A stretch of 64,000 bases of DNA, taken from the NCBI RefSeq assembly GCF_026241095.1, contig NZ_JAPFGB010000016.1, forward strand, positions 1 to 64,000, written 5' to 3'. This stretch comes from Saccharopolyspora sp. NFXS83. GTDB taxonomy: Bacteria > Actinomycetota > Actinomycetes > Mycobacteriales > Pseudonocardiaceae. Position 1 is the stretch's first letter. Every line of letters begins with the position of its first letter. Of the stretch, positions 1 through 64,000 are shown one piece after another. The translations under genes and the position numbers were made by a program. The notes under the pieces were generated by a model. That model was given only the letters and a program-made list of their open reading frames with translations. It was not told where the DNA came from and did not search any database.

Positions 1-68
1 AAGCTAAGCCCTCCAGCGCCGATGGTACTGCACTCGATAGGGTGTGGGAGAGTAGGACACCGCCGACA
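1..68 (+). rRNA. rrf: 5S ribosomal RNA, 3' part
   Basis: This is the last part of a 5S rRNA that begins to the left of the window. The segments CCAGCGCCGATGGTACTGC and GGGAGAGTAGGACACCGCCG are the conserved 3' half of actinobacterial 5S rRNA, including the GAGAGTAGG strand that closes the terminal helix. The exact 3' end is placed near base 68 by eye and could be a few bases off. A strong hairpin follows ten bases later, so this is the end of an rrn operon. Confidence 0.93.
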
Positions 69-77
69 ATACTCATC

Positions 78-116
78 CGGGAACGCCCCACAGCTGACAG
101 CTGTGGGGCGTTCCCG
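78..116 (+). terminator. rrn operon terminator
   Basis: An 18-bp perfect stem (CGGGAACGCCCCACAGCT and its complement) closes on a three-base loop GAC directly after the 5S rRNA. No T-tract follows, which is common in high-GC actinobacteria. Confidence 0.85.
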
Positions 117-153
117 CATTTCCAGGGCAGAACAACATCCCCTGAACGGAGAA

Positions 154-182
154 ATGCCCCGGCGCTTCACGCGCCGGGGCAT
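154..182. terminator. hairpin between rrn and the methyltransferase gene
   Basis: A 12-bp perfect stem, ATGCCCCGGCGC with its complement around a TTCAC loop, lies 35 bases beyond the stop of the leftward methyltransferase gene and after the rrn terminator. It probably terminates the leftward gene and may act in both directions. Confidence 0.7.
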
Positions 183-216
183 CGTGCTGTCCGCACCGAT
201 CAAAGAACCGCCCGGA

Positions 217-993
217 TCACCCGCCGCGACGACGGAGCAGTTCGAAGCACAGCACCGACGCCGCACTGGCGACGTTCAGCGACTCCACACCACCCCGCAT
301 CGGAATGGCGATCCGCTGCGCGATGCGGGTGCTCACCTCCTCGGACAGGCCGGCGGTCTCGCTGCCGAGCACGAACACTGCGCGCGACCCGAAGTCGGCC
401 TCGAACACGCTCTCCGCCCCGTTGGCCTCCAACGCGTACAGCGGATATCCGGCGTCGGTGAGCATTTCCGCGGCGTCGTCGGCCGTGGAGCAGCGCAGCA
501 CGGGAGCGTGGAACGCGACACCGGCCGAGGCCTTGATGACCAGCGGATCGAGTCCGGCGACTCCCTTGTGCGGGACGACGATCCCGTCGATGCCCGCCGC
601 GGTCGCGGTGCGCAGGATCATGCCGACGTTCGCGGGCGTGGTGAGCCCGTCCAGCAGCAGCACCTGCTGCGGCGCGGTGGCAGGGTCGTCGAGGGCATCG
701 GCCAGCGGACGCATCTTGCGGGCCACCACGTCGGCGAGCACGCCCTGATCGTGCCGGCCGTTGCCCGCGAGCACCTTCACCCGGTGGGCGCTGGCGCGCT
801 GCACCTTCACGGCGCGGTCGGCCGCGGCCTCCTTGATGTCGTTGATCGCCGGGCCGCCGATCCCCTCGGCGATGATCACCTTGTCCACGCGCAGGTCCAG
901 GTCGGACAGCGCCTCCATGACCGGTTTGCGGCCGTAGACGGTAACGAAGCGATCTTTGGGAGAGGCAGTGCTGGTCACGGGGTTCAGTGTCAC
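217..993 (-). CDS. TrmH/SpoU-family RNA 2'-O-methyltransferase
   Basis: The 258-residue product has the three SPOUT motifs of 2'-O-ribose methyltransferases: NVGMILRTA at about 122-130 (motif 1, Asn and Arg), FVLGSETAGLSEEV at 207-220 (motif 2) and IPMRGGVESLNVASAASVL at 230-248 (motif 3, S-adenosylmethionine-binding trefoil knot). It should methylate a ribose in rRNA or tRNA in the cytoplasm. The target (23S G2251 as in RlmB, or another site) cannot be read from the sequence. The N-terminal 100 residues contain a short YGRKPVMEAL substrate-binding domain, but no long basic extension. The start is a GTG with no clear ribosome binding site, so a start a few codons downstream is possible. It is divergent from the acyltransferase gene with only 53 bases between them. 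Confidence 0.88.
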   Translation of the reverse strand: MTLNPVTSTASPKDRFVTVYGRKPVMEALSDLDLRVDKVIIAEGIGGPAINDIKEAAADRAVKVQRASAHRVKVLAGNGRHDQGVLADVVARKMRPLADALDDPATAPQQVLLLDGLTTPANVGMILRTATAAGIDGIVVPHKGVAGLDPLVIKASAGVAFHAPVLRCSTADDAAEMLTDAGYPLYALEANGAESVFEADFGSRAVFVLGSETAGLSEEVSTRIAQRIAIPMRGGVESLNVASAASVLCFELLRRRGG

Positions 994-1046
994 ACGAGCT
1001 GCGGCGAGGGCTCTGAGCCGCCCGGTCGTGTGCCAGTATCGCGGTC

Positions 1047-2468
1047 ATGCCCGATCGCCTTTCCGCCCTCGACGCCTCGTTCCTGTACCTGGAGGACCAC
1101 ACGACGCCGATGCACGTGGGCGGAGTGGCGGTGTTCCGCCGTCCGCGTAGCGGATTCGAGTACGACAACGTGCTGGCGATGATCGACCGCAGGCTGGCGC
1201 TGGTGCCGCGCTACCGGCAGAAGGTCCGGCAGGTCCCGGGCAAGCTGGCCCGCCCGGTGTGGGTGGACGATCAGGATTTCGACATCACCTACCACGTGCG
1301 CCGGTCCGCGCTGCCGAAACCGGGCACGGACGAGCAGCTGCACGACCTGGTGGCCCGGCTGATGTCGCGCAAGCTCGACCCGACGCGGCCGTTGTGGGAG
1401 CTGTACCTGGTGGAGGGCTTGTCGCGCAGCCGGGTCGCGGTGATCACCAAGACGCACCAGGCGATGGTCGACGGGATCGGCGCCATCGACATCGGCCAGG
1501 TGATCTTCGACATGGCGGCGGACCCGGACGGTCCGGAGGTCGAGGACCTCTGGATGCCGCGTCCGGAACCCAGCCCGGCCCAGCTGGTGCTGGAGGCGGC
1601 CACGGAAGCGGTGCAGCGACCTGGGGCGGTCGTGGAGAACGCGCGCTCCGCGCTGGGGGACGCCACGGCGACGGTGCGGAAGGTGACCGGGGCGCTCGGG
1701 GGCCTGGCCTCCGCGGTGCGCGCGGCGGCGTTGCCCGCGCCGGGCGGGCCGTTGAACGGGCCCACGTCCACGCAGCGCCGGTTCGCGGTGGCCAGCGCCC
1801 GGCTCGACGACTTCCGCGCGATCCGGCAGACCCACGGCGGCACCGTCAACGACGTGGTCCTGGCGGTGGTCGCGGGCGCGCTGCGGAGCTGGCTGCTGTC
1901 CCGCGGTGAGGTGGTGTCGGGTTCGACGACGCTGCGCGCGATGGTTCCGGTGTCGGTGCGCAGCGGCGACGTCGCCGGCGACGGGGCGGACCCGGTGTCC
2001 GCTTCGGCGACGAACCGGGTGGCGGCGTACCTGGTGGATCTGCCGGTGGGGGAGTCGAGCCCGGTGTTGCGGCTGCACCACATCAGCCATGCTTTGCGCG
2101 CGCACGCCGAGTCGGGGCAGTCCGTCGCGGCGGAGGCGTTGGTGGGGGTGTCGGGCTTCGCGCCACCGACGCTGCACGCGTTGGGGGCTCGGGTGGCCAA
2201 CGGGTTCTCGGACCGGTTGTTCAACGTGCTGGTGACGAACGTGCCCGGCCCGCAGGTACCGCTGTACGCGGCGGGCGCGAAGATGACGGAGATGTTCCCG
2301 GTGGTGCCGCTGGCGAAGAACCAGTCGCTGGCCATCGGCGTCACCTCCTACGACGGAGGGGTGTACTTCGGCCTGAACGGTGACCGGGACGCCATGTCCG
2401 ACGTGGACGTGCTCGCGGCGATGATCGGGGAGTCAGTGGAAGAGATGATCGGGACGGTCGACGGATGA
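1047..2468 (+). CDS. WS/DGAT-family O-acyltransferase (variant catalytic motif)
   Basis: The 473-residue protein matches the wax ester synthase/diacylglycerol acyltransferase family over its whole length: N-terminal LSALDASFLYLEDHTTPMHVG, NDVVLAVVAGALRSWL in the middle, and the late NVPGPQVPLYAAGAKM and GLNGDRDAM motifs. Family members transfer an acyl group from acyl-CoA to diacylglycerol or a fatty alcohol to make storage lipid. The catalytic motif, normally HHxxxDG, reads HQAMVDG at residues 137-143. The second His, the proposed base in this family, is therefore Gln, and activity or acyl acceptor may differ. The ATG is 53 bases from the divergent methyltransferase start. The stop overlaps the next gene by four bases (ATGA), so the two are translationally coupled. 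Confidence 0.9.
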   Translation: MPDRLSALDASFLYLEDHTTPMHVGGVAVFRRPRSGFEYDNVLAMIDRRLALVPRYRQKVRQVPGKLARPVWVDDQDFDITYHVRRSALPKPGTDEQLHDLVARLMSRKLDPTRPLWELYLVEGLSRSRVAVITKTHQAMVDGIGAIDIGQVIFDMAADPDGPEVEDLWMPRPEPSPAQLVLEAATEAVQRPGAVVENARSALGDATATVRKVTGALGGLASAVRAAALPAPGGPLNGPTSTQRRFAVASARLDDFRAIRQTHGGTVNDVVLAVVAGALRSWLLSRGEVVSGSTTLRAMVPVSVRSGDVAGDGADPVSASATNRVAAYLVDLPVGESSPVLRLHHISHALRAHAESGQSVAAEALVGVSGFAPPTLHALGARVANGFSDRLFNVLVTNVPGPQVPLYAAGAKMTEMFPVVPLAKNQSLAIGVTSYDGGVYFGLNGDRDAMSDVDVLAAMIGESVEEMIGTVDG

Positions 2469-2968
2469 GGGTTTACCTGCCCGCCACGGTGCGCATGGCG
2501 CGCGGCCTGGTGGAGGACAAGCAGCTGCAGCCGCTCAGCGGTACCGGGTTCGCGTTGACCCCCGCGCTGCGGGAGTCCTACGCCACGGGGGATACCGAGG
2601 AGCTGGAGTACGCCGCGATGCGGGAGGCCGCGCGGGCCTCGTTGCGGCTGATCGCCTCGGAGCGAGCGGAGGACGAGAAGGCGGAACTGCGCCGCGTGGT
2701 GGTCTCCGTCGACGTGGAGGACGCGACGCTGCGCCCGGACCTGGACCACGCCGTGGTCCGGCTCTCGGGCCCGGTTCCGTGGAAGAAGGTCGCCGCGGTG
2801 CACGTGGACTCGCCCGAGGCGGAGGACGCGGTGCGGGCGGCGGCGGATGTGATCGACTCGGCGGATCTCGGTGATCCGGACGCGGAGTTCGTGCTGGGGG
2901 AGGCCGAGGACCACGAGTTGTCCTGGTACGCCCCGCAAGAAGTTCCGTTCCTGCTGGAACTGATGTGA
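2465..2968 (+). CDS. hypothetical protein, DUF6912-like
   Basis: This is a 167-residue soluble acidic protein beginning MRVYLPATVRM. It resembles the actinobacterial family I remember as DUF6912, for which I know no function. It has no signal peptide or membrane segment. The C-terminal half is rich in Asp and Glu and ends in HELSWYAPQEVPFLLELM, a hydrophobic tail. The ATGA overlap with the acyltransferase gene makes the two an operon. The pair ends in a good terminator six bases after the stop. Reality as a gene is well supported by the coupling and codon bias; function is unknown. Confidence 0.82.
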   Translation: MRVYLPATVRMARGLVEDKQLQPLSGTGFALTPALRESYATGDTEELEYAAMREAARASLRLIASERAEDEKAELRRVVVSVDVEDATLRPDLDHAVVRLSGPVPWKKVAAVHVDSPEAEDAVRAAADVIDSADLGDPDAEFVLGEAEDHELSWYAPQEVPFLLELM

Positions 2969-2973
2969 CCCGT

Positions 2974-3012
2974 CGGCCGGGGCGCACGAGCGCGCCCCGG
3001 CCGGTGGTTTTT
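2974..3012 (+). terminator. rho-independent terminator
   Basis: The stem CGGCCGGGGCGC pairs with GCGCCCCGGCCG and is followed by a run of five T at 3008-3012. It lies six bases beyond the stop codon and is one of the few hairpins in the window with a real T-tract. Confidence 0.85.
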
Positions 3013-3047
3013 CCAGAACGGCCTGCGCAGCGGGTCGGGTAGCGAAC

Positions 3048-3123
3048 CTCAGCGGCTTCCTCGCTTCGATGGTGCGAGTGGTGCCACACGCATCATCGCT
3101 GTGCTCGTGAGGAAGCCGCTGAG
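3048..3123. repeat. cruciform repeat family B, copy 1
   Basis: A 15-bp perfect outer stem (CTCAGCGGCTTCCTC at 3048-3062 with its complement at 3109-3123) encloses a second long hairpin. In that inner hairpin GATGGTGCGAGTGG pairs with CCACACGCATCATC, apart from one G-T and one A-A pair. The element is flanked by GCGAACCT on the left and GAACCCGC on the right. The same flanks and inner CGAGTGG...CCAC core recur at 24.7 kb with a different outer stem. It lies between a terminator and the 3' end of a convergent lipoprotein gene. The function is unknown. Confidence 0.8.
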
Positions 3124-3205
3124 AACCCGCCTGGTCCTCGTCCGGGGCTGGTCACTGGTTCGCCGCTGACAAAGCGCAGAACGAGGACCGTTCCGCGAGG
3201 ACCGC

Positions 3206-4039
3206 TCAGCCGGGAGGCTGCAGCCCCGGCATCTCGAAATCGCGAACCTGGGAGGCGTCGGGTTCGGTGACGTTCACCGGCTTGCCCCAGTCGGAGTAGG
3301 TCAGCGTGGTGGTCGATTCACCGACCTGCGTGCCCATGACGTTCATCGGCGGCGTGATCTGCTCGACCTTCATCGGCCGCCCCTGCTCGTCGGCCCACAC
3401 GGTCTGCTTGATCTCGGTGACGCCGCCCTGGAGCAGCACCTCGTAGCTCTGCTTGGCGATCCCTTCCGCGGAGGCGATGACCTGGTTGAGGTCGGTGACG
3501 ACCTCGTAGCGGGTGGCCTGCCGGCCGTCGACGGTGTCGGGTCCGGCCTGGGTGAACTGCGAGCCTTCGGGCAGCAGCTTGCGGAAGTCGGACGCCTCCG
3601 ACAGCGCCGCCGTCTGCGCTCCGCCGACCGCGGCGGCCGGGCCGTCCTTGCCGATCCGCGCCCACGGCTTGGCTGGGTCGCCGCCGAGGGCGTTGACCTG
3701 CGGGCTGTTCATGTAGGTGTACTCGGGGGTCAGGACGATCTCCCCGGTGGTCCCCGTGCAGCTCATGGCGGACTTGGCGGCGTCGACGTCGCAGTCGGAG
3801 CGGATCTCGCCGGACCCGCCGAGCGTGGCGTCGATGCTCAGCTTGTACGAGTTGTTCTCCGACATGGTCTGCGAGGCCCCGGAGACCAGCGAGGTCAGGT
3901 CGTCGTAGACACCGCCCTGCTGGGCCCCGGAGTCGCTGGAACCCGCTTCGCCGGAACCGGCCGGGTCCTGACCGAGGGCACATCCCCCCAAAGTCGCGGT
4001 CAACGCGACGGTGCACACTGCGATGCTCGTGCGGCGCAC
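3206..4039 (-). CDS. lipoprotein, LppX/LprF-like
   Basis: The 277-residue precursor starts with the basic n-region MRRTS and a hydrophobic segment ending in the lipobox LGGC (Cys at about 20). It is therefore a membrane-anchored, extracellular lipoprotein. After a Ser/Gly/Gln linker comes a 220-residue beta-rich domain typical of actinobacterial LppX/LprAFG-like lipoproteins. In mycobacteria such proteins bind or carry lipids; applying that role here is inference. The GTG start has AAGGGA six bases upstream. The gene just upstream encodes a paralogue, so the pair is probably a duplication. The shared pattern includes TRY...G.P.K...S.T...Y.DWG.PV.V near the C-terminus. Confidence 0.82.
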   Translation of the reverse strand: MRRTSIAVCTVALTATLGGCALGQDPAGSGEAGSSDSGAQQGGVYDDLTSLVSGASQTMSENNSYKLSIDATLGGSGEIRSDCDVDAAKSAMSCTGTTGEIVLTPEYTYMNSPQVNALGGDPAKPWARIGKDGPAAAVGGAQTAALSEASDFRKLLPEGSQFTQAGPDTVDGRQATRYEVVTDLNQVIASAEGIAKQSYEVLLQGGVTEIKQTVWADEQGRPMKVEQITPPMNVMGTQVGESTTTLTYSDWGKPVNVTEPDASQVRDFEMPGLQPPG

Positions 4040-4122
4040 GGTATTCCCTTCCCCCTGCGGATCAGTACCGGGAGGAAGCTAGCAGTGCGATTCACCCGTT
4101 GTGGGGGGTTCGGAAAAGTTCG

Positions 4123-5028
4123 TCAGCGCGGCGGTTGTGCCTGCGGCATCGGGTTTGCTGGGAACGCGCCCACTTCCTCGGCGGGCGGGGCGTCGACGTC
4201 GACGGGCGCGCCCCAGTCGCGGTAGGTGGAGGTCAGGGAGACCTGACCGGCTTGCGCGACCTTCTGCGAGGCGGCGAACTTCACGGGCAGCCCGCGCTCG
4301 TCGACCCACAGCTCGTAGCCGATCTCGCCGCGCCCGGCGTTCGCGGCCCGCTGCAACCGTTCGCGCTGGTCCTGCGCCGGTGCCGCCGCGGCGGCGGCGG
4401 AGGTGAGCACGCGCAGGCTGTAGCGGGTGGCGGGCGTGCCGTCGACCTGGTCCGGTGCGCTGCTCTCGATCTTGGTGGCGGATTCGACCCCGGCGAACGT
4501 CGCTCGCGGGTCCGTGGAGTCCTGCACCTGGCCGAGCGTGGGCGCGAGCAGCTTCGAGGCGAAGTCGGTGCCATCGGTGCCCAGCCGCAGCCACGGCTTG
4601 CCCGGTTCGGGTCGCAGCAGCGGCGACTTGAGGTAGCCGACCCCGTCGATCACGGCGAGGTCGACGGGTTGCGGGAGTTGCCCGGCGGGCCTGGTCGTGC
4701 CCCGCAACGTCACGTCGGCATGGTCGTCGGCGTAGCGGACGCGGCCCTCGCCGGCGAGTTCACCGACGAAACCGAGGTCGCCGCGCACGGTGCTGAGCAC
4801 GCTCCCGTGCTCGTCGATGCGCCGCAGCACGTCGCCGAGTAGCGCCGCGGCCGACGGCCGCAGATCCGGACGGGCTGCGGCGGGCGCGGAGGGCTGCGGC
4901 GCGGGTGGCGGGGCGCAGCCCGCCGAGCCGAACAGGAAGAGCAGTCCGACGGCCAGGGCCGCCGTGGTCGAGCGCGCCATTGCGCCGCGGGTCGGGGAGG
5001 TGCGGATTCGGGCGCGGACTCGGGGCAT
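4123..5028 (-). CDS. lipoprotein, paralogue of the downstream gene
   Basis: This 301-residue precursor has a long positively charged n-region, a hydrophobic helix and the lipobox GSAGC (Cys at about 38), followed by an Ala/Pro linker. The mature domain is related to the product of 3206-4039: both contain an xTRYS/E block, a WVDERGLPVK-type strand and a closing YRDWGAPVDVDAP-type strand. The start at 5028 is preferred because GAGGAG lies seven bases upstream; the internal ATG at 4980 also gives a valid signal peptide but lacks a ribosome binding site. Expression with the downstream paralogue is likely (83-base gap). Ligand and role are unknown. Confidence 0.8.
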   Translation of the reverse strand: MPRVRARIRTSPTRGAMARSTTAALAVGLLFLFGSAGCAPPPAPQPSAPAAARPDLRPSAAALLGDVLRRIDEHGSVLSTVRGDLGFVGELAGEGRVRYADDHADVTLRGTTRPAGQLPQPVDLAVIDGVGYLKSPLLRPEPGKPWLRLGTDGTDFASKLLAPTLGQVQDSTDPRATFAGVESATKIESSAPDQVDGTPATRYSLRVLTSAAAAAAPAQDQRERLQRAANAGRGEIGYELWVDERGLPVKFAASQKVAQAGQVSLTSTYRDWGAPVDVDAPPAEEVGAFPANPMPQAQPPR

Positions 5029-5208
5029 GGTGGAGCTCCTCGTCGGGGGGAACGGCGTCGCCGGCCCCCGACGCTAGCAACGTTGCGCGCAGGGCACAGG
5101 CACCGTTCGCGTCGCCGAGGTTTCCGGCGGCTTTCGAAATTCCTCGGGATTCCCGTTCTGAGGCAACGCCTTCCCGACATGGGGGTGTCGTGGAAGCGGG
5201 GAGGTTTT

Positions 5209-5226
5209 CCCACTCGGCCGAGTGGG
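5209..5226. terminator. hairpin directly after rsgA
   Basis: CCCACTCGGCCGAGTGGG is an 18-bp perfect palindrome abutting the rsgA stop codon. It lacks a T-tract on the gene's strand, so its action as a terminator is only likely. Confidence 0.45.
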
Positions 5227-6231
5227 TCAGGCGTCGTCGCGGCCCGCGCGGGAGCGCAGCAGCCTGCGCAGCGAGTGCAGCTGCTCGACGCTGCCGCCTT
5301 CGGCCACGTAGGTGTCGAGGTTGCACTCGGGGTCGTCGCCCCCGCCCAGGTGCCCGCAGTTCGGCGGGCATTCCTCAGCGGCCTCGGCGAACCCGGTGAA
5401 CGCGCTGATCAGGTCGTCGGCGGTGACGTGGGCGAGCCCGAACGAGCGGATGCCCGGCGTGTCCACCACCCAGCCGCCACCGGGCAGCGCCAGCGCCACC
5501 GCGGAGGTCGAGGTGTGCCGCCCCTTGCCGACGCCGCTGACGACGCCGGTGGCGCGGTCCGCGTGCGGCACCAGCGTGTTCACCAGCGTCGACTTGCCCA
5601 CCCCGGAGTGCCCGACCAGCGCGCAGACCCGGCCGCTGAGCTGCTCGAACAAGTTCTCGTGCAGTGAGTGCATGTTGGTGACGACGATCGGCAGCCCCAG
5701 CGCCGAATAGGTGTCGAGCACCTCGTCCGGGGCGGCCAGGTCGGACTTCGTCAAGCACAGCACGGGCGTGAGCCCGCCCGCGTAGGCGGCGACCAGGCAC
5801 CGATCGATGAGCCCGGTCCGCGGCGGCGGATCGGCCAGCGCCGCCACGATGACGAGCCGTTCCGCGTTGGCGACCACGATCCGCTCGTACGGGTCGGTGT
5901 CGTCGGCGGTGCGGCGCAGCACGCTGGTGCGGTCGACGACGCGCACGATCCGGGCCAGCGTGTCCGCGCGGCCCGAGGTGTCCCCGACCAGGTCCACGGC
6001 GTCGCCCACCACCACCGGGGTGCGTCCCAGCTCGCGGGCGCGCATCGCGGTGACCAGGCGCTCCGGGTCGCCGTCCAGCGCGCAGGTCCACCGGCCGCGG
6101 TCCACGGCGACGACCATCGCGGAGGCGGCGTCGGCGTGCTCCGGCCGGAGCTTGCTGCGCGGTCGGCTGCCCCGTCCGGGGCGCACCCGCACGTCGGATT
6201 CGTCCAGGTCTCGCCAGCCGCGGCGGCCCAT
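5227..6231 (-). CDS. rsgA: ribosome small subunit-dependent GTPase RsgA
   Basis: This 334-residue circularly permuted GTPase assists late maturation of the 30S subunit. An N-terminal OB-fold region (about 30-110) is followed by the G motifs in permuted order: TKSD (G4, ~161), GHSGVGKST (G1, ~207), a GKGRHTST loop (G2) and DTPG (G3, ~257). The C-terminal zinc site CPPNCGH...C (~288-302) is complete. I place the start at the ATG that shares one base with the aroA stop (TGATG), which indicates coupled translation. A longer reading ten codons upstream would lie wholly inside aroA. Confidence 0.95.
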   Translation of the reverse strand: MGRRGWRDLDESDVRVRPGRGSRPRSKLRPEHADAASAMVVAVDRGRWTCALDGDPERLVTAMRARELGRTPVVVGDAVDLVGDTSGRADTLARIVRVVDRTSVLRRTADDTDPYERIVVANAERLVIVAALADPPPRTGLIDRCLVAAYAGGLTPVLCLTKSDLAAPDEVLDTYSALGLPIVVTNMHSLHENLFEQLSGRVCALVGHSGVGKSTLVNTLVPHADRATGVVSGVGKGRHTSTSAVALALPGGGWVVDTPGIRSFGLAHVTADDLISAFTGFAEAAEECPPNCGHLGGGDDPECNLDTYVAEGGSVEQLHSLRRLLRSRAGRDDA

Positions 6232-7499
6232 CAGGCCACCGGCTCCAGCATCGCCGCCCACATCCCCGGGAAGTCGGGGATCGTCTTGCCGGTCGTCGCG
6301 ACGTCCTCCACCTCGACTCCCCGGACCCGCAGTCCGAGGATGGCGCCCGCCGTGGCCATCCGGTGGTCGGCGTAGGTGTGCCAGGTTCCGCCGTGCAGCG
6401 GCCGGGGGCGCACCAGCAGGCCGTCCGCGGTCTGCTCGACGTCCCCGCCGAGGCCGGTGATCTCCCGCTCCAGCGCCGCCAGCCGGTCCGTTTCGTGCCC
6501 GCGCAGGTGCGCGATGCCGCGCAGCCGCGACGGCCCGGTGGCCAGCGCGGCGAGCGCGGCCACCGTCGGGGTGAGCTCACCGACGTCGTGCAGGTCGATG
6601 TCCACGGGCTCCAGCCGCGACGGCCCGGTGGCGGTGAGCCCGGCAGGGGAGAGCGCGACCTCCGCGCCCATGGTGGTGAGGATGTCGCGGATCGCGTCGC
6701 CCGCCTGCGTCGTCGCCGACGGCCAGCCGGGCACCGTCACCGCACCGGCGGTGGCCGCCGCCGCCGCGAGGAACGGGGTGGCGTTGGACAGGTCCGGTTC
6801 GATTTCGGTGTCCAGCGCCCGGATCGGGCCGGGGGAGACGTGCCAGGTGTTCGGCTGCGCGTCGTCGACGTCGACCCCGGCCGCGCGCAACATCCCGACC
6901 GTCATGTCGATGTGCGGCAGCGACGGGACCGGTGGGCCCTCGTGCACCACGGTCACGCCCTGCTCGGAGCGCGCCGCCGACAGCAGCAGGCCCGAGACGA
7001 ACTGGGACGACGCGGAGGCGTCGATGGTGACCCGGCCGCCCTTGAGCGCCCCGGTGCCGCGCAGTTCGAACGGTAGCGAGTCACCGGTGATCTCGGCGCC
7101 CAGCGAGCGCAACGCGTCCAGCACGGTGTCCAACGGCCGCTTGCGCGCGTGCGGGTCGCCGTCGAAGGACACGGGGCCGTCGGCGAGCGCCGCCACCGGC
7201 GGAACGAACCGCATCACGGTGCCCGCGAGGCCGCAGTCCACGGCGGCCGGACCTCGCAGCGCGGCGGGCTCCACCAGCCACTCGCCGTCCGCGCCGTCGC
7301 GCACCTCGGTGCCCAGCGAGCGCAGCGCGGCGGCCATCAGCTCGGTGTCCCTGCTGCGCAGCGGCGCGCGCAGCGTGGAACGGCCGTCGGCGAGCGCGGC
7401 GAGCACCAGTGCCCGGTTCGTGATCGACTTCGAGCCGGGAACCGGGACCGTCGCGCGGACCGGGCCTGCGGCGACCGGGGCGGGCCAGAGCTGCGTCAT
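6231..7499 (-). CDS. aroA: 3-phosphoshikimate 1-carboxyvinyltransferase (EPSP synthase)
   Basis: This 422-residue enzyme of the shikimate pathway joins phosphoenolpyruvate to shikimate 3-phosphate. Diagnostic motifs are [19 protein letters not shown] near the N-terminus, [15 protein letters not shown] (phosphate binding), and [16 protein letters not shown] near 350 (the second signature in its actinobacterial form). The start at 7499 gives the MTQLWPAP N-terminus usual for actinobacteria; an ATG six codons upstream has AGGGG near it and is the alternative. The gene is divergent from the SRAP genes and coupled to rsgA downstream. I recall aroA, rsgA and an SRAP gene as neighbours in Mycobacterium tuberculosis too. 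Confidence 0.96.
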
Positions 7500-7643
7500 G
7501 CCCCAATGATCCCGCATTCGCCCCTGCTCAACTGGACGGGGCCGCCGCCCGAGGAGTTCGACGTCGTCGGTGGGTGCTGCAACGATGGGTACTCCGGCGC
7601 GGGACGGTGGCGCGGCAGCGGTGACAGCGGAGGTGACCAGGGC

Positions 7644-8408
7644 ATGTGCGGCAGGTACGCCTCCACGAAGGATCCGGCGGCGCTGGCGGCGGAGTTCGAC
7701 GCCGCCGACGCCACCGGCGGCGGATCCCGAGGTGCCGACTACAACGTGGCGCCCACCAAGCAGGTGCCCGCCGTAGTTCGGCGCCACCCCAGGGGAGCCG
7801 ACGGCGAACCGGACCCGCTGCGCAGCGAACGCGGCATCCGCCTGATGCGGTGGGGACTGGTGCCGAAGTGGGCGAAAAACCCGAAGGTCGGCAGCCGCAT
7901 GATCAACGCGAAGGCGGAGACGGTGACGTCGAAGCCCGCGTTCCGCACCGCCGCGAAGTACCGCCGCTGCCTGCTGCCGGCCGACGGCTGGTACGAGTGG
8001 AAGCGCGCCGGCGAGCGCAAGCAGCCCTACTTCATGACCTTCCCCGACGATGCCAGCCTGGCCATGGCCGGGATCTGGGAGACCTGGCACGACCCGGCGG
8101 CGGCCGAGGGCACGCCGCCGCTGGTGACCTGCTCGGTGCTGACCACCGCGGCCATCGGGGCGCTCACCGAGGTGCACGACCGGATGCCGCTGGTGCTGCC
8201 CGCCGCGAGGTGGGACGACTGGCTCGACCCGGACCGCGCGGAGATCACCGGACTGCTCGGGCCCTCGCGGGAACTCGTCGACGCCTTGGAGCTGCGGCCG
8301 GTCTCCTCGACGGTGAACGACGTGCGCAACAACGGGGCCGAACTCATCGCGCGGCAGGACGACCAGGGCGAACCGGTAGCGTTGGATCATGCTCAGGACG
8401 CGGGGTGA
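7644..8408 (+). CDS. SRAP-domain (HMCES/YedK) abasic-site protein, copy 1
   Basis: This 254-residue SRAP protein covalently captures abasic sites in single-stranded DNA. The start is fixed by chemistry: Cys2 (MCGRY) becomes the N-terminal nucleophile after Met removal, and GGAGG lies ten bases upstream. The other active-site blocks are present: MINAKAET (Asn and Glu), GWYEWK (Glu) and HDRMPLVL (His). The middle carries a family-typical [13 protein letters not shown] strand. The next gene encodes a second complete SRAP protein six bases on. About 25 residues beyond the conserved VNDVRNNG end are extra and charged. Confidence 0.95.
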
Positions 8409-8414
8409 GTGCTG

Positions 8415-9143
8415 ATGTGCGGTCGTTACGCGGTGCGGCGTGACCCGGCGGCGCTGGCCGCGGAGTTCGACGCCGTCGACCGCTCCGAACGGCTCCTCGC
8501 GCCCGACTACAACGTCACGCCCACCAAGACGGTGCCGATCGTCGTCGAACGCGCCACCGGGACCGGCGTCGAGCGCAGCGTGCGGCCGGTGCGCTGGGGC
8601 CTCGTGCCCACCTGGGCCAAGGACGCCACCAGCGGGCCGCCGATGATCAACGCGCGGGCCGAGACGATCACGCAGAAGCCCGCCTACGCCGACTCGGCCG
8701 CGCGGCGGCGCTGCCTCATGCCCGCCACCGGCTGGTACGAGTGGAAACCCGGCGACCGCCGCAGGCAGCCCTACCTGTGCGCGCACCGCGACGGCGTCAG
8801 CCTCGCCATGGCCGCCGTGTTCTCCGCCTGGTGGGCCCCCGACAGCACGTCGGCACCCTTGGTGACCTGCGCCGTGGTCACCACCGACGCGGTCGGTGAA
8901 CTCGCCGGAGTGCACCACCGGATGCCGCTGGTGCTGCCGCGCGATGCGTGGGGGGACTGGCTCGATCCCGCGCGCACCGACGTCCGCGAACTGCTCGAAC
9001 CGGACCCGGGGATGCTCGGCGAGCTCACGCTCAGCACCGTGTCCAGCGATGTGAACAACATGCGCAACAACCGTCCCGACCTGCTGGAACCGGCCGAGCC
9101 GCTGCCCGAACCCGCCGAACAAGGGGCGCTGTTCGACTCATGA
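8415..9143 (+). CDS. SRAP-domain (HMCES/YedK) abasic-site protein, copy 2
   Basis: This second SRAP protein (242 residues) is a paralogue of the preceding one. The reading frame is open from a GTG at 8409, but the ATG at 8415 is chosen because it places the catalytic Cys at position 2 (MCGRYAVRR). Conserved blocks are [18 protein letters not shown] and HHRMPLVLP, so all active-site residues are retained. The copies differ at many positions, so the duplication is old. It is translated six bases after copy 1, and its stop overlaps the hydrolase gene by four bases (ATGA), making a three-gene operon. Confidence 0.94.
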
Positions 9144-9751
9144 CGCGCGTTGAGCTCGACACTCCGCACGGGCCTGCACGGGCCGAACTGCACTGCGCCG
9201 AAGAGGGCCGTGCCGCGCTGCTGCTCGGGCACGGCGCCGGTGGTGGTGTCGCCGCGCCCGACCTGGTGGCGGTGACCCGCGCGGCCACCGACGCGGGCGT
9301 GCACGTCGCGTTGGTCGAGCAGCCCTACCGGGTCGCCGGCCGCAAGGCCCCGGCGCCGGCGCGCCAGCTCGACGCGGCGTGGCTGGCCGTCGCCGAAGAC
9401 CTCGGCGAACGCTGGTTCGCGGACCTGCCGTTGCTGTTCGGCGGCCGGTCCTCCGGTGCCAGGGTCGCCTGCCGCACGGCTGAGGCCGGTGCCGCCGCCG
9501 CGGTGCTCTGCCTCGCGTTCCCGCTGCACCCGCCGGGCAAGCCGGAGAAGTCGCGGCTCGGCGAGCTCGACGCCGTCGAACCGCCGGTGCTGGTGGTCCA
9601 GGGCGAGCGGGACGCCTTCGGCAAGCCCGAGCCCGCGCACCGCCGCGAGGTGGTGCTCGTCGCCGGGGACCACTCGCTGAAGGCCGACGTGGACGCCGTG
9701 TCCCGCGCGGCGCAGGAATGGCTCACCCGAGTCCTCCGCCTGCTGGACTGA
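9140..9751 (+). CDS. small alpha/beta hydrolase (KANL3/Tex30-like)
   Basis: This 203-residue alpha/beta hydrolase has an early GHGAGGG oxyanion loop. The nucleophile elbow is GRSSGA at about residues 113-118, and the acid lies in VQGERDAFG. The final His is in VAGDHSLK. Size and motifs fit the small dienelactone hydrolase-like family annotated as KANL3/Tex30-like; the substrate is unknown. It starts by ATGA overlap with the second SRAP gene, so it is co-translated with it. A functional link to DNA repair is suggested only by this linkage. A family A repeat begins 26 bases beyond the stop. Confidence 0.85.
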   Translation: MTRVELDTPHGPARAELHCAEEGRAALLLGHGAGGGVAAPDLVAVTRAATDAGVHVALVEQPYRVAGRKAPAPARQLDAAWLAVAEDLGERWFADLPLLFGGRSSGARVACRTAEAGAAAAVLCLAFPLHPPGKPEKSRLGELDAVEPPVLVVQGERDAFGKPEPAHRREVVLVAGDHSLKADVDAVSRAAQEWLTRVLRLLD

Positions 9752-9777
9752 CCCGCCACAGTCCCCGCCGCTGACGT

Positions 9778-9830
9778 GCGAGCAGGGGAGCCTCCCCGGC
9801 ATCGGTGCGAGGAAGGGAACCTTCCTGCCG
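9778..9830. repeat. family A palindromic repeat, site 1
   Basis: One full unit (AGGAAGGGAACCTTCCT at 9810-9826, flanked by GCG and GCC) is preceded by a diverged unit in the same orientation, GCGAGCAGGGGAGCCTCCCC, which keeps the internal symmetry with changed bases. The site lies in the 80-base gap between two convergent genes, where a terminator is expected. Confidence 0.75.
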
Positions 9831-9831
9831 C

Positions 9832-10308
9832 TCAGGAGGCGATGTCCGCGACGTGCGCGTCGAGCAGGCGGACCAGGTCCGCGGGGGCGAGTTCGATCTC
9901 CAGCCCGCGTCGTCCGGCGCTGCAGAAGATCGTGTCGAAGGCCTCCGCCGAGGCGTCCAGCACCACGGGCAGCCGCTTCTTCTGCCCGAGCGGTGAGATG
10001 CCGCCCGCCACGTATCCGGTGGCGCGTTCGGCGGCGCCCATGTCGGCCATCTTGGCCTTCTTGCCCCCGCAAGCGGCGGCGAGGGATTTGAGGTCGAGCT
10101 GCCCGGTGACGGGAACCACGCCGACCGCCAACGCGCCGTCGACGTCGGCGACGAGCGTCTTGAACACCCGCTCCGGCGGTCGTCCCAGCGCATCGGCGGC
10201 CTCCAGCCCGTAGGACTCGGCTCGCGGATCGTGCTCGTACGCGTGCACCTGGTGGGTGATGCGCTGCCTGGTCAGCAGCGCGGTCGCCGGTGTTCCCTTG
10301 CCTGCCAT
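9832..10308 (-). CDS. ybaK: Cys-tRNA(Pro)/Cys-tRNA(Cys) deacylase, YbaK/EbsC type
   Basis: This 158-residue protein has the YbaK/EbsC aminoacyl-tRNA editing fold, which hydrolyses cysteine from mischarged tRNA(Pro). Supporting features are the N-terminal [11 protein letters not shown] strand, [12 protein letters not shown] (the catalytic Lys in VFKTL), the [21 protein letters not shown] block, and [21 protein letters not shown], the family's most conserved loop. The ATG start gives the usual family length. It converges on the hydrolase gene across a family A repeat and is divergent from sigR. Confidence 0.93.
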
Positions 10309-10327
10309 GGCGTTGACCTTAGAAGCA

Positions 10328-10353
10328 GGAATATCGACCGCACCCGCCACGTT
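10328..10353 (+). promoter_or_regulatory. SigR-type promoter upstream of sigR
   Basis: GGAAT at 10328-10332 is followed by exactly 18 bases and GTT at 10351-10353. This is the consensus for SigR/SigH of Streptomyces and Mycobacterium (GGAAY-N18/19-GTT). It lies about 180 bases upstream of the sigR GTG start and points to it, as expected for autoregulation. Transcription would begin near 10360. Confidence 0.8.
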
Positions 10354-10533
10354 GCACGGACCGTGACGGAGTTGACGAACACTTGCGTACTCGAACGGCA
10401 GCAGAACCTGCCCGAGCGCTCCGATGCAGGTGAGCGGGGCATCGGACGGGTATCCTCGAAGTGGGTCCATGCGCAGGACGGCATGGGTTCGTCGCCAGCA
10501 GCCACCTCTTCCTGGCGGCGGGAAAGGAACCCG

Positions 10534-11196
10534 GTGGCCAACACCCCGGACCAAGCCGGCACGACGGACACCGCAGCCGCGGCCGTCGAGCAGGATCAGG
10601 TCGAGGAGACCGATCAGCAGCGCATGGCCCGTTTCGAGCGGGACGCGATGCCGCTGCTGGACCAGCTCTACGGCGCCGCGCTGCGGATGACCCGCAACGC
10701 GCCCGACGCCGAGGACCTCGTGCAGGAGACGTACTTGAAGGCCTACTCGGCGTTCAAGTCCTTCAAGCAGGGCACGAACCTGAAGGCGTGGCTGTACCGC
10801 ATCCTCACCAACACCTACATCAACGGCTACCGCAAGCGGCAGCGCCAGCCGCAGCAGCAGCCGACCGACGAGATCGCCGACTGGCAGCTCGCGCAGGCCG
10901 AGAACCACACGTCGACGGGGTTGCGGTCGGCCGAGGTCGAGGCCTTGGACCGGCTGCCGGACTCGGACGTGAAGAACGCGCTGCAACAGCTCGCCGAAGA
11001 GTTCCGCATGGTCGTCTACTTGGCCGATGTGGAAGGCTTCGCGTACAAGGAGATCGCCGAGATCATGGGCACGCCCATCGGTACGGTGATGTCGCGTCTG
11101 CACCGCGGCCGTCGGCAGCTGCGCGACATGCTCACCGATGTGGCGCGTGACCGTGGTTTCCTCAGGGAGAAAAAGCAGGAGGTGAGCACCTCGTGA
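10534..11196 (+). CDS. sigR: RNA polymerase sigma factor SigR (thiol-stress ECF sigma)
   Basis: This 220-residue group IV sigma factor has region 2 ([20 protein letters not shown] and [18 protein letters not shown]) and region 4 ([33 protein letters not shown]). The immediate partner gene encodes an RsrA-type zinc anti-sigma factor, which identifies it as SigR/SigH controlling the disulphide-stress regulon. The GTG start has AAAGGA five bases upstream. The frame stays open to the left with no stop, including a TTG at 10372 and an ATG at 10483, so longer isoforms are possible. The stop overlaps rsrA (GTGA). The gene has its own SigR-type promoter at 10328. Confidence 0.96.
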
Positions 11197-11531
11197 CATG
11201 TGACGGGCATGACGAGGCGTCCTGCGAGGACGTGCTCGCCGAGGTGTGGCTGTTCCTGGACAACGAGTGCAACCAGGTCCGCCGCGAAGCGCTGCAGGAA
11301 CATCTCGACGAGTGCGGCAGCTGCCTGGAGCACTACGGCATCGAGGAGCACCTCAAGGAGTTGCTGCACCGCAAGTGCGGCGGGGAGCACGCTCCCTCGG
11401 ACCTGAAGGAGCGGTTGCGCACCTCGATTCGCGACACCGTGCTCCGGCAGGCGGACGTGACCGTCGAACGCGGCCCGGAGGGCACCTCGGTCGAGGTGCG
11501 GGCCAAGAAGCGGACCACACCCGTCGAGTAA
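11193..11531 (+). CDS. rsrA: zinc-binding redox anti-sigma factor RsrA
   Basis: This 112-residue anti-sigma factor releases SigR when its zinc-site cysteines are oxidised. The ZAS signature HLDECGSC gives His37, Cys41 and Cys44, and Cys3, Cys11 and Cys62 also fall at the positions known from Streptomyces coelicolor RsrA. Position 61 is Lys, where the Streptomyces protein has a second adjacent Cys. The GTG start overlaps the sigR stop (GTGA), ensuring coupled, balanced synthesis. The C-terminal third (after about 80) is charged and poorly conserved. A strong terminator follows 15 bases after the stop. Confidence 0.96.
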
Positions 11532-11546
11532 TCAGGCGCGATGACG

Positions 11547-11578
11547 AAGAGCCCCGGACCGACTGGTCCGGGGCTCTT
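11547..11578 (+). terminator. sigR-rsrA terminator
   Basis: A 14-bp perfect stem (AAGAGCCCCGGACC with its complement) closes on a GACT tetraloop. It lies between rsrA and the convergent bL37 gene and can serve both strands. Confidence 0.85.
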
Positions 11579-11612
11579 GCCTGTGTGCGGCGCGCGGAGC
11601 GCGGCCGTCACG

Positions 11613-11690
11613 TCAGCTGCCGTTGGGGCGCTTGCCGTGGTTGGCCTTGTTCTTGCGCCGGTCCTTCTTCTTGCGGGAACGCTTTCCCAT
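11613..11690 (-). CDS. 50S ribosomal protein bL37 (25 residues)
   Basis: A 25-codon gene encodes a very basic peptide: MGKRSRKKKDRRKNK at the N-terminus and KANHGKRPNGS at the end. The pattern of Arg/Lys repeats followed by KANHGKRPN is that of bL37, the small actinobacterial large-subunit protein found in mycobacterial ribosome structures. The start is supported by GGGAGGGG five bases before the ATG. It converges with rsrA across the terminator. Its small size makes it easy to miss. The assignment rests on my memory of the bL37 sequence, not a database search. Confidence 0.82.
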   Translation of the reverse strand: MGKRSRKKKDRRKNKANHGKRPNGS

Positions 11691-11870
11691 GTGGACCCCT
11701 CCCTCGCGTCGTCCCACCGCTGCGGCGCGGGGCCGCGGGCGGGGATTGTGGTCTCTTGCAGAGTTCTGGCTGTTTAGTCTCGCATGTGCACCACCTGGTG
11801 CCGTTGGGTGGCCCGGGACGTGGTTTCCTTGACGCGGGGCCCGTAACGGGTCTGCCGCAAAGGGGAGATC

Positions 11871-12089
11871 GTGGCTGAAGAGATCCGCGCCGAGATGGTG
11901 GCCAACGTCATGACCGTCTCGATCGCCGAGGGCGACACCGTCCACGACGGTGACGCGCTGGTCTTGCTCGAGTCGATGAAGATGGAGATCCCCGTACTGA
12001 CCGAGGCCGCGGGCACGGTGAGTTCGGTGGCGGTGCGCGCCGGCGACGTCGTGCAGGAGGGCGACCTCATCGCGGTCGTCGATTCCTGA
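11871..12089 (+). CDS. stand-alone biotin/lipoyl carrier protein
   Basis: This 72-residue protein is a single biotinyl domain with the site ESMKM (Lys37) and the second half-domain signature AGDVVQEGDLIAVVD. It can be biotinylated by BirA; the carboxylase it serves is not evident because no carboxylase gene is nearby. It matches the small biotinylated protein TB7.3 (Rv3221c), which I recall in the same place, between the anti-sigma factor and pdtaS in Mycobacterium. The GTG start has AAGGGGAG four bases upstream. The pdtaS-like gene starts 13 bases after the stop. Confidence 0.92.
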   Translation: MAEEIRAEMVANVMTVSIAEGDTVHDGDALVLLESMKMEIPVLTEAAGTVSSVAVRAGDVVQEGDLIAVVDS

Positions 12090-12102
12090 CCGAAGGAGCG
12101 CC

Positions 12103-13596
12103 TTGTCGACGCTGAGTGACCTGCTGGCCGAGCACACCGGTTTGTCCGGGGCCGCTGCCGACCACCTTCAGCTGGTCGTAGCGGAGTGGCAGTTGTTGTC
12201 GGACCTGTCGTTCGCCGACTTCCTGCTGTGGGTTCCGGTCGGCCCGGAAGGTGCCATCGAGGAGCGCTTCCTGTGCGTGGCGCAGGCGCGGCCGACGACG
12301 GCGCCCACCGCGCACCCGGAGGACGTGGTCTCCACCGAGGTCACCCCCGAGGAGCATCCGCAGCTGCGGCGCGCCGCGCTGGAAGGGCGGATCTGCCGGG
12401 AAGAGGATCCGCGCTGGCACCTGGGAGTGCCGGTGCGCCGCGAGACGATCCCGGTGAAGCTGGACCAGGAGATCGTCGCGGTGCTGAGCCGGGACACGAA
12501 CCTGGCGGTGCCGCGGGTCCCGAGCCCGCTGGAGATCTCCTACCTGGGCAGCGCCGCTGACCTGTGCCAGATGGTCGCCGACGGCACGTTCCCCACCCCG
12601 GAGCCCGCTCCAGACGTGCACACGAGCCCGCGTGTCGGCGACGGCCTGGTCCGGGTGGACGCCTCGGGGACCGTGGTGTTCGCGAGCCCCAACGCGTTGT
12701 CGGCGTACCACCGGATGGGCCACGCCGCGGATCTGGTCGGCGTGCAGCTCGCGCCGCTGACCAGGTCGCTGCTGTCCGATCCGTTCGACGCGGACGAGGT
12801 GGCGCAGCGGGTGCGCCGCGCGGTGTCCGGTGAGCCGAGCATGCGCATGGAGGCCGAGGCCCGCGGTGCGACCGTGCTGTTCCGGGCGTTGCCGCTGCAG
12901 CCGCGCGGCCAGGTCGCGGGCGCGCTGGTGCTGGTCCGGGACGTCACCGAGGTCAAGCGCCGGGACCGGGCGTTGATGTCGAAGGACGCCACGATCCGCG
13001 AAATCCACCACCGGGTGAAGAACAACCTGCAGACGGTGGCGGCGTTGCTGCGGTTGCAGTCGCGGCGCACCGGGAACTCGGAGGCGCGGCTCGCGCTGGA
13101 CGAGTCGGTGCGGCGGGTCACGTCGATCGCGCTCGTGCACGAGACGCTGTCGATGTCGGTGGACGAACGCGTCGACCTCGACGACGTCGTGGACCGGGTG
13201 ATCCCGATGATGAGCGATGTCGCGGTGGCCGAGACCGGCGTGAAGGTGAGCCGGGAGGGACGCTTCGGGGTGGTGTCCGCCGAGCTGGCGACGCCGCTGG
13301 TGATGGTGCTGACCGAGCTGGTGCAGAACGCGTTCGAGCACGCCTTCCCGGAGGGAACCGGGGGAGAGGTCGTCGTGCAGGCGGAGCGTTCGGCGCGCTG
13401 GCTGGACGTGGTCATCTCTGACGACGGTCAAGGCCTGCCGAAGGGTTTCTCCCTCGAGCGCGCCGAACGTCTCGGCCTGCAGATCGTGCGAACCCTCGTC
13501 GAGTCTGAGCTGCGGGGTTCGTTGAGCTTGCGCGGTCGGGGTCGGCAGCGCGGTACGGAAGCAGTGTTGCGCGTTCCGTTGAAGTACCGCCGCTGA
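12103..13596 (+). CDS. pdtaS: sensor histidine kinase, PdtaS type
   Basis: This 497-residue soluble kinase has an N-terminal GAF-like domain (about 15-160), a PAS domain (about 175-285), and a HisKA_2 dimerisation domain with the phospho-acceptor in IREIHHRVKNNLQTVAALL (His about 301). The HATPase_c domain follows, with LTELVQNAFEHAF (N box), DDGQGLPKG (G1) and LGLQIVRTLV (G2). This arrangement and location identify it with PdtaS, which signals to the RNA-binding antiterminator PdtaR; no pdtaR-like gene is in the window. There are no membrane segments, so it senses a cytoplasmic signal. The start is TTG with a strong GAAGGAG four bases upstream. Confidence 0.93.
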   Translation: MSTLSDLLAEHTGLSGAAADHLQLVVAEWQLLSDLSFADFLLWVPVGPEGAIEERFLCVAQARPTTAPTAHPEDVVSTEVTPEEHPQLRRAALEGRICREEDPRWHLGVPVRRETIPVKLDQEIVAVLSRDTNLAVPRVPSPLEISYLGSAADLCQMVADGTFPTPEPAPDVHTSPRVGDGLVRVDASGTVVFASPNALSAYHRMGHAADLVGVQLAPLTRSLLSDPFDADEVAQRVRRAVSGEPSMRMEAEARGATVLFRALPLQPRGQVAGALVLVRDVTEVKRRDRALMSKDATIREIHHRVKNNLQTVAALLRLQSRRTGNSEARLALDESVRRVTSIALVHETLSMSVDERVDLDDVVDRVIPMMSDVAVAETGVKVSREGRFGVVSAELATPLVMVLTELVQNAFEHAFPEGTGGEVVVQAERSARWLDVVISDDGQGLPKGFSLERAERLGLQIVRTLVESELRGSLSLRGRGRQRGTEAVLRVPLKYRR

Positions 13597-13843
13597 AGCC
13601 CTGACGCCGCAAGCGCGTCGATCGGGTCGGCAAGCCTTTTACGGGGTGGCCTGCCTGGGGTCGGTCCGCTCGGTCAGTGCGCCTTGGGGGTGGCCGCTGG
13701 CCGGCATCGACGCTGATCGACCCCGGTTCTCGTCGGGGATGTGCTGTTGTTCGACGACCGCCGTGTGGGTCGTCCGGGGGGTAGCGCGGGGTCGGCCGGA
13801 AAGCTTGTGGGCCGACCCACTACGCTGTCAGCAGGTCCGCTGC

Positions 13844-14101
13844 TCAGGCGTTGGTACGAGCCACCCGAGTGCGCGAGCTGCGACGCTTGAGGGCACGCCG
13901 CTCGTCCTCGCTCATGCCGCCCCAGACACCGGCGTCCTGGCCGCTCTCCAGTGCCCACGCCAGGCACTCGGAGGCAACGGGGCAACGCCGACACACGGCT
14001 TTCGCCTCGGCGATCTGCAGCAGCGCAGGACCGCTGTTCCCAACGGGGAAGAACAGCTCCGGGTCCTCGTCACGGCAAACCGCATCGTGGCGCCAGTCCA
14101 T
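13844..14101 (-). CDS. whiB1: WhiB-family iron-sulphur regulator, WhiB1 type
   Basis: This 85-residue protein has the four [4Fe-4S] cysteines (Cys9 in DAVCRDEDP, then CRRCPVASEC) and the GVWGGMSEDERRALKRR turn and basic tail of WhiB proteins. Length and sequence match WhiB1, an essential nitric-oxide-sensitive regulator that binds the primary sigma factor. The ATG at 14101 is preferred because AAGGA lies three bases upstream and it gives the family length; an in-frame ATG ten codons earlier exists. Two identical CRP-like sites lie 59-103 bases upstream. The gene is convergent to pdtaS. Confidence 0.95.
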   Translation of the reverse strand: MDWRHDAVCRDEDPELFFPVGNSGPALLQIAEAKAVCRRCPVASECLAWALESGQDAGVWGGMSEDERRALKRRSSRTRVARTNA

Positions 14102-14159
14102 GATTCCTTGCTCCTCGCTAGGCACGCACATGGCGCGCCGGTAGTTCGTTCGGGGTGTT

Positions 14160-14175
14160 TGTGAATGCTTTCACG
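14160..14175. promoter_or_regulatory. CRP-like site, whiB1-proximal
   Basis: TGTGAATGCTTTCACG matches the CRP/Cmr pattern TGTGA-N6-TCACA with one mismatch. It lies 59 bases upstream of the whiB1 start. In M. tuberculosis the whiB1 promoter is also controlled by CRP through two sites. Confidence 0.72.
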
Positions 14176-14188
14176 GAGTCCGTGTGCT

Positions 14189-14204
14189 TGTGAATGCTTT
14201 CACG
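14189..14204. promoter_or_regulatory. CRP-like site, whiB1-distal
   Basis: This is an exact repeat of the 16-base site at 14160, with centres 29 bp apart (nearly three helical turns), so two dimers could bind on one face of the DNA. Confidence 0.72.
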
Positions 14205-14345
14205 AACTGCCGTGATGTCAAGAGTTCGATCTCGTGCCGTGAGCCAACTCACCTGAAAGATCGACGGCTCTTGACCAGCGGTTTCGAATGATCGCTGGTC
14301 ACGGACGGGGTCGTCGATCAGCGATCGTGGTCCGTTACGAGAAGG

Positions 14346-15269
14346 TTATACGGCGACCCGCAGCGCGTCCGGGACCGAAACGAACTCGATCACCGAGCGC
14401 TCGCCAAGGTTGTCGCCGTCCACCTGCAGACGCAACGGCTCCTGACAGGCTACGTGGATGTAGTCGACATCTGCACGTCGCAGCGCGTTTCTTCCGTGTG
14501 GTTTAGCTCTACCGCGGAGCATCTGCGCTATGTATCGCAACACAACGTAAGCGTTCATGTCGCTGAGCGAGAACACGCCCAGCCCGGTGTCGAACGTGGT
14601 GTCCGGGTTCATCCGCATCGGCCGCGAACCCAGGTAGGTCCACGGGTCGGTGTTGGCCACGAACGCGGTGTGCAGGCCGGTGGTGGGCGGCTCGTCGCCG
14701 ACCCGAACGGTGATCTGCGGGGCCTGGCGGGACATGCGGAAATAGCAGCTCAGGGCGGTGCGGGCGTAGAGCGCGGGGGTGACGTTGCGGCCTCGGCCGC
14801 GGAGCTGCTCGACTTCGGCGACCACGTCGGCGTCCCAGCCGACGCCGGCGTTGAAGGTGAACCAGCGGTCGTTGGCCTTGCCGAGTCCGACGAGCCTGCT
14901 GCTGTCGGAGGCGATGGCCTGCAACAACCGGTGGGTGGCCTCGATCGGATCCTTGGGCAGGCCGAGGGCGCGGGCGAACACGTTCGCCGATCCGCCGGGC
15001 ACCACGCCGAGCCTGGGCATCCGGTGCTCGGGTCGCGGGTCGCTGAGCATGCCGTTGACGACTTCGTTCACCGTGCCGTCGCCGCCGTGCGCGATGACCA
15101 GGTCGATGTCGTCGGCGACCGCGGCTCTGGCGGCGTCGGCGGCATGTCCCCGGTACCGGGTCTGCACGACCTCCAGTTTCACCACGTCGGCCAAGGCGTG
15201 GGCCAACACGTCCCGCCTGGCCGCGGTGGTCGAGGTCGCCTGCGGATTGACGACAAGCACGGCGCGCAC
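14346..15269 (-). CDS. diacylglycerol kinase family lipid kinase
   Basis: This 307-residue protein belongs to the DagK/YegS/sphingosine kinase fold. Motif AHGGDGTVNEVVNG (ATP binding, GGDGT) is at about 68-81 and PGGSANVFARALGLP at about 98-112; a third conserved block is NAGVGWDADVV. It should phosphorylate a lipid such as diacylglycerol at the inner membrane face, though it has no membrane helix. The GTG start at 15269 directly precedes RAVLVVNPQA, the first strand of the fold. The ribosome binding site is weak. I recall a lipid kinase gene near whiB1 in mycobacteria as well. Confidence 0.9.
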   Translation of the reverse strand: MRAVLVVNPQATSTTAARRDVLAHALADVVKLEVVQTRYRGHAADAARAAVADDIDLVIAHGGDGTVNEVVNGMLSDPRPEHRMPRLGVVPGGSANVFARALGLPKDPIEATHRLLQAIASDSSRLVGLGKANDRWFTFNAGVGWDADVVAEVEQLRGRGRNVTPALYARTALSCYFRMSRQAPQITVRVGDEPPTTGLHTAFVANTDPWTYLGSRPMRMNPDTTFDTGLGVFSLSDMNAYVVLRYIAQMLRGRAKPHGRNALRRADVDYIHVACQEPLRLQVDGDNLGERSVIEFVSVPDALRVAV

Positions 15270-15775
15270 GACTCGCAGCCTAGGCGAGGTGGTCCCGCCG
15301 GTTCGTGCGGCGGTGGTCTCACCTGGGTCGGATCTGGGTTCTCCTCCCGGTCGGACGCACGGGACGGAGCGGGATGCCGTGATCCCCGTCGACGGAACCG
15401 GCGGCGGGCTGAGACACCGTGCGGGCGGCGCGTCGCGCTGCCGTCCCGCGTCGTGGTGCGCCTCGCCGGTCACGGTCGTCGACCTGCGGCACCGGCTTCG
15501 CGAGGGCGCGCAACCCCGGAGCGCACCCGCGCGAGTCGCCGGCTCCGGCAGAGCGCGGAACGGATCGGTGGGACACCCCGTTGCCCACGACCGCCGCACC
15601 TGCCATGTGAGGATCTTCGCGCTCGTGCCCGGCCCGAGCCATGCGGCGTTCGGGCGGTATTACCCTGAAAAGTGCACACGCAGAGTCACGATCGGTGGTA
15701 GGGCCCGGTGTCCGGTGTTCGCCGCGGAATGTGACCTGCACCGCAGTCAGTCCGAGTTTGAAAGGCGATGCCGCC
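15270..15775. other. 506-base intergenic region
   Basis: This lies between the starts of two divergent genes, so it must hold both promoters. I see no convincing gene, repeat or strong hairpin. The frames that stay open here have no ribosome binding site and no recognisable product. The stretch at 15655-15690 is relatively AT-rich and is the best place for a promoter of the rightward membrane protein gene, but no clear -35/-10 pair stands out. Confidence 0.4.
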
Positions 15776-16213
15776 GTGCCGCCCTCCGCTCCTCCGCGCA
15801 CCGTGCGCATCGCCGCCGCCCTCACGATCGCCGAGGCGGTGGCGGGTCTCGCCTTCGCCGTGGCGTTGCTGGTGCGCACCACCGCCTCCGATCTCGGCGC
15901 GGTGAACACGCTGGACCGCACCGACACGTTCGCCGAGGCCGGGTACTTCGCGATCATCTCGCTGGCAGTGCTCGCCGCGGGGATCGGCATGTGGCAGGGC
16001 AGGCATTGGGCGCGCACGCCCGCGCTGCTGCTGCAGCTGATCCTGATCGGGATCGCCTGGTACGCGATCGGGCCGTCGAAGCAGCCGCTGATCGGGTTCG
16101 CGATCGCGGTTCCGCCGGTGGCCGTGCTGTGGCTGATGTTCAACCGGCAAGGCCGGACGTGGTCGCTGTACGGGCGTCCCGGGCTCGGCGGCGACGGTTC
16201 CGGCAAGGACTGA
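15776..16213 (+). CDS. four-helix integral membrane protein
   Basis: The 145-residue product has four predicted transmembrane helices: about 8-30 (AAALTIAEAVAGLAFAVALL), 47-66 (AIISLAVLAAGIGMW), 74-93 (LLLQLILIGIAWYAIG) and 100-120 (GFAIAVPPVAVLWLMF). The second loop contains WQGRHWARTPA, a basic cytoplasmic turn. It resembles small actinobacterial membrane proteins of unknown function. The GTG start is chosen because it just precedes the first helix and AAAGG lies ten bases upstream; the frame is open further left, but that part does not look protein-like. No neighbour suggests a role. Confidence 0.72.
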   Translation: MPPSAPPRTVRIAAALTIAEAVAGLAFAVALLVRTTASDLGAVNTLDRTDTFAEAGYFAIISLAVLAAGIGMWQGRHWARTPALLLQLILIGIAWYAIGPSKQPLIGFAIAVPPVAVLWLMFNRQGRTWSLYGRPGLGGDGSGKD

Positions 16214-16263
16214 CGCCGGCTTCCGGAGCCCGGAGTCCGGGCGCTGATTCGGCTTGAGCGCGC

Positions 16264-16307
16264 TGGAACCGCTTCGTCGCGAGGATCTTTCCGCGGAAGC
16301 GGTTCCA
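16264..16307. terminator. hairpin between convergent genes
   Basis: TGGAACCGCTTC at 16264-16275 pairs perfectly with 16296-16307 around a 20-base loop. It lies between the 3' ends of the membrane protein and GNAT genes and probably terminates both. Confidence 0.6.
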
Positions 16308-16324
16308 AGGCGGCAGCGAGCGGC

Positions 16325-16807
16325 TCAGGCGGACCCGAAGGTGCGCAGCGCGTCGCCGGTGAGGCGGTGCACCGTCCACTCGTCCATGCCCCCGGCGCCG
16401 ACGGACTCGTAGAACCGGATCGCGGGCGTGTTCCAGTCCAGCACCGACCACTCCAGCCGCGCGTAGCCGCGCGCCACGCACTCCTGAGCGAGCGTCCGCA
16501 GCAGCGCCTTGCCGAGCCCGGAACCGCGCCGCTCGGGCAGCACGAACAGGTCCTCCAGGTAGATGCCGTGGCGGCCCTCCCAGGTGGAGAAGTTCAGGAA
16601 CCACAACGCGAAACCGGCGATCTCGCCGTCGTCCTCGGCCACGTGCCCGAACAGCGCGGGGGACTCGCCGAACAGCGCCCGGTGCAGGTCCGGTTCGGTG
16701 AGGTGGCATTCGTCGGGGGCCTTCTCGTACTCGGCGAGCGCGTGCACGAGCCGCACGACGGAGGGGACATCGGCTTCGGCGACCCGGCGGATGGCTTGCT
16801 GCGACAT
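16325..16807 (-). CDS. GNAT N-acetyltransferase, SSAT/thialysine acetyltransferase type
   Basis: This 160-residue GNAT enzyme has the acetyl-CoA pyrophosphate loop RRGSGLGKALL (motif A) at about 92-102. Flanking sequences typical of the spermidine/spermine and thialysine N-acetyltransferase subgroup are present: LAEYEKAPDEC, FLNFSTWEGRHGIYLEDLFV, EWSVLDWNTPAIRFYESVGA and the closing DEWTVHRLTGD. It probably acetylates a polyamine or lysine analogue; the exact substrate is inferred from subgroup only. A histidine phosphatase gene lies 15 bases upstream on the same strand, so they may be co-transcribed. Confidence 0.9.
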   Translation of the reverse strand: MSQQAIRRVAEADVPSVVRLVHALAEYEKAPDECHLTEPDLHRALFGESPALFGHVAEDDGEIAGFALWFLNFSTWEGRHGIYLEDLFVLPERRGSGLGKALLRTLAQECVARGYARLEWSVLDWNTPAIRFYESVGAGGMDEWTVHRLTGDALRTFGSA

Positions 16808-16822
16808 GGTCTTCCTTCGTGA

Positions 16823-19267
<2,445 letters not shown>

Positions 19268-19273
19268 TCGTCG

Positions 19274-19311
19274 CGTCCTGGGATCGGTCCGGCCGGGCGG
19301 ATCCCAGGACG
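19274..19311. terminator. bidirectional terminator
   Basis: A 12-bp perfect stem (CGTCCTGGGATC with its complement) lies six bases after the cholesterol oxidase stop and 22 bases from the stop of the convergent epimerase gene. Confidence 0.75.
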
Positions 19312-19333
19312 ATCACGTCGTTCGGCGGCCCGG

Positions 19334-19948
19334 TCAGCTCGTCGCTTCGCGCAGTTCGGCGTAGCGGCGCAGGCAGGCCTGGTAGTCGGGCAGCAGGCCG
19401 GCTTCGGCGGCCTCGGCCAGCGTCGGCGCGACGCGGTCCTTCTCCGACAGGACCGCCTCGCCGCCGAGGTGCTCCGCCCACGGCAGGCCGAGTTCCGGGT
19501 CGAGCGGGCTGATGCCGTGCTCGGCGGACGGGGTGAACGGGGTGGAGCACAGGTAGGTCATCACCGTGTCGTCCTCCAGCGCGACGAACGCGTGCCCGAG
19601 CCCTTCGGCGAGGTAGAGCGCGCGGTACTCGGTGGAGTCCAGCCGCAGCGCCGTCCAGCGCCCGAACGTCGGCGAGCCGACCCGGACGTCGACCACCACG
19701 TCGATCATCGAACCCCGGGGGCAGTACACGTACTTGCCCTGCCCCGGCGGCACGTCCGCGAAGTGCACGCCGCGGATCACGTCGCGCGCCGAGACGCTGT
19801 GGTTGGTCTGCGCCAGCCGCAGCGGGTGGCCGACGGCCTCGACGAAGGCCGCTTCCTGGAACGGCGCGGCGAACAGCCCGCGGTGATCGGGGAAGGATTT
19901 CGGCGTGAACTCGTGCACGCCGTGGATGTCGAAGGAGCGAACCTGCAC
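19334..19948 (-). CDS. dTDP-4-dehydro-6-deoxyhexose 3,5-epimerase (RmlC family), orphan
   Basis: This 204-residue RmlC-family cupin epimerises dTDP-4-keto-6-deoxyglucose. The substrate-binding FPDHRGLFAAPFQEAAF, the catalytic His in IRGVHFADVPPGQGKYV, and the TYLCSTPFTPSAEHGISPLDPELGLPW block (active-site Tyr region and Asp) are all present. None of the usual partners (thymidylyltransferase, 4,6-dehydratase, ketoreductase, glycosyltransferase) occurs in the window, so this copy is isolated. It may serve cell-wall rhamnose or an antibiotic sugar made elsewhere. Whether it acts at C3, C5 or both cannot be decided from sequence alone. Confidence 0.88.
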   Translation of the reverse strand: MQVRSFDIHGVHEFTPKSFPDHRGLFAAPFQEAAFVEAVGHPLRLAQTNHSVSARDVIRGVHFADVPPGQGKYVYCPRGSMIDVVVDVRVGSPTFGRWTALRLDSTEYRALYLAEGLGHAFVALEDDTVMTYLCSTPFTPSAEHGISPLDPELGLPWAEHLGGEAVLSEKDRVAPTLAEAAEAGLLPDYQACLRRYAELREATS

Positions 19949-20339
19949 GATCAGCAGCCTAGGAGCCGGGGTGCGGGCCCGGTGACGGTGGCCCCGGTGG
20001 CGCGGCGCGGGTCACGGTCCGGCGGAAAAACCGGAAATCTTGCGTCGTTGAAAACTGCTTACCGGAAAGTGCTTGTGTTACGCCGACCTGCTCGATCAAG
20101 TCTGTGACCCTGGTCGCTGACAGCGCGGGACCCGCGCTGGCAGACTGTCCGGACCGCAGCGTCCACCGGTTCGTTTTTCCGCACCAGGGAATTCGGTGCC
20201 GGTCGTCCCGACGCCCGTCGCAGTTCCGGTACCGCCCGGGAGCCTGACGAGCGCGTCGCCGGGTGGCAACTCGCCACCCTTTCGCTCCGGAGATCGGGAT
20301 CGCCCGGTTTTCGCAGGCCATGGCAACAGGAGGGACGCC
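19949..20339 (+). other. 391-base region upstream of malic enzyme with structured leader
   Basis: The divergent promoters of the epimerase and malic enzyme must lie here. The + strand can form a 12-bp stem at 20117-20143 (CTGACAGCGCGG with CCGCGCTGGCAG, one A-G mismatch). It can also form a 7-bp stem at 20261-20279 (GGGTGGC, loop AACTC, GCCACCC) followed by TTT, about 60 bases before the start. The second hairpin looks like a small attenuator. A weak -35/-10 pair (TTGAAA then GCTTGT, spacing 17) lies near 20048. No known riboswitch class was recognised. Confidence 0.45.
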
Positions 20340-21542
20340 GTGACCACTGTGAACGATCACACTTCCGCTTCCGCGAACGGAACGGAACTCACCGACGACG
20401 AGATCTTCCGCGCGCACGAGGGCGGCAAGCTCGGAGTCGACGTGACCGCGCCGCTCGACAGCGCGCGCGACCTGTCGATCGCCTACACGCCCGGTGTGGC
20501 CAAGGTCAGCCGGGCCATCGCCGCCGACGAGACGCTCGCCGACCGCTACACCTGGACCCAGAACCTGGTGGCCGTGGTCAGCGACGGCACCGCCGTGCTC
20601 GGCCTCGGCGACATCGGCCCGCGCGCCTCGCTGCCGGTGATGGAGGGCAAGTCCGCGCTGTTCAAGACCTTCGCCGGGCTGAACTCGATCCCGCTGGTGC
20701 TCGACACCACCGACGTCGACGAGATCGTCGAGACGATGGTGCGGCTGCGCCCGTCGTTCGGCGCGGTGAACCTGGAGGACGTGGCGGCCCCGCGCTGCTT
20801 CGAACTCGAACGCCGCCTGATCGAGGCGCTGGACTGCCCCGTCATGCACGACGACCAGCACGGCACGGCCGTGGTCGTGCTCGCCGCGCTGCGCAACGCC
20901 GCCAAGATCGTGGGCCGGCCGATGGACTCGATGCGCGTCGTCATCTCGGGTGCCGGTGCGGCCGGGGTGGCCTGCGCGAAGATCCTGCACACCGCCGGGG
21001 TCGGCGAGATCGTCGTGCTGGACTCGCGCGGCGTCGTGCACGAAGGTCGCGACAACCTCACGCCGATCAAGCAGGAGCTGCTCGGCTACACCAACCCGCG
21101 GGGGATCACCGGCGGGCTGGAGTCCGCGCTCGACGGTGCGGACGTGCTCGTCGGAGTCTCCGCCGGTCAGATCCCGGAGGAACTCGTCGCCACCATGGCC
21201 GACGACGCGATCGTGTTCGCGCTGTCGAACCCCGACCCCGAGGTGCACCCGGAGGTCGCGGGCAGGCACGCGGCGGTCGTGGCCACCGGGCGCAGCGACT
21301 TCCCGAACCAGATCAACAACGTGCTGGCGTTCCCCGGCATCTTCAAGGGCGCGCTGCAAGAGCACTCCAGGATGATCACGGACCGGATGAAGGTCGCCGC
21401 GGCCGAGGCGATCGCCGAGGTCGTCGCCGACGAGCTCGCCGCCGACAAGATCGTGCCGAGCCCGCTGGACCCGCGGGTCGCACCCGCCGTGATCAGCGCC
21501 GTCGCCGCCGCCGCGCGTGCGGACGGGGTCGCCACCGCGTGA
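20340..21542 (+). CDS. NAD(P)-dependent malic enzyme
   Basis: This 400-residue enzyme decarboxylates malate to pyruvate. Motifs of the short bacterial malic enzymes are present: AYTPGVAKVSRAIA, TAVLGLGDIGPRASLPVMEGKS (substrate and metal), NLEDVAAPRCFELE, MHDDQHGTAVVVLAAL, the dinucleotide loop ISGAGAAGVACAKIL, and ALSNPDPEVHPE followed by NQINNVLAFPGIFKGAL. It lacks the phosphotransacetylase-like domain of the large enzymes. The GTG start follows GGAGGG by five bases. The cofactor (NAD or NADP) is not assigned. The long structured leader suggests regulation after initiation. Confidence 0.94.
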   Translation: MTTVNDHTSASANGTELTDDEIFRAHEGGKLGVDVTAPLDSARDLSIAYTPGVAKVSRAIAADETLADRYTWTQNLVAVVSDGTAVLGLGDIGPRASLPVMEGKSALFKTFAGLNSIPLVLDTTDVDEIVETMVRLRPSFGAVNLEDVAAPRCFELERRLIEALDCPVMHDDQHGTAVVVLAALRNAAKIVGRPMDSMRVVISGAGAAGVACAKILHTAGVGEIVVLDSRGVVHEGRDNLTPIKQELLGYTNPRGITGGLESALDGADVLVGVSAGQIPEELVATMADDAIVFALSNPDPEVHPEVAGRHAAVVATGRSDFPNQINNVLAFPGIFKGALQEHSRMITDRMKVAAAEAIAEVVADELAADKIVPSPLDPRVAPAVISAVAAAARADGVATA

Positions 21543-21578
21543 GCGGTCGGCTCGCCGCGCGGGCAGATGCAGCATTCG

Positions 21579-21618
21579 GACCACTGGGGTGCACCGTTCG
21601 CGGTGCGCCCCAGTGGTC
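21579..21618 (+). terminator. malic enzyme terminator
   Basis: A 17-bp stem with one T-G pair (GACCACTGGGGTGCACC with its partner) and a GTTCGC loop lies 37 bases beyond the stop codon. Confidence 0.85.
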
Positions 21619-21835
21619 TGTTCGCCGGGGTCCGCTCGTGGCGATCGCGTCACGAGGACCGGTGCCCGCCGTCACACGTGCGGGTGGCTTCGACCGAAGG
21701 CCCACCAGCGGTCCGCATCCGAGCCGGTGCCGGTAAGGTCAGGACCGGAACTCGCTGTGGTGCCGATCACGTGCGGGATGGTCGGTCTTCGGTCGTGTGC
21801 CCGGTAAACGTGGCCGCTACGCAGGAGGGGTGCTG

Positions 21836-24667
21836 GTGACCGATCGGTACGACGGGACGCCCGCTTCCAGGGCGCGAGACGCGGTGGACGCGGCGGGAGC
21901 CGGCGACGCGGGCACGATCGACGGGATCGCCGAATTACCGGACGCCCCCGCGATCCTGAGCTCAGCGGACGGCACGATCGTGCAGGTGACCGAGCAGGCG
22001 ATCCGGTTGGCAGGAGTCGTCGACGCGGCCGACCTGCTCGGCTCGCGGCTCGCGGAACTCGTGGTCCGCGACGGGCCGGTGTCCCGGCTGCGCGGCGCCG
22101 AGGACGTGGCGGTGCGGGTGCTGAGCTGGCCGCACCCGGCCGATGACGCGCTGCGCGTGACCGTGCTGACCGACGTGCGCGACCTGTTGCCGGACAACGG
22201 GAGCCCGATCGGAGTGGAGGTCGTCGACGAACGCGCCCGGCTGATCGACGCGCAGCGCATCGCGAAGGTCGGCAGCTGGAGCGTCTACCCGGAGACCGGG
22301 CAGATGTACCACAGCCCGGTGCTCAAGGAGCTCTTCTACGCCAGCGGCACCGAGGACGTCTTCGACGGCGTGAACATGGTCGTGGCGGTGCGCCCGGACG
22401 ACCAGCCGAAGGCCGACGACTTCGGGGTTCGGCTGCGCTCCGCGCCGGTGGGCAAGCTGGTCGAGGTCGAACTGCACGACCACACCGACCGGGTCTTCCT
22501 GTGCACCGGGCGCGTCGAGCGCGACGCCGCCGACCGCATCGAGCGCATCGAAGGCACCGTGCAGGACGTCACCGAGCAGCGGCTGCTGGAACGGCAGCTG
22601 CGCGACGAGCGCCGCAAGCTGCACGACGCGCAGCGCGCCGCCCGGCTCGGCACGTGGGAGTGGGACGCCACGACCGGCGCCACCCAGCTCTCCGAGATGA
22701 TGCGCGAGATCTGCGGGCACCTGCCCGGCGATCCCACGAACTACGACGACTACCTCGAGGGCGTGCACCCGGAGGACCGCACCCGGGTCGATCAGGCGTG
22801 GCGGGGGCTCGCGCGGCGGTTCGAGCCGGTCGAGATCGAGCACCGCTTCATCCGCCGCGACGGCGCCGTGCGCACCCTGCGCGCGCACGGCGCGGCGATC
22901 CGCGACCCCGACGGCAGGCTGGTGCTGGTGGGCACCGCGCAGGACGTCACCGAGCAGCGCACCGTGCTGACCCGGATGGAGCGGTCCTCGCAGCGGTTCA
23001 CCGACCTGGTCGCGGTCACGCCCGTCGGCATCGGCCTGTTCGATCAGGACGAGCACTTGGTGGACGCCAACGACGCGCTCTGCGACCTGCTCGGCTACCG
23101 GCTGGAGCAGCTGCGCGGCATGAGCGCCCGGCAGATGACGCACCCGGACGAGCGGGATTCGGGACTGCGCGCGGCTTCTGACGAGAGCGCCTCGTCGCGC
23201 TCCGGACGCCGGAAGGTGCCGCAGCGGCTGCTGATCCGCTCCGACGGCGAACCGGTGTACTGCGAGCTGCACGTGGCGCTGTCGGTGCAGGACGACGGCA
23301 CCCGGTTCTGGCTGGTGGTCTTCCAGGACATCACCGAACGCCGCCGCGCCGCGGAGGCGTTGCGCTACCAGGCCACTCACGACGACCTCACCGGGTTGCC
23401 GAACCGGGCGGCGGTGAAGCAGCTGCTGGGGCAGCTGCTCGGCCGCGCCGACTCGGCGGGCGTGGCGGTGCTGTTCTGCGACATCGACAACTTCAAGCGG
23501 GTAAACGATTCACTGGGCCACGACGCGGGTGACGAGCTGCTGGTCGCGTTGGCCCGAAGACTGGAAGGCGGTCTGCCCGAGGGGTGCACGGCGGCGCGGT
23601 TGTCGGGCGACGAGTTCCTCATCATCTGCTCCGACATCACCGCCGTCGGCGGGCTCGACTCGCTGGCCACGAGGGTCGCGGGCCTGTTGCGCACGGCGGT
23701 GCCGGTGCACGGCCAGCTGATCCGCGTGTCGGCGTCGATCGGGGCCGCGGTGCCCAGCGGCGGCGGCTCCGGCGGGGAGGACCTGCTGCGGTTCGCCGAC
23801 GCCGCGATGTTCGAGGCGAAGCGGCGCGGCGCGGGCAAGGTGTCGCTGGCCAGCCCCGCGCTGATGGCTTCGGCCGACCGGCAGCTGCACCTGGAGGGGC
23901 AGCTGCGGGAGGCGTTGAACAACGACGGCCTGACCTTGCACTACCAGCCGGTGGTGGCCTCCGACGGCACGGTGCTCACCGCCGAGGCCCTGGTGCGCTG
24001 GCCGCACCCGGATCGCGGGCTGCTGAGCCCGGACGCGTTCCTGCCGGTCGCCGAGCAGGGCGACCTGCTGCGCGAACTGGACCGCTGGGTGCTGCGCACC
24101 GCGCTGCGGGAAGCATCGACGTGGCCGACTCCGAGCGGGCGCCAGGTGGGCATCGCGGTGAACCTCGCCGGTCTGGTGCCCGGCGGTGCCGACTTCGTGG
24201 ACGTCGTCGCCGACACCGTCGCCGAATGCGGTCTGGACTGGAACCGGGTGATCCTGGAACTCGTGGAGACCGCGCTGGTCGATCTGCCGTCGCGCACCAG
24301 GCAGGCGATGGGGGAGCTGGTGGCGCGCGGCGTGCGCTTCGCCGTCGACGACTTCGGCACCGGGTACTCGTCGCTGGCCCGGTTGAAGGACCTGCCCGCG
24401 CAGATCATCAAGGTGGACCGGCGGTTCGTGGCCGGTGTCGGCGGCGACCCGTCGGACTTCGCGGTGGCGCAGGCCGTGGTGGGCATGGCGCGTGCGATGG
24501 GCCGGTTGTGCGTGGCCGAGGGCGTGGAGACCGCGACCCAGTTCCACGTGCTCTCCGGGGTGGGCGTGGACGCCTACCAGGGCTGGTTGTTCTCCCGGCC
24601 GATGCCGTCGCGCGAGTTCCGCGCACTGCTGGAAACCGGGCCTTTGCCGCTTCTCAACGATCGGTGA
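21836..24667 (+). CDS. PAS-GGDEF-EAL cyclic-di-GMP protein
   Basis: This 943-residue cytoplasmic protein has an N-terminal PAS-like region, then three PAS domains (about 125-250, 255-375 and 385-500). A diguanylate cyclase domain (about 510-670) and an EAL phosphodiesterase domain (about 680-935) follow. The GGDEF motif is RLSGDEF (about 589), so the first Gly is Ser, and no RxxD inhibitory site precedes it. The EAL domain looks active: AEALVRW, AVNLAG, LELVETAL, VDDFGTGYSSL, IIKVDRRF and AEGVET are intact. It resembles the Streptomyces proteins RmdA/RmdB that control development. The GTG start has AGGAGG seven bases upstream. Confidence 0.93.
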   Translation: MTDRYDGTPASRARDAVDAAGAGDAGTIDGIAELPDAPAILSSADGTIVQVTEQAIRLAGVVDAADLLGSRLAELVVRDGPVSRLRGAEDVAVRVLSWPHPADDALRVTVLTDVRDLLPDNGSPIGVEVVDERARLIDAQRIAKVGSWSVYPETGQMYHSPVLKELFYASGTEDVFDGVNMVVAVRPDDQPKADDFGVRLRSAPVGKLVEVELHDHTDRVFLCTGRVERDAADRIERIEGTVQDVTEQRLLERQLRDERRKLHDAQRAARLGTWEWDATTGATQLSEMMREICGHLPGDPTNYDDYLEGVHPEDRTRVDQAWRGLARRFEPVEIEHRFIRRDGAVRTLRAHGAAIRDPDGRLVLVGTAQDVTEQRTVLTRMERSSQRFTDLVAVTPVGIGLFDQDEHLVDANDALCDLLGYRLEQLRGMSARQMTHPDERDSGLRAASDESASSRSGRRKVPQRLLIRSDGEPVYCELHVALSVQDDGTRFWLVVFQDITERRRAAEALRYQATHDDLTGLPNRAAVKQLLGQLLGRADSAGVAVLFCDIDNFKRVNDSLGHDAGDELLVALARRLEGGLPEGCTAARLSGDEFLIICSDITAVGGLDSLATRVAGLLRTAVPVHGQLIRVSASIGAAVPSGGGSGGEDLLRFADAAMFEAKRRGAGKVSLASPALMASADRQLHLEGQLREALNNDGLTLHYQPVVASDGTVLTAEALVRWPHPDRGLLSPDAFLPVAEQGDLLRELDRWVLRTALREASTWPTPSGRQVGIAVNLAGLVPGGADFVDVVADTVAECGLDWNRVILELVETALVDLPSRTRQAMGELVARGVRFAVDDFGTGYSSLARLKDLPAQIIKVDRRFVAGVGGDPSDFAVAQAVVGMARAMGRLCVAEGVETATQFHVLSGVGVDAYQGWLFSRPMPSREFRALLETGPLPLLNDR

Positions 24668-24709
24668 AAGCTGGGGTCGTTCTGCTTGGGGGGTCATTTG
24701 GCGGAACCT

Positions 24710-24790
24710 CAGCGTCCTTCTCACTGCGGGATCTTTTTCCCGAGTGGCTCCGCCACGAGGGAAAGAGCTGTCCTCGCGAGAAGGACGCTG
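24710..24790. repeat. cruciform repeat family B, copy 2
   Basis: The outer stem CAGCGTCCTTCTC pairs perfectly with 24778-24790. Inside it TTTCCC-GA-GTGG pairs with CCAC-GA-GGGAAA, leaving tandem G-A/A-G mismatches in the middle of the stem. Flanks GCGGAACCT and AAAACCCGC match copy 1, while the outer stem has different bases on both arms, so pairing is conserved rather than sequence. It lies 42 bases beyond the stop of the PAS-GGDEF-EAL gene. Confidence 0.8.
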
Positions 24791-25162
24791 AAAACCCGCG
24801 GGTGAGCGGCTTTTCGACGTGGGCTAAAGCGCTTCGCGCATCCAGGCACGGCCTTCGGCCGCGAGGCAGGCGTGGCTTCGCCCGCTCAAGGGCACGTGGG
24901 CTTTGCTTTGCTCGCCTTCCGGGGTCGCCGCGCCGGGTCTGGTGGGTGTTGCGCAACCGCGCCGGCTCGGGGTGTTCGCGTCGAGATCGGCTTCCGATGA
25001 GGAGAAGCGCCGTTGCTCCCGGATCGTGGGATCTTGCTGCTGAGTGCGGGTAAAAAGATCACGCAGGCGTTGCGGATCATCGCAAGATTCCGGCGTTCGG
25101 GTTAGGGTCGGCCAGGTTTGCGGCGGTCGGCAAGTGACTGTCGGTGATCCGAGGGGGCTCGG
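24791..25162. other. 372-base region before the ABC importer
   Basis: No gene is recognised. It must contain the promoter of the importer operon. An AT-richer patch (GGGTAAAAAGATC at about 25048-25060) lies about 110 bases before the start codon. Short local hairpins such as GGCCTTCGGCC near 24853 are present, but nothing resembles a known RNA. Confidence 0.35.
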
Positions 25163-26245
25163 TTGATCGAGTTCCGGTCCGTGCGCAAGGAATACCCTGG
25201 TGGCGCGGTAGCCGTCGACGACGTGGACCTGAAGGTCGAGGCGGGCACGATCACCGTGCTGGTCGGGCCCTCCGGCTGCGGCAAGACCACCTTGCTGCGC
25301 ATGGTCAACCGCATGATCGACCCGACCTCGGGCACCGTGCTCGTGGACGGCCGCGACGTGCGCGAAGCCGACCCGGCGCGGCTGCGGCGCGGCATCGGCT
25401 ACGTCATCCAGCAGGCCGGCCTGTTCCCCCACCGCACCGTGGTCGACAACATCGCCACCGTGCCCCGGTTGTTCCGCGCCTCCCGCCGCGACACGCGGCG
25501 GCGCGCGCAGGAACTGCTGGACCTGGTGGGGTTGCCCGCGACGCTCGCGGACCGCTACCCGGCGCAGCTCTCCGGCGGCCAGCAGCAGCGCGTCGGCGTG
25601 GCGCGGGCGCTGGCCGCGGACCCGCCGGTGCTGCTGATGGACGAACCGTTCAGCGCCGTCGACCCGGTGGTGCGCGAAGGGCTGCAGGACGAACTGCTCC
25701 GGCTGCAAGGCGAACTCGGCAAGACCGTCCTGTTCGTCACCCACGACATCGACGAAGCGGTGAAGCTGGGCGAGAAGGTCGCGGTGCTGCGCACCGGCGG
25801 GCACGTCGCGCAGTACGCCGCCCCGGACGAGCTGCTCGCCCGCCCCGCCGACGACTTCGTCACCTCGTTCATCGGCCGCGACCGCGGCTACCGACGGCTG
25901 TCCTTCGTGGACAGCGACGGCATCGCGCCCGGCGAGGTCGACACGGTCGAGCTCGGCGAGCGCAGCACCACCACCGGCTGGGTGCTGGTGCTCGACGGCG
26001 AGCGCAGGCCGCGCGGCTGGTTGCCGCCCGGTGCCGCGCCCGAGGGACCGGTCACCGAAGACGGCCTGGTCGCGGGAGGTTCGCTGTACACGCGGGGCAC
26101 GGCGCTGCGCGGGGCGCTCGACGCGGCGCTGTCGGCGCCGTCCGGGCTCGGCGTCGTCGTCGACGAGCACGGCGGCTACGTCGGCGTCGTCGGCGCGCGG
26201 CACGTGCTCGACGTCATCGAGGGCGTCCGCGGGGAGCGGCCGTGA
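25163..26245 (+). CDS. quaternary-amine/osmoprotectant ABC importer, ATP-binding subunit
   Basis: This 360-residue ATPase is of the ProV/OpuCA type. It has Walker A GPSGCGKTTLL at about 36-46, signature LSGGQQQR, Walker B VLLMDEPF and switch His in FVTHDIDEA. The C-terminal 100 residues carry a CBS-type regulatory domain (GLGVVVDEHGGYVGVVGARHVLDVI). In OpuC/OpuA transporters this domain senses ionic strength or a nucleotide. The TTG start has GAGGGGG upstream. The next gene starts inside its stop codon (GTGA). The four genes together form an importer of the betaine/choline/carnitine class; ergothioneine importers are also in this class. Confidence 0.92.
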   Translation: MIEFRSVRKEYPGGAVAVDDVDLKVEAGTITVLVGPSGCGKTTLLRMVNRMIDPTSGTVLVDGRDVREADPARLRRGIGYVIQQAGLFPHRTVVDNIATVPRLFRASRRDTRRRAQELLDLVGLPATLADRYPAQLSGGQQQRVGVARALAADPPVLLMDEPFSAVDPVVREGLQDELLRLQGELGKTVLFVTHDIDEAVKLGEKVAVLRTGGHVAQYAAPDELLARPADDFVTSFIGRDRGYRRLSFVDSDGIAPGEVDTVELGERSTTTGWVLVLDGERRPRGWLPPGAAPEGPVTEDGLVAGGSLYTRGTALRGALDAALSAPSGLGVVVDEHGGYVGVVGARHVLDVIEGVRGERP

Positions 26246-26910
26246 TCGACGAGCTCACGCACTACTTCTCCAGCCCCAGCAACCGCGAAGTGGTGCTGGA
26301 GTCGCTGGGCCAGCACATCTACCTGGCGCTGGTCCCGCTGGTGCTGGGCGCGCTGCTCGCCGTTCCCGCGGGGCGGCTCGCGCAGCGGGTGCCGAAGGTG
26401 CGGGGAGTGCTGCTGGGCTCGGCGAACATCCTCTACACGATCCCGTCGCTGGCCCTGTTCGTGATCATCCCGGCGCTGATCGGCACCGGTGCGACGGCGT
26501 CGATCAACGTGGTCATCGCCCTGACGATCTACAACGCGGCGCTGCTGGCCCGGCCGGTGATGGAAGGGCTCGACTCGGTTCCCGAGCACATCGTCACCGC
26601 CGCCACCGCGCTCGGATACCGGTCGCGGCGCCGGTTCTTCGCCGTCGAAGTGCCGCTGGCGCTGCCGGTGCTGAGCACCTCGCTGCGCGTCGCCTCGGTC
26701 AGCAACGTGAGCCTCGTCAGCGTCGGTGCGCTCATCGGCATCGGCGGGCTGGGCCGGTTGTTCACCGACGGGTTCCAGCGCGACTACCTGACCCCGATCC
26801 TCATCGGGGTGGTGCTGACACTGCTGCTGGCGATGGCGGGCGACCTGCTGATCGTGGCGCTGCGCAGGCTGTGCACCCCGTGGCAGCGGGCGACTGCGGG
26901 GGGACGCTGA
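26242..26910 (+). CDS. osmoprotectant-type ABC importer, permease subunit 1
   Basis: This 222-residue membrane protein has about five hydrophobic helices and the inner-membrane transport loop ALGYRSRRRFFAVEVPLALP (residues ~121-140), which couples to the ATPase. It is of the OpuCB/OpuCD kind, each half-transporter permease being a separate gene. The GTG start overlaps the ATPase stop. The family-typical stretch SANILYTIPSLALFVIIP lies in the second helix region. The second permease follows after one base. Confidence 0.92.
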   Translation: MIDELTHYFSSPSNREVVLESLGQHIYLALVPLVLGALLAVPAGRLAQRVPKVRGVLLGSANILYTIPSLALFVIIPALIGTGATASINVVIALTIYNAALLARPVMEGLDSVPEHIVTAATALGYRSRRRFFAVEVPLALPVLSTSLRVASVSNVSLVSVGALIGIGGLGRLFTDGFQRDYLTPILIGVVLTLLLAMAGDLLIVALRRLCTPWQRATAGGR

Positions 26911-26911
26911 C

Positions 26912-27601
26912 ATGATCATCGCGGAGTTGCTGGGCTGGTTGTCCGACCCGGACAACTGGTTCTCCTCCACCGGCCTGCTCGTGCAGACCCTGTGGCACCT
27001 GTACTACTGCGTGCTCTCGGTGCTGGTCGCCTCGATCATCGCGATGCCGATCGGGCTGTGGATCGGGCACACCGGGCGCGGCGGCGCCACGGTGGTCGTG
27101 CTGAGCAACTCGATGCGCGCGCTGCCGACGCTGGGCCTGGTCACGCTGTTCGTGCTGCTCGCGGGCATCGGCGAAGTGCCCACCCTCGCCGGGCTGGTGA
27201 TCCTGGCGATCCCCGCGGTGCTCTCCGGCGCCTACGCGGGCGTGCAGAGCGTGCCGAAGGACGTGCGGGACGCGGCGAAGGGCATGGGCATGACCCCGCT
27301 GCAGCAGCTGTGGCAGGTGGAACTGCCGAACGCGGCGCCGCTGCTGTTCGGCGGGGTGCGCACCGCGATGCTGCAGGTGGTCGCCACCGCCTCCGTCGCC
27401 GCCTACGTGGGCCTCGGCGGGCTGGGCAGCATCCTGCTCGAAGGCATCAAGACGTACTCCTACGGCCAGACCCTCGCGGCGGCGCTGTTCATCGCGCTGC
27501 TCGCCGTGCTGCTCGACACGCTGCTGAGCAGGCTGTCGCGCATCCTCACCCCGCGGGGCATCCGGGTGGGGCGCCCGGTGGCCGCCGCGGGTGACGCGTG
27601 A
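26912..27601 (+). CDS. osmoprotectant-type ABC importer, permease subunit 2
   Basis: This 229-residue permease is a paralogue of the preceding one and its likely heterodimer partner. The coupling loop is GMGMTPLQQLWQVELPNAAP (about 130-149), and SNSMRALPTLGLVTLFVLLAG marks the family's second helix. The gene starts one base after the stop of permease 1, so the two are tightly coupled. The C-terminus ends in a short basic tail after the last helix. Confidence 0.92.
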   Translation: MIIAELLGWLSDPDNWFSSTGLLVQTLWHLYYCVLSVLVASIIAMPIGLWIGHTGRGGATVVVLSNSMRALPTLGLVTLFVLLAGIGEVPTLAGLVILAIPAVLSGAYAGVQSVPKDVRDAAKGMGMTPLQQLWQVELPNAAPLLFGGVRTAMLQVVATASVAAYVGLGGLGSILLEGIKTYSYGQTLAAALFIALLAVLLDTLLSRLSRILTPRGIRVGRPVAAAGDA

Positions 27602-27623
27602 AGCCCGGAACCTTGTCACTGCG

Positions 27624-28523
27624 ATGGAAAAGAGAACGGCCGTGAAGCGATGGGGTGCGCTGGCCTTGGCCGGCTTGGCGTTGGCCGGACTGACCGGCTG
27701 CGGCGGGGATCCGTTCCAAGCGGGCGACGGCACGGACGGATCGCTGGTGGTCGGCTCCGCCGACTTCACCGAGAGCGAACTGGTCATGAACATCTACGCC
27801 GAGGCGCTGCGCAGCACCGGAGCCGAGGTGGAGACGAAACCGCGCATCGGGTCGCGGGAGACCTACGTCAACGCGGTGGCCCAAGGCGAGCTCTCGCTCA
27901 TCCCGGACTACACGGGGAACCTGCTGCAGTACGTCGACGAGCAGGACCCGGCGACGGAGTCGCAGCAGGTCTACGCCGCGCTGGAGCAGAAGCTGCCGCA
28001 GGGGCTCGACGTGCTGGAACAGGCCCCGGCGGAGGACTCCGACGTGCTCACGGTGACGAAGGCGACCGCCGGCACCGGGATCCGCTCGCTGGCCGACCTC
28101 GGGCCGCGCTGCGGTGAGTTCGTGCTCGGCGCCCCCGCCGAGTGGAAGACCCGCTGGGAACAGCGCATCGCCGAGGTCTACGGCTGCGAGTTCCGCGAGA
28201 TCCGCAACCTCGAAGCGGGCACCGTGACGGTGGACGCGCTGACCGGCGACACCGTGCAGGTCGCGAACCTGTTCACCACGTCCTCGCAGATCAGCACGAA
28301 CGACTTGGTGCAGCTGGAGGACCCGGAGGACATGTTCCCGGCGCAGAACGTGGTGCCGCTGGCGGGCCAGGGCAAGCTCACCCCCGCCCAGACCGACGTG
28401 ATCAACCGGGCGTCGCGGGCGCTGACCACGGAGAAGCTCACCGAGCTCAACCGGCGCCTGGAGGTCGACAAGGCCAACCCGACCGACGTCGCGAGGGAGT
28501 TCATCGCCGAAGCGGGCCTGTGA
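27624..28523 (+). CDS. osmoprotectant-type ABC importer, substrate-binding lipoprotein
   Basis: This 299-residue lipoprotein has a signal ending in the lipobox LTGC. The mature domain has the OpuCC/OpuBC start VVGSADFTESELVMNIYAEALR and the hinge segments LIPDYTGNLLQY and FTTSSQIS. It binds the transported ligand outside the membrane and delivers it to the two permeases. Ligand identity needs the aromatic cage residues, which I cannot assign with confidence. I choose the ATG at 27624; a GTG six codons later gives an equally good 20-residue signal. The coding end is followed by a strong hairpin. Confidence 0.9.
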   Translation: MEKRTAVKRWGALALAGLALAGLTGCGGDPFQAGDGTDGSLVVGSADFTESELVMNIYAEALRSTGAEVETKPRIGSRETYVNAVAQGELSLIPDYTGNLLQYVDEQDPATESQQVYAALEQKLPQGLDVLEQAPAEDSDVLTVTKATAGTGIRSLADLGPRCGEFVLGAPAEWKTRWEQRIAEVYGCEFREIRNLEAGTVTVDALTGDTVQVANLFTTSSQISTNDLVQLEDPEDMFPAQNVVPLAGQGKLTPAQTDVINRASRALTTEKLTELNRRLEVDKANPTDVAREFIAEAGL

Positions 28524-28542
28524 CCCCGCTCGATCGAGCCGT

Positions 28543-28578
28543 ACCGGTGGCCGTGTCCCGCGGGGCGCGGCCACCGGT
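28543..28578 (+). terminator. ABC importer operon terminator
   Basis: An 11-bp perfect stem (ACCGGTGGCCG with its complement) with a 14-base loop lies 19 bases after the stop. Confidence 0.7.
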
Positions 28579-28842
28579 GCATTTCGATGATCGGATTCTT
28601 CGGCGCGCGAAATCTGATTCCCTTTCGGGAGCGTTCGTTGTCGCCGCATCGTGCGAGCAACCAGTCCACGCAGCGTGACACGTGCAACCAAGGGGTCATT
28701 CACGACCCACTTTGGCGCTACTGGAGCTGCTGAAGTTCCGGATCGGTGCGATGGTTTTCTGGCCGATCACCGAGAGGTTCGTGTCTTGGACTTCGCCGGG
28801 AATCGGTTGAATCCGATTCAGCAACAACGAGGGGAAACTCGC

Positions 28843-29106
28843 ATGCGTACTTCTACTCGCCTCCTTGGTGCGACCGCCGTCGCCGTGGCCCTGCTCGGCG
28901 CCGGTTCCACCGCGGCGTTCGCCGGTGGGCACGATGACCCGGAGATCACCAGCGAGTCCGGCGACGGCGGCAACGGTGGCAGTGGTGGCATCGGCCTCAA
29001 CCTGATCTGCGGCATCGGTGTTCTGGGTTCGGGTGAGTGCTCCGCCGCCAACGGCGGCGGCGGTGGCGACTCCGAGTCCGAGACCGGCGTCGGCAACGAG
29101 GGCTGA
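28843..29106 (+). CDS. small secreted Gly-rich protein, copy 1
   Basis: This 87-residue precursor has a standard signal peptide (MRTSTRLLGATAVAVALLGA, cleaved near AFA at 27-29) and a short mature part of about 58 residues. The mature protein is rich in Gly, Ser, Asn and acidic residues (SGDGGNGGSGGIGLN), with a hydrophobic core holding two Cys nine residues apart (CGIGVLGSGEC), which could form a disulphide. GAGGGGA lies eight bases before the ATG. It recalls chaplin-like surface proteins in size and composition, but lacks their consensus, so no function is claimed. It has its own leader and terminator. Confidence 0.85.
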   Translation: MRTSTRLLGATAVAVALLGAGSTAAFAGGHDDPEITSESGDGGNGGSGGIGLNLICGIGVLGSGECSAANGGGGGDSESETGVGNEG

Positions 29107-29135
29107 TAGCCCTAACTTTCCGCCGCGGGAAAGAA

Positions 29136-29169
29136 GTGCCCGGTCCCCTTTTCGGAGGGGGCCGGGCAC
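29136..29169 (+). terminator. terminator of secreted protein copy 1
   Basis: A 13-bp stem with one T-G pair (GTGCCCGGTCCCC with GGGGGCCGGGCAC) follows a smaller hairpin CTTTCC-GCCGCG-GGAAAG at 29116-29133. Confidence 0.8.
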
Positions 29170-29489
29170 ATCGCTGTGCTCGTCCATTTCGCGGGATGGA
29201 GATCGACGGGCGGAGAAGCCGAAATCGCCGCCGCCCACATCCGGGTGAATCGGGAATATGCCGGGACGTCGTCGCGAACTGTTCGGTCGCCCACCTGTCG
29301 TCGAGCAGCGGACCGACGCAGCGTGAAAATGGCACCAACGGGGCATCCGAAACCCACTTTAGCGCTACTGAAGCTGCTGGAGTCCGGTATCGGTGCGATG
29401 GTTCTCTCGCCGATCACCGAGAGGTTCGTTCCTCGGACTTCGCCGGGAATCGGTTGAATCCGATTCAGCAACAACGAGGGGAAACTCGC

Positions 29490-29759
29490 ATGCGTACTTC
29501 TACTCGCCTCCTTGGTGCGACCGCCGTCGCCGTGGCCCTGCTCGGCGCCGGTTCCACCGCGGCGTTCGCCGGAGGGGACGACGACAAGCCGTCGGTCACC
29601 AGCGAGTCCGGTGATGGCGGCAACGGTGGCTCCGGTGGCACCGGCCTGAACCTGCTCTGCGGCATCGGCATTCTGGGTGAGGGCTCGTGCTCCGCCGCCG
29701 ACGGTGGCAACGGTGGCGACTCCGGCTCCGAGACCGGCGTCGGCAACACCGAGGGCTGA
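29490..29759 (+). CDS. small secreted Gly-rich protein, copy 2
   Basis: This 89-residue paralogue of the previous gene has an identical signal peptide and the same architecture: acidic linker, GDGGNGGSGGTGLN, the two-Cys core CGIGILGEGSC, and a Gly/Asp/Ser tail ending in TGVGNTEG. Changes relative to copy 1 are conservative and the Cys spacing is kept, which argues that both copies are under selection. The leader, ribosome binding site and terminator are duplicated too, so each gene is a separate transcription unit. The product is presumably exported by Sec and may stay at the cell surface. Confidence 0.85.
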   Translation: MRTSTRLLGATAVAVALLGAGSTAAFAGGDDDKPSVTSESGDGGNGGSGGTGLNLLCGIGILGEGSCSAADGGNGGDSGSETGVGNTEG

Positions 29760-29788
29760 TAGCCCGAACTTTCCGCCGCGGGAAAGAA

Positions 29789-29822
29789 GTGCCCGGTCCC
29801 CTTTCCGGAGGGGGCCGGGCAC
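29789..29822 (+). terminator. terminator of secreted protein copy 2
   Basis: This is the duplicate of the terminator at 29136, with one loop base changed and the stem kept. Confidence 0.8.
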
Positions 29823-29894
29823 ATCGCTGTGCACGCCCTTCCCGGGCGGTGGGCGTCGGTGAAATTGCGAGTTCGCACGATTCGATCGACGAAT

Positions 29895-30677
29895 TCAGCG
29901 GCGACCGCCGATTCGACCGCTCAGATCCTCGGCGGCACGCCGCACCTCCGCGGCCAGGTGCGGCCAGGTCGAGCCGCAGTCCGCGCGGCTGCCCGGCTCG
30001 CACACGTGGCGGAACGTGAGGCTGATCGCCGCGGACGGCCACTGGTCCGGGCCGAACACGGGGCACGCCACCGACGCGAACTCACCGGTCACGTGCCCGT
30101 CCTCCACGGCCCAGCCGAGGCGGCGCTCCGCGGCCAAGGTGCGCCGCAACTCCGGCAACGTGCGCGGGCCGCGCCCCGTGCGGCGCGCGAACCCGGCGGG
30201 GAACGACGCGCGCACCTGCGCGGCGGGCAGGTGCGCCAGCATCGCCCGCCCCGACGCGGTCAGGTGCGCGGGCAGCCGCACCCCGACGTCGGTGACCAGC
30301 GTCTGCGGACGAGAGGGACGTTCCTTGATCAGGTACAGCAGTTCGCCGCCGTGCAGCACGCCGAGGTGCGCCGTGCAATCCACCTGGTCGACGAGCCTGC
30401 GCAGCACCGGGCCCGCGAGCCGCTCCAGCGGATCGTGCCGCAAGTAGGCGGAACCGAGCTCGAACGCCGCCACCCCCAGCGCGTACCGGCGCTCCTCGGG
30501 CAGCCGCACCACGAAACCGGCGGCGGTGAGCTCCGCGAGCAGGTGGTAGGTCGTCGAACGCGGCAGCTCCAGCTCGCGCGCCAAGGTCGCCGCCGACACC
30601 GGCCCGGCCCGGCCGCCCATCACCGTCAAGATCGCCAGCCCGCGCCGCAACGCGGGCACCTCGCTGCTGTCGCCCAT
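29895..30677 (-). CDS. IclR-family regulator of the hut operon
   Basis: This 260-residue protein has an N-terminal winged helix ([14 protein letters not shown], then [21 protein letters not shown] at about 33-53) and the IclR effector domain from about 80 onward ([33 protein letters not shown]). It is divergent from hutH with 83 bases between starts, so it most likely represses or activates the hut operon in response to histidine or urocanate. In several actinomycetes hut genes have an IclR-type neighbour. The effector is inferred from context only. Confidence 0.88.
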
Positions 30678-30691
30678 GCCGCACCCCGCTA

Positions 30692-30705
30692 TCTGGAATC
30701 TCAGA
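30692..30705. promoter_or_regulatory. possible operator between the IclR gene and hutH
   Basis: TCTGGAATCTCAGA has inverted arms TCTG and CAGA around six bases, in the centre of the short divergent gap. It is a candidate site for the IclR-type regulator. Confidence 0.35.
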
Positions 30706-30760
30706 CGGAACCACTCTAACCGGGCTTCTGCGCCGCGCCGCGCACGTGTGACATGGAGGA

Positions 30761-32308
30761 ATGCAACAGGCTCAGGTGCACAAGATCGAGTCGGGGGCGC
30801 TGACGGGGCGGCAGGTCGTCGACATCGCCCGCGGCGGGGCGACGGTGGAACTGGACGCGGCCACCGAACGCGACATCGACGCCACCCGCAAGCACATCGA
30901 CGCGCTCGCCGCCGCCGAACAACCCACCTACGGCGTCTCCACCGGATTCGGCGCGCTCGCGGTGCGCCACATCCCCGCCGAGCGGCGCGCGGCGCTGCAG
31001 CAGTCGTTCGTGCGGTCGCACGCGGCAGGCGCGGGCTCCGCCGTCGAACCCGAAGTGGTGCGCGCCCTGATGCTGCTGCGGCTGCGCACGATCTCCACCG
31101 CGCGCACCGGCGCCCGCCTCGACACCGCTCGCGCGCTCGCCGCGATGCTCAACGCGGGGATCGTGCCCGTCGTGCACGAATACGGATCGCTGGGCTGCTC
31201 CGGAGACCTGGCACCGCTGGCCGCCGTCGCGCTCGCCCTCACCGGCGAAGGCGACGTCCTCGACCCGGCGGGGTCGACGCGTCCCGCGGCGCAGGCCCTC
31301 GCCGAGGCGGGCATCGAACCGGTCGTGCTCGCCGAGAAGGAAGGGCTGTCGCTGACCAACGGCACCGACGGCATGCTCGGCATGCTGGTGCTGGCCCTGC
31401 ACGACCTGACCGGCCTGCTGGAGATCGCCGACCTCACCGCGGCGATGAGCGTGGAAGCGCTGCTGGGGACCGACCGCGTCTTCGCCGCCGACCTGCAGGC
31501 GCTTCGCCCGCACCCCGGCCAAGCGCGCTCCGCGTCCCGGATCCACCGGCTGCTGGCCGGTTCCGGCATCGTCGCCAGCCACCGCGGCCCCGACTGCACC
31601 CGGGTGCAGGACGCGTACTCGCTGCGCTGCGCCCCGCAGGTGCACGGGTCGGCGGGCGACACGATCGCGTTCGCCGAGATGGTGGCCGAGCGGGAACTCG
31701 CCGCGGCCATCGACAACCCGGTGGTGCTCGACGACGGCCGCGTCGAATCCAACGGCAACTTCCACGGCGCACCGCTGGCGCACGCCCTGGACTACCTGGC
31801 GATCCCGCTGGCCGACGTGGCGAGCATGGCCGAGCGGCGCACCGACCGGATGCTCGACGTGGCGCGCTCGCACGGGCTACCCGCGTTCCTCGCCGACGAC
31901 CCCGGCGTGGACTCCGGGCACATGATCGCGCACTACACGCAGGCCGGGGTCGTCGCCGAGCTCAAGCGGCTCGCCGCTCCCGCCTCCGTGGACTCCATCC
32001 CCACCAGCGCGATGCAGGAGGACCACGTCTCGATGGGCTGGGCGGCGGCCCGCAAGCTGCGCCGCGCCGTGGACGGGCTGCGCACCGTGCTCGCGGTGGA
32101 GCTGCTCACCGCGGCCCGCGCCCTCGACCTGCGCGCCCCGCTCACGCCCGCGCCCGCCACCGGCGCGGTGCGGGACCTGCTGCGCACCCGCGTCGCCGGA
32201 CCGGGCCCCGACGCCCACCTGGCGCCGCAGATCGCCGAGACCGAGGCGCTGCTGCGCTCCGGTGCCGTGAACTCCACCGTGCAAGACCACCTGGGAGGCC
32301 AGTCATGA
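30761..32308 (+). CDS. hutH: histidine ammonia-lyase
   Basis: This 515-residue enzyme deaminates histidine to urocanate, the first step of histidine degradation. The MIO cofactor forms from residues 146-148 in [15 protein letters not shown]; here the triad is Cys-Ser-Gly instead of the usual Ala-Ser-Gly, a variant also known in actinomycetes. [12 protein letters not shown] carries the active-site Tyr, and [14 protein letters not shown] and the late [12 protein letters not shown] are conserved. GGAGGA ends only one base before the ATG, so the real start may be the GTG five codons later. hutU overlaps its stop by four bases. Confidence 0.96.
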
Positions 32309-33954
32309 GTGCCGGAGCCCGTCCCGTGCGCGCAGCGCGCGGCACCACGTTGACCGCACGTTCCTGGAGCACCGAGGCCCCGCTGCGGATGCTGCAGAAC
32401 AACCTCGACCCGGAAGTCGCCGAACGGCCCGAAGACCTCGTCGTCTACGGCGGCACCGGCCGCGCCGCCCGGAACTGGGCCAGCTACGACGCCATCGTCG
32501 CCGAACTGAGCGCCCTCGCCGAGGACGAGACCTTGCTGGTGCAGTCCGGCAAACCCGTCGGCGTGCTGCGCACCCACGAGTGGGCGCCGCGGGTGCTGCT
32601 GGCGAACTCGAACCTGGTGGGCAACTGGGCGAGCTGGCCGGAATACCGCAAGCTCGACGCGCTCGGACTCATGATGTACGGGCAGATGACCGCCGGTTCG
32701 TGGATCTACATCGGTACCCAGGGCATCCTGCAGGGCACCTACGAGACGTTCGGGGCCGTGGCCGCGAAGCGCTTCGGCGGCACCCTCGCGGGCACGTTGA
32801 CACTGACCGCCGGGCTCGGCGGCATGGGCGGCGCGCAACCGCTGGCGGTGACCATGAACGAAGGCGCCGCGCTCGTCGTCGAGTGCGACCCGGAGCGGGC
32901 GCGGCGGCGCGTGCGCCACGGCTACCTCGACGTGCTCGCCGAGAACCTCGACGACGCGATCGAGCAGGCCGTCGCGGCGAAGCAGCAGCGCCGGGCCGTG
33001 TCGATCGGCGTCATCGGCAACGCCTGCGAGGTGCTGCCCGAGCTGCTGCGCCGCGGCCTGCCCGCCGACATCGTCACCGACCAGACCTCCGCGCACGACC
33101 CGCTTTCCTACCTGCCGCGCGGCGTGGACGTCGACGACTGGGCGGACTACGCGGACAAGAAGCCCGACGAGTTCACCGCCCGCGCCCGCGACTCCATCGC
33201 CGAGCACGTCGAAGCCATGGTCGGGTTCCTCGACGCCGGCGCCGAGGTCTTCGACTACGGCAACTCGCTGCGCGGCGAAGCCGCCGAAGCCGGCTACGCG
33301 CGGGCCTTCGACTACCCCGGATTCGTGCCCGCCTACCTGCGCCCGCTGTTCTGCGAGGGCAAAGGACCGTTCCGGTGGGCGGCGCTGTCGGGCGACCCGA
33401 AGGACATCGCGGTGACCGACCGGGCGATCCTCGAGGAGTTCGGAGAGGACGAGCACCTGGCCCGCTGGATCCGGATGGCGGGGGAGAAGGTGTCCTTCCA
33501 GGGGTTGCCGTCGCGGATCTGCTGGCTCGGCTACGGCGAGCGGCACCGGGCGGGGCTGCGGTTCAACGAGCTCGTCGCCTCCGGCGAAGTCTCGGCGCCG
33601 CTGGTGCTGGGGCGCGACCACCTCGACAGCGGCTCGGTCGCCTCGCCGTACCGGGAGACCGAGGGAATGGCCGACGGATCCGACGCGGTGGCGGACTGGC
33701 CGCTGCTCAACGCGCTGGTCAACACCTCCTCCGGGGCCACGTGGGTGTCGGTGCACCAGGGCGGTGGAGTCGGCATGGGGCGGTCGCTGCACGCCGGGCA
33801 GGTCACGGTCGCCGACGGCACCGAACTGGCCGCGCGCAAGCTGGAGCGGGTGCTCACCAACGACCCCGGCACCGGGGTGCTGCGCCACGCCGACGCGGGC
33901 TACGACCGAGCCCGCACCGTCGCCGAGGAACGCGGCCTGCGAATCCCGACCTGA
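32305..33954 (+). CDS. hutU: urocanate hydratase
   Basis: This 549-residue urocanase uses NAD+ as an electrophile to convert urocanate to imidazolone propionate. Family landmarks are [34 protein letters not shown], the NAD loop [18 protein letters not shown], and the active Cys in [18 protein letters not shown]. The Gly-rich [15 protein letters not shown] lies near the end. The ATG overlaps the hutH stop (ATGA), with GGGAGG upstream. The length is typical. It is followed by a family B repeat copy before the next gene of the cluster. Confidence 0.97.
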
Positions 33955-33984
33955 CGGCCCGCGCGACGGGTCGGGCGGCGGAAC

Positions 33985-34068
33985 CTCAGCCGCGTCCTCG
34001 CGCTGAGAAGCCGCCGGTGGTCGTCCTGCCCAGCGGCGATGCTCGCGGCCACCGGGGAGCAGGACGAC
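33985..34068. repeat. cruciform repeat family B, shortened copy 3
   Basis: The left flank GCGGAACCTCAGC is identical to copy 2, but the stem is short (CTCAGC with GCTGAG at 34002-34007) around an 11-base loop, as if the middle had been lost. A second inverted repeat follows, GTCGTCCTGC at 34020-34029 with its complement at 34059-34068. The element sits inside the hut gene cluster, between hutU and the M20 gene, and could attenuate or stabilise the mRNA. Confidence 0.6.
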
Positions 34069-34109
34069 AACAGCAGGCAGTCGGCGGTAATCGCGCGGGA
34101 GGAGAACCG

Positions 34110-35309
34110 ATGAGCACCAGTGCGCTGCTGGCGCAGATCGACCAGGTGGGGCGGGATCGGCGACGCGGGGGCTACTCGCGGCACGTGTTCGACAGCGGTG
34201 AGCGGGAACTGCGCGAGTGGTTCACCGAGCAGGCGCGGGCGCGCGGACTGGACGTGCACACCGACCGCAACGCGAACCTGTGGGCGTGGTGGGGCGAACC
34301 GAGCGATCAGGCCGTCGTGACCGGCAGCCACCTCGACTCGGTGCCCGGTGGCGGGGCGTTCGACGGCCCGCTCGGCGTCGCCGCCGCGCTCAGCGCCGTG
34401 GAGTCGTTGCGCGCCACCGGTTTCCGGCCGCGGCGACCGATCGCGATCGTGGTGTTCGCGGAGGAGGAAGGCGGCCGGTTCGGAGTGCCGTGCCTCGGAT
34501 CGCGGCTGCTCAGCGGGACGATCACGCGGGACGCGGCGAACGCGCTGCGCGACCCGGACGGCGTCACCTTCGCCGAAGCGTTGCGCGACGCGGGCGGCGA
34601 CCCGGAGCACGCGGGCGCGGACGAGGCGGCGCTGCGCCGCATCGGGCGCTTCGTGGAACTGCACGTGGAACAAGGCCGGGGCCTGGTGGACCTGGACCGC
34701 CCGGTGGCCGTCGCCTCATCGATCCTCGCCCACGGCCGGTGGCGATTCCGCTTCTGCGGCCAGGGAAATCACGCCGGAGCGACGTTGCTCGCCGACCGCC
34801 GCGACCCGATGCTGCCCGCGGCCCGCGCGGTGCTCACCGCCAGGGAGACCGCCGCCGCGCGCGATCAAGCCCGCGCCACCGTGGGCAGGCTCGTGCCCAA
34901 CCCGGGCGGCACCAACGTCATCGCGTCCACAGTGGACATGTGGTTGGACGCGCGGGCGCCCGCGGCCGACGCCACCCGGTCGCTGGTAGCGGAACTGTCC
35001 GAACGGGCCGCGGAATTCGCCCGCGACGAAGGATGCGAGGTCGAGGTGACCGAGGAGTCCTACAGCGGCACCGTGCACTTCGACCCGGTCCTGCGCGACG
35101 AGCTGTGCGCCTCGCTCGGCGACGCGCCCGCGTTGGCCACCGGCGCCGGGCACGACGCGGGCGTGCTCTCCGCGCGGGTGCCCGCCTCGATGCTGTTCGT
35201 CCGCAACCCCACCGGCATCAGCCACGCGCCCGACGAACACGCCGAACCCGACGACTGCGACGCGGGTGGATCCGCGCTGGCCGAAGTGCTCCGGAGGTGG
35301 GCCGCATGA
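34110..35309 (+). CDS. M20-family amidohydrolase of the hut cluster (allantoate/N-carbamoyl amidase type)
   Basis: This 399-residue dizinc hydrolase is of the allantoate amidohydrolase/N-carbamoyl-L-amino acid hydrolase group. Metal ligands lie in GSHLDSVP (His, Asp), FAEEEGGRFG (Glu), ELHVEQG (His) and the final SHAPDEH (His). The dimerisation domain spans roughly 210-320. GTNVIASTVDMWLDAR is a group signature. It lies between hutU and hutF, and no N-formylglutamate deformylase (HutG) gene is present. The simplest inference is that it removes the formyl group made by the HutF route. The ATG has GGGAGGAG before it, and the stop overlaps hutF. Confidence 0.88.
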   Translation: MSTSALLAQIDQVGRDRRRGGYSRHVFDSGERELREWFTEQARARGLDVHTDRNANLWAWWGEPSDQAVVTGSHLDSVPGGGAFDGPLGVAAALSAVESLRATGFRPRRPIAIVVFAEEEGGRFGVPCLGSRLLSGTITRDAANALRDPDGVTFAEALRDAGGDPEHAGADEAALRRIGRFVELHVEQGRGLVDLDRPVAVASSILAHGRWRFRFCGQGNHAGATLLADRRDPMLPAARAVLTARETAAARDQARATVGRLVPNPGGTNVIASTVDMWLDARAPAADATRSLVAELSERAAEFARDEGCEVEVTEESYSGTVHFDPVLRDELCASLGDAPALATGAGHDAGVLSARVPASMLFVRNPTGISHAPDEHAEPDDCDAGGSALAEVLRRWAA

Positions 35310-36616
35310 AGTACTGGTGCGAATGGGCCTGGCTGGACGACGGGCCCCGCCCCGGCGTGCTCGTGGAGATCGACGGCACCGCCATCACCGCCGTGACCAC
35401 CGCGGCCACGCCACCGCCCGGCGCCACGCGGCTGCCCGGGCTGGTGCTGCCCGGCCTCGCCAACGCGCACTCCCACGCCTTCCACCGCGCGCTGCGCGGC
35501 AGGGCCACCGGCGGCGGCACCTTCTGGACCTGGCGCGAGCAGATGTACGCCGTCGCGGGCGCGCTCGACCCGGACACCTACCGGCGGCTCGCCACCGCCG
35601 TCTACACCGAGATGGCGCTCGCCGGCGTCACCTGCGTCGGCGAGTTCCACTACCTGCACCACCCGCCGGGCGGCGGTCGCTACGACGATCCGAACGAGAT
35701 GAGCGCGGCGCTCGCCCAAGCCGCCCACGACGCCGGAATCCGCCTCACCCTGCTCGACACGTGCTACCTGACCAGCGGATTCGACGCTCCGGTGGAAGGA
35801 GTGCAGCAGCGGTTCTCCGACGGGGACGCCCAGTCGTGGGCCGAACGGGCCGACCGGTTCACCGTGGACTGCGCGCGGGTCCGGCTCGGCGCCGCGGTGC
35901 ACTCGGTGCGCGCCGTGCCCGCCGAGCAGATCGCCGAAGTCGCCGCCTGGGCGCACCGCTACGGCGCACCGCTGCACGTCCACCTCTCCGAACAGCGCAA
36001 GGAGAACGAGGCGTGCCTCGCCGCGCACGGCCGCACCCCCGCGCAACTGCTGGCGGACTCGGAGGCGCTCGGCGCGAACACCACCGCCGTGCACGCCACC
36101 CACCTCACCGACGACGACCTGCGGCTGCTCGGAGGCAGCGGCACCGGGACCTGCCTGTGCCCGACGACCGAAGCTGACCTCGGTGACGGCATCGGCCCCG
36201 CCCTCGAACTGGACGCGGCGGGCAGCCCCCTGTCGCTCGGCAGCGACGGGCACTCCACGATTGACGTGCTCGCCGAAGCCCACGCCGTCGAAGCCGGGCA
36301 GCGGCTGAGCACCGAACGGCGCGGGCACTTCGGCGCCGGACGGCTGCTGGAGATGGCGACCACCACCGGGCACCGCGCGCTCGGCTGGCTCGACGCCGGA
36401 CGCATCGCACCCGGACAACGCGCGGACCTCGTCGCCGTCGCGCTCGACGGCCCGCGGCTCGCGGCGGTGCCCCTCGCGGCGGTGCCCGCGGTGGCCCGCG
36501 CCGACGACGTCCGGCACGTCATCGCGCACGGCCGCGGCATCGTCCGCGACGGCGAACACGAACACGTCCCCGACCCGGGACGACGGCTCCGGCGGCTCGT
36601 CGAGGAACTCCTGTGA
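35306..36616 (+). CDS. hutF: formimidoylglutamate deiminase
   Basis: This 436-residue zinc amidohydrolase converts N-formimidoyl-glutamate to N-formyl-glutamate and ammonia. LANAHSHAFHRALRG carries the HxH metal site, LHVHLSEQRKENEAC the third His, VHATHL the fourth and LGSDGHSTIDVL the Asp. The HSHAFHRALRG form separates HutF from related deaminases. It overlaps the preceding amidohydrolase by four bases, with GGAGG nine bases upstream. With hutH, hutU and hutI it gives the formylglutamate branch of histidine degradation. Confidence 0.94.
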   Translation: MKYWCEWAWLDDGPRPGVLVEIDGTAITAVTTAATPPPGATRLPGLVLPGLANAHSHAFHRALRGRATGGGTFWTWREQMYAVAGALDPDTYRRLATAVYTEMALAGVTCVGEFHYLHHPPGGGRYDDPNEMSAALAQAAHDAGIRLTLLDTCYLTSGFDAPVEGVQQRFSDGDAQSWAERADRFTVDCARVRLGAAVHSVRAVPAEQIAEVAAWAHRYGAPLHVHLSEQRKENEACLAAHGRTPAQLLADSEALGANTTAVHATHLTDDDLRLLGGSGTGTCLCPTTEADLGDGIGPALELDAAGSPLSLGSDGHSTIDVLAEAHAVEAGQRLSTERRGHFGAGRLLEMATTTGHRALGWLDAGRIAPGQRADLVAVALDGPRLAAVPLAAVPAVARADDVRHVIAHGRGIVRDGEHEHVPDPGRRLRRLVEELL

Positions 36617-36671
36617 CGGCGCCGGTGATCGCGTTCAGCAGGAAAGATCAAGCGTTGAGGACGGGTGAGCG

Positions 36672-37832
36672 ATGACATCCACTGCTATTACCGGGATCGG
36701 TGAGCTGACGACGAACGACGACGAACTCGGCGACCTCACCGACGCCGCACTGGTCCTCGACGACGACCGGGTCGCCTGGGCCGGACCGGCCGCGCGGGCA
36801 CCCGCCGCCGACCACGCCATCGACGTCGCAGGACGGGCCGTGCTGCCCGGCTGGGTCGACAGCCACACCCACCTGATCTTCGCGGGCGATCGCACCGCCG
36901 AATTCACCGCCCGCATGAACGGCGAGCCCTACGCCGCCGGCGGCATCGCCGTCACCGTCGAAGCCACCCGCGCCGCGAGCGACGACGCGCTGACCGCGAC
37001 CCTGCGCCGCCACGTCGCCGAAGCCACCGCGCAAGGAACCACCTGCCTGGAGACGAAAACCGGCTACGGGCTCACCGTCGCCGACGAACTCCGCGCCGCC
37101 CGGCTCGCCGCCGACGAAGTCGACGAGGTCACCTTCCTCGGTGCGCACCTCGTGCCACCCGGCCAGGACGCCGACGACTACGTCGACCTGGTCCGCGGCG
37201 ACATGCTCGACGCCGTCGCCGAACACGTGGGGTGGTGCGACGTGTTCTGCGAACGCGGGGCGTTCGACGCCGAGCAATCCCGGCAGGTGCTGCGCGCCGC
37301 CGCCGACCGCGGACTCGGCCTGCGGGTGCACGGCAACCAGCTCGGGCCCGGCCCCGGAGTGCGGCTCGCCGTGGAACTCGGCGCGGCCAGCGTCGACCAC
37401 TGCACGCACCTCGAACCCGACGACATCACCGCCCTCGCCGGCTCCGGCACCGTCGCCACCCTGCTGCCCGCGTGCGACCTCTCCACCCGGCAACCGCTGC
37501 CGCCCGCGCGGGAACTGCTCGACGCGGGCGCCACCGTGGCGCTGGCCTCCAACTGCAACCCCGGCTCGTCCTACACCTCGTCCATGGCGTTCTGCGTCAC
37601 GACCGCCGTGCTGCAGATGCGGATGACCGTGCCAGAAGCCATCCGCGCCGCCACCCTCGGCGGCGCGCGGGCGCTGCGGCGCGACACCGGCGACGGGGCC
37701 GTCGGCGTGCTGCGCCCCGGCGCGCGCGCCGACGTGCACGTGCTCGACGCGCCGAGCACCTCCTGGCTCGCGTACCGGCCGGGCGTGCCCCTCACCCACG
37801 CCGTGTGGCGCGCAGGCACCCGCGTGCGGTGA
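36672..37832 (+). CDS. hutI: imidazolonepropionase
   Basis: This 386-residue amidohydrolase opens the imidazolone ring to give N-formimidoyl-glutamate, the substrate of hutF. The metal site is [13 protein letters not shown], followed by the substrate Tyr/Arg block [50 protein letters not shown] and [11 protein letters not shown] are all typical of HutI. The start lies 55 bases after hutF, with only a weak ribosome binding site. It is the last gene of the cluster, and a family A repeat follows 17 bases after the stop. Confidence 0.96.
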
Positions 37833-37849
37833 ACGCTCGCAAGTGGTCG

Positions 37850-37992
37850 AGGAAGGGAACCTTCCTGTCACCGGGGCGAAGAAGGTCGCCTTTCTGCCAT
37901 CCGCCACCGGAAGGCCGCACGGCCTCGCCATCGCACTGAGCGCGTAGAAGGGAACCTTCCTGTCACCGGTGACAGGAAGGTTCCCCTCCTCG
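37850..37992. repeat. family A palindromic repeat, site 2
   Basis: Four units occur: a perfect unit at 37850-37866, a diverged one near 37878-37899 in the same orientation, and a head-to-head pair at about 37947-37991 joined by GTCACC-GGTGAC. The site fills the gap between hutI and the convergent DUF6104-like gene. Confidence 0.8.
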
Positions 37993-38049
37993 CATCGAAG
38001 CTCGGGGGAGATCGCCGGGACAGGTGCGACGTGGTGCGGCGGGGGAGGG

Positions 38050-38241
38050 TCAGTCCTCGTCGGTGTCGTCGCGGGCCAAGAAGGTCGCGAGGCGTTCCGT
38101 GGCGTCCTCGAAGGCCGGGTTGAGGTCGACGAAGACCCGCATCCGGTCGGCGATCCAAGCCAAGGTCACCTCGTCATCACCGCGACGCTCCTCGAGCTCT
38201 TCGATGCCACGGTCGGTGAAGTACACCGCTTCCTCCTCCAT
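38050..38241 (-). CDS. small acidic protein, DUF6104-like
   Basis: This 63-residue protein contains VYFTDRGIEELEERRGDDEVT and WIADRMRVFVDLNPAFEDATERLATFLAR, the pattern I remember as DUF6104, a short actinobacterial family often next to kgd. It is predicted to be helical and very acidic, with no known function. I place the start at 38241 (MEEEAVYF); a longer in-frame ATG at 38298 would translate part of a family A repeat and is unlikely. It is downstream of kgd on the same strand, but a terminator and repeat separate them. Confidence 0.78.
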   Translation of the reverse strand: MEEEAVYFTDRGIEELEERRGDDEVTLAWIADRMRVFVDLNPAFEDATERLATFLARDDTDED

Positions 38242-38276
38242 GCGTTCGCCGACGGCACACGCCGCCGGACCCTGAC

Positions 38277-38323
38277 AGCAAGGGAACTTTACTGTCACCG
38301 GTGACAGGAAGGTTCCCTTCCTC
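38277..38323. repeat. family A palindromic repeat, site 3
   Basis: A head-to-head pair is centred at 38299/38300 on CACCGGTG. The right arm is perfect, while the left arm has decayed (AAGGGAACTTTACTGTCACC). It lies between the kgd terminator and the DUF6104-like gene. Confidence 0.78.
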
Positions 38324-38343
38324 CCCCGCCCCTGAACGCGAAA

Positions 38344-38379
38344 GCGGGCCGCCGGTTCCCGGAGGAACCGACGGCCCGC
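38344..38379 (-). terminator. kgd terminator
   Basis: GCGGGCCG-CC-GGTTCC pairs with GGAACC-GA-CGGCCCGC around a CGGA loop, 15 bases beyond the kgd stop. Confidence 0.8.
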
Positions 38380-38393
38380 GATCTACGACGAGA

Positions 38394-41300
38394 TCAGTTG
38401 AAGGCGTTCTGCACGACCTCGGCCTGCTCGACGTCGTGGACGGCCTTCAGGCCGGTGGCCGGAGCGGCCATCGGGCGCCGCGACACGCGCTTGAGGCCCT
38501 GCAGCCGCTCGGGGAACAGCTCCGGCAGCGCCAAGCCGAGGAACGGCCACGGACCCTGGTTCGCCGGCTCCTCCTGCGCCCACCGGACGTCGGTGGCGTT
38601 GGGGTAGCGCTCCAGCACCGCGCCGAGCTTGCGGTGCGGCAGCGGGTACAGCTGCTCCAGCCGCACCACGGCGGTGTCGGTGTGGCCCTTCTTCTCCTTC
38701 TCGGCGGCCAGCTCGTAGTAGAGCTTGCCGGAGCAGAACACGATCCGGCGCACCGCCGACGGGTCCGGCTGCGACGGGTCGTCGATGACCGAGGTGAACT
38801 TGCCCTCGGTGAAGTCGGCGACCGAGCTCGTCGCGGCCTTCATCCGCAGCATCGACTTCGGCGTGAAGACGATCAGCGGGCGGTGGATGCCGTCCAGCGA
38901 GTGCCTGCGCAGCAGGTGGAAGTGGTTCGCCGGGGTCGACGGCAGCGCCACCGTCATGGAGCCTTCCGCGCACAGCTGCAGCCAGCGCTCGATGCGCGCC
39001 GAGCTGTGGTCCGGGCCCTGGCCCTCGTGGCCGTGCGGGAGCAGCAGCACCACGTCGGATCGCTGGCCCCACTTGGCCTCACCGGACGAGATGAACTCGT
39101 CGATGATCGACTGGGCGCCGTTGAAGAAGTCGCCGAACTGCGCCTCCCACGCCACGAGGGCGTCGGGGTTGGCGACGGAGTAGCCGTACTCGAAGCCCAT
39201 CGCGGCGAACTCGGACAGCGCCGAGTCGTAGGCGAGGAACTTCGCCTGGTCCTCGGCGAGGTTCAGCAGCGGCGTGTACTCCGACCCGGTCTTGCGGTCG
39301 ATGAGCACCGAGTGCCGCTGGCCGAACGTGCCGCGCCGGCTGTCCTGCCCGGTCAGCCGCACCGGGCGGCCTTCCATGGCGAGCGAGCCGAACGCGAGCA
39401 GTTCGCCGAAGCCCCAGTCGATCTCGCCTTCGCGGGCCATCTTCGCGCGGCGTTCCAGCACCGGCTTGACCCGCGAGTGCGGGGTGAAGCCCTCGGGCAG
39501 GTTCACGTGCGCGTCGGCGATGTGCTCCAGCGTCTCCGGGGAGATCGCGGTGACCAGCTTCGTCGGCACGACCTGCTCGGACTCCACCGACGGGCTCGGC
39601 TCCGGCGGGTGCTTCTCCAGCTCGCGGACCTCGTTGAAGACGTGCTCCAGCTGGCTGGCGTAGTCCTTGAGCGCCTTCTCGGCCTCTTCGACGGTGATGT
39701 CACCGCGGCCGATGAGCGACTCGGTGTAGGTCTTGCGGACGCTGCGCATCTTGTCGATGGCGTCGTACATGGCGGGCTGCGTCATCGACGGGTCGTCGCC
39801 CTCGTTGTGCCCGCGGCGGCGGTAGCAGACCATGTCGATCACGACGTCCTTGCCGAACGCCTGGCGGTACTCCACGGCCAGCTTCGCGACCCAGACGCAC
39901 GCCTCGGGGTCGTCGCCGTTGACGTGGAAGACCGGCGAACCGATCATCTTCGCCACGTCGGTGGAGTACTTGCTCGACCGCGAGTGCTCCGGGGCGGTGG
40001 TGTAGCCGACCTGGTTGTTCACGATCACGTGCACCGTGCCGCCGGTGCGGTAACCGCGCAGCAGCGACAGGTTCAGCGTCTCGGCGACCACGCCCTGACC
40101 GGCGAACGCGGCGTCGCCGTGCAGCAGCACCGGCAGCACCGTGAAGCCTTCCTGGCCCTTGTCCAGGATGTCCTGCTTGGCGCGGACGATGCCTTCCAGC
40201 ACCGGGTCCACGGCCTCCAGGTGCGAGGGGTTCGAGGTCAGCGACACCTTGGTCTCGCCGTCGCCGAACATGCGGAAGTACTTGCCCTCCGCGCCCAAGT
40301 GGTACTTGACGTCACCGGAACCGTGCGCCTGGCCCGGGTCCAGGTTGCCCTCGAACTCGCGGAAGATCTGCGAGATCGGCTTGCCGACGATGTTGGCCAG
40401 CACGTTGAGGCGACCGCGGTGCGGCATGCCGATGACGACCTCGTCGAGGTCGGACGCGGCCGAGGAGTCGAGCACCGCGTCCAGCAGCGGCACGACCGTC
40501 TCGGCGCCTTCCAGCGAGAAGCGCTTCTGCCCGACGTACTTGGTCTGCAGGAACGTCTCGAACGCCTCGGCGGCGTTGAGCTTCGAGAGGATGTACTTCT
40601 GCTCGGACTGCTCCGGCTTCTCGTGCGGCTTCTCGACCCGGTTCTGCAGCCAGTCGCGCTCGTCGGGTTCGAGGATGTGCATGTACTCGACGCCGACGGT
40701 GCGGCAGTACGAGTCGCGCAGCACGCCGAGCACGTCGCGCAGCGTCATGCGCTCCTTGCCCGCGAAACCGCCGACGGCGAACTCCCGGTCCAGGTCCCAC
40801 AGCGTGAGGCTGTGCGAGAGGACGTCGAGGTCCTCGTGCCTGCGCTGCCGGTAGTTCAGCGGGTCGATGTCGGCCATCAGGTGACCGCGGGTGCGGTAGG
40901 CGTCGATCAGCTCCAGGACCCGCGCGGTCTTGTCGACGGCGCCTTCCGGGATGTCCTGGGTCCAGCGGATCGGCTCGTACGGGATGCGCAGCGACGAGAA
41001 GATGTCGTCGAAGAACCCGTCCTCGCCCAGCAGCAGCTGGTGCACCTTGCGCAGGAAGTCGCCGGACTCCGCGCCCTGGATGACCCGGTGGTCGTAGGTG
41101 GAGGTCAGCGTGACGATCTTGCTGATGCCCATCTCGACCAGGGCCCGCTCGGAGGCGCCCTGGAACTCCGCCGGGTAGTCCATCGCCCCGACGCCGATGA
41201 TCGCGGACTGGCCCTTGGTCAGCCGCGGCACCGAGTGGTTCGTGCCCGACGGGCCCGGGTTGGTCAGCGAGAACGTGGTGCCGGAGAAGTCGTCCGCGGT

Positions 41301-42110
41301 CAGCCCACCGGAGCGGGCCTTGCGGATGATCTCCTCGTAGGCCTGCCAGAACTGCTGGAAGGTCATCTCTTCGCAGCCCTTGATGGAGGCCACGACGAGG
41401 TTGCGCGACCCGTCCTTGCCGGGCTGGTCGATCGCGAGACCGAGGTTCACGTGCTCCGGGGTGATCGCCGCGGGCTTGCCCTTGGCGTCCTCCCCGTAGT
41501 GGCGGTTCATGTTCGGGAAGTCCCGCATCGCCCGCACCAGCGCGTAGCCGATGAGGTGGGTGAACGAGACCTTGCCGCCCTTGTTCCGCTTGAGGTGATT
41601 GTTGATCACGATGCGGTTGTCGAACAGCAGCTTCGCCGGCACCGCGCGCACGCTCGTGGCGGTCGGCACCGTCAGCGACTGCTCCATGTTCTTGGCGATC
41701 GCCGCGGACGCGCCGCGCAGCGGCTTCGCCTCCTCGCCGGTGCCCGAGCTCTTCACCGGAGCGGCCTTCGCGGCCTGCTGCGGGGAGGGCTTCGGCTCGG
41801 CCGCCTTGGCCGGCTTCGGCGCGGCCTGCGCGGCGGCGGCCGGGCGAGCCTGCCCGTTGCCCTCGCTGCGCGTGGCCGTCGCAGTCGTAGTTCCCGACAC
41901 CGTCGTCGTCGCGGTCGACCCGGCTCCGGATGCGGCTGCGGAGTTGTCAGCGGCTACCGAAACCGAGGTCGCCTGCCCCGGCTTGTAGTCGGCGAAGAAC
42001 TCGTGCCACGCGGAGTCCACCGACGTGGGATCTTGGAGGTACTGCTCGTACATCTCCTCGATCAACCACTCGTTGGGGCCGAACTGTGACGCAGGGCTGC
42101 TGCTGGACAC
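38394..42110 (-). CDS. kgd: multifunctional 2-oxoglutarate metabolism enzyme (Kgd/SucA with E2 domain)
   Basis: This 1238-residue enzyme combines 2-oxoglutarate decarboxylase/dehydrogenase E1 and an acyltransferase E2 core, as in Mycobacterium Kgd and Corynebacterium OdhA. The order is: N-terminal [18 protein letters not shown] helix, Ala/Pro-rich linker (~50-105), E2 core (about 110-350, with [12 protein letters not shown] and [19 protein letters not shown]), then the thiamine-dependent E1 ([48 protein letters not shown]). There is no lipoyl domain. The GTG start gives [15 protein letters not shown], the family N-terminus; an upstream ATG would add 14 residues. The enzyme is controlled by the FHA protein GarA/OdhI in relatives. 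Confidence 0.97.
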
Positions 42111-42476
42111 GGCTGGCGTTCGCCTCGATCCATCTGCTCGTGATGTACACACTCAAGTACCAGGCTAGCGGTCCGATTAGTGCGATTGGCACACAGTGCG
42201 GACCTGGTGGTGAGGAGCTCGGTCACAGGATCGATCAGGAAGGTTCCCCACCAGGCAAACCTGACCCGTTCGGGTGTCGTTGACGATCATCGGTACCCCG
42301 TACTATGCGCCGACTCCCCACCGGTGTGCCCGGTGTCTCTCCGGCCTGTCTGTCGCGCACGAGCAGTACAACGTTTCGGTGACAAGCCGTGTTCCCGCCT
42401 TGCGGGATGGCCGAGTCCGCACGTCGGGATCTGGTGACACCGCGTGTCCGCGATGACCTGTTCGGTGAGGCCCCGG
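42111..42476. other. 366-base region upstream of kgd
   Basis: This holds the kgd promoter on the minus strand, where no obvious -35/-10 pair was found. On the plus strand TTGACG (42280-42285) and TACTAT (42301-42306) resemble a primary-sigma promoter, though the 15-base spacing is short and no plus-strand gene follows. CCCGC-CTT-GCGGG at about 42392-42404 is a small hairpin. Confidence 0.35.
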
Positions 42477-45400
42477 TCAGGGGGAAGTGCGGACCGGGTC
42501 GTGCGCTGCGTCACCGCGCACCGCGTCGTCCTCGTTGTAGTGATCACCCGCCCGCCACAGCCGCGCGTAATGACCGTCGAGCCCGATCAACTCCGAGTGC
42601 GTGCCGTCCTCCACGATCCGGCCGCCGTCGATCACGACGATCCGGTCCGCCCGAGCCGCCGTGCCCAGCCGGTGCGCGACGACGAACGTGGTCCGCCGGG
42701 AAGCCGCCCGGTCACTTGCCGAGACCACCAGCGACTCCGTGGCCGGATCCAGCGCCGCCGTCGCCTCGTCCAGCAGCAGCAGATCCGGCCGGACCAGCTC
42801 CGCGCGAGCCAGCGCGACCAGCTGGCGCTGCCCCGCCGAGAGCTCCCGCCCGCGCTCACCCACCTGCTGGCGGAAACCGCGGTGCAACATCGTGATGCCC
42901 GGCAGCGCGCCCACGTCGCGCGCCGCCCGCTCCACGTCGGCGTCCGTCGCCGTCGGCCTGCCGTAGGAGATGTTCGACGCGACATCACCGGCGAACAGGT
43001 AGCCCTCCTGCGGCACCACCGCCAAGCGGTGGTGGTAGCCGGTGAGGTCGTAGTCCCGCACGTCCACCCCGTCGACCAGCACCGCGCCGTCGGTGGCGTC
43101 GTAGAACCGGGCCAGCAGCTTCACCAGCGTCGACTTGCCCGCACCCGTCGGCCCCACCAGCGCCACCGTGGTGCCCGGATCCACCTTCAGCGACACGTCG
43201 CGCAACGCGGGCCGCTCGGTGCCCGGATAGCGGAACGACACCGAACGCAGCTCGACCTCACCGGCGAACCGGTCCGGCACCGCGACCGGCTCCGCCGCCT
43301 GCGGCACCGACGTGGGGGTGCGCAGCAGGTCACCGATGCGGCGCAACCCGACCCGCGCCTGCTGGTAGGCGTCGAACACGCCCGACAACTGCTGCACCGG
43401 GGAGAAGAACATGCCCAGGTACAGCAAGAACGCCACCAGCACCCCGGCCGTCATCCCACCGGCCGCCACCCGCGTCGCGCCCACGCCCAGCACCACCGCC
43501 TGCGCCAGCTCCGAGAGCAGCGCCGTGAACGGGAAGTACGTGGCGATGTAGCGCTGCGCGCGCAGCCGCGAACGCCGGTACGCGTCGCTGCGCTGCGCGA
43601 ACAACTTCGCCGAATGGCTTTCGCGGCGGTGCGCCTGCGCCACCCGCAGCCCGGACACGTTCTCCTGCAGGTCCGCGTTCACCGTGCTGACCCGTTCGCG
43701 CGCCTCCGCGTACGCGGTCGACGACACCCGGCGGAAGATGACCGTGGCCACGATCAGCGGCGGCAGCACCGACAACGCCACCAGCGCCAGCGACAAGTCC
43801 GTGACCAGCAGCGCGACCGCGATGCCCACGATGGTGAACAGGCTCACCACCGCCGTGGCCAGTCCCGTCTGCAAGAACGAGGACAACGCGTCCACATCGG
43901 TGGTCATCCGCGTCATGATCCGGCCCGCGAGCTCGCGCTCGTAGTAGTCCAGCCCGAGCCGCTGCAGATGCGCGTAGCTGCGCACCCGCAGCAAGTACAG
44001 CAACGTCTCGCCGGTGCGGGCCGTCACCACCGTCTGCACCTTGATCACCAGCCAGCTGACCAGCACGATCCCCCCGGCGATTGCGGTGACCAGCCACAAC
44101 GTCCCGGCGTTGCCCACGTCGACACCGCCGTCCACGCCGTGGCGCACCAGCGACGGCAACGCGATCGACCCCAGCGCGTCCGCCGCCACCAGCAGCACCG
44201 TCAGCGCCAGGCCCCAGCGGATCGGCCGCAGCAACCGCGCCAGCCGGAACCCCGGATCGGGCGCCGTCGCGTCCACCTCCGGCAACCGGGGCGCGTCCCG
44301 GGCTGCGGGCAACCCGCTCAGGCCCGCCGCCAACTCCGGAGTCAGCGGCGTGGCGGTGCCCCCGCCGTCCCCGCGCGTGCCGCGCACCCCGCCCGGAGCC
44401 ACCACCGCCTGCGGCTCCGGTTCCGGCACGTCCTCGGGCCACCACGCCGGCGTCGGCGCGGACTCGGCCGCGTCCGGCTCGCCCGCGCTCGCCGTGTCGA
44501 TCGACTCACCCGGCCCCACCAGCAGCGAGCGGAACAATCCGCACCGCCGCTCCAACTCGTCCTGCGTGCCCACGTCGACGACCCGGCCCGCGTCGAGCAC
44601 CGCGATCCGATCCGCCAACGCCAGCGTCGAACGGCGATGCGCGATCAACAACGTGGTGCGCTGCGCCGTCACCGACCGCAGCGTGTCGTGGATGGCGGCC
44701 TCCGTGGCCGGATCCACCGCCGACGTCGCATCGTCGAGAACCAGGATCCGCGGATCCGACAGCAACGCCCGCGCCAACGCCACCCGCTGCCGCTGCCCGC
44801 CCGACAACGTCAGCCCGCGCTCGCCGACCGCCGTCTCGTACCCGTCGGGCAACGCCGAGATGAACCCGTGCGCCTCCGCCGCCCGCGCCGCCGCGACCAC
44901 CTCCGCCTCCGACGCGTCCGGCCGCCCGTAGGCGATGTTGCCGCGGATCGTGTCCGAGAACAGGAACGCCTCCTCGAACACCACCCCCACCGCCGAGCGC
45001 AGCGACTCCAGCCGCACATCGCGCACGTCGTGATCCGGCTCGGCGTCGGCGGGCCCGATCCGCACCGAACCCTGCTGCACGTCGTAGAAGCGCGGCAGCA
45101 GCAACGACACCGTCGACTTGCCCGACCCCGCCGGGCCCACCAGCGCCACCGTCTCGCCCGGCTCCACCAGTAACGACACGTCCCGCAGCACCTGCTGATC
45201 GCGCGTGTAGCCGAACCCGGCGCCGTCCAGCCGCACCCGCAGCGGAGCCTCCGGCAGATCCACCGCCCCCGGCCGGTCGCGCACATCCGGACGCGAATCG
45301 ATCAGATCCGTGATCCGCTCCATGCCCGCGCGGGTCAACTGGCCCTGCACCAGCACGCTCGCCATCATCCGAGCCGGACCGCCCAGCATCGCCACGTACG

Positions 45401-46262
45401 CGGCGAACGCCACGAACGTGCCCAAGCCGACCTGGCCCTGCATCGCCATCCAGCCGCCGAGCCCCAGCACCCCGACCTGCCCCGCCGCGGGCAGCACCGA
45501 CAAGCTCGCCTGCGGGAACGACGTCATCCGAGCCGTGCGCAGCCGCTCCGAGAACAACCGGCGAGCACCCGACTCCAGCCGGGAGACCTCACGGGCCTCC
45601 TGCCCGAAGCCCTTCACCACGCGGACCCCGGCCACCGTCTCCTCGACCTGCTGCGCGATGTCCGCCGCCCGCTGCTGAGCCGACCACGTCGCCGGGAACA
45701 ACCGCTTCTTGCTGCGCGCCGACACCATCGCGATCAGCGGCACCACCACCAGGATGACCAGCGTCAACATCGGTGACAGCCACAGCATCGCGGCCAGCGC
45801 GAACACCATCAGCACCACCGTGCCCGCCGCCAGCGGCACCATCGACAGCAACGCGTTCACCAGCTGCAGGTCGCTGATCGCACGCGACGCCACCTGGCCC
45901 GTGCGCAGCGCGTCCTGCTTGCCGCCGTCGAGCCGCTGCACCGAACCGAACACCGCGCGCCGCAGGTCGTGCTGCACGTCCAGCGCCAACCGGCCAGCCG
46001 AGTAGCGGCGCACGAACGCCGCGCCGAACCGGAACACCCCCAGCCCCGCCAACGCCGCGGCCAGCCACCACAGGCGGCTCGTGTCGCCTCCCAGCGCGTC
46101 GTCCACCGCCGTCTTCGTGATCAGCGGGACCAGCGCCTCCAACCCCACCGCCGCCACCGACGCGCCCATCGCCAGCAGCACGGCGATCGGATGCCGCCAG
46201 CAGGCGGCGGCCAAACGGCGGATCCAACCGGGCCGGGAACATTCGCTGTCGGAGTCGCTCAC
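42477..46262 (-). CDS. fused ABC exporter with two TMD-NBD halves
   Basis: This 1261-residue type IV ABC exporter has both halves on one chain. Half 1 has six helices (about 25-300), Walker A GPAGSGKST, signature LSGGQRQR and Walker B ILVLDDATS. After a Pro-rich linker (about 590-655), half 2 has a second membrane domain, then GPTGAGKST, LSAGQRQL and LLLLDEATA. Half 1 carries Asp in place of the catalytic Glu, so only one ATP site should be fully active, as in heterodimeric exporters like TM287/288 and BmrCD. The substrate is unknown (drug or lipid). The start is GTG with a weak ribosome binding site. Confidence 0.93.
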   Translation of the reverse strand: MSDSDSECSRPGWIRRLAAACWRHPIAVLLAMGASVAAVGLEALVPLITKTAVDDALGGDTSRLWWLAAALAGLGVFRFGAAFVRRYSAGRLALDVQHDLRRAVFGSVQRLDGGKQDALRTGQVASRAISDLQLVNALLSMVPLAAGTVVLMVFALAAMLWLSPMLTLVILVVVPLIAMVSARSKKRLFPATWSAQQRAADIAQQVEETVAGVRVVKGFGQEAREVSRLESGARRLFSERLRTARMTSFPQASLSVLPAAGQVGVLGLGGWMAMQGQVGLGTFVAFAAYVAMLGGPARMMASVLVQGQLTRAGMERITDLIDSRPDVRDRPGAVDLPEAPLRVRLDGAGFGYTRDQQVLRDVSLLVEPGETVALVGPAGSGKSTVSLLLPRFYDVQQGSVRIGPADAEPDHDVRDVRLESLRSAVGVVFEEAFLFSDTIRGNIAYGRPDASEAEVVAAARAAEAHGFISALPDGYETAVGERGLTLSGGQRQRVALARALLSDPRILVLDDATSAVDPATEAAIHDTLRSVTAQRTTLLIAHRRSTLALADRIAVLDAGRVVDVGTQDELERRCGLFRSLLVGPGESIDTASAGEPDAAESAPTPAWWPEDVPEPEPQAVVAPGGVRGTRGDGGGTATPLTPELAAGLSGLPAARDAPRLPEVDATAPDPGFRLARLLRPIRWGLALTVLLVAADALGSIALPSLVRHGVDGGVDVGNAGTLWLVTAIAGGIVLVSWLVIKVQTVVTARTGETLLYLLRVRSYAHLQRLGLDYYERELAGRIMTRMTTDVDALSSFLQTGLATAVVSLFTIVGIAVALLVTDLSLALVALSVLPPLIVATVIFRRVSSTAYAEARERVSTVNADLQENVSGLRVAQAHRRESHSAKLFAQRSDAYRRSRLRAQRYIATYFPFTALLSELAQAVVLGVGATRVAAGGMTAGVLVAFLLYLGMFFSPVQQLSGVFDAYQQARVGLRRIGDLLRTPTSVPQAAEPVAVPDRFAGEVELRSVSFRYPGTERPALRDVSLKVDPGTTVALVGPTGAGKSTLVKLLARFYDATDGAVLVDGVDVRDYDLTGYHHRLAVVPQEGYLFAGDVASNISYGRPTATDADVERAARDVGALPGITMLHRGFRQQVGERGRELSAGQRQLVALARAELVRPDLLLLDEATAALDPATESLVVSASDRAASRRTTFVVAHRLGTAARADRIVVIDGGRIVEDGTHSELIGLDGHYARLWRAGDHYNEDDAVRGDAAHDPVRTSP

Positions 46263-46331
46263 CGATCCAGATTAGGTCCCACCCCCGACGCTCCGAGCCC
46301 ATCAGCGACGTGGACCACCCCGCCAGGACGA

Positions 46332-46470
46332 GCGAGGAAGGGAACCTTCCTGCCACGGGTGCGAGGAAGGGAACCTTCCTGCCATCGATCGCGATCGGCG
46401 CGGTTCCACGGCCCCGAACGCGAAGAAGGGAACCTTCCTGCCACCCGTGGCAGGAAGGTTCCCTTCCTCT
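46332..46470. repeat. family A palindromic repeat, site 4
   Basis: Two units in the same orientation (46335-46351 and 46364-46380) are followed by a head-to-head pair at 46424-46469, joined by TGCCAC-CC-GTGGCA. Note that both arms carry GCCA/TGGC here, where other sites have GTCA/TGAC. The change is symmetrical. The site separates the ABC-2 genes from the fused exporter. Confidence 0.8.
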
Positions 46471-46488
46471 GCGAGCGCCCGAGGCGCC

Positions 46489-47337
46489 TCAGGTGATGTC
46501 GCGGCGCTTGCTGAAGTACCAGCCGCCGAGGATGAACACCGCCGCGTACCCGGCGAAGGTCAGCAGACTCAGCCACCACGGGTGCCCGTAGGACCCGCCG
46601 AACACGAAGTGCAGCAGCTCGAACAACTCCTGCGGCACGTACTGCTCGTTGGCGCCTGCGGTCGCGCTGATGAAGATCGGCACGGCGAGGTTGCCGACGA
46701 TCCCGCTGCCCGCCGCACCCGGCAGGTACGAGCTGACGGTCGAGACGTCGGACCCGATCAGGAACAGGTCCACGACGAACTCGAACACGAACTTGTAGAC
46801 CAGCAACACGATGATCACGATGACCGGATTGGCCACGACGGCGCCGAAACCGACGCCGAGCAGCGTCCACAGCACCATCGCCAGCAAGCCGGCCGCGCAC
46901 ACGATGAGCCAGTCGGCGCCTTCGCCGAACCCGTCGAGCCCGGCGCCCGCCAAGGCTCCGAGGCTCGCGAACAGCACGTTGGCCAGCCCGTAGAGCAGCC
47001 CGAGGTTCGTGTAAGCGATCAGCTTCGCGCCGAGGACCGCACCGCGCGGATTGCCGGTGAGGTACGTCGTGGTGATGCTCTTGTTCCGATACTCGCCCGC
47101 GAACGCCAGCGCACCCGTCAGACCCGCGAAGATCGTGCTGAAGTTCGTCGACATCGACATGGTCAGCAGGCCCAGCGGCAACGGCCGCCCGAGTTCCTGC
47201 TCGATCGACGAGATGGCGCCGAAACCGCTGCCCAGCCAGCTCGCGCCGAAGCTGAGCACGACCACCGGGATGAGCAGCGCCCACCACAGGTTGGTGGTGA
47301 AGATCTTCCGGAACTCGGATTTGACCAGGCCGTCCAT
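46489..47337 (-). CDS. ABC-2 type transporter permease
   Basis: This 282-residue membrane protein has about six helices and the ABC-2 layout: an N-terminal amphipathic segment LVKSEFRKIFTTNLWWAL, an early FAGEYRNKSITTTYLTGNPRG coupling loop (about 79-99), and hydrophobic stretches such as ANPVIVIIVLLVYKFVFEFVV. The final helix is followed by the basic end FSKRRDIT. It forms a two-gene exporter with the ATPase, whose stop overlaps its start (TGATG). The substrate is not evident; related systems export drugs, bacitracin or lipids. Confidence 0.9.
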   Translation of the reverse strand: MDGLVKSEFRKIFTTNLWWALLIPVVVLSFGASWLGSGFGAISSIEQELGRPLPLGLLTMSMSTNFSTIFAGLTGALAFAGEYRNKSITTTYLTGNPRGAVLGAKLIAYTNLGLLYGLANVLFASLGALAGAGLDGFGEGADWLIVCAAGLLAMVLWTLLGVGFGAVVANPVIVIIVLLVYKFVFEFVVDLFLIGSDVSTVSSYLPGAAGSGIVGNLAVPIFISATAGANEQYVPQELFELLHFVFGGSYGHPWWLSLLTFAGYAAVFILGGWYFSKRRDIT

Positions 47338-48368
47338 CAGGCTCCACCTCCGAATCCGCCGTGCTGCTCGTACGGGTTGGCCCCGCCGCCCGGAGGCCCC
47401 CAGCCGCCGGGACCGGGCGGCTGCGGTCCACCCGAGGGCGGGAACTGGCCGCCGACGTACTGGCCGCTGGTGAGCTGGAAGAACAGCCGTTCCAAGTCGA
47501 CCTGCTCCTCCTGCATGCCGTAGACCGCGACCCCGGCCTGCAAGGCCAGCTCGGCGACCGACCGCGAGTCGGAACCGGTCACGGCGATCCGGCCGTCCGG
47601 CACGAGCTCCACCGCGAGCCCCGCGGCCTGCAACGCGTTCACCAGGGCGGTGGGGTCACCGGCCTGCACGAGCACCCGGGAGCGCTGCTGCGCGCGCAGC
47701 TGGTCGAGGTCGCCGTTGTAGACGCACTGCCCGCGGCTGACGATCACCACGTGGTCGACGGTGTGCTCCATCTCGCGCAGCAGGTGGCTGGAGACCAGCA
47801 CGGTGCGCCCGGATGCCGCGAAGGACTTGAGGAAGCCCCGCAGCCACGCGATGCCTTCGGGGTCGAGCCCGTTGGCCGGTTCGTCCAGGATCAGCACCTG
47901 CGGATCGCCGAGCAACGCCGTCGCCAGCGCCAGGCGCTGCCGCATGCCCAGCGAGAACCCACCGGCTCCACGGTCGGCGGCGTTGGTCAGTCCGACGAGG
48001 TCCAACGCGTGGTCGACCTGCTGGTCGGGCACGTTCATCGCCGCCGAGTAGCAGCGCAGGTGGTTGCGGGCGGTGCGGGACGGGTGGAAGCTCTGCGCCT
48101 CCAGCACCGCGCCCACCACCGTGGCGGGATTGCGCAGGCGGTGGAAGGGGACGCCGTTGACGGTGGCCGCTCCCGACGTCGGGTTCACCAGCCCCAGCAC
48201 CATGCGCAACGTGGTCGTCTTGCCGGATCCGTTCGGGCCGAGGAACCCGGTGACCACACCGGGATGCACGGCGAAGCTGAGATCGCGGACCGCGCTGACC
48301 GGCCCGAAGTTCTTGCTCAGGTTCTGCACCAGGATCCGGCCACTGCCGTCGTGCACACGCTCCTCCAT
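47337..48368 (-). CDS. ABC-2 type transporter ATP-binding protein
   Basis: This 343-residue ATPase is of the BcrA/DrrA kind. It has Walker A GFLGPNGSGKTTTLRM (about 42-57), a LEAQSFHPSRTARNHLRCYS Q-loop region, signature FSLGMRQRLALA, Walker B VLILDEPANGLDPEG and switch His in VSSHLL. The C-terminal 35 residues are an unusual low-complexity Gly/Pro tail (GGPQPPGPGGWGPPGGG...) ending in GGFGGGA, after the normal end of the family. It is coupled to the permease gene. The ATG start is preferred over the GTG four codons later, but neither has a strong ribosome binding site. Confidence 0.92.
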   Translation of the reverse strand: MEERVHDGSGRILVQNLSKNFGPVSAVRDLSFAVHPGVVTGFLGPNGSGKTTTLRMVLGLVNPTSGAATVNGVPFHRLRNPATVVGAVLEAQSFHPSRTARNHLRCYSAAMNVPDQQVDHALDLVGLTNAADRGAGGFSLGMRQRLALATALLGDPQVLILDEPANGLDPEGIAWLRGFLKSFAASGRTVLVSSHLLREMEHTVDHVVIVSRGQCVYNGDLDQLRAQQRSRVLVQAGDPTALVNALQAAGLAVELVPDGRIAVTGSDSRSVAELALQAGVAVYGMQEEQVDLERLFFQLTSGQYVGGQFPPSGGPQPPGPGGWGPPGGGANPYEQHGGFGGGA

Positions 48369-48481
48369 CGTCGCTCGGCCCCGCCGGGGTGCCGCGAGGG
48401 CGACCGCGGACGATCACGCTCCGGCGCGGGGCGGTCCCATCCTGCCTGACCGGCTCGCGTCGTTCGGGAGGAGTGCGGAAA

Positions 48482-48949
48482 TCAGAAGAGGCCGTGCTGC
48501 GGCCAGGCGATCGGCCGTTCCGGCACCGGTGTCGGGGAAAGCGCGTGATCGGGTTCCGGCGGCTCGTCGAAGCGGTGGTGGTGGCGGGCAGCTGCGGCGG
48601 GCTCGGCGTTGCCCGGATGCGGAGCTCGTGGCCAAGCTGCCGGTTCGTCGTCGCGATCGGCCGGTGGGGGAGCGCCGCGGTCGCCGATGAGCCTGCGGTG
48701 CACCAGCAGCCACGACTCGCAGGGCCAGCTCCGGCTGAGCACCGCGCCGGAGCAGGCCGGGCACTTGCCGTCGGAGTCCGGATGGTGCGCGTTGAGCAGC
48801 GCGCGCAGCCCGTCGGTGAGGCGGTGCAGTTCGGACCTGGCCACGGGTAACAGCGCTTCGGTGCCGCCGTCGGCCGCCACTCGTTCCAGGCGGGCCAGCC
48901 GGTCCAGTACCGCTTCCCGCATCCTCGCGTCGTTCAACGGGTCTCCCAA
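48482..48949 (-). CDS. hypothetical protein with CxxC and CxxxW motifs
   Basis: I do not recognise a characterised family. The 155-residue protein has a helical N-terminal half ([39 protein letters not shown]), then a short Cys region [18 protein letters not shown] that could bind zinc. A disordered Pro/His/Ala-rich C-terminus ends in [10 protein letters not shown]. There is no signal peptide or membrane helix. The start is a TTG at 48949, or possibly the ATG nine codons downstream; neither has a convincing ribosome binding site. It lies upstream of the ABC-2 genes on the same strand, with a 113-base gap. Confidence 0.62.
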
Positions 48950-49323
48950 CGTCGTTCGGGGACCGCGCTAGGACCGGTGCGGAAGGGCGGCGGGTCGAGG
49001 CCCGCGACGGGGACCGCCACCGATCTTCGCGGCTTCGCGCATACCCATCGGCAGCTCGCCGGACGAGCTGCACCGAACTCACCTGGTCGAGTGGTCATCG
49101 AGTCCGGAGTAGCGGCAGGAACCGGTCACGCTGCGCACGTCGGAAATCAGACGTTCGTGTCCTACACTGGGTATCGGCAGCCTGCTCCCGGTGACCCCCA
49201 GGCCGGTTGAGCAGGCTGCCCTTCACGTCGCTCGGGGCGCCGTTCCCCTCGACGAGTGAAGTTCCGCGGGTGCGACCGCCACGCCCGCGTGTGTGGCGCA
49301 GCGATCGCGCGATCGGGTCGTTC
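48950..49323. other. 374-base intergenic region with two hairpins
   Basis: No gene is recognised. A 12-bp perfect inverted repeat lies at 49176-49187/49209-49220 (GGCAGCCTGCTC and complement), about 100 bases beyond the ald stop; it may be the ald terminator. A second 8-bp hairpin is at 49051-49071 (GCAGCTCG and complement). TACACT at 49163 is -10-like, but no matching -35 is clear. Confidence 0.45.
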
Positions 49324-50439
49324 CTACACCAGCACCGTGCCGGGACTCGTGCTCGGCAGGCCGTGCGCCCGCGCCACCGCATCGCTCACCAGCAGGCCGC
49401 CGTGCGTGTTCAACCCCGCCGCGAGCGCCGGATCCGACCGGCACGCCTTCCGCCAGCCGTGATCGGCGATGCGCAGCACGTACGGCAAGGTCACGTTCGT
49501 CAACGCGTGCGTCGAGGTGTTCGGCACCGCCCCGGGCATGTTCGCCACGCAGTAGAACACCGACTCGTGCACCCGGTACGTCGGATCGTCGTGCGTCGTG
49601 GGGCGCGAATCGGCGAAGCAGCCGCCCTGATCGATCGCGATGTCCACCAGCACGCTGCCCGGCTTCAGCTGCGCCACCAACTCGTTCGACACCAGCTTCG
49701 GCGCTTTCGCGCCGGGGATCAGGACCGCGCCGATCACCAGGTCCGCCGAGCGCACCGCCGTCTCCACGGCGTACCGGTTCGAGGCCACCGTGCGGATGGT
49801 GCCGCGGTAATCGCGGTCGATCTCCCGCAGCTTGTCCACGTTGGTGTCCAGCAGTTCCACGTCGGCGCCCATGCCCAGCGCCACGCTCGCCGCGTTCAGC
49901 CCCGCCACACCACCGCCGATGACCACCACGCGCGCCGGCGGCACTCCCGGAACACCACCGGGAAGCACCCCGCGACCCCCGTGCGGGCGCAGCAGCGCGT
50001 ACGCGCCCACCTGCGGAGCCAGCCGCCCGGCGACCTCGCTCATCGGTGCCAGCAGCGGCAGCCCGCCGATCGAGGTTTGCACCGTCTCGTAGGCGAGCCC
50101 CGTGACCTCGGCGCGCAGCAGCTCGTTCGTCAGATCCGCCGACGCCGCCAAGTGCAGGTAGGTGAACAGGACCTGGCCCGCCCGCAAGCGGGGGAACTCC
50201 TCCGGGATCGGTTCCTTCACCTTCAGCACGAGTTCGCCCGCCGCCCATGCCTCGTCGGCCGTGGGGACGATCGTCGCGCCCGCCGCGACGTACTCCTCGT
50301 CGGGGATCGACGAGCCGGCCCCGGCGCTCACCTCCACGAACACCTCGTGCCCGTGCGCCCGCAGTTCGTGCACCCCTGCCGGGGTGCAGGCCACCCGGTA
50401 CTCGTGGTTCTTGATCTCCCGCGGCACTGCGACCTTCAC
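49324..50439 (-). CDS. ald: alanine dehydrogenase
   Basis: This 371-residue NAD-dependent enzyme interconverts L-alanine and pyruvate plus ammonia. Evidence includes the N-terminal VKVAVPREIKNHEYRVA (substrate Arg), VLKVKEPIPEE, LFTYLHLAA (Lys and His of the active site), LLAPMSEVAGRLA, the NAD loop VVIGGGVAGLNAASVALGMGA, and VFYCVANMPGAVPNTST near the end. The GTG at 50439 is chosen because it gives the family length of 371 and GGGGAGG lies eight bases upstream; the frame is open further left into a family A repeat. It is usually induced by alanine or low oxygen, which cannot be seen here. Confidence 0.96.
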   Translation of the reverse strand: MKVAVPREIKNHEYRVACTPAGVHELRAHGHEVFVEVSAGAGSSIPDEEYVAAGATIVPTADEAWAAGELVLKVKEPIPEEFPRLRAGQVLFTYLHLAASADLTNELLRAEVTGLAYETVQTSIGGLPLLAPMSEVAGRLAPQVGAYALLRPHGGRGVLPGGVPGVPPARVVVIGGGVAGLNAASVALGMGADVELLDTNVDKLREIDRDYRGTIRTVASNRYAVETAVRSADLVIGAVLIPGAKAPKLVSNELVAQLKPGSVLVDIAIDQGGCFADSRPTTHDDPTYRVHESVFYCVANMPGAVPNTSTHALTNVTLPYVLRIADHGWRKACRSDPALAAGLNTHGGLLVSDAVARAHGLPSTSPGTVLV

Positions 50440-50520
50440 CCGGTCCACCTCCCCGTCGCCTGGAGCTCCTCCCGCATCATCCGCCCACGACCCGCTCCCC
50501 GCGCCCCTGCACGCCTGCCG

Positions 50521-50582
50521 CGGGTGCGAGGAAGGGAACCTTTCTGCCACCGGTGACAGGAAGGTTCCCTTCCTCGCACCCG
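50521..50582. repeat. family A palindromic repeat, site 5
   Basis: This is a 62-bp palindrome with 31-base arms centred at 50551/50552. The arms extend the usual unit to CGGGTGCGAGG and differ at only two positions. It lies between the ald start and the 3' end of the GH30 gene, nine bases from the GH30 stop. Confidence 0.85.
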
Positions 50583-50590
50583 ATCCGGAG

Positions 50591-52054
50591 TCAGGCCGGG
50601 GGCCAGGTGAAGGTGGCGAGGCCGCCTGCGGGGAGCGTGTGGTCGAACTCCTGGCCCTGCCAGGACACGGTGATCGGGCGTTCGGCGCCGCCGGGGTTGA
50701 GCGCGATCAGCGCGGTGGAACCGTCCGGGTTGCGGAACGCGACGTTCTGCACCCCGTCGAGCTCGTTCGAGCCGATCCGGACCGCTCCGGGGCGCACGAA
50801 CTTGCTGGCGTGCCCGAGCGCGTAGTACTCGGCGTTGTAGTCCACCTCGCCGGTGGCGTTGTTGACGGTGGTCACTCCGGTGCAGTCGGAGCACGCGCCG
50901 TCCATGACCGGGCCGTGCGCCGGGTCCAGCGCCAGGTTCCACAGCACGACGCTGCGGGCCCAGTTGCGGGTGCCGCCGATGATCAGGTTGCTCGCCTGCC
51001 AGGTCAGCGTGTCGCCGAAGGTCGCCGCCGGATCCTCGGACTCGGTGCCGGAGCATTCGGTGAGGTGGATCTCGGCGTCCGGATGCGCGTCGTGCACCGC
51101 GCTCTGCGCGTCCGGCGTGCCGCCGTAGCAGTGGAAAGCGGCTCCGTCCACGTATCGCGCGGCGTTGGCATCGCCGAGCACGTGGTTCGGGTAATCGGTG
51201 TCGTCCCAGTTGTGGTCGTAGGCGAGGATCTTCGTGTCCAGGCCAGCGGCGTCGAGCTTCGGCCCGAGGTCGTTGCCGATGAACGCGGCCTGGGCGTCCG
51301 GAGACATCGGGCTGCCCGGGTACGAAGGCGGATCGTTCAACGGTTCGTTCTGCGGAGTCAGCGAATCGATCGGGACCCCGGCCTGCTCGTAAGCCTGCAC
51401 GAAGCGGACCAGGTAGTCGGCGAAGACCTGGTAGTTGTGCGCCGGAAGTTCCCCGCCGACCATGGAGCCGTTGGACTTCATCCACGCGGGCGCGCTCCAC
51501 GGCGTCGCCACCACGTTCAGCTCCGGAGCCAGTTCCCCGGCCCGTCGGAGCAGCGGGAGGATGTCGGCCTCGTCGTGAGCGATCGAGAACTTCGCCAGCT
51601 CGTAGTCGCTCTCACCGGCGGGCACGTCGTCGTAGCTGTAGGTCGAGCGCGCGAAGTCCGAGGCGCCGACGACCTGCCGCAACGCGGTCAGGCCGATTCC
51701 GGATTCCGCGTCGAACAGCCGGGACATGATCTCGTCGCGCCGCGGGGAGTTGTTCACCAGCCAAGCCGACGAGTCGGTCAGCGCCGCCCCGAACCCGTCG
51801 ACGGCCTGGTACGTCGTCCCGGGATCGACCGTGATCGTCTCGTTCCCGCCACCCGAGCCGAACTCCGCGTCGGGCTGGCGCGCGAGCTTGCTCTGGCCGT
51901 CCTTCGTGGTCAGCCAGATTCCCACCGCCGGGGCCGCGTGCGCCGGCGGAGCGAGCACCAGACCGGTGCTGAGCGTGATCGCGGAGAGCACCATGGCGGC
52001 GGCCCGCCCGCGGCGAGGCGCCTCGACCCCGCCTCGTGTCCTGTGATCCGACAT
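50591..52054 (-). CDS. secreted GH30 family glycosidase (glucosylceramidase-like)
   Basis: This 487-residue exported glycoside hydrolase has a signal sequence with a basic n-region and a hydrophobic core ending in APPAHA (about 40). GYGAALTDSS-like GFGAALTDSSAWLV begins the catalytic barrel; the acid/base Glu is in TPQNEPLND (about 236) and the nucleophile Glu in HLTECSGTE (about 333). A beta-sandwich follows at the C-terminus (LIALNPGGAERPITVSWQG). Family members cleave glucosylceramide or beta-1,6-glucan. The ATG at 52054 places the signal peptide correctly; the frame is open further into a family A repeat. Confidence 0.92.
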   Translation of the reverse strand: MSDHRTRGGVEAPRRGRAAAMVLSAITLSTGLVLAPPAHAAPAVGIWLTTKDGQSKLARQPDAEFGSGGGNETITVDPGTTYQAVDGFGAALTDSSAWLVNNSPRRDEIMSRLFDAESGIGLTALRQVVGASDFARSTYSYDDVPAGESDYELAKFSIAHDEADILPLLRRAGELAPELNVVATPWSAPAWMKSNGSMVGGELPAHNYQVFADYLVRFVQAYEQAGVPIDSLTPQNEPLNDPPSYPGSPMSPDAQAAFIGNDLGPKLDAAGLDTKILAYDHNWDDTDYPNHVLGDANAARYVDGAAFHCYGGTPDAQSAVHDAHPDAEIHLTECSGTESEDPAATFGDTLTWQASNLIIGGTRNWARSVVLWNLALDPAHGPVMDGACSDCTGVTTVNNATGEVDYNAEYYALGHASKFVRPGAVRIGSNELDGVQNVAFRNPDGSTALIALNPGGAERPITVSWQGQEFDHTLPAGGLATFTWPPA

Positions 52055-52122
52055 CCGCCCAGGGTGGTCCAACCAATCTCCTCCGGGTAGCTCCATTCGG
52101 TCGCAACCCCGCGCTCCGCGAG

Positions 52123-52174
52123 GCGAGGAAGGGAACCTTCCTGTCACCGGTGACAGGAAGGTTCCCTTCCTCGC
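52123..52174. repeat. family A palindromic repeat, site 6
   Basis: This is a perfect 52-bp palindrome with 26-base arms running from GCGAGGAAGG to the centre CACC/GGTG at 52148/52149. It is the only family A site between divergent genes (GH30 and gcvH), so terminator activity alone does not easily explain it. Confidence 0.88.
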
Positions 52175-52264
52175 TCGATCCGTGTGATCCGGAGCGAGGG
52201 GGCATTGACACCGACGGGTGCCCGTTTATCGTTGCTGGGCACGTCCACAACCGCATATGCCGCA

Positions 52265-52455
52265 GATCCCGGGCGGGAGAGACCTCGCACCGACGGGGCG
52301 CCGAAGGAGCAAACACTCCCTGCAAACTCTCAGGCACCCATGACCGCTCGGGCGAGGCGACTCTGGAAAGCGCGCGCTCCGGCGCCGCACCCACGGTGCA
52401 AATCGCGCACGACGCGGTGAAGCTCTCAGGTTCCGCAACAGAGGGGGAGGCCCAC
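52265..52455 (+). promoter_or_regulatory. tandem glycine riboswitch
   Basis: Two glycine aptamers lie in series. Aptamer 1 runs from about 52266 to 52338, with CGGGAGAGACC at the start, GCGCCGAAGGAGCAAAC in the middle and AACTCTCAGGCACC at the end. Aptamer 2 runs from about 52341 to 52450, with CGGGCGAGGCGACTCTGG, then GGTGAAGCTCTCAGG and a closing GAGGGGGAGGC. These are the conserved P1, P3a and P3 junction sequences of the gcvT RNA element. It precedes gcvH by about 45 bases and should switch on gcvH-sdaA when glycine is high. Confidence 0.93.
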
Positions 52456-52495
52456 GAACCGGGCACACCTGTGCCCACGATGGTGAGGAGCCTCC

Positions 52496-52870
52496 ATGTC
52501 CCTGCCCGAGCAGCTGCGCTACACCGAGGAACACGAGTGGATCGAGGACCGCGGTGACCTGGTCCGCATCGGCATCACGCCCTTCGCGGCCGAAGCGCTC
52601 GGCGACATCGTGTACGTGCAGCTCCCCGAGGTGGGCGAGCGGATCGAATCGGGCCAGACCTGCGGCGAGCTGGAATCGACGAAATCGGTCAGCGACCTGT
52701 ACGCGCCCGTGACCGGCGAAGTCGTGGCGGTCAACGACGCGGCGGCCGACGACCCCGCGGTGGTCAACGGGGACCCGTTCGGCGAGGGCTGGCTGCTCGA
52801 AGTGCGTGCCGAGCAGACCGGTGCTGTGCTCACAGCGCAGCAATACGCCCAGTTGACCGGTGGTGAGTAA
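52496..52870 (+). CDS. gcvH: glycine cleavage system H protein
   Basis: This 124-residue lipoyl carrier shuttles the aminomethyl group between the P, T and L proteins of glycine cleavage. The lipoylation site is [14 protein letters not shown] (Lys63), and YTEEHEWIE and [12 protein letters not shown] are family blocks. GAGGAG lies six bases before the ATG. It stands directly behind the glycine riboswitch and 23 bases before sdaA. The gcvT and gcvP genes are not in the window, so they must be elsewhere. Confidence 0.97.
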
Positions 52871-52893
52871 GCCGGGCTGAGGGGGACGGATCT

Positions 52894-54246
52894 GTGACGA
52901 TCAGCGTCTTCGACCTCTTCTCAGTGGGCATCGGGCCGTCGAGTTCGCACACCGTCGGCCCGATGCGGGCGGCCGGGATGTTCACGGCACGTCTGCGCAC
53001 CGAGGGTCTGCTCGGTGAGGTCACCAGGGTGAAAGCCGAGCTGTTCGGTTCGCTCGGAGCGACCGGGCATGGTCATGGCAGCCCGAAAGCGGTGCTGCTC
53101 GGGCTCGAAGGGCACGATCCGGAGACGGTGGAGCCCGCCGCGGTCGAACACCGGGTGGATGCGGTCCGCACCGGTGGCCGGCTGTCGCTGGCGGGCGAGC
53201 ACGACATCGCCTTCTCCGTCGATCGCGACCTCGTGATGCACCGGCGGAAATCGCTGCCGCTGCATCCCAACGGCATGCGGTTCACCGCGTTCGGTGCCTC
53301 GGGTGAGCTGCGCGCCGCGGTGTTCTACTCCGTCGGCGGCGGTTTCGTGGTCGACGACGGCGCCACCGGGGCCGACCGGATCAAACCGGACGAGACCGCG
53401 GTCCGGCACCCGTTCCGCACCGGGGAGGAACTGCTCGCCAGGGTGGCCGCTTCGGGATCGCGGATCAGCGACGTCATGTTCGAGAACGAGCTGTCGTGGC
53501 GTTCCGCGGCGGACGTCCGCGCTCAGCTGCTGCACATCTGGGGCGTGATGCGCGAATGCGTCGACAACGGGTGCGGCAATGACGGCGTGCTGCCGGGCGG
53601 GTTGAAGGTGAACCGGCGCGCCGCGGCGCTGCAGGCGAGCCTCACCGAGCAGGACGACCCGATGGAGTGGCTCACCCTGTTCGCCCTCGCGGTCAACGAG
53701 GAGAACGCGGCAGGCGGTCGTGTCGTCACCGCGCCCACGAACGGGGCCGCGGGCATCGTTCCCGCGGTGCTGCACTACTACGTGCGCTTCGTTCCCGGTG
53801 CCGGCGAGGACGGCGTGATCCGGTTCCTGCTGGCGGCAGGGGCGATCGGCGTGCTGTTCAAGGAGAACGCCTCGATCTCCGGTGCCGAGGTCGGGTGTCA
53901 GGGCGAGGTCGGCTCGGCGTGCTCGATGGCGGCGGCCGGGCTCGCCGAGGCGCTCGGTGCGACGCCGTGGCAGGTGGAGAACGCCGCTGAGATCGCGATG
54001 GAGCACAACCTCGGGCTCACCTGCGATCCGATCGGTGGCCTGGTGCAGATTCCGTGCATCGAGCGCAACGCCGTCGCCTCGGTCAAGGCGGTCACCGCCG
54101 CGCGGATGGCGCTGCGCGGGAACGGCAGCCACGTCGTCTCGCTCGACAAGGTCATCAAGACCATGCGCGACACCGGCCGCGACATGAAGGCCAAGTACAA
54201 GGAGACCGCTCGCGGCGGCCTCGCCGTCAACGTCATCGAGTGCTGA
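52894..54246 (+). CDS. sdaA: L-serine ammonia-lyase, iron-sulphur type
   Basis: This 450-residue one-chain L-serine dehydratase gives pyruvate and ammonia. The N-terminal beta domain begins [25 protein letters not shown]. The alpha domain carries the [4Fe-4S] cysteines in [17 protein letters not shown] and VQIPCIERN, plus [18 protein letters not shown]. The GTG start has GGGGGA upstream. Placed behind gcvH under the glycine riboswitch, it would remove serine formed from surplus glycine, so the pair makes a glycine-to-pyruvate route together with GlyA. The stop lies 45 bases before a family A half-site. Confidence 0.96.
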
Positions 54247-54291
54247 TCCCGCCGCCCTGCCCGAAGCGCCGATCGACTCCGCGCGGGCAGG

Positions 54292-54440
54292 GCGAGGAAG
54301 GGAACCTTCCTGTCAGGGTCTGCTTCATCCCGCGCTCGCCGTGGTGGCCGGTGTGGTGAGGTGCCGACTCGGTCGTCGTTCGTGCCCGGGTCGGAGGAGC
54401 ACGTGTCGGCGCTGGATGACAGGAAGGTTCCCTTCCTCGC
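54292..54440. repeat. family A palindromic repeat, site 7 (split)
   Basis: The left half (54292-54315, ending GTCA) and the right half (54417-54440, beginning TGAC) are both intact and face each other. They are separated by 101 bases of unrelated sequence, as if the centre had been interrupted. It follows sdaA, and the right half ends two bases before the ohrR operator. Confidence 0.8.
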
Positions 54441-54441
54441 A

Positions 54442-54476
54442 TTAGATTGTGTGCAACTTAGTTGCGGGCAACCTAA
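54442..54476. promoter_or_regulatory. OhrR-type operator
   Basis: The AT-rich stretch contains two overlapping near-palindromes: TTAGATTGTGTGCAACTTA and TTAGTTGCGGGCAACCTAA. It includes the perfect arms GCAACT/AGTTGC and GTTGC-GG-GCAAC. It sits 36 bases upstream of ohrR and is the likely operator for autoregulation by OhrR. Confidence 0.65.
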
Positions 54477-54511
54477 ATCAGGGTTAGTGTCGATCTCGTG
54501 CAGGAGGCGGG

Positions 54512-55030
54512 ATGAGTTCGGACTCGGTGCTGTCGCTGGATCGGCAGGTGTGCTTCGCGCTCTACAGCGCATCGCGCTCGTTCACCAACCTGTATCGGCC
54601 GTTCCTCGACGAGCTGGGGCTGACCTACCCGCAGTACCTCGTGATGCTGGTGCTCTGGGAACGGGATTCACTGGCGGTCAAGGACCTCGGGGCGACGCTC
54701 CGGCTCGATTCCGGGACCCTGTCGCCGTTGGTGAAGCGGCTCGAAGCCGGTGGCCTGGTCGCGCGGCGGCGCAGCGCTCGGGATGAGCGGTCCGTCGAGG
54801 TCGGGCTGACCGACGACGGCCGCGAACTACAGCAGCGGGCGGCGGCCGTTCCGCGTCGAGTCCTCGCCGCCAGCGGCATGGGACTCGACGAAGTGCGCGA
54901 ACTGCGCTCGACGCTCGAACGGCTCACGGCGAACGTGGACGAGGCCGCGGAGCGGGCGCGGTCCGCGGTGGCGGCGGGCATTCCCATCACCGACGAGCTC
55001 CTGCGCGGGACCACGACAGAAGGAGACTGA
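54512..55030 (+). CDS. ohrR: organic hydroperoxide-sensing MarR repressor OhrR
   Basis: This 172-residue MarR-family protein has the OhrR redox Cys at position 14 in LDRQVCFALYSASRS. A winged helix follows with LAVKDLGATLRLDSGTLSPLVKRLEAGGLV (about 54-83) and the wing RRSARDERSVEVGLT. Oxidation of the Cys by organic peroxides releases DNA and turns on ohr, which starts one base after its stop. AGGAGGCGGG just before the ATG is a good ribosome binding site. The C-terminal 25 residues are slightly longer than usual. An operator-like repeat lies upstream. Confidence 0.94.
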   Translation: MSSDSVLSLDRQVCFALYSASRSFTNLYRPFLDELGLTYPQYLVMLVLWERDSLAVKDLGATLRLDSGTLSPLVKRLEAGGLVARRRSARDERSVEVGLTDDGRELQQRAAAVPRRVLAASGMGLDEVRELRSTLERLTANVDEAAERARSAVAAGIPITDELLRGTTTEGD

Positions 55031-55031
55031 G

Positions 55032-55451
55032 ATGGCAGCGCTGTACACGGCCGAGGCGACCGCGACCGGCGAGGGCAGGGGCGGACGCACCCGGTCCTCC
55101 GACGGTGTGCTCGACCTGGACCTCGCGGTGCCGCGCGAGATGGGCGGCCCGGGTGGGGACTCCACGAATCCCGAGCAGCTGTTCGCCGCCGGCTACGCCG
55201 CGTGCTTCCACAGCGCGCTGCAGCTGGTGGCGCGCAAGGCGAAGGCCGACATCGCCGACTCCTCGGTGACCGCCCAGGTCGGCATCGGCAGCAACGGTTC
55301 GGGCGGCTACGGCCTGAGCGTCACCCTGTCGGTGAGCCTGCCTGGCATCGACCGCGAGCAGGCGCAGCAGCTGACCGAGCAGGCCGACTCGGTGTGCCCG
55401 TACTCGAACGCCATCCGCGGCAACGTGCAGATCGATCTCGCGGTGGCCTGA
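55032..55451 (+). CDS. ohr: organic hydroperoxide resistance protein Ohr
   Basis: This 139-residue thiol peroxidase of the Ohr/OsmC fold reduces organic hydroperoxides with lipoylated proteins as electron donors. The two catalytic cysteines are Cys58 in AAGYAACFHSALQL and Cys122 in DSVCPYSNAIRGN. The conserved Arg is in the GGRTRSSDG segment, and the Glu in NPEQLFAAGY. It is in an operon with ohrR (one base between), with AGAAGGAGA before the ATG. A strong terminator follows. Confidence 0.96.
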   Translation: MAALYTAEATATGEGRGGRTRSSDGVLDLDLAVPREMGGPGGDSTNPEQLFAAGYAACFHSALQLVARKAKADIADSSVTAQVGIGSNGSGGYGLSVTLSVSLPGIDREQAQQLTEQADSVCPYSNAIRGNVQIDLAVA

Positions 55452-55465
55452 CGACGTGAACCGGT

Positions 55466-55502
55466 CGTGCCGCGCCGGGCCGTCGAGGCCTGGCGCGGCA
55501 CG
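55466..55502. terminator. bidirectional terminator between ohr and DUF202 genes
   Basis: CGTGCCGCGCC pairs with 55492-55502, with an inner GGCC-GTCGA-GGCC hairpin. It is placed between convergent genes. Confidence 0.85.
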
Positions 55503-55503
55503 G

Positions 55504-55836
55504 TCACATCAGCAGCACGTACACCGTTCCGATCAACCCGGCCAGCACCGCCAGCGCGGTGAGCGAAGCGTGCAGCGCGCCGTCCGGCAACGGGGCCTCG
55601 GCGCGCAACCGGCGCTCCGCCTGTCGATGCCTGCTCCACGACAGCATTGTGATCGCGACCGCGAGCGGGATCGCCACCGCGGCGCACACCGCGGCGGCCA
55701 CGGCGCTGCGGTGCACCAGCAACCGGAGCAGCACCATCAAGCCCACGACGAACGTCAGCCCGGTGCGCAACCAGGCGAGCGTCGTGCGTTCGATCTGCAA
55801 GCCGGGATCCCACGGACCCTGCCGTTCGTCCGGCAT
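55504..55836 (-). CDS. DUF202 membrane protein 1
   Basis: This 110-residue protein has three transmembrane helices (about 25-43, 49-69 and 90-108). It carries the DUF202 signature ERTTLAWLRTGLTFVVGL at the first helix. Function is unknown for this family. It begins two bases after the stop of a second DUF202 gene, so they form an operon and may make a hetero-oligomer. The ATG at 55836 places the typical short polar N-terminus (MPDERQGPWDPGLQIERT) before the signature. Confidence 0.85.
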   Translation of the reverse strand: MPDERQGPWDPGLQIERTTLAWLRTGLTFVVGLMVLLRLLVHRSAVAAAVCAAVAIPLAVAITMLSWSRHRQAERRLRAEAPLPDGALHASLTALAVLAGLIGTVYVLLM

Positions 55837-55838
55837 CC

Positions 55839-56237
55839 TCAGAACCCGCTGATCAGCAGCAGCGCGAGCGCGCCGAGCCCGATGACGCCCAGGCCGAACC
55901 CGAGGATCGGCGCCAGCTTCGGCGGTGGCAGGGGGGAGTTCGTGCGCAGCGCCCGCTCCATGGTCATCCACCGGCCGAACGCCGCCACGCTGCACACGAC
56001 GCCCGCCAGCAGCAGGAGCACGGCCAACGAGGTGCGCAGCGGATCGGAGCCGGTGCCCGCCGCGGCGTTCAGGGCCTCGACGCCGACTCCCGCGGCCATC
56101 AGCGCCAGGGCGGTCCGGATCCACGCCAGGAACGTTCGTTCGTTGGCGAGCGTGAAACGGGGGTCGGGTTCGTCGCCGACCCCGTAGATCCGATGTGGCC
56201 AGCGCCTACAGGCAGGGTCGTCGTTCTCGGAAGCCAT
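55839..56237 (-). CDS. DUF202 membrane protein 2 (YidH-like)
   Basis: This 132-residue paralogous DUF202 protein has the signature DPRFTLANERTFLAWIRTAL at about 26-45, followed by three helices. The longer soluble N-terminus (MASENDDPACRRWPHRIYG) and the order of the genes resemble the YidH/YidG pair of enterobacteria. The ATG at 56237 is preferred over one 21 codons upstream, because the upstream part has no protein-like features. Its role is unknown. Confidence 0.83.
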   Translation of the reverse strand: MASENDDPACRRWPHRIYGVGDEPDPRFTLANERTFLAWIRTALALMAAGVGVEALNAAAGTGSDPLRTSLAVLLLLAGVVCSVAAFGRWMTMERALRTNSPLPPPKLAPILGFGLGVIGLGALALLLISGF

Positions 56238-56299
56238 GCGGCCACCGTAGTGCGACCGGCGCAACGAGCTGCGGCGGAGTGCGCGCGCGCACTGCTCCA

Positions 56300-56336
56300 C
56301 GCGGACACCGGCCCCCGCAGTGCGAGAGCCGGTGTC
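56300..56336 (-). terminator. terminator of the SSI-type inhibitor gene
   Basis: An 11-bp perfect stem (CGGACACCGGC and complement) around a 15-base loop lies 12 bases beyond the stop. Confidence 0.75.
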
Positions 56337-56348
56337 CGGTGGCGGGCC

Positions 56349-56747
56349 TCAGAAGTCGAAGACGGTGCCCAAGTGCGAGGTCGCCTGGCAGCTGTTGCCG
56401 AATTCCTTGTCGAAGTGCACCGGCTTGCCCTGCCAGGTGCCGTGCGCGCTGGCCACCACCGGCCGGAGCACCATCGTGCACTGCGCGCCGGTCTGGGCCT
56501 GGCCGATCTGATCGAAGTTGCCCCCCGCGGCGAGCAGGCTCTCGCAGGCCTCGGCGGCCCTCGGGTGCGTGCCGCCCGTCGGCTCGCACCGCAGCTGCAC
56601 GGTGCGCGGCTCCTCGGCGCGGTTCTTGCTCGCGATCGTGAGCGTCAGGTGGCTCGTCGTCGCGGTGGCGTTCGCCATCGCCGGGGTGAGCAGGAGGGCT
56701 GCCATCGCCGCGAGCAGAAGGCCGCGGAAGAACCGGGTGCGGGACAT
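56349..56747 (-). CDS. secreted subtilisin inhibitor-like (SSI) protein
   Basis: This 132-residue precursor has a clear signal peptide (basic MSRTRFFRG, hydrophobic core, AMANATA near 28) and a mature domain of about 104 residues with the SSI pattern. It has four Cys (in VQLRCEPT, AEACESL, AQCTMVLRPV and GNSCQATS) in the usual two-disulphide arrangement. HGTWQGKPVHFDKEFGNSC and the closing VFDF match well. The reactive loop reads CTMVLRPV, giving Met-Val at P1-P1', the same as classical Streptomyces subtilisin inhibitor. It should inhibit secreted serine proteases. GGAG lies nine bases before the ATG. Confidence 0.92.
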   Translation of the reverse strand: MSRTRFFRGLLLAAMAALLLTPAMANATATTSHLTLTIASKNRAEEPRTVQLRCEPTGGTHPRAAEACESLLAAGGNFDQIGQAQTGAQCTMVLRPVVASAHGTWQGKPVHFDKEFGNSCQATSHLGTVFDF

Positions 56748-56950
56748 GTCTGTGCGCTCCAAGGGGTTGAGGAAGGTTCCGCACAGATTTATCGGCAGCA
56801 CCCCGCCGATTTCCGCATCCGCGACCGAAGATCACCAGATCGTGGTTCGCGATCGTGGAGTCAGGTGACTCTCGAGTGATCTATCCCAGGCTTCTCGGTT
56901 GGCTCATTCACCCCAAAGTGAGTGTTGTGTTTGGGGTGATGAGCGCCCAG

Positions 56951-57087
56951 GCGAGGAACGCCGCACGGGGCGCGCGGCGACGGATGACAGGAAGGTTCCC
57001 TTCCTCGCACCGGTGGCAGAAAGGTTCCCTTGCTCGCTCGGAGGGGAACGCGCCCGGCGCCGGTGACAGGAAGGTTCCCTTCCTCGC
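56951..57087. repeat. family A palindromic repeat, site 8
   Basis: Three units in the reverse orientation lie at 56985-57008, 57014-57037 (variant, CTTGCTCGC) and 57064-57087. A left-arm remnant GCGAGGAA occurs at 56951-56958. The last unit ends 12 bases before the acyl-CoA ligase stop. The rest of the 352-base gap up to the SSI gene holds an AT-richer stretch near 56890-56940, but no gene. Confidence 0.8.
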
Positions 57088-57099
57088 GGAGTCGGTGGA

Positions 57100-58797
57100 T
57101 CAGTCGTAGAGGGATTCGAGGGTGTCGGCGTACTTGTCGTGGATGACGCGGCGGCGCAACTTCAGCGCCGGGCTGAGCTCGCCGCCCTCGGCACCCCACT
57201 GGCGGTCGAGCAGGCGGTGGGCGAGCACCTGGCCGGACTGGCCCAGCGCGGCGTTGGCCGCTTCCACCGCGCGGTCCACTTCGGCCACGACGTCGGGATG
57301 CCGGGCCAGCTCGGCCAGGCCGGTCGCGGAGATCCCGCGCGCGCGGGCCCATTCGGGCGCGGCGTCCTCGTCGAGCACGAGCAGCGCGACGACGTGCGGT
57401 CGCCCCTCGCCGAAGGCGAGCGCGTGGCCGATCAGCGGGTGCGAGCGCAAGGCGTGCTCCACGACGCTGGGCGCGACGCTCTCCCCGTGGGAGCTGACGA
57501 TGAGCTCGCTCTTGCGGTCGGTGACGGTGAGGTAGCCGTCCTCGACGCCGCCGACGTCTCCGGTGCGCAGCCAGCCGTCGGCGTCGGTGGCCACTCGGAT
57601 CAGCCCGTCTTCTTGCAGGTGCCCGGCGCAGACGAGGGGGCCGCGGACCAGCACTTCGCCGTCCTCGTCGGTGCGGAGCTCGACGTCGGGCAGCGACTTG
57701 CCGACGGTGCCGAAGCGGACGGCGCCGGGCCGGTTGGTGGTGGCCCAGCCGCTCGTTTCGGTCGATCCCCAGGTCTCGAAGATGTGGAAGCCGAGTCCTG
57801 CGAACAGGTCGAGGACGTCGCGGCCGATCGCGGCGGCCCCGCTGGCTCCCCACACGGTGCCGTCCAGTCCTAGTCCGCTGAGGACTTCCTGCTTCTCGGC
57901 CGCGTTGTGCGGAGCAGGGAGCGCGCGGGCGATCGCGGCGAGCTTCTCCCACATCCTCGGCACCCCGAAGAAGGTGTGCGGGCGCACCACGGGCAGTTGC
58001 CGGATGGCCTGCGTGATGCCGTTGCAGAAGTGGACGTGGGTGACGTCGTGGATCGCGCTGTAGAGGTTGCCCGCGCGTTCGGAGATGTGCGCCATCGGCA
58101 GGTAGCAGAGCGTGCTGGTGTGCGGCGGTACGCCGGTGACCCGCTGCCGGGCGGAGGCGGCGGCGAGCACGTTGCGGTGGGTGAGCACGACCGCGCGCTG
58201 CACGCCGATCGCGTCGGGGGAGTAGAGCACGGTGGCCGGGGAGTCGGGGGTGACGTTCGCGGCGTGCCGGTCCACGATCGACGGATCCCGGCGCAGGTGC
58301 CGTGCGCCGCGGTCGCGCAAGGTCCGCCAGGTGAGGAAGCGGTCGTCCTCCTCGGGGATCGCATCGTGGTCGACGGCGATGACGTGGCTGAGCGAGTCCG
58401 GTTCGCGCAGCGCCGCAGACCAGCGCCGCACGTGGTGGGCGTTGCTCAGCACGGCGATGTGCGCGCGGCTGTGCTTGCTGACGTCGCGTACTTCTCGGGA
58501 GTTCAACGCGGGGTGCACCGCGATCGGCACCGCTCCGAGGTGGGTGACGGCCACGTCGGCCAGCCACTGCTCGGCGCTGTTGGACATCATCAGCACCACG
58601 GTCTGGCCGGCTTGCAGGCCGAGGTCGGCGAACCCGGCCGCGAGGTCGTGCACGGCTTCGGCGGCCTCGTACCAGGTCCAGGTGCGGCCGTCGGCGGTCA
58701 GCGCCGGATGGTCGCGGTGCTCGATGGCGTTGCGGCTGAACAGGTGCGGAATGGTCGCGGTCGGCGCCTGCACCGCAGTCTCCGCGGGTGTGCTCAT
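57100..58797 (-). CDS. long-chain acyl-CoA synthetase-like protein with altered P-loop
   Basis: This 565-residue adenylate-forming enzyme is of the long-chain fatty acid CoA ligase subgroup. Motifs include FETWGSTETSGW (A5, ~345), DGWLRTGDVG (A7, ~411), LTVTDRKSELIVSSHGESVAP (A8) and LSPALKLRRRVIHDKY with the C-terminal Lys (~545). The ATP-binding P-loop, normally TSGTTGxPKG, reads YSPDAIGVQRAVVLTH at about 189, so the Thr-rich loop and its Lys are lost. Such a change should weaken or alter adenylation. The ATG has GGAGGAG five bases upstream. A 16-bp palindrome lies 32 bases upstream. Confidence 0.9.
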   Translation of the reverse strand: MSTPAETAVQAPTATIPHLFSRNAIEHRDHPALTADGRTWTWYEAAEAVHDLAAGFADLGLQAGQTVVLMMSNSAEQWLADVAVTHLGAVPIAVHPALNSREVRDVSKHSRAHIAVLSNAHHVRRWSAALREPDSLSHVIAVDHDAIPEEDDRFLTWRTLRDRGARHLRRDPSIVDRHAANVTPDSPATVLYSPDAIGVQRAVVLTHRNVLAAASARQRVTGVPPHTSTLCYLPMAHISERAGNLYSAIHDVTHVHFCNGITQAIRQLPVVRPHTFFGVPRMWEKLAAIARALPAPHNAAEKQEVLSGLGLDGTVWGASGAAAIGRDVLDLFAGLGFHIFETWGSTETSGWATTNRPGAVRFGTVGKSLPDVELRTDEDGEVLVRGPLVCAGHLQEDGLIRVATDADGWLRTGDVGGVEDGYLTVTDRKSELIVSSHGESVAPSVVEHALRSHPLIGHALAFGEGRPHVVALLVLDEDAAPEWARARGISATGLAELARHPDVVAEVDRAVEAANAALGQSGQVLAHRLLDRQWGAEGGELSPALKLRRRVIHDKYADTLESLYD

Positions 58798-58828
58798 GTG
58801 GCTCCTCCACTCACGAGGCGGCCACCTT

Positions 58829-58844
58829 CGTGACATGAGTCACG
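58829..58844. promoter_or_regulatory. palindrome upstream of the acyl-CoA ligase gene
   Basis: CGTGACATGAGTCACG has perfect 6-base arms around ATGA, 32-47 bases before the start. It is a candidate operator for a TetR/GntR-type fatty acid regulator. None is encoded next to it; the neighbouring regulator is MerR-type. Confidence 0.4.
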
Positions 58845-59078
58845 GTGACCTCGCCGATGAAACCGCACGAAGGGCCGATTTGGCCAGTAGGCGGACGGGT
58901 GCGGTGCGCTCGCCGCCAGTTCGCCCTGGGTTCGCGATCGGGAGCCGCGTTCGGCTGTCAGGGGAGCCGTTTCGCTCGTTCGGGTCGTGCGGCCCTCGCT
59001 TCGGGTGACGACGGCGTCGCGACGTCCGGAGTTGCCGCGCGCCGTGAGTCCCTCATGGCCGGAGGGATCTCACGACCG

Positions 59079-59131
59079 TGGCAGGAAGGTTCCCTTCTCC
59101 GCACCGGTGACAGGAAGGTTCCCTTGCTCGC
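59079..59131. repeat. family A palindromic repeat, site 9
   Basis: Two reverse-orientation units lie at 59079-59102 (ending CTTCTCCGC) and 59108-59131 (ending CTTGCTCGC), seven bases beyond the stop of the MerR gene. The 230 bases to the left, up to the acyl-CoA ligase start, show no other feature. Confidence 0.78.
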
Positions 59132-59138
59132 GGAGGGG

Positions 59139-59858
59139 TCAGACGTGGTCGCGGATGACGTCGTTGACGGCGTTCTGGAATCCGTTGACGAGCACTTGGA
59201 TGGTCAGGGGCCGCAGCTGGTCGGTGGCGACGCGGACGCGTTCCCGCTCGTCGTCGGGGCGGCCTCGTTCGACGTAGGGGCGCAGCACGTTGGCGGCGAA
59301 CAGCTCCCGCAGCTCGACGGCGATCTGCGTGGTGTGCTGCTCGACGATCCCTTTCGCCTGCAACAGCATCTCGAGGGGCAGCCCCAGGTCGAGTATTTGC
59401 AGGCCGACGCCGAGCATCGCGGTGTTGGGCAGTCGCACCCTGGTGAGTTCCTCGTCGAGGCCCTGCAGGACGCCGAGGGCGACGAGCTGGTGGACCAGTT
59501 CGTCGTCGAGCTGGCGGCCGGCGCGCTGGCTCAGCTCGTGCCGGGTGAGGTCCTCGCTCTGGTCGCTGGTCCACGGCGCGAGCAGGGCGCGCTGCAGGGC
59601 GAGGTCTTCGGGGGTGGCGTCGTCGGGAATCCGTTCGAGGTGGCGCTCGATGGCGGAGAGGGTGAACCCGAGCGCTTGCAGTTCCCGGATGAGGTCGAGC
59701 CGCGCGAGGTGATCGCCGCCGTAGAGGCCGAGCCGGCCGCGCAGCCTGGGCGGCGGGAGCAGGCCTCGGGACGCGTAGAAGCGAACGGTGCGCACGGTGA
59801 CGCCGGCGCGGGCGGCCAATTCGTCGATGGTGAGCTCTTCGTCCGCGGTTCGGAGCAT
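59139..59858 (-). CDS. MerR-family transcriptional regulator
   Basis: This 239-residue protein has an N-terminal MerR helix-turn-helix (TIDELAARAGVTVRTVRFYASRGLLPPP at about 9-36), the wing RGRLGLYGGDHLARLDLIREL and a long effector domain of about 160 residues rich in Leu. No metal-binding Cys are present, so it probably senses an organic or acyl-CoA ligand. It is divergent from the CoA transferase gene with about 108 bases between starts. Long-spacer promoter elements in that gap suggest that it controls the CoA transferase and acyl-CoA dehydrogenase genes. Confidence 0.88.
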   Translation of the reverse strand: MLRTADEELTIDELAARAGVTVRTVRFYASRGLLPPPRLRGRLGLYGGDHLARLDLIRELQALGFTLSAIERHLERIPDDATPEDLALQRALLAPWTSDQSEDLTRHELSQRAGRQLDDELVHQLVALGVLQGLDEELTRVRLPNTAMLGVGLQILDLGLPLEMLLQAKGIVEQHTTQIAVELRELFAANVLRPYVERGRPDDERERVRVATDQLRPLTIQVLVNGFQNAVNDVIRDHV

Positions 59859-59876
59859 GGTCGGGGAGCTTACTCC

Positions 59877-59906
59877 TTGACCGCTGTGACACCAACGATG
59901 TAACAC
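59877..59906 (+). promoter_or_regulatory. MerR-type long-spacer promoter for the CoA transferase
   Basis: TTGACC (59877-59882) and TAACAC (59901-59906) are 18 bases apart, or 19 to the alternative AACACT. The spacer holds TGTGACA and TGTAACA, two matching palindromic heptamers 14 bases apart. The geometry fits a promoter untwisted by a MerR protein. Confidence 0.45.
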
Positions 59907-59966
59907 TAATTGCGTCGCGACACGGTGTCGTGCGTGGCGTGCAGCCGCTGGCGGAGAGGTGCAGGC

Positions 59967-61097
59967 GTGACGGCAGAAGGCAACGGCGGTCCGTTGGCGG
60001 GCGTGCGAGTGGTGGAGCTGGCGGGCATCGGGCCGGCTCCGTTCTGCGGCATGCTGCTGGCCGACCTGGGCGCGGACGTGGTGCGCGTGGGGCGGCCCGG
60101 TGGCGGGCCGAACGAGCACGACCTGCTGGATCGCGGCAAGCGCGCGGTGTCGGTGAACCTCAAGCACGAGCGCGGCCCGGCGACGGTGCTGGCGCTGGTG
60201 GAGCAGGCCGACGTGCTGATCGAAGGTTTCCGCCCAGGCGTCGCCGAACGGCTCGGGGTGGGCCCGGAGCAGTGCTGGGAGGTCAACCCGAAGCTGGTGT
60301 TCGGCCGGATGACCGGCTGGGGCCAGGACGGGCCGCTGGCGTTGACCGCGGGACACGACGTCGGCTACATCGCGTTGAGCGGCATGCTGCACGCCATCGG
60401 CCGCAAGGGCGGGCCCCCGCAGATCCCGGCGAACCTGCTCGGCGACTTCGGCGGCGGTGCGATGTACCTGGCCGTCGGCGTGCTGGCCGCGGTGCTGCAG
60501 GCGCGCACCAGCGGGCAGGGCCAGGTCGTCGACGCGTCCATCGTGGACGGTGCGGCGCACCTGGGGTCGATGCTGTTCGGCTTCCACGCTGCGGGCGTGT
60601 GGAACACCGAGCGCGGCACGAACATGCTCGACACCGGCGCCCCGTACTACGACGTGTACGAGACCTCCGACGGCGAGTACATGGCGGTCGGCGCGCTGGA
60701 ACCGCAGTTCTACGCGGAGCTGCTCGCCCGCCTCGACCTGGCCGAGGAGGCCCCGGACCGCGACGACCCGGCGAACTGGCCAGCGCTGCGCGAACGGCTC
60801 GCGGAGGTCTTCGCCCGGCGCACCCGCGCCGAGTGGACGGAGGTGTTCGACGGATCGGACGCCTGCGTCGCACCGGTGCTGTCGATGACCGAAGCCCAGG
60901 ACCACCCGCACATCCGTGCCCGCGGCACGTTGCCGAGCCCGGACGGCGTGCTGCAACCCGCTCCCGCTCCGCGCTTCTCCCGCACCCCGAGTTCACCGCC
61001 GCGCCCGGTCGCCGTGCCGGACGCCGCGGTGCTGGCGGACTGGCAGGTGTCCGGCGCAGCCGACCTGCTGGCCTCCGGAGCGATCCACGAGGCGTGA
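59967..61097 (+). CDS. CaiB/BaiF CoA-transferase family, alpha-methylacyl-CoA racemase type
   Basis: This 376-residue enzyme starts LAGVRVVELAGIGPAPFCGMLLADLGADVVRV, the family's N-terminal Rossmann part, and shows SVNLKHERG, DVLIEGFRPGVAERLGVGPE, MTGWGQDGPLA and GHDVGYIALSGML (catalytic His and Asp region). The pattern is that of AMACR/Mcr, which inverts 2-methyl-branched acyl-CoAs for beta-oxidation. The GTG start has GGAGAGG nearby. An acyl-CoA dehydrogenase follows, consistent with degradation of branched acids or a sterol side chain. Confidence 0.9.
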   Translation: MTAEGNGGPLAGVRVVELAGIGPAPFCGMLLADLGADVVRVGRPGGGPNEHDLLDRGKRAVSVNLKHERGPATVLALVEQADVLIEGFRPGVAERLGVGPEQCWEVNPKLVFGRMTGWGQDGPLALTAGHDVGYIALSGMLHAIGRKGGPPQIPANLLGDFGGGAMYLAVGVLAAVLQARTSGQGQVVDASIVDGAAHLGSMLFGFHAAGVWNTERGTNMLDTGAPYYDVYETSDGEYMAVGALEPQFYAELLARLDLAEEAPDRDDPANWPALRERLAEVFARRTRAEWTEVFDGSDACVAPVLSMTEAQDHPHIRARGTLPSPDGVLQPAPAPRFSRTPSSPPRPVAVPDAAVLADWQVSGAADLLASGAIHEA

Positions 61098-61175
61098 GCG
61101 AGTTCGGGCTTCGCCGCTGACAAGACCACGACGAAACGTTCTGCACGGGCTGTTGAAAGGAAGCGTGAACCTGAG

Positions 61176-62318
61176 ATGCGCAGGGAACTGTTCGAGGCGG
61201 AGCACGAGGCGTTCCGCGAGACCGCGAAGGCGTTCATCGCCAAGGAACTGCTGCCCCACCAGGAAGAATGGGAAGCGGCGGGCGTGGTCAGCCGCGAGGC
61301 GTGGGTGGCCGCCGGGAAGCAGGGCCTGCTGGGCATCGCCGTCGACGAGGAGTACGGCGGTGGCGGCGTCGACGACTTCCGGTTCAACGTCGTGATCGAC
61401 GAGGAGCTGGTCAACGCCGGGATCAGCGGGTTCGGCTCGCCGGTGCACACCGACATCAACCTCCCGTACCTGACGCGGCTGGGCACCGAGGAGCAGAAGA
61501 AGCGCTGGCTGCCCGGCTTCTGCTCCGGCGAGATCATCACCGCGATCGCCATGACCGAGCCGGGTGCGGGCAGCGACCTGCAGGGCATGCGCACCACGGC
61601 GGTCCGCGACGGCGACCACTACGTCCTCAACGGGCAGAAGACGTTCATCTCCAACGGCATCAACGCCGACCTGGTGATCGTCGCGGCCCGCACCGATCCC
61701 GACGCGGGCGCCCAGGGCATCAGCCTGCTGGTGGTGGAGCGCGGCATGGAGGGCTTCGAGCGCGGTCGCAACCTGGACAAGATCGGCCAGAAGTCGCAGG
61801 ACACCGCGGAGCTGTACTTCAACGACGTGCGGGTCCCCGCGACCAACCTGCTCGGTGAAGAGGGCCAGGGCTTCATCTACCTGATGCAGAACCTGCCGCA
61901 GGAACGGCTGTCCATCGCCGTCGCCGCGATCGCCAGCGCCGAGAAGGTCCTGGAGATCACCAAGCAGTACTGCCGGGACCGCACCGCGTTCGGCCGCCCC
62001 ATCGGCAAGTTCCAGAACACCCGCTTCGAGCTGGCGGAGATGGCCACCGAGGTGCAGATCGGCCGCGTGTTCACCGACCGTTGCGTCGCCGACCACGTTC
62101 GCGGTGAACTGAGCGTGGAGCACGCCGCCATGGCCAAGTGGTGGCTCACCGAGATGAACAAGCGCGTCGTGGACCGCTGCCTGCAGCTGCACGGCGGCTA
62201 CGGCTACATGATGGAGTACCCGGTCGCGAAGGCCTTCCTGGACTCGCGGGTGCAGACCATCTACGGCGGCACCACCGAGATCATGAAGGAGATCGTGGGG
62301 CGCTCGCTGGGGATCTGA
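61176..62318 (+). CDS. acyl-CoA dehydrogenase
   Basis: This 380-residue FAD enzyme carries out the first step of beta-oxidation. AMTEPGAGSDLQGMRTTA and YVLNGQKTFISNGINADL are the flavin and substrate signatures, DRTAFGRPIGKFQNTRFELAEM lies in the C-terminal helices, and VQTIYGGTTEIMKEIVGRSLGI closes the protein with the catalytic Glu. It is transcribed with the CoA transferase (78-base gap). The chain length of the substrate cannot be told. The ATG start is 14 bases from AAAGGAA, longer than usual. Confidence 0.95.
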   Translation: MRRELFEAEHEAFRETAKAFIAKELLPHQEEWEAAGVVSREAWVAAGKQGLLGIAVDEEYGGGGVDDFRFNVVIDEELVNAGISGFGSPVHTDINLPYLTRLGTEEQKKRWLPGFCSGEIITAIAMTEPGAGSDLQGMRTTAVRDGDHYVLNGQKTFISNGINADLVIVAARTDPDAGAQGISLLVVERGMEGFERGRNLDKIGQKSQDTAELYFNDVRVPATNLLGEEGQGFIYLMQNLPQERLSIAVAAIASAEKVLEITKQYCRDRTAFGRPIGKFQNTRFELAEMATEVQIGRVFTDRCVADHVRGELSVEHAAMAKWWLTEMNKRVVDRCLQLHGGYGYMMEYPVAKAFLDSRVQTIYGGTTEIMKEIVGRSLGI

Positions 62319-62336
62319 CGTCACGAGAGGTGCGGC

Positions 62337-63497
62337 ATGGACTGGATGGTCACTCCCGGCGCGGACCGTGCGCTGTCCGACGTGCTGCCCTCGACGCTCG
62401 CCGCCCTCGGCATCGCGGGATTCACCGACACCCTCGGGATCCCGCGATGCCGTGCGGCGGCGGTGCTGCTCGTCGACGGGCTCGGCTGGTCGCTGCTCCA
62501 CGAGCACGCCGCCGACGCGCCGTTCCTGGCCTCGTTGGCGACCCGCGAGCCGCTGCTGGCCGGGTTCCCGACGACGACGGCCACCAGCATCACCTCGCTC
62601 GGCACCGGCTTGGCCTCCGGGGCGCACGGCATCGTCGGCTACACCTTCGCCGAACCGTCCGGCGGCCTGCTGCACCCGCTGGCCTGGGCCACCCACGGCA
62701 CCGCCCGCGACGCGCGCGGGAAGCGGCGCAGCCTGCTCGACGCGTGGCCACCGGAGACCGCGCAGCCCGAACCGACGATGCTGCAACGCGCCGCCGACGC
62801 GGGTGTCCAGGTGCGATCGGTGGCGCCCGCGGAGTTCGGCGGCACCGGGCTGACCAGGGCGGCCCTGCGCGGCGGCGAATTCCGCGGGGTGCACGCGCTC
62901 GGCGACCTCGGCGCGGAAGTGCTCACCGCGTTGGCCGAACCCGGCCCCGCGCTGTGCTACGCCTACCACGGCCACCTCGACCTCGTCGGACACGGACACG
63001 GACCCGGTTCGCTGCCGTGGCGGATCCAGCTCGCCCAGGTGGACCGGCTGGTGGCTTCGATAGCGCAGCGGCTGCCCGGCGACTCCGCACTGCTGGTCGT
63101 CGCCGACCACGGCATGGTCACCATCGACCCGGCCGACACGTTCGACGCCGACACCGACCCCGCGCTGAGCGCCGGTGTCCGGCTGCTCGGCGGCGACGCT
63201 CGCGCCCGCCACATCTACCCCGAACCCGGTGCTCGCGACGACGTGCTGCAGGCGTGGCGCGCGGTGCTGGGGGAGCGCGGCGCGGTGGTGACCGGCGAGC
63301 AGGCCGTCGACGAAGGCTGGTTCGGCCCGGTCGTGACCGACTCGGTGCGCCCGCGCATCGGTGAGGTGCTGGCGGTGCTGCGCGATACGGCGGTGATCCG
63401 CTCCGCGGTGGAACCGGGGGAGTCCTCGCTGCGCGGGCACCACGGCTCGCTCACCGCGGCCGAACAGTTCGTCCCCTTGCTCGTGGCGCAAGGATGA
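62337..63497 (+). CDS. alkaline phosphatase-superfamily phosphodiesterase/nucleotide pyrophosphatase
   Basis: This 386-residue enzyme of the type I phosphodiesterase/NPP group has metal ligands in VLLVDGLGWSLL (Asp), the Thr nucleophile in FPTTTATSITSLGTGL, the HLDLVGHGHGPGS site (Asp, His), VVADHGMV (Asp, His) and RGHHGSL (His). There is no signal peptide or membrane anchor, so it acts inside the cell, unlike most NPP enzymes. I recall homologues in mycobacteria and Streptomyces annotated only as alkaline phosphatase family. It follows the acyl-CoA dehydrogenase by 18 bases and may be in the same operon. Confidence 0.9.
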   Translation: MDWMVTPGADRALSDVLPSTLAALGIAGFTDTLGIPRCRAAAVLLVDGLGWSLLHEHAADAPFLASLATREPLLAGFPTTTATSITSLGTGLASGAHGIVGYTFAEPSGGLLHPLAWATHGTARDARGKRRSLLDAWPPETAQPEPTMLQRAADAGVQVRSVAPAEFGGTGLTRAALRGGEFRGVHALGDLGAEVLTALAEPGPALCYAYHGHLDLVGHGHGPGSLPWRIQLAQVDRLVASIAQRLPGDSALLVVADHGMVTIDPADTFDADTDPALSAGVRLLGGDARARHIYPEPGARDDVLQAWRAVLGERGAVVTGEQAVDEGWFGPVVTDSVRPRIGEVLAVLRDTAVIRSAVEPGESSLRGHHGSLTAAEQFVPLLVAQG

Positions 63498-63529
63498 TCG
63501 CGGTGGTGTGACGGCGACGGAGGTCGATG

Positions 63530-64000
63530 ATGACCGGCGAGAACACGTTCGACACCCCGGATCGGGGCCATTTCGGTCCGGACGCGGTGAGCTGGCACCT
63601 GCACGGCGATCCGGCCATGTGGGCGGCCGGGATCTGCAGCCTGTACCTGCAGGCGCTGCACCCGCGCGCGGTCGCGGGAGTCGTGCAGAACTCCGACTTC
63701 CAGCGCGACCCGCTCGGCAGGCTGCGGCGCACCAGCGCGTTCGTCGGCCTCGCCACCTACGGTGGCCGCGCCGAGGTGGACCGGGCCGCGTCGCGGGTGC
63801 GGCACGTGCACTCGATCCTCACCGCCACCGACCCCCGCGATGGAGCACCGATCCGGCTCGACGAGCCGGAACTGCTGCGGTGGGTGCACTGCGCCGAGGT
63901 CGCCTCGTTCGCCGCCGTGGTGCGGCGCGGCGGGTTCCCGCTCACCGATGTGCTGCTCGACCGGTACTTCGACGAGCAGCGCCGCTCCGCTGGGCTCGTC
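63530..64000 (+). CDS. oxygenase MpaB family protein (DUF2236), truncated by the window end
   Basis: The first 157 residues of a longer protein run off the right edge. HFGPDAVSWHLHGDPAMWAAG, LYLQALHPRAVAGVVQNSDFQRDPLGRL, TSAFVGLATYGG and LLRWVHCAEVASFAAVV are characteristic of the DUF2236/MpaB family, heme proteins related to the latex-clearing rubber oxygenase Lcp. The conserved HP and the later HC positions are heme-region candidates. Of two adjacent ATGs, the second (63530) is preferred because GGAGG lies six bases upstream. It follows the phosphodiesterase gene by 32 bases. Confidence 0.88.
   Translation, partial: MTGENTFDTPDRGHFGPDAVSWHLHGDPAMWAAGICSLYLQALHPRAVAGVVQNSDFQRDPLGRLRRTSAFVGLATYGGRAEVDRAASRVRHVHSILTATDPRDGAPIRLDEPELLRWVHCAEVASFAAVVRRGGFPLTDVLLDRYFDEQRRSAGLV

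What the first reader, a model, noticed from the sequence alone, without database searches (positions are those of the whole stretch)
37850..59131. Dispersed head-to-head palindromic repeat (family A) concentrated in 21 kb
The 17-base unit AGGAAGGGAACCTTCCT is itself a hairpin (7-bp stem, GAA loop), flanked by GCG on one side and G(T/C)CA on the other. At least 20 recognisable units occur at nine intergenic sites (9.8, 37.9, 38.3, 46.4, 50.5, 52.1, 54.3, 57.0 and 59.1 kb) and none in a called gene. Many are paired head to head through GTCACC/GGTGAC into palindromes of 46-62 bp; the one at 52123-52174 is perfect. Arms stay symmetrical even where the bases change (TGCCA/TGGCA at 46.4 kb, TCGCACCCG arms at 50.5 kb). 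This looks like a REP/BIME-like family or a chromosome-organising element, which I do not know from the literature.
Basis: partly seen in the sequence, partly recalled or inferred. Interest (0 to 1): 0.72.

Follow-up and report, generated by a model that had tools for sequence, protein, structure and literature searches.

The report
Repeat confined to one chromosome domain
In Saccharopolyspora and close relatives a short DNA motif is repeated dozens of times, mostly just after genes, and in the genomes mapped it sits only in one stretch of roughly 110 to 200 thousand bases of a chromosome of about 6 to 7 million, which suggests that it marks that stretch for a protein not yet identified.

Summary
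The repeats are real (35 matches against 0.07 expected). The window is contig C8:1-64000 of a Saccharopolyspora-related draft genome. The unit is best read as a 29-bp imperfect dyad, GGTGCGAGGAAGG-GAA-CCTTCCTGTCACC; units often abut and mostly follow stop codons. The surprise is location. Genome-wide matches fall in one core-gene domain: 28 of 28 here, 32/32, 44/44 and 11/11 in three same-genus species (exact 17-mer), and 86/86 and 42/42 in two species of a second genus (looser 16-mer). The domain lies 0.88-1.20 Mb from dnaA in four single-contig genomes. Eleven named Saccharopolyspora species carry the motif beside the same genes. Many sites are at the same gene ends in both genera. Two congeners have none. 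The 17-bp hairpin is not what is conserved: stems do not covary, and S. hirsuta breaks the stem but keeps GGGAACCTTCCTG. No RAYT gene (7 bearing genomes), REP tag or terminator T-tract was found. It resembles REP/BIME in layout but a domain marker in distribution. Best reading: dense binding sites of an unidentified protein that organises this domain, working like matS (0.45). Main rival: a REP-like element that spreads only locally (0.27).

The parts
9810..9826 (+). single exact core unit, outlier left of the main domain, 58 bp after a + stop and 5 bp from a - stop
37850..37866 (+). exact core unit, 17 bp after the stop of an amidohydrolase-family gene; left edge of the main domain
37945..37990 (.). 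head-to-head pair (2 and 1 mismatches), 29-bp spacing
   Evidence: fold -38.2 kcal/mol
38277..38322 (.). head-to-head pair (3 and 0 mismatches), 71 bp from the 3' end of the long gene at 38394-42110 (-), which looks like kgd (name recalled, no family search run on it)
46335..46468 (.). four units: two head-to-tail (46335, 46364) and one head-to-head pair (46423/46452), 20 bp from the stop of an ABC-2-like gene (just under the Pfam cut-off)
50529..50574 (.). head-to-head pair, 16 bp from the stop of a GH30-family gene
52123..52174 (.). perfect 52-bp palindrome made of two abutting units; lies in a divergent gap
54295..54311 (+). single exact unit, 48 bp after a + stop
54421..54437 (-). single exact unit, 74 bp before a + start
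56989..57084 (-). three units in one orientation (29 and 50 bp apart), 15 bp from the stop of an AMP-binding enzyme gene
59083..59128 (-). head-to-tail pair, 10 bp from the stop of a MerR-type gene
37850..64000 (.). the part of the repeat domain inside the window; it continues to about 161.8 kb of the same contig (C8), outside the window

Best explanation
The units are binding sites for an unidentified site-specific DNA-binding protein, probably a dimer reading the 29-bp dyad. Dense clusters of these sites (32-51 sites, 81-110 units in the five genomes examined) mark one chromosomal domain of roughly 110-200 kb on one arm near 1 Mb from oriC, so that the protein can bridge, condense, anchor or insulate that domain. 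It would work like matS/MatP or parS/ParB but with another sequence and place. Shown: confinement, intergenic 3'-end placement, constrained motif columns, sites shared across genera, absence in two congeners. Inferred: that a protein binds, its dimeric form, and the organising role.
For: Genome-wide matches in one domain: 28/28 exact 17-mers on C8 at 9.8-161.8 kb; 32/32, 44/44 and 11/11 in G001-G003, within 141, 125 and 110 kb; with a 16-mer at up to 1 mismatch 86/86 in 190 kb of G146 and 42/42 in 203 kb of G240, second genus, zero for the reversed pattern. Homologs of C8 genes lie beside the motif in 30 of 31 stretches from 11 named species. Distance from dnaA is similar in G001, G002, G003 (1.03-1.20 Mb) and G240 (0.88-1.08 Mb, taking the record as circular). 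3' ends bearing units are shared by G000 and S. hirsuta: 20 both, 12 and 6 one only, 56 neither; odds ratio 15.6, p 1.4e-7. Ten core columns GGGAACCTTC are 0.93-0.97 identical at orthologous sites against 0.80-0.92 in flanks, and single outer columns are also kept, while the C after GGGAACCTT and the T of GTCA vary more than the flank: a contact-like mosaic. Stem pairs do not covary; S. hirsuta breaks two stem pairs in about 60% of units but keeps GGGAACCTTCCTG exactly in 101 of 112 matches. G004 and G005 have none genome-wide, as expected if sites are lost after their factor is lost.
Against: No binding protein identified: of nine genes in this stretch shared with S. hirsuta but without ortholog in the fetched G005 stretch, only a MarR-type and a LacI-type one (name recalled) look like regulators, probably local ones. 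Sites are not significantly evenly spaced (P 0.085-0.55 in four genomes). Motif identity exceeds flank identity only moderately overall. Two congeners live without it. Placement after stop codons is also what REPs do (PMC3733652, section 15 read). One second-genus genome, G212, has its two strict matches on two contigs, and one S. soli stretch (L072) has no C8 homolog; neither was resolved. No folding, ChIP or expression data.
Confidence: 0.45

Rival explanations
1. A REP/BIME- or MITE-like element with no organising role that can spread only over short distances (for example by local copying or recombination), entered this region in an ancestor and filled the safe gaps after stop codons.
For: Same layout as REPs: convergent 49 of 89 and tandem 109 of 306 gaps but divergent 22 of 123, median 25 bp after the stop in tandem gaps; head-to-head pairs; copy number varies at one site, e.g. 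3 vs 8 units; a second family B of like layout is dispersed; gaps in G005 lacking the element are shorter (median difference 53 bp vs 13.5 bp for other gaps).
Against: No Y1/RAYT transposase match in 7 of 7 element-bearing genomes searched. Local-only spread in two genera without a clear escape in the six genomes mapped has no precedent known to me. Motif columns are constrained. Most REP families are spread genome-wide (PMC3733652, section 15).
Confidence: 0.27
2. RNA elements at gene ends: transcribed hairpins that terminate transcription or protect mRNA 3' ends.
For: Placement after stop codons; strong predicted folds of head-to-head pairs, z -7.9 to -9.9 in the three tested.
Against: No covariation in the stem in five genomes; S. 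hirsuta breaks two stem pairs in about 60% of units. None of 5 terminator-like hits in 37.5-57.2 kb falls on a unit. The one head-to-tail site tested folds less well (z -3.4). Does not explain confinement to one domain. No Rfam match at the units in the window.
Confidence: 0.13
3. Operators of a regulon whose genes happen to cluster in this domain.
For: The motif is a protein-site-like dyad.
Against: Units sit after genes and are rarer in divergent gaps; flanking genes searched are functionally mixed; in S. hirsuta 17 of 49 unit-bearing gaps lie between genes with no reciprocal best match on this contig (they may have orthologs elsewhere), so position seems to count more than gene identity.
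Confidence: 0.08
4. Remnant of an integrated plasmid, phage or other mobile element carrying centromere- or packaging-like repeats.
For: Tandem abutting dyads resemble plasmid partition sites in outline (recalled).
Against: The domain is made of genes conserved in order between species; no blastn match of one palindrome in 72,556 plasmid or 50,697 phage records; 3 stretches in viral contigs, by my rough estimate chance level.
Confidence: 0.04

Closest known systems
matS sites of MatP (E. coli Ter macrodomain)
   Same: A short site repeated many times inside one chromosomal domain.
   Different: matS is 13 bp, 23 copies in the 800-kb Ter domain (abstract of PMC3330122); here 29 bp, 81-110 units in roughly 110-200 kb, near 1 Mb from dnaA, often in abutting pairs; no partner protein identified.
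REP/BIME elements with RAYT (GTAG and CGTC super-families)
   Same: Short palindromic intergenic units, often head-to-head, mostly after coding regions and between convergent or codirectional genes (PMC3733652, abstract and section 15).
   Different: Confined to one domain, no RAYT gene found, no GTAG/CGTC tag, stem not conserved in S. hirsuta.
parS sites of ParB
   Same: Clustered dyad sites acting over a domain (recalled).
   Different: Different sequence (parS consensus recalled) and place; the only parS-like site at up to 1 mismatch in the sampled 1.78 Mb of G002 is at 23.7 kb, near dnaA.
T. roseum GTAG-23 REPs
   Different: Blocks at a few loci of one species; here separate sites along a domain conserved across two genera.

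Membership tests
REP/BIME | short palindromic repeat of 20-40 bp in many intergenic copies | tested here: met
   29-bp dyad, 81 units on this contig, 0 fully inside called genes
REP/BIME | spread throughout the genome | tested here: not met
   genome-wide matches in one domain in six genomes; one stray 12-mer at 2.63 Mb in G002 and two single 3-mismatch matches in the sampled rest of G002, about the chance number
REP/BIME | RAYT (Y1 transposase, PF01797) in the genome | tested here: not met
   0 matches in G000-G003, G223, G146, G240; present only in the two non-bearing genomes G004 and G005
REP/BIME | unpaired GTAG or CGTC tag at one end (most REPs) | tested here: not met
   consensus ends GCG and G(T/C)CACC; tags as in the abstract of PMC3733652
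REP/BIME | located after stop codons, rare in divergent gaps | tested here: met
matS/MatP-like domain marker | sites repeated within, and restricted to, one chromosomal domain | tested here: met
matS/MatP-like domain marker | cognate protein binds the sites | not testable with these tools
   no binding data; no convincing candidate partner
matS/MatP-like domain marker | domain shows distinct contacts, mobility or segregation | not testable with these tools
   none of the 10 papers listed (of 5,388 holding two of the terms) mentions Saccharopolyspora
parS/ParB | parS consensus sequence | tested here: not met
   no match to the (recalled) consensus at up to 1 mismatch in the fetched domain stretches of six genomes; single 2-mismatch matches in G000, G001 and G005
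intrinsic terminator | GC-rich stem followed by a T run | tested here: not met
   none of 5 hits in 37.5-57.2 kb overlaps a unit
structured RNA element | compensatory changes in the stem | tested here: not met
   Watson-Crick pairs about equal to shuffled expectation in five genomes

The most novel reading that the evidence does not exclude
Saccharopolyspora chromosomes carry an address code: different families of abutting dyad repeats mark different territories. Family A marks one domain of roughly 110-200 kb near 1 Mb from oriC; family B (AGTGAACGGACCGTTCGTC, head-to-head) is dispersed but dense at 5.70-5.80 Mb in G002, about the mirror position across oriC, and almost absent from the A domain.
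Probability: 0.13. Interest if true: 0.92.

Novelty: new variant of a known kind. Interest (0 to 1): 0.74.

Why it matters
Few bacterial site families that mark one chromosomal domain are known to me; matS is the clearest case. Here dozens of conserved sites mark a domain of core genes in a genus of antibiotic producers, with natural relatives that lack them. That makes the question of how bacterial chromosome domains are defined testable by comparison and by simple pull-down and Hi-C experiments. If instead the element only spreads locally, it would be an unusual repeat whose dispersal is limited to one domain.

Tried and rejected
Hairpin/RNA function: rejected as main reading because stems do not covary and break in S. 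hirsuta, no T-tract, no Rfam match at the units (only a glycine riboswitch elsewhere). RAYT-driven REP: rejected. parS: rejected. Mobile or plasmid origin: no matches. Regular spacing of sites: tested, not significant. Whether S. hirsuta genes with units have unit-free relatives outside the domain in the sampled G002: one weak case only (65.5% identity hit at 3.55 Mb), uninformative. Partner search by gene content of the fetched stretches: no convincing candidate.

Published description: the terms GGAAGGTTCCCTTCC and GAAGGGAACCTTC gave no paper. Searches on Saccharopolyspora repeats (15 of 36 listed, 2 of 2) led to PMC3610266 (outline, abstract and 12 passages seen), which describes macro-regions and long inverted repeats but not, in what I saw, this motif. 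Searches showed no description in their listings, which were a part of the papers found. Most subscription papers are not held, so this is not proof of absence from print.

Limits. Mutual exclusion of families A and B is only suggestive: the B-free interval of 334 kb in G002 is not rare by a rough Poisson estimate made without a tool. B was mapped incompletely: 100 of 207 exact places were listed and, in the sampling, 5.80-6.88 Mb was not fetched. The mirror position of the B-dense stretches was noticed afterwards. In S. hirsuta one end of the domain lies close to the end of the fetched stretch, so that edge is not fixed. Gene calls come from my own composition-based script; kgd, atp, LacI and SRAP names are recalled, not searched.

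Rows dropped: units with more than 3 mismatches from then on; gaps under 45 bp; only gaps with both flanking genes orthologous (one search also only gaps of 60-900 bp; S. hirsuta not included). One search counts both genes of a convergent pair and is limited to genes at 9-166 kb of C8.
Full report
WHAT IS THERE. The 17-mer AGGAAGGGAACCTTCCT has 35 matches (both strands, up to 3 mismatches) in the window against 0.07 expected, which merge to 22 units. Aligned over 81-110 units in each of five genomes, the conserved element is longer and asymmetric: GCGAGgAaGGGAACCTTCCTG(T/C)CACC, best seen as a 29-bp imperfect dyad GGTGCGAGGAAGG-GAA-CCTTCCTGTCACC whose outer left bases GGT are weak. In four genomes of the own genus units often abut exactly (29-bp spacing), head-to-head in 20-22 cases per genome and also head-to-tail, which makes the long palindromes.

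WHERE IT LIES IN THE GENOME. The window is C8:1-64000 of a 6.9-Mb draft genome in 70 contigs. All 28 exact 17-mers lie on C8 at 9.8-161.8 kb. Same-genus genomes: G001 32 of 32 in 5,303-5,444 kb, G002 44 of 44 in 1,031-1,156 kb, G003 11 of 11 in 1,087-1,198 kb; G004 and G005 none; 35 other genomes of the family and order none. A looser 12-mer gives 51 of 51 places in the domain of G001 and 60 of 61 in that of G002, with one stray at 2.63 Mb; the G003 list was cut short and the G000 places not shown. In the sampled rest of G002 two single matches at up to 3 mismatches occur at 4.41 and 4.92 Mb, about what chance would give. In a second genus, GGGAACCTTCCTGTCA with up to one mismatch gives 86 of 86 matches within 190 kb of G146 and 42 of 42 within 203 kb of G240, none in G004/G005 and none for the reversed control. 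Over 249 genomes drawn from the family, a strict 21-mer is found in 16, in two genera of 46; places were listed in part. One of these, G212, has its two matches on two contigs, which was not resolved. The 16 are a lower bound: G232, negative there, has 20 units at up to 3 mismatches in 80 kb of the syntenic stretch, while G015 of another genus has none in 80 kb. A scan of one genome per species found 31 stretches with the 23-mer, all in 11 named Saccharopolyspora species; 30 of 31 carry homologs of genes at 38-177 kb of C8 (only C8 proteins were used as queries; L072 of S. soli has none). G223 is S. hirsuta and G240 is S. rosea, by equal contig lengths.

POSITION. The DnaA match lies at 0.9 kb in G002 and G003 and at 6,470 kb in G001, so the domain is 1.03-1.20 Mb from dnaA in all three; G240 starts at dnaA and its domain is 0.88-1.08 Mb away if the record is circular. 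In G146 dnaA is not in the first 5 kb, so its distance is unknown. rho lies within the domain; kgd and atp genes are there too by recalled names. In G000 rho and the ATP-synthase-like second match are 40 kb apart in opposite directions, in S. hirsuta about 13 kb apart in the same direction, yet units span about the same genes; in S. hirsuta one edge lies close to the end of the fetched stretch and is not fixed.

PLACEMENT AT GENES. In five genomes, units occupy 49 of 89 convergent, 109 of 306 tandem and 22 of 123 divergent gaps of at least 45 bp; in tandem gaps they begin a median 25 bp after the stop and are nearer the stop in 95 of 109. Fully inside called genes are 0 of 81, 0 of 97, 2 of 85, 0 of 99 and 2 of 110 units. 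Both strands are used about equally (33/48 in G000, similar in four others).

CONSERVATION. Gene 3' ends that bear units agree between G000 and G001 in 39 of 39 cases; between G000 and S. hirsuta (median protein identity 78.6%) 20 are shared, 12 and 6 are in one only, and 56 in neither (odds ratio 15.6, p 1.4e-7; the two genes of a convergent pair count separately). Column by column against G001-G003, the ten columns GGGAACCTTC are 0.93-0.97 identical where flanks are 0.80-0.92, and some outer bases are also kept, while the C after GGGAACCTT and the T of GTCA vary more than the flank in all three comparisons. This mosaic fits protein contacts. Overall, motif identity exceeds flank identity only moderately (0.944 vs 0.904, 0.921 vs 0.840, 0.875 vs 0.814 and, on 7 gaps, 0.805 vs 0.770). 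The 17-bp stem shows no covariation in five genomes. In S. hirsuta its left arm drifts to AGCATGG and the commonest spacing is 41-42 bp in direct orientation, while GGGAACCTTCCTG is exact in 101 of 112 matches. The hairpin is therefore not the conserved property.

LOSS. G005 (82.8% protein identity to G000, nearer than S. hirsuta) has no unit in 200 kb of the syntenic stretch or genome-wide, and its gaps at these sites are shorter (median difference 53 bp over 29 gene ends, against 13.5 bp for 34 others). Since the second genus shares sites with G000, ancestral presence and loss in the G004/G005 lineage is the simplest history (inference; no tree was built).

SECOND FAMILY. In G002 a second family B, built like A (head-to-head, 30-bp spacing, 12-bp palindromic linker), was found. 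Over 89 stretches of 20 kb (1.78 of 6.88 Mb) it has 45 matches in the four stretches at 5.70-5.80 Mb against 61 in the other 85, and 207 exact 16-mer places in the genome. At up to 4 mismatches only 0-1 lie in the fetched A-domain stretches of G000, G001, G002 and G003 against 7 in the syntenic stretch of G005. That 5.70-5.80 Mb is about the mirror of the A domain across oriC was noticed afterwards; 5.80-6.88 Mb was not sampled, so the extent of the dense zone is unknown.

INTERPRETATION. The layout is that of REP/BIME elements (PMC3733652: abstract, section 15 and passages read), but confinement, lack of RAYT and lack of tag argue against membership. The distribution is that of a domain marker such as matS (23 sites in 800 kb, abstract of PMC3330122), though much denser. 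I favour a matS-like binding-site system with an unidentified protein (0.45) over a locally spreading repeat (0.27). What is shown is confinement, placement and constraint; binding and function are inferred.

Noticed in passing
window 52264-52356 (+): Glycine riboswitch aptamer (RF00504, 64.4 bits) upstream of the gcvH-family gene at 52496, next to the perfect palindrome.
   Followed up: no
G002 C1 5,713,502-5,748,621 (L140-L142); also L123, L126, L128: Second repeat family B, AGTGAACGGACCGTTCGTC head-to-head with 30-bp spacing, 207 exact 16-mer places in G002, dense at 5.70-5.80 Mb.
   Followed up: partly
window 28687-29852: Tandem duplication with a period of about 650 bp, pieces 84-92% identical, in a stretch without a called gene.
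   Followed up: no
window 7644-9143: Two adjacent paralogous genes whose products hold MCGRYA at or near the start; they look like SRAP-type proteins (recalled, not searched).
   Followed up: no
L123-L130 (G002 0.84-1.0 Mb) and L148: Other short repeats outside the domain, e.g. GGGAAAAAGATCCC (9 copies) and CCGTGCCTTGCGGC (12) in the left flank, CGCAAAGCACGGC (13) in one 20-kb stretch.
   Followed up: no
G004 C30:59796, G005 C1:2447842 and 4665956: Of nine genomes searched, Y1 transposase matches occur only in the two congeners that lack the repeat.
   Followed up: no
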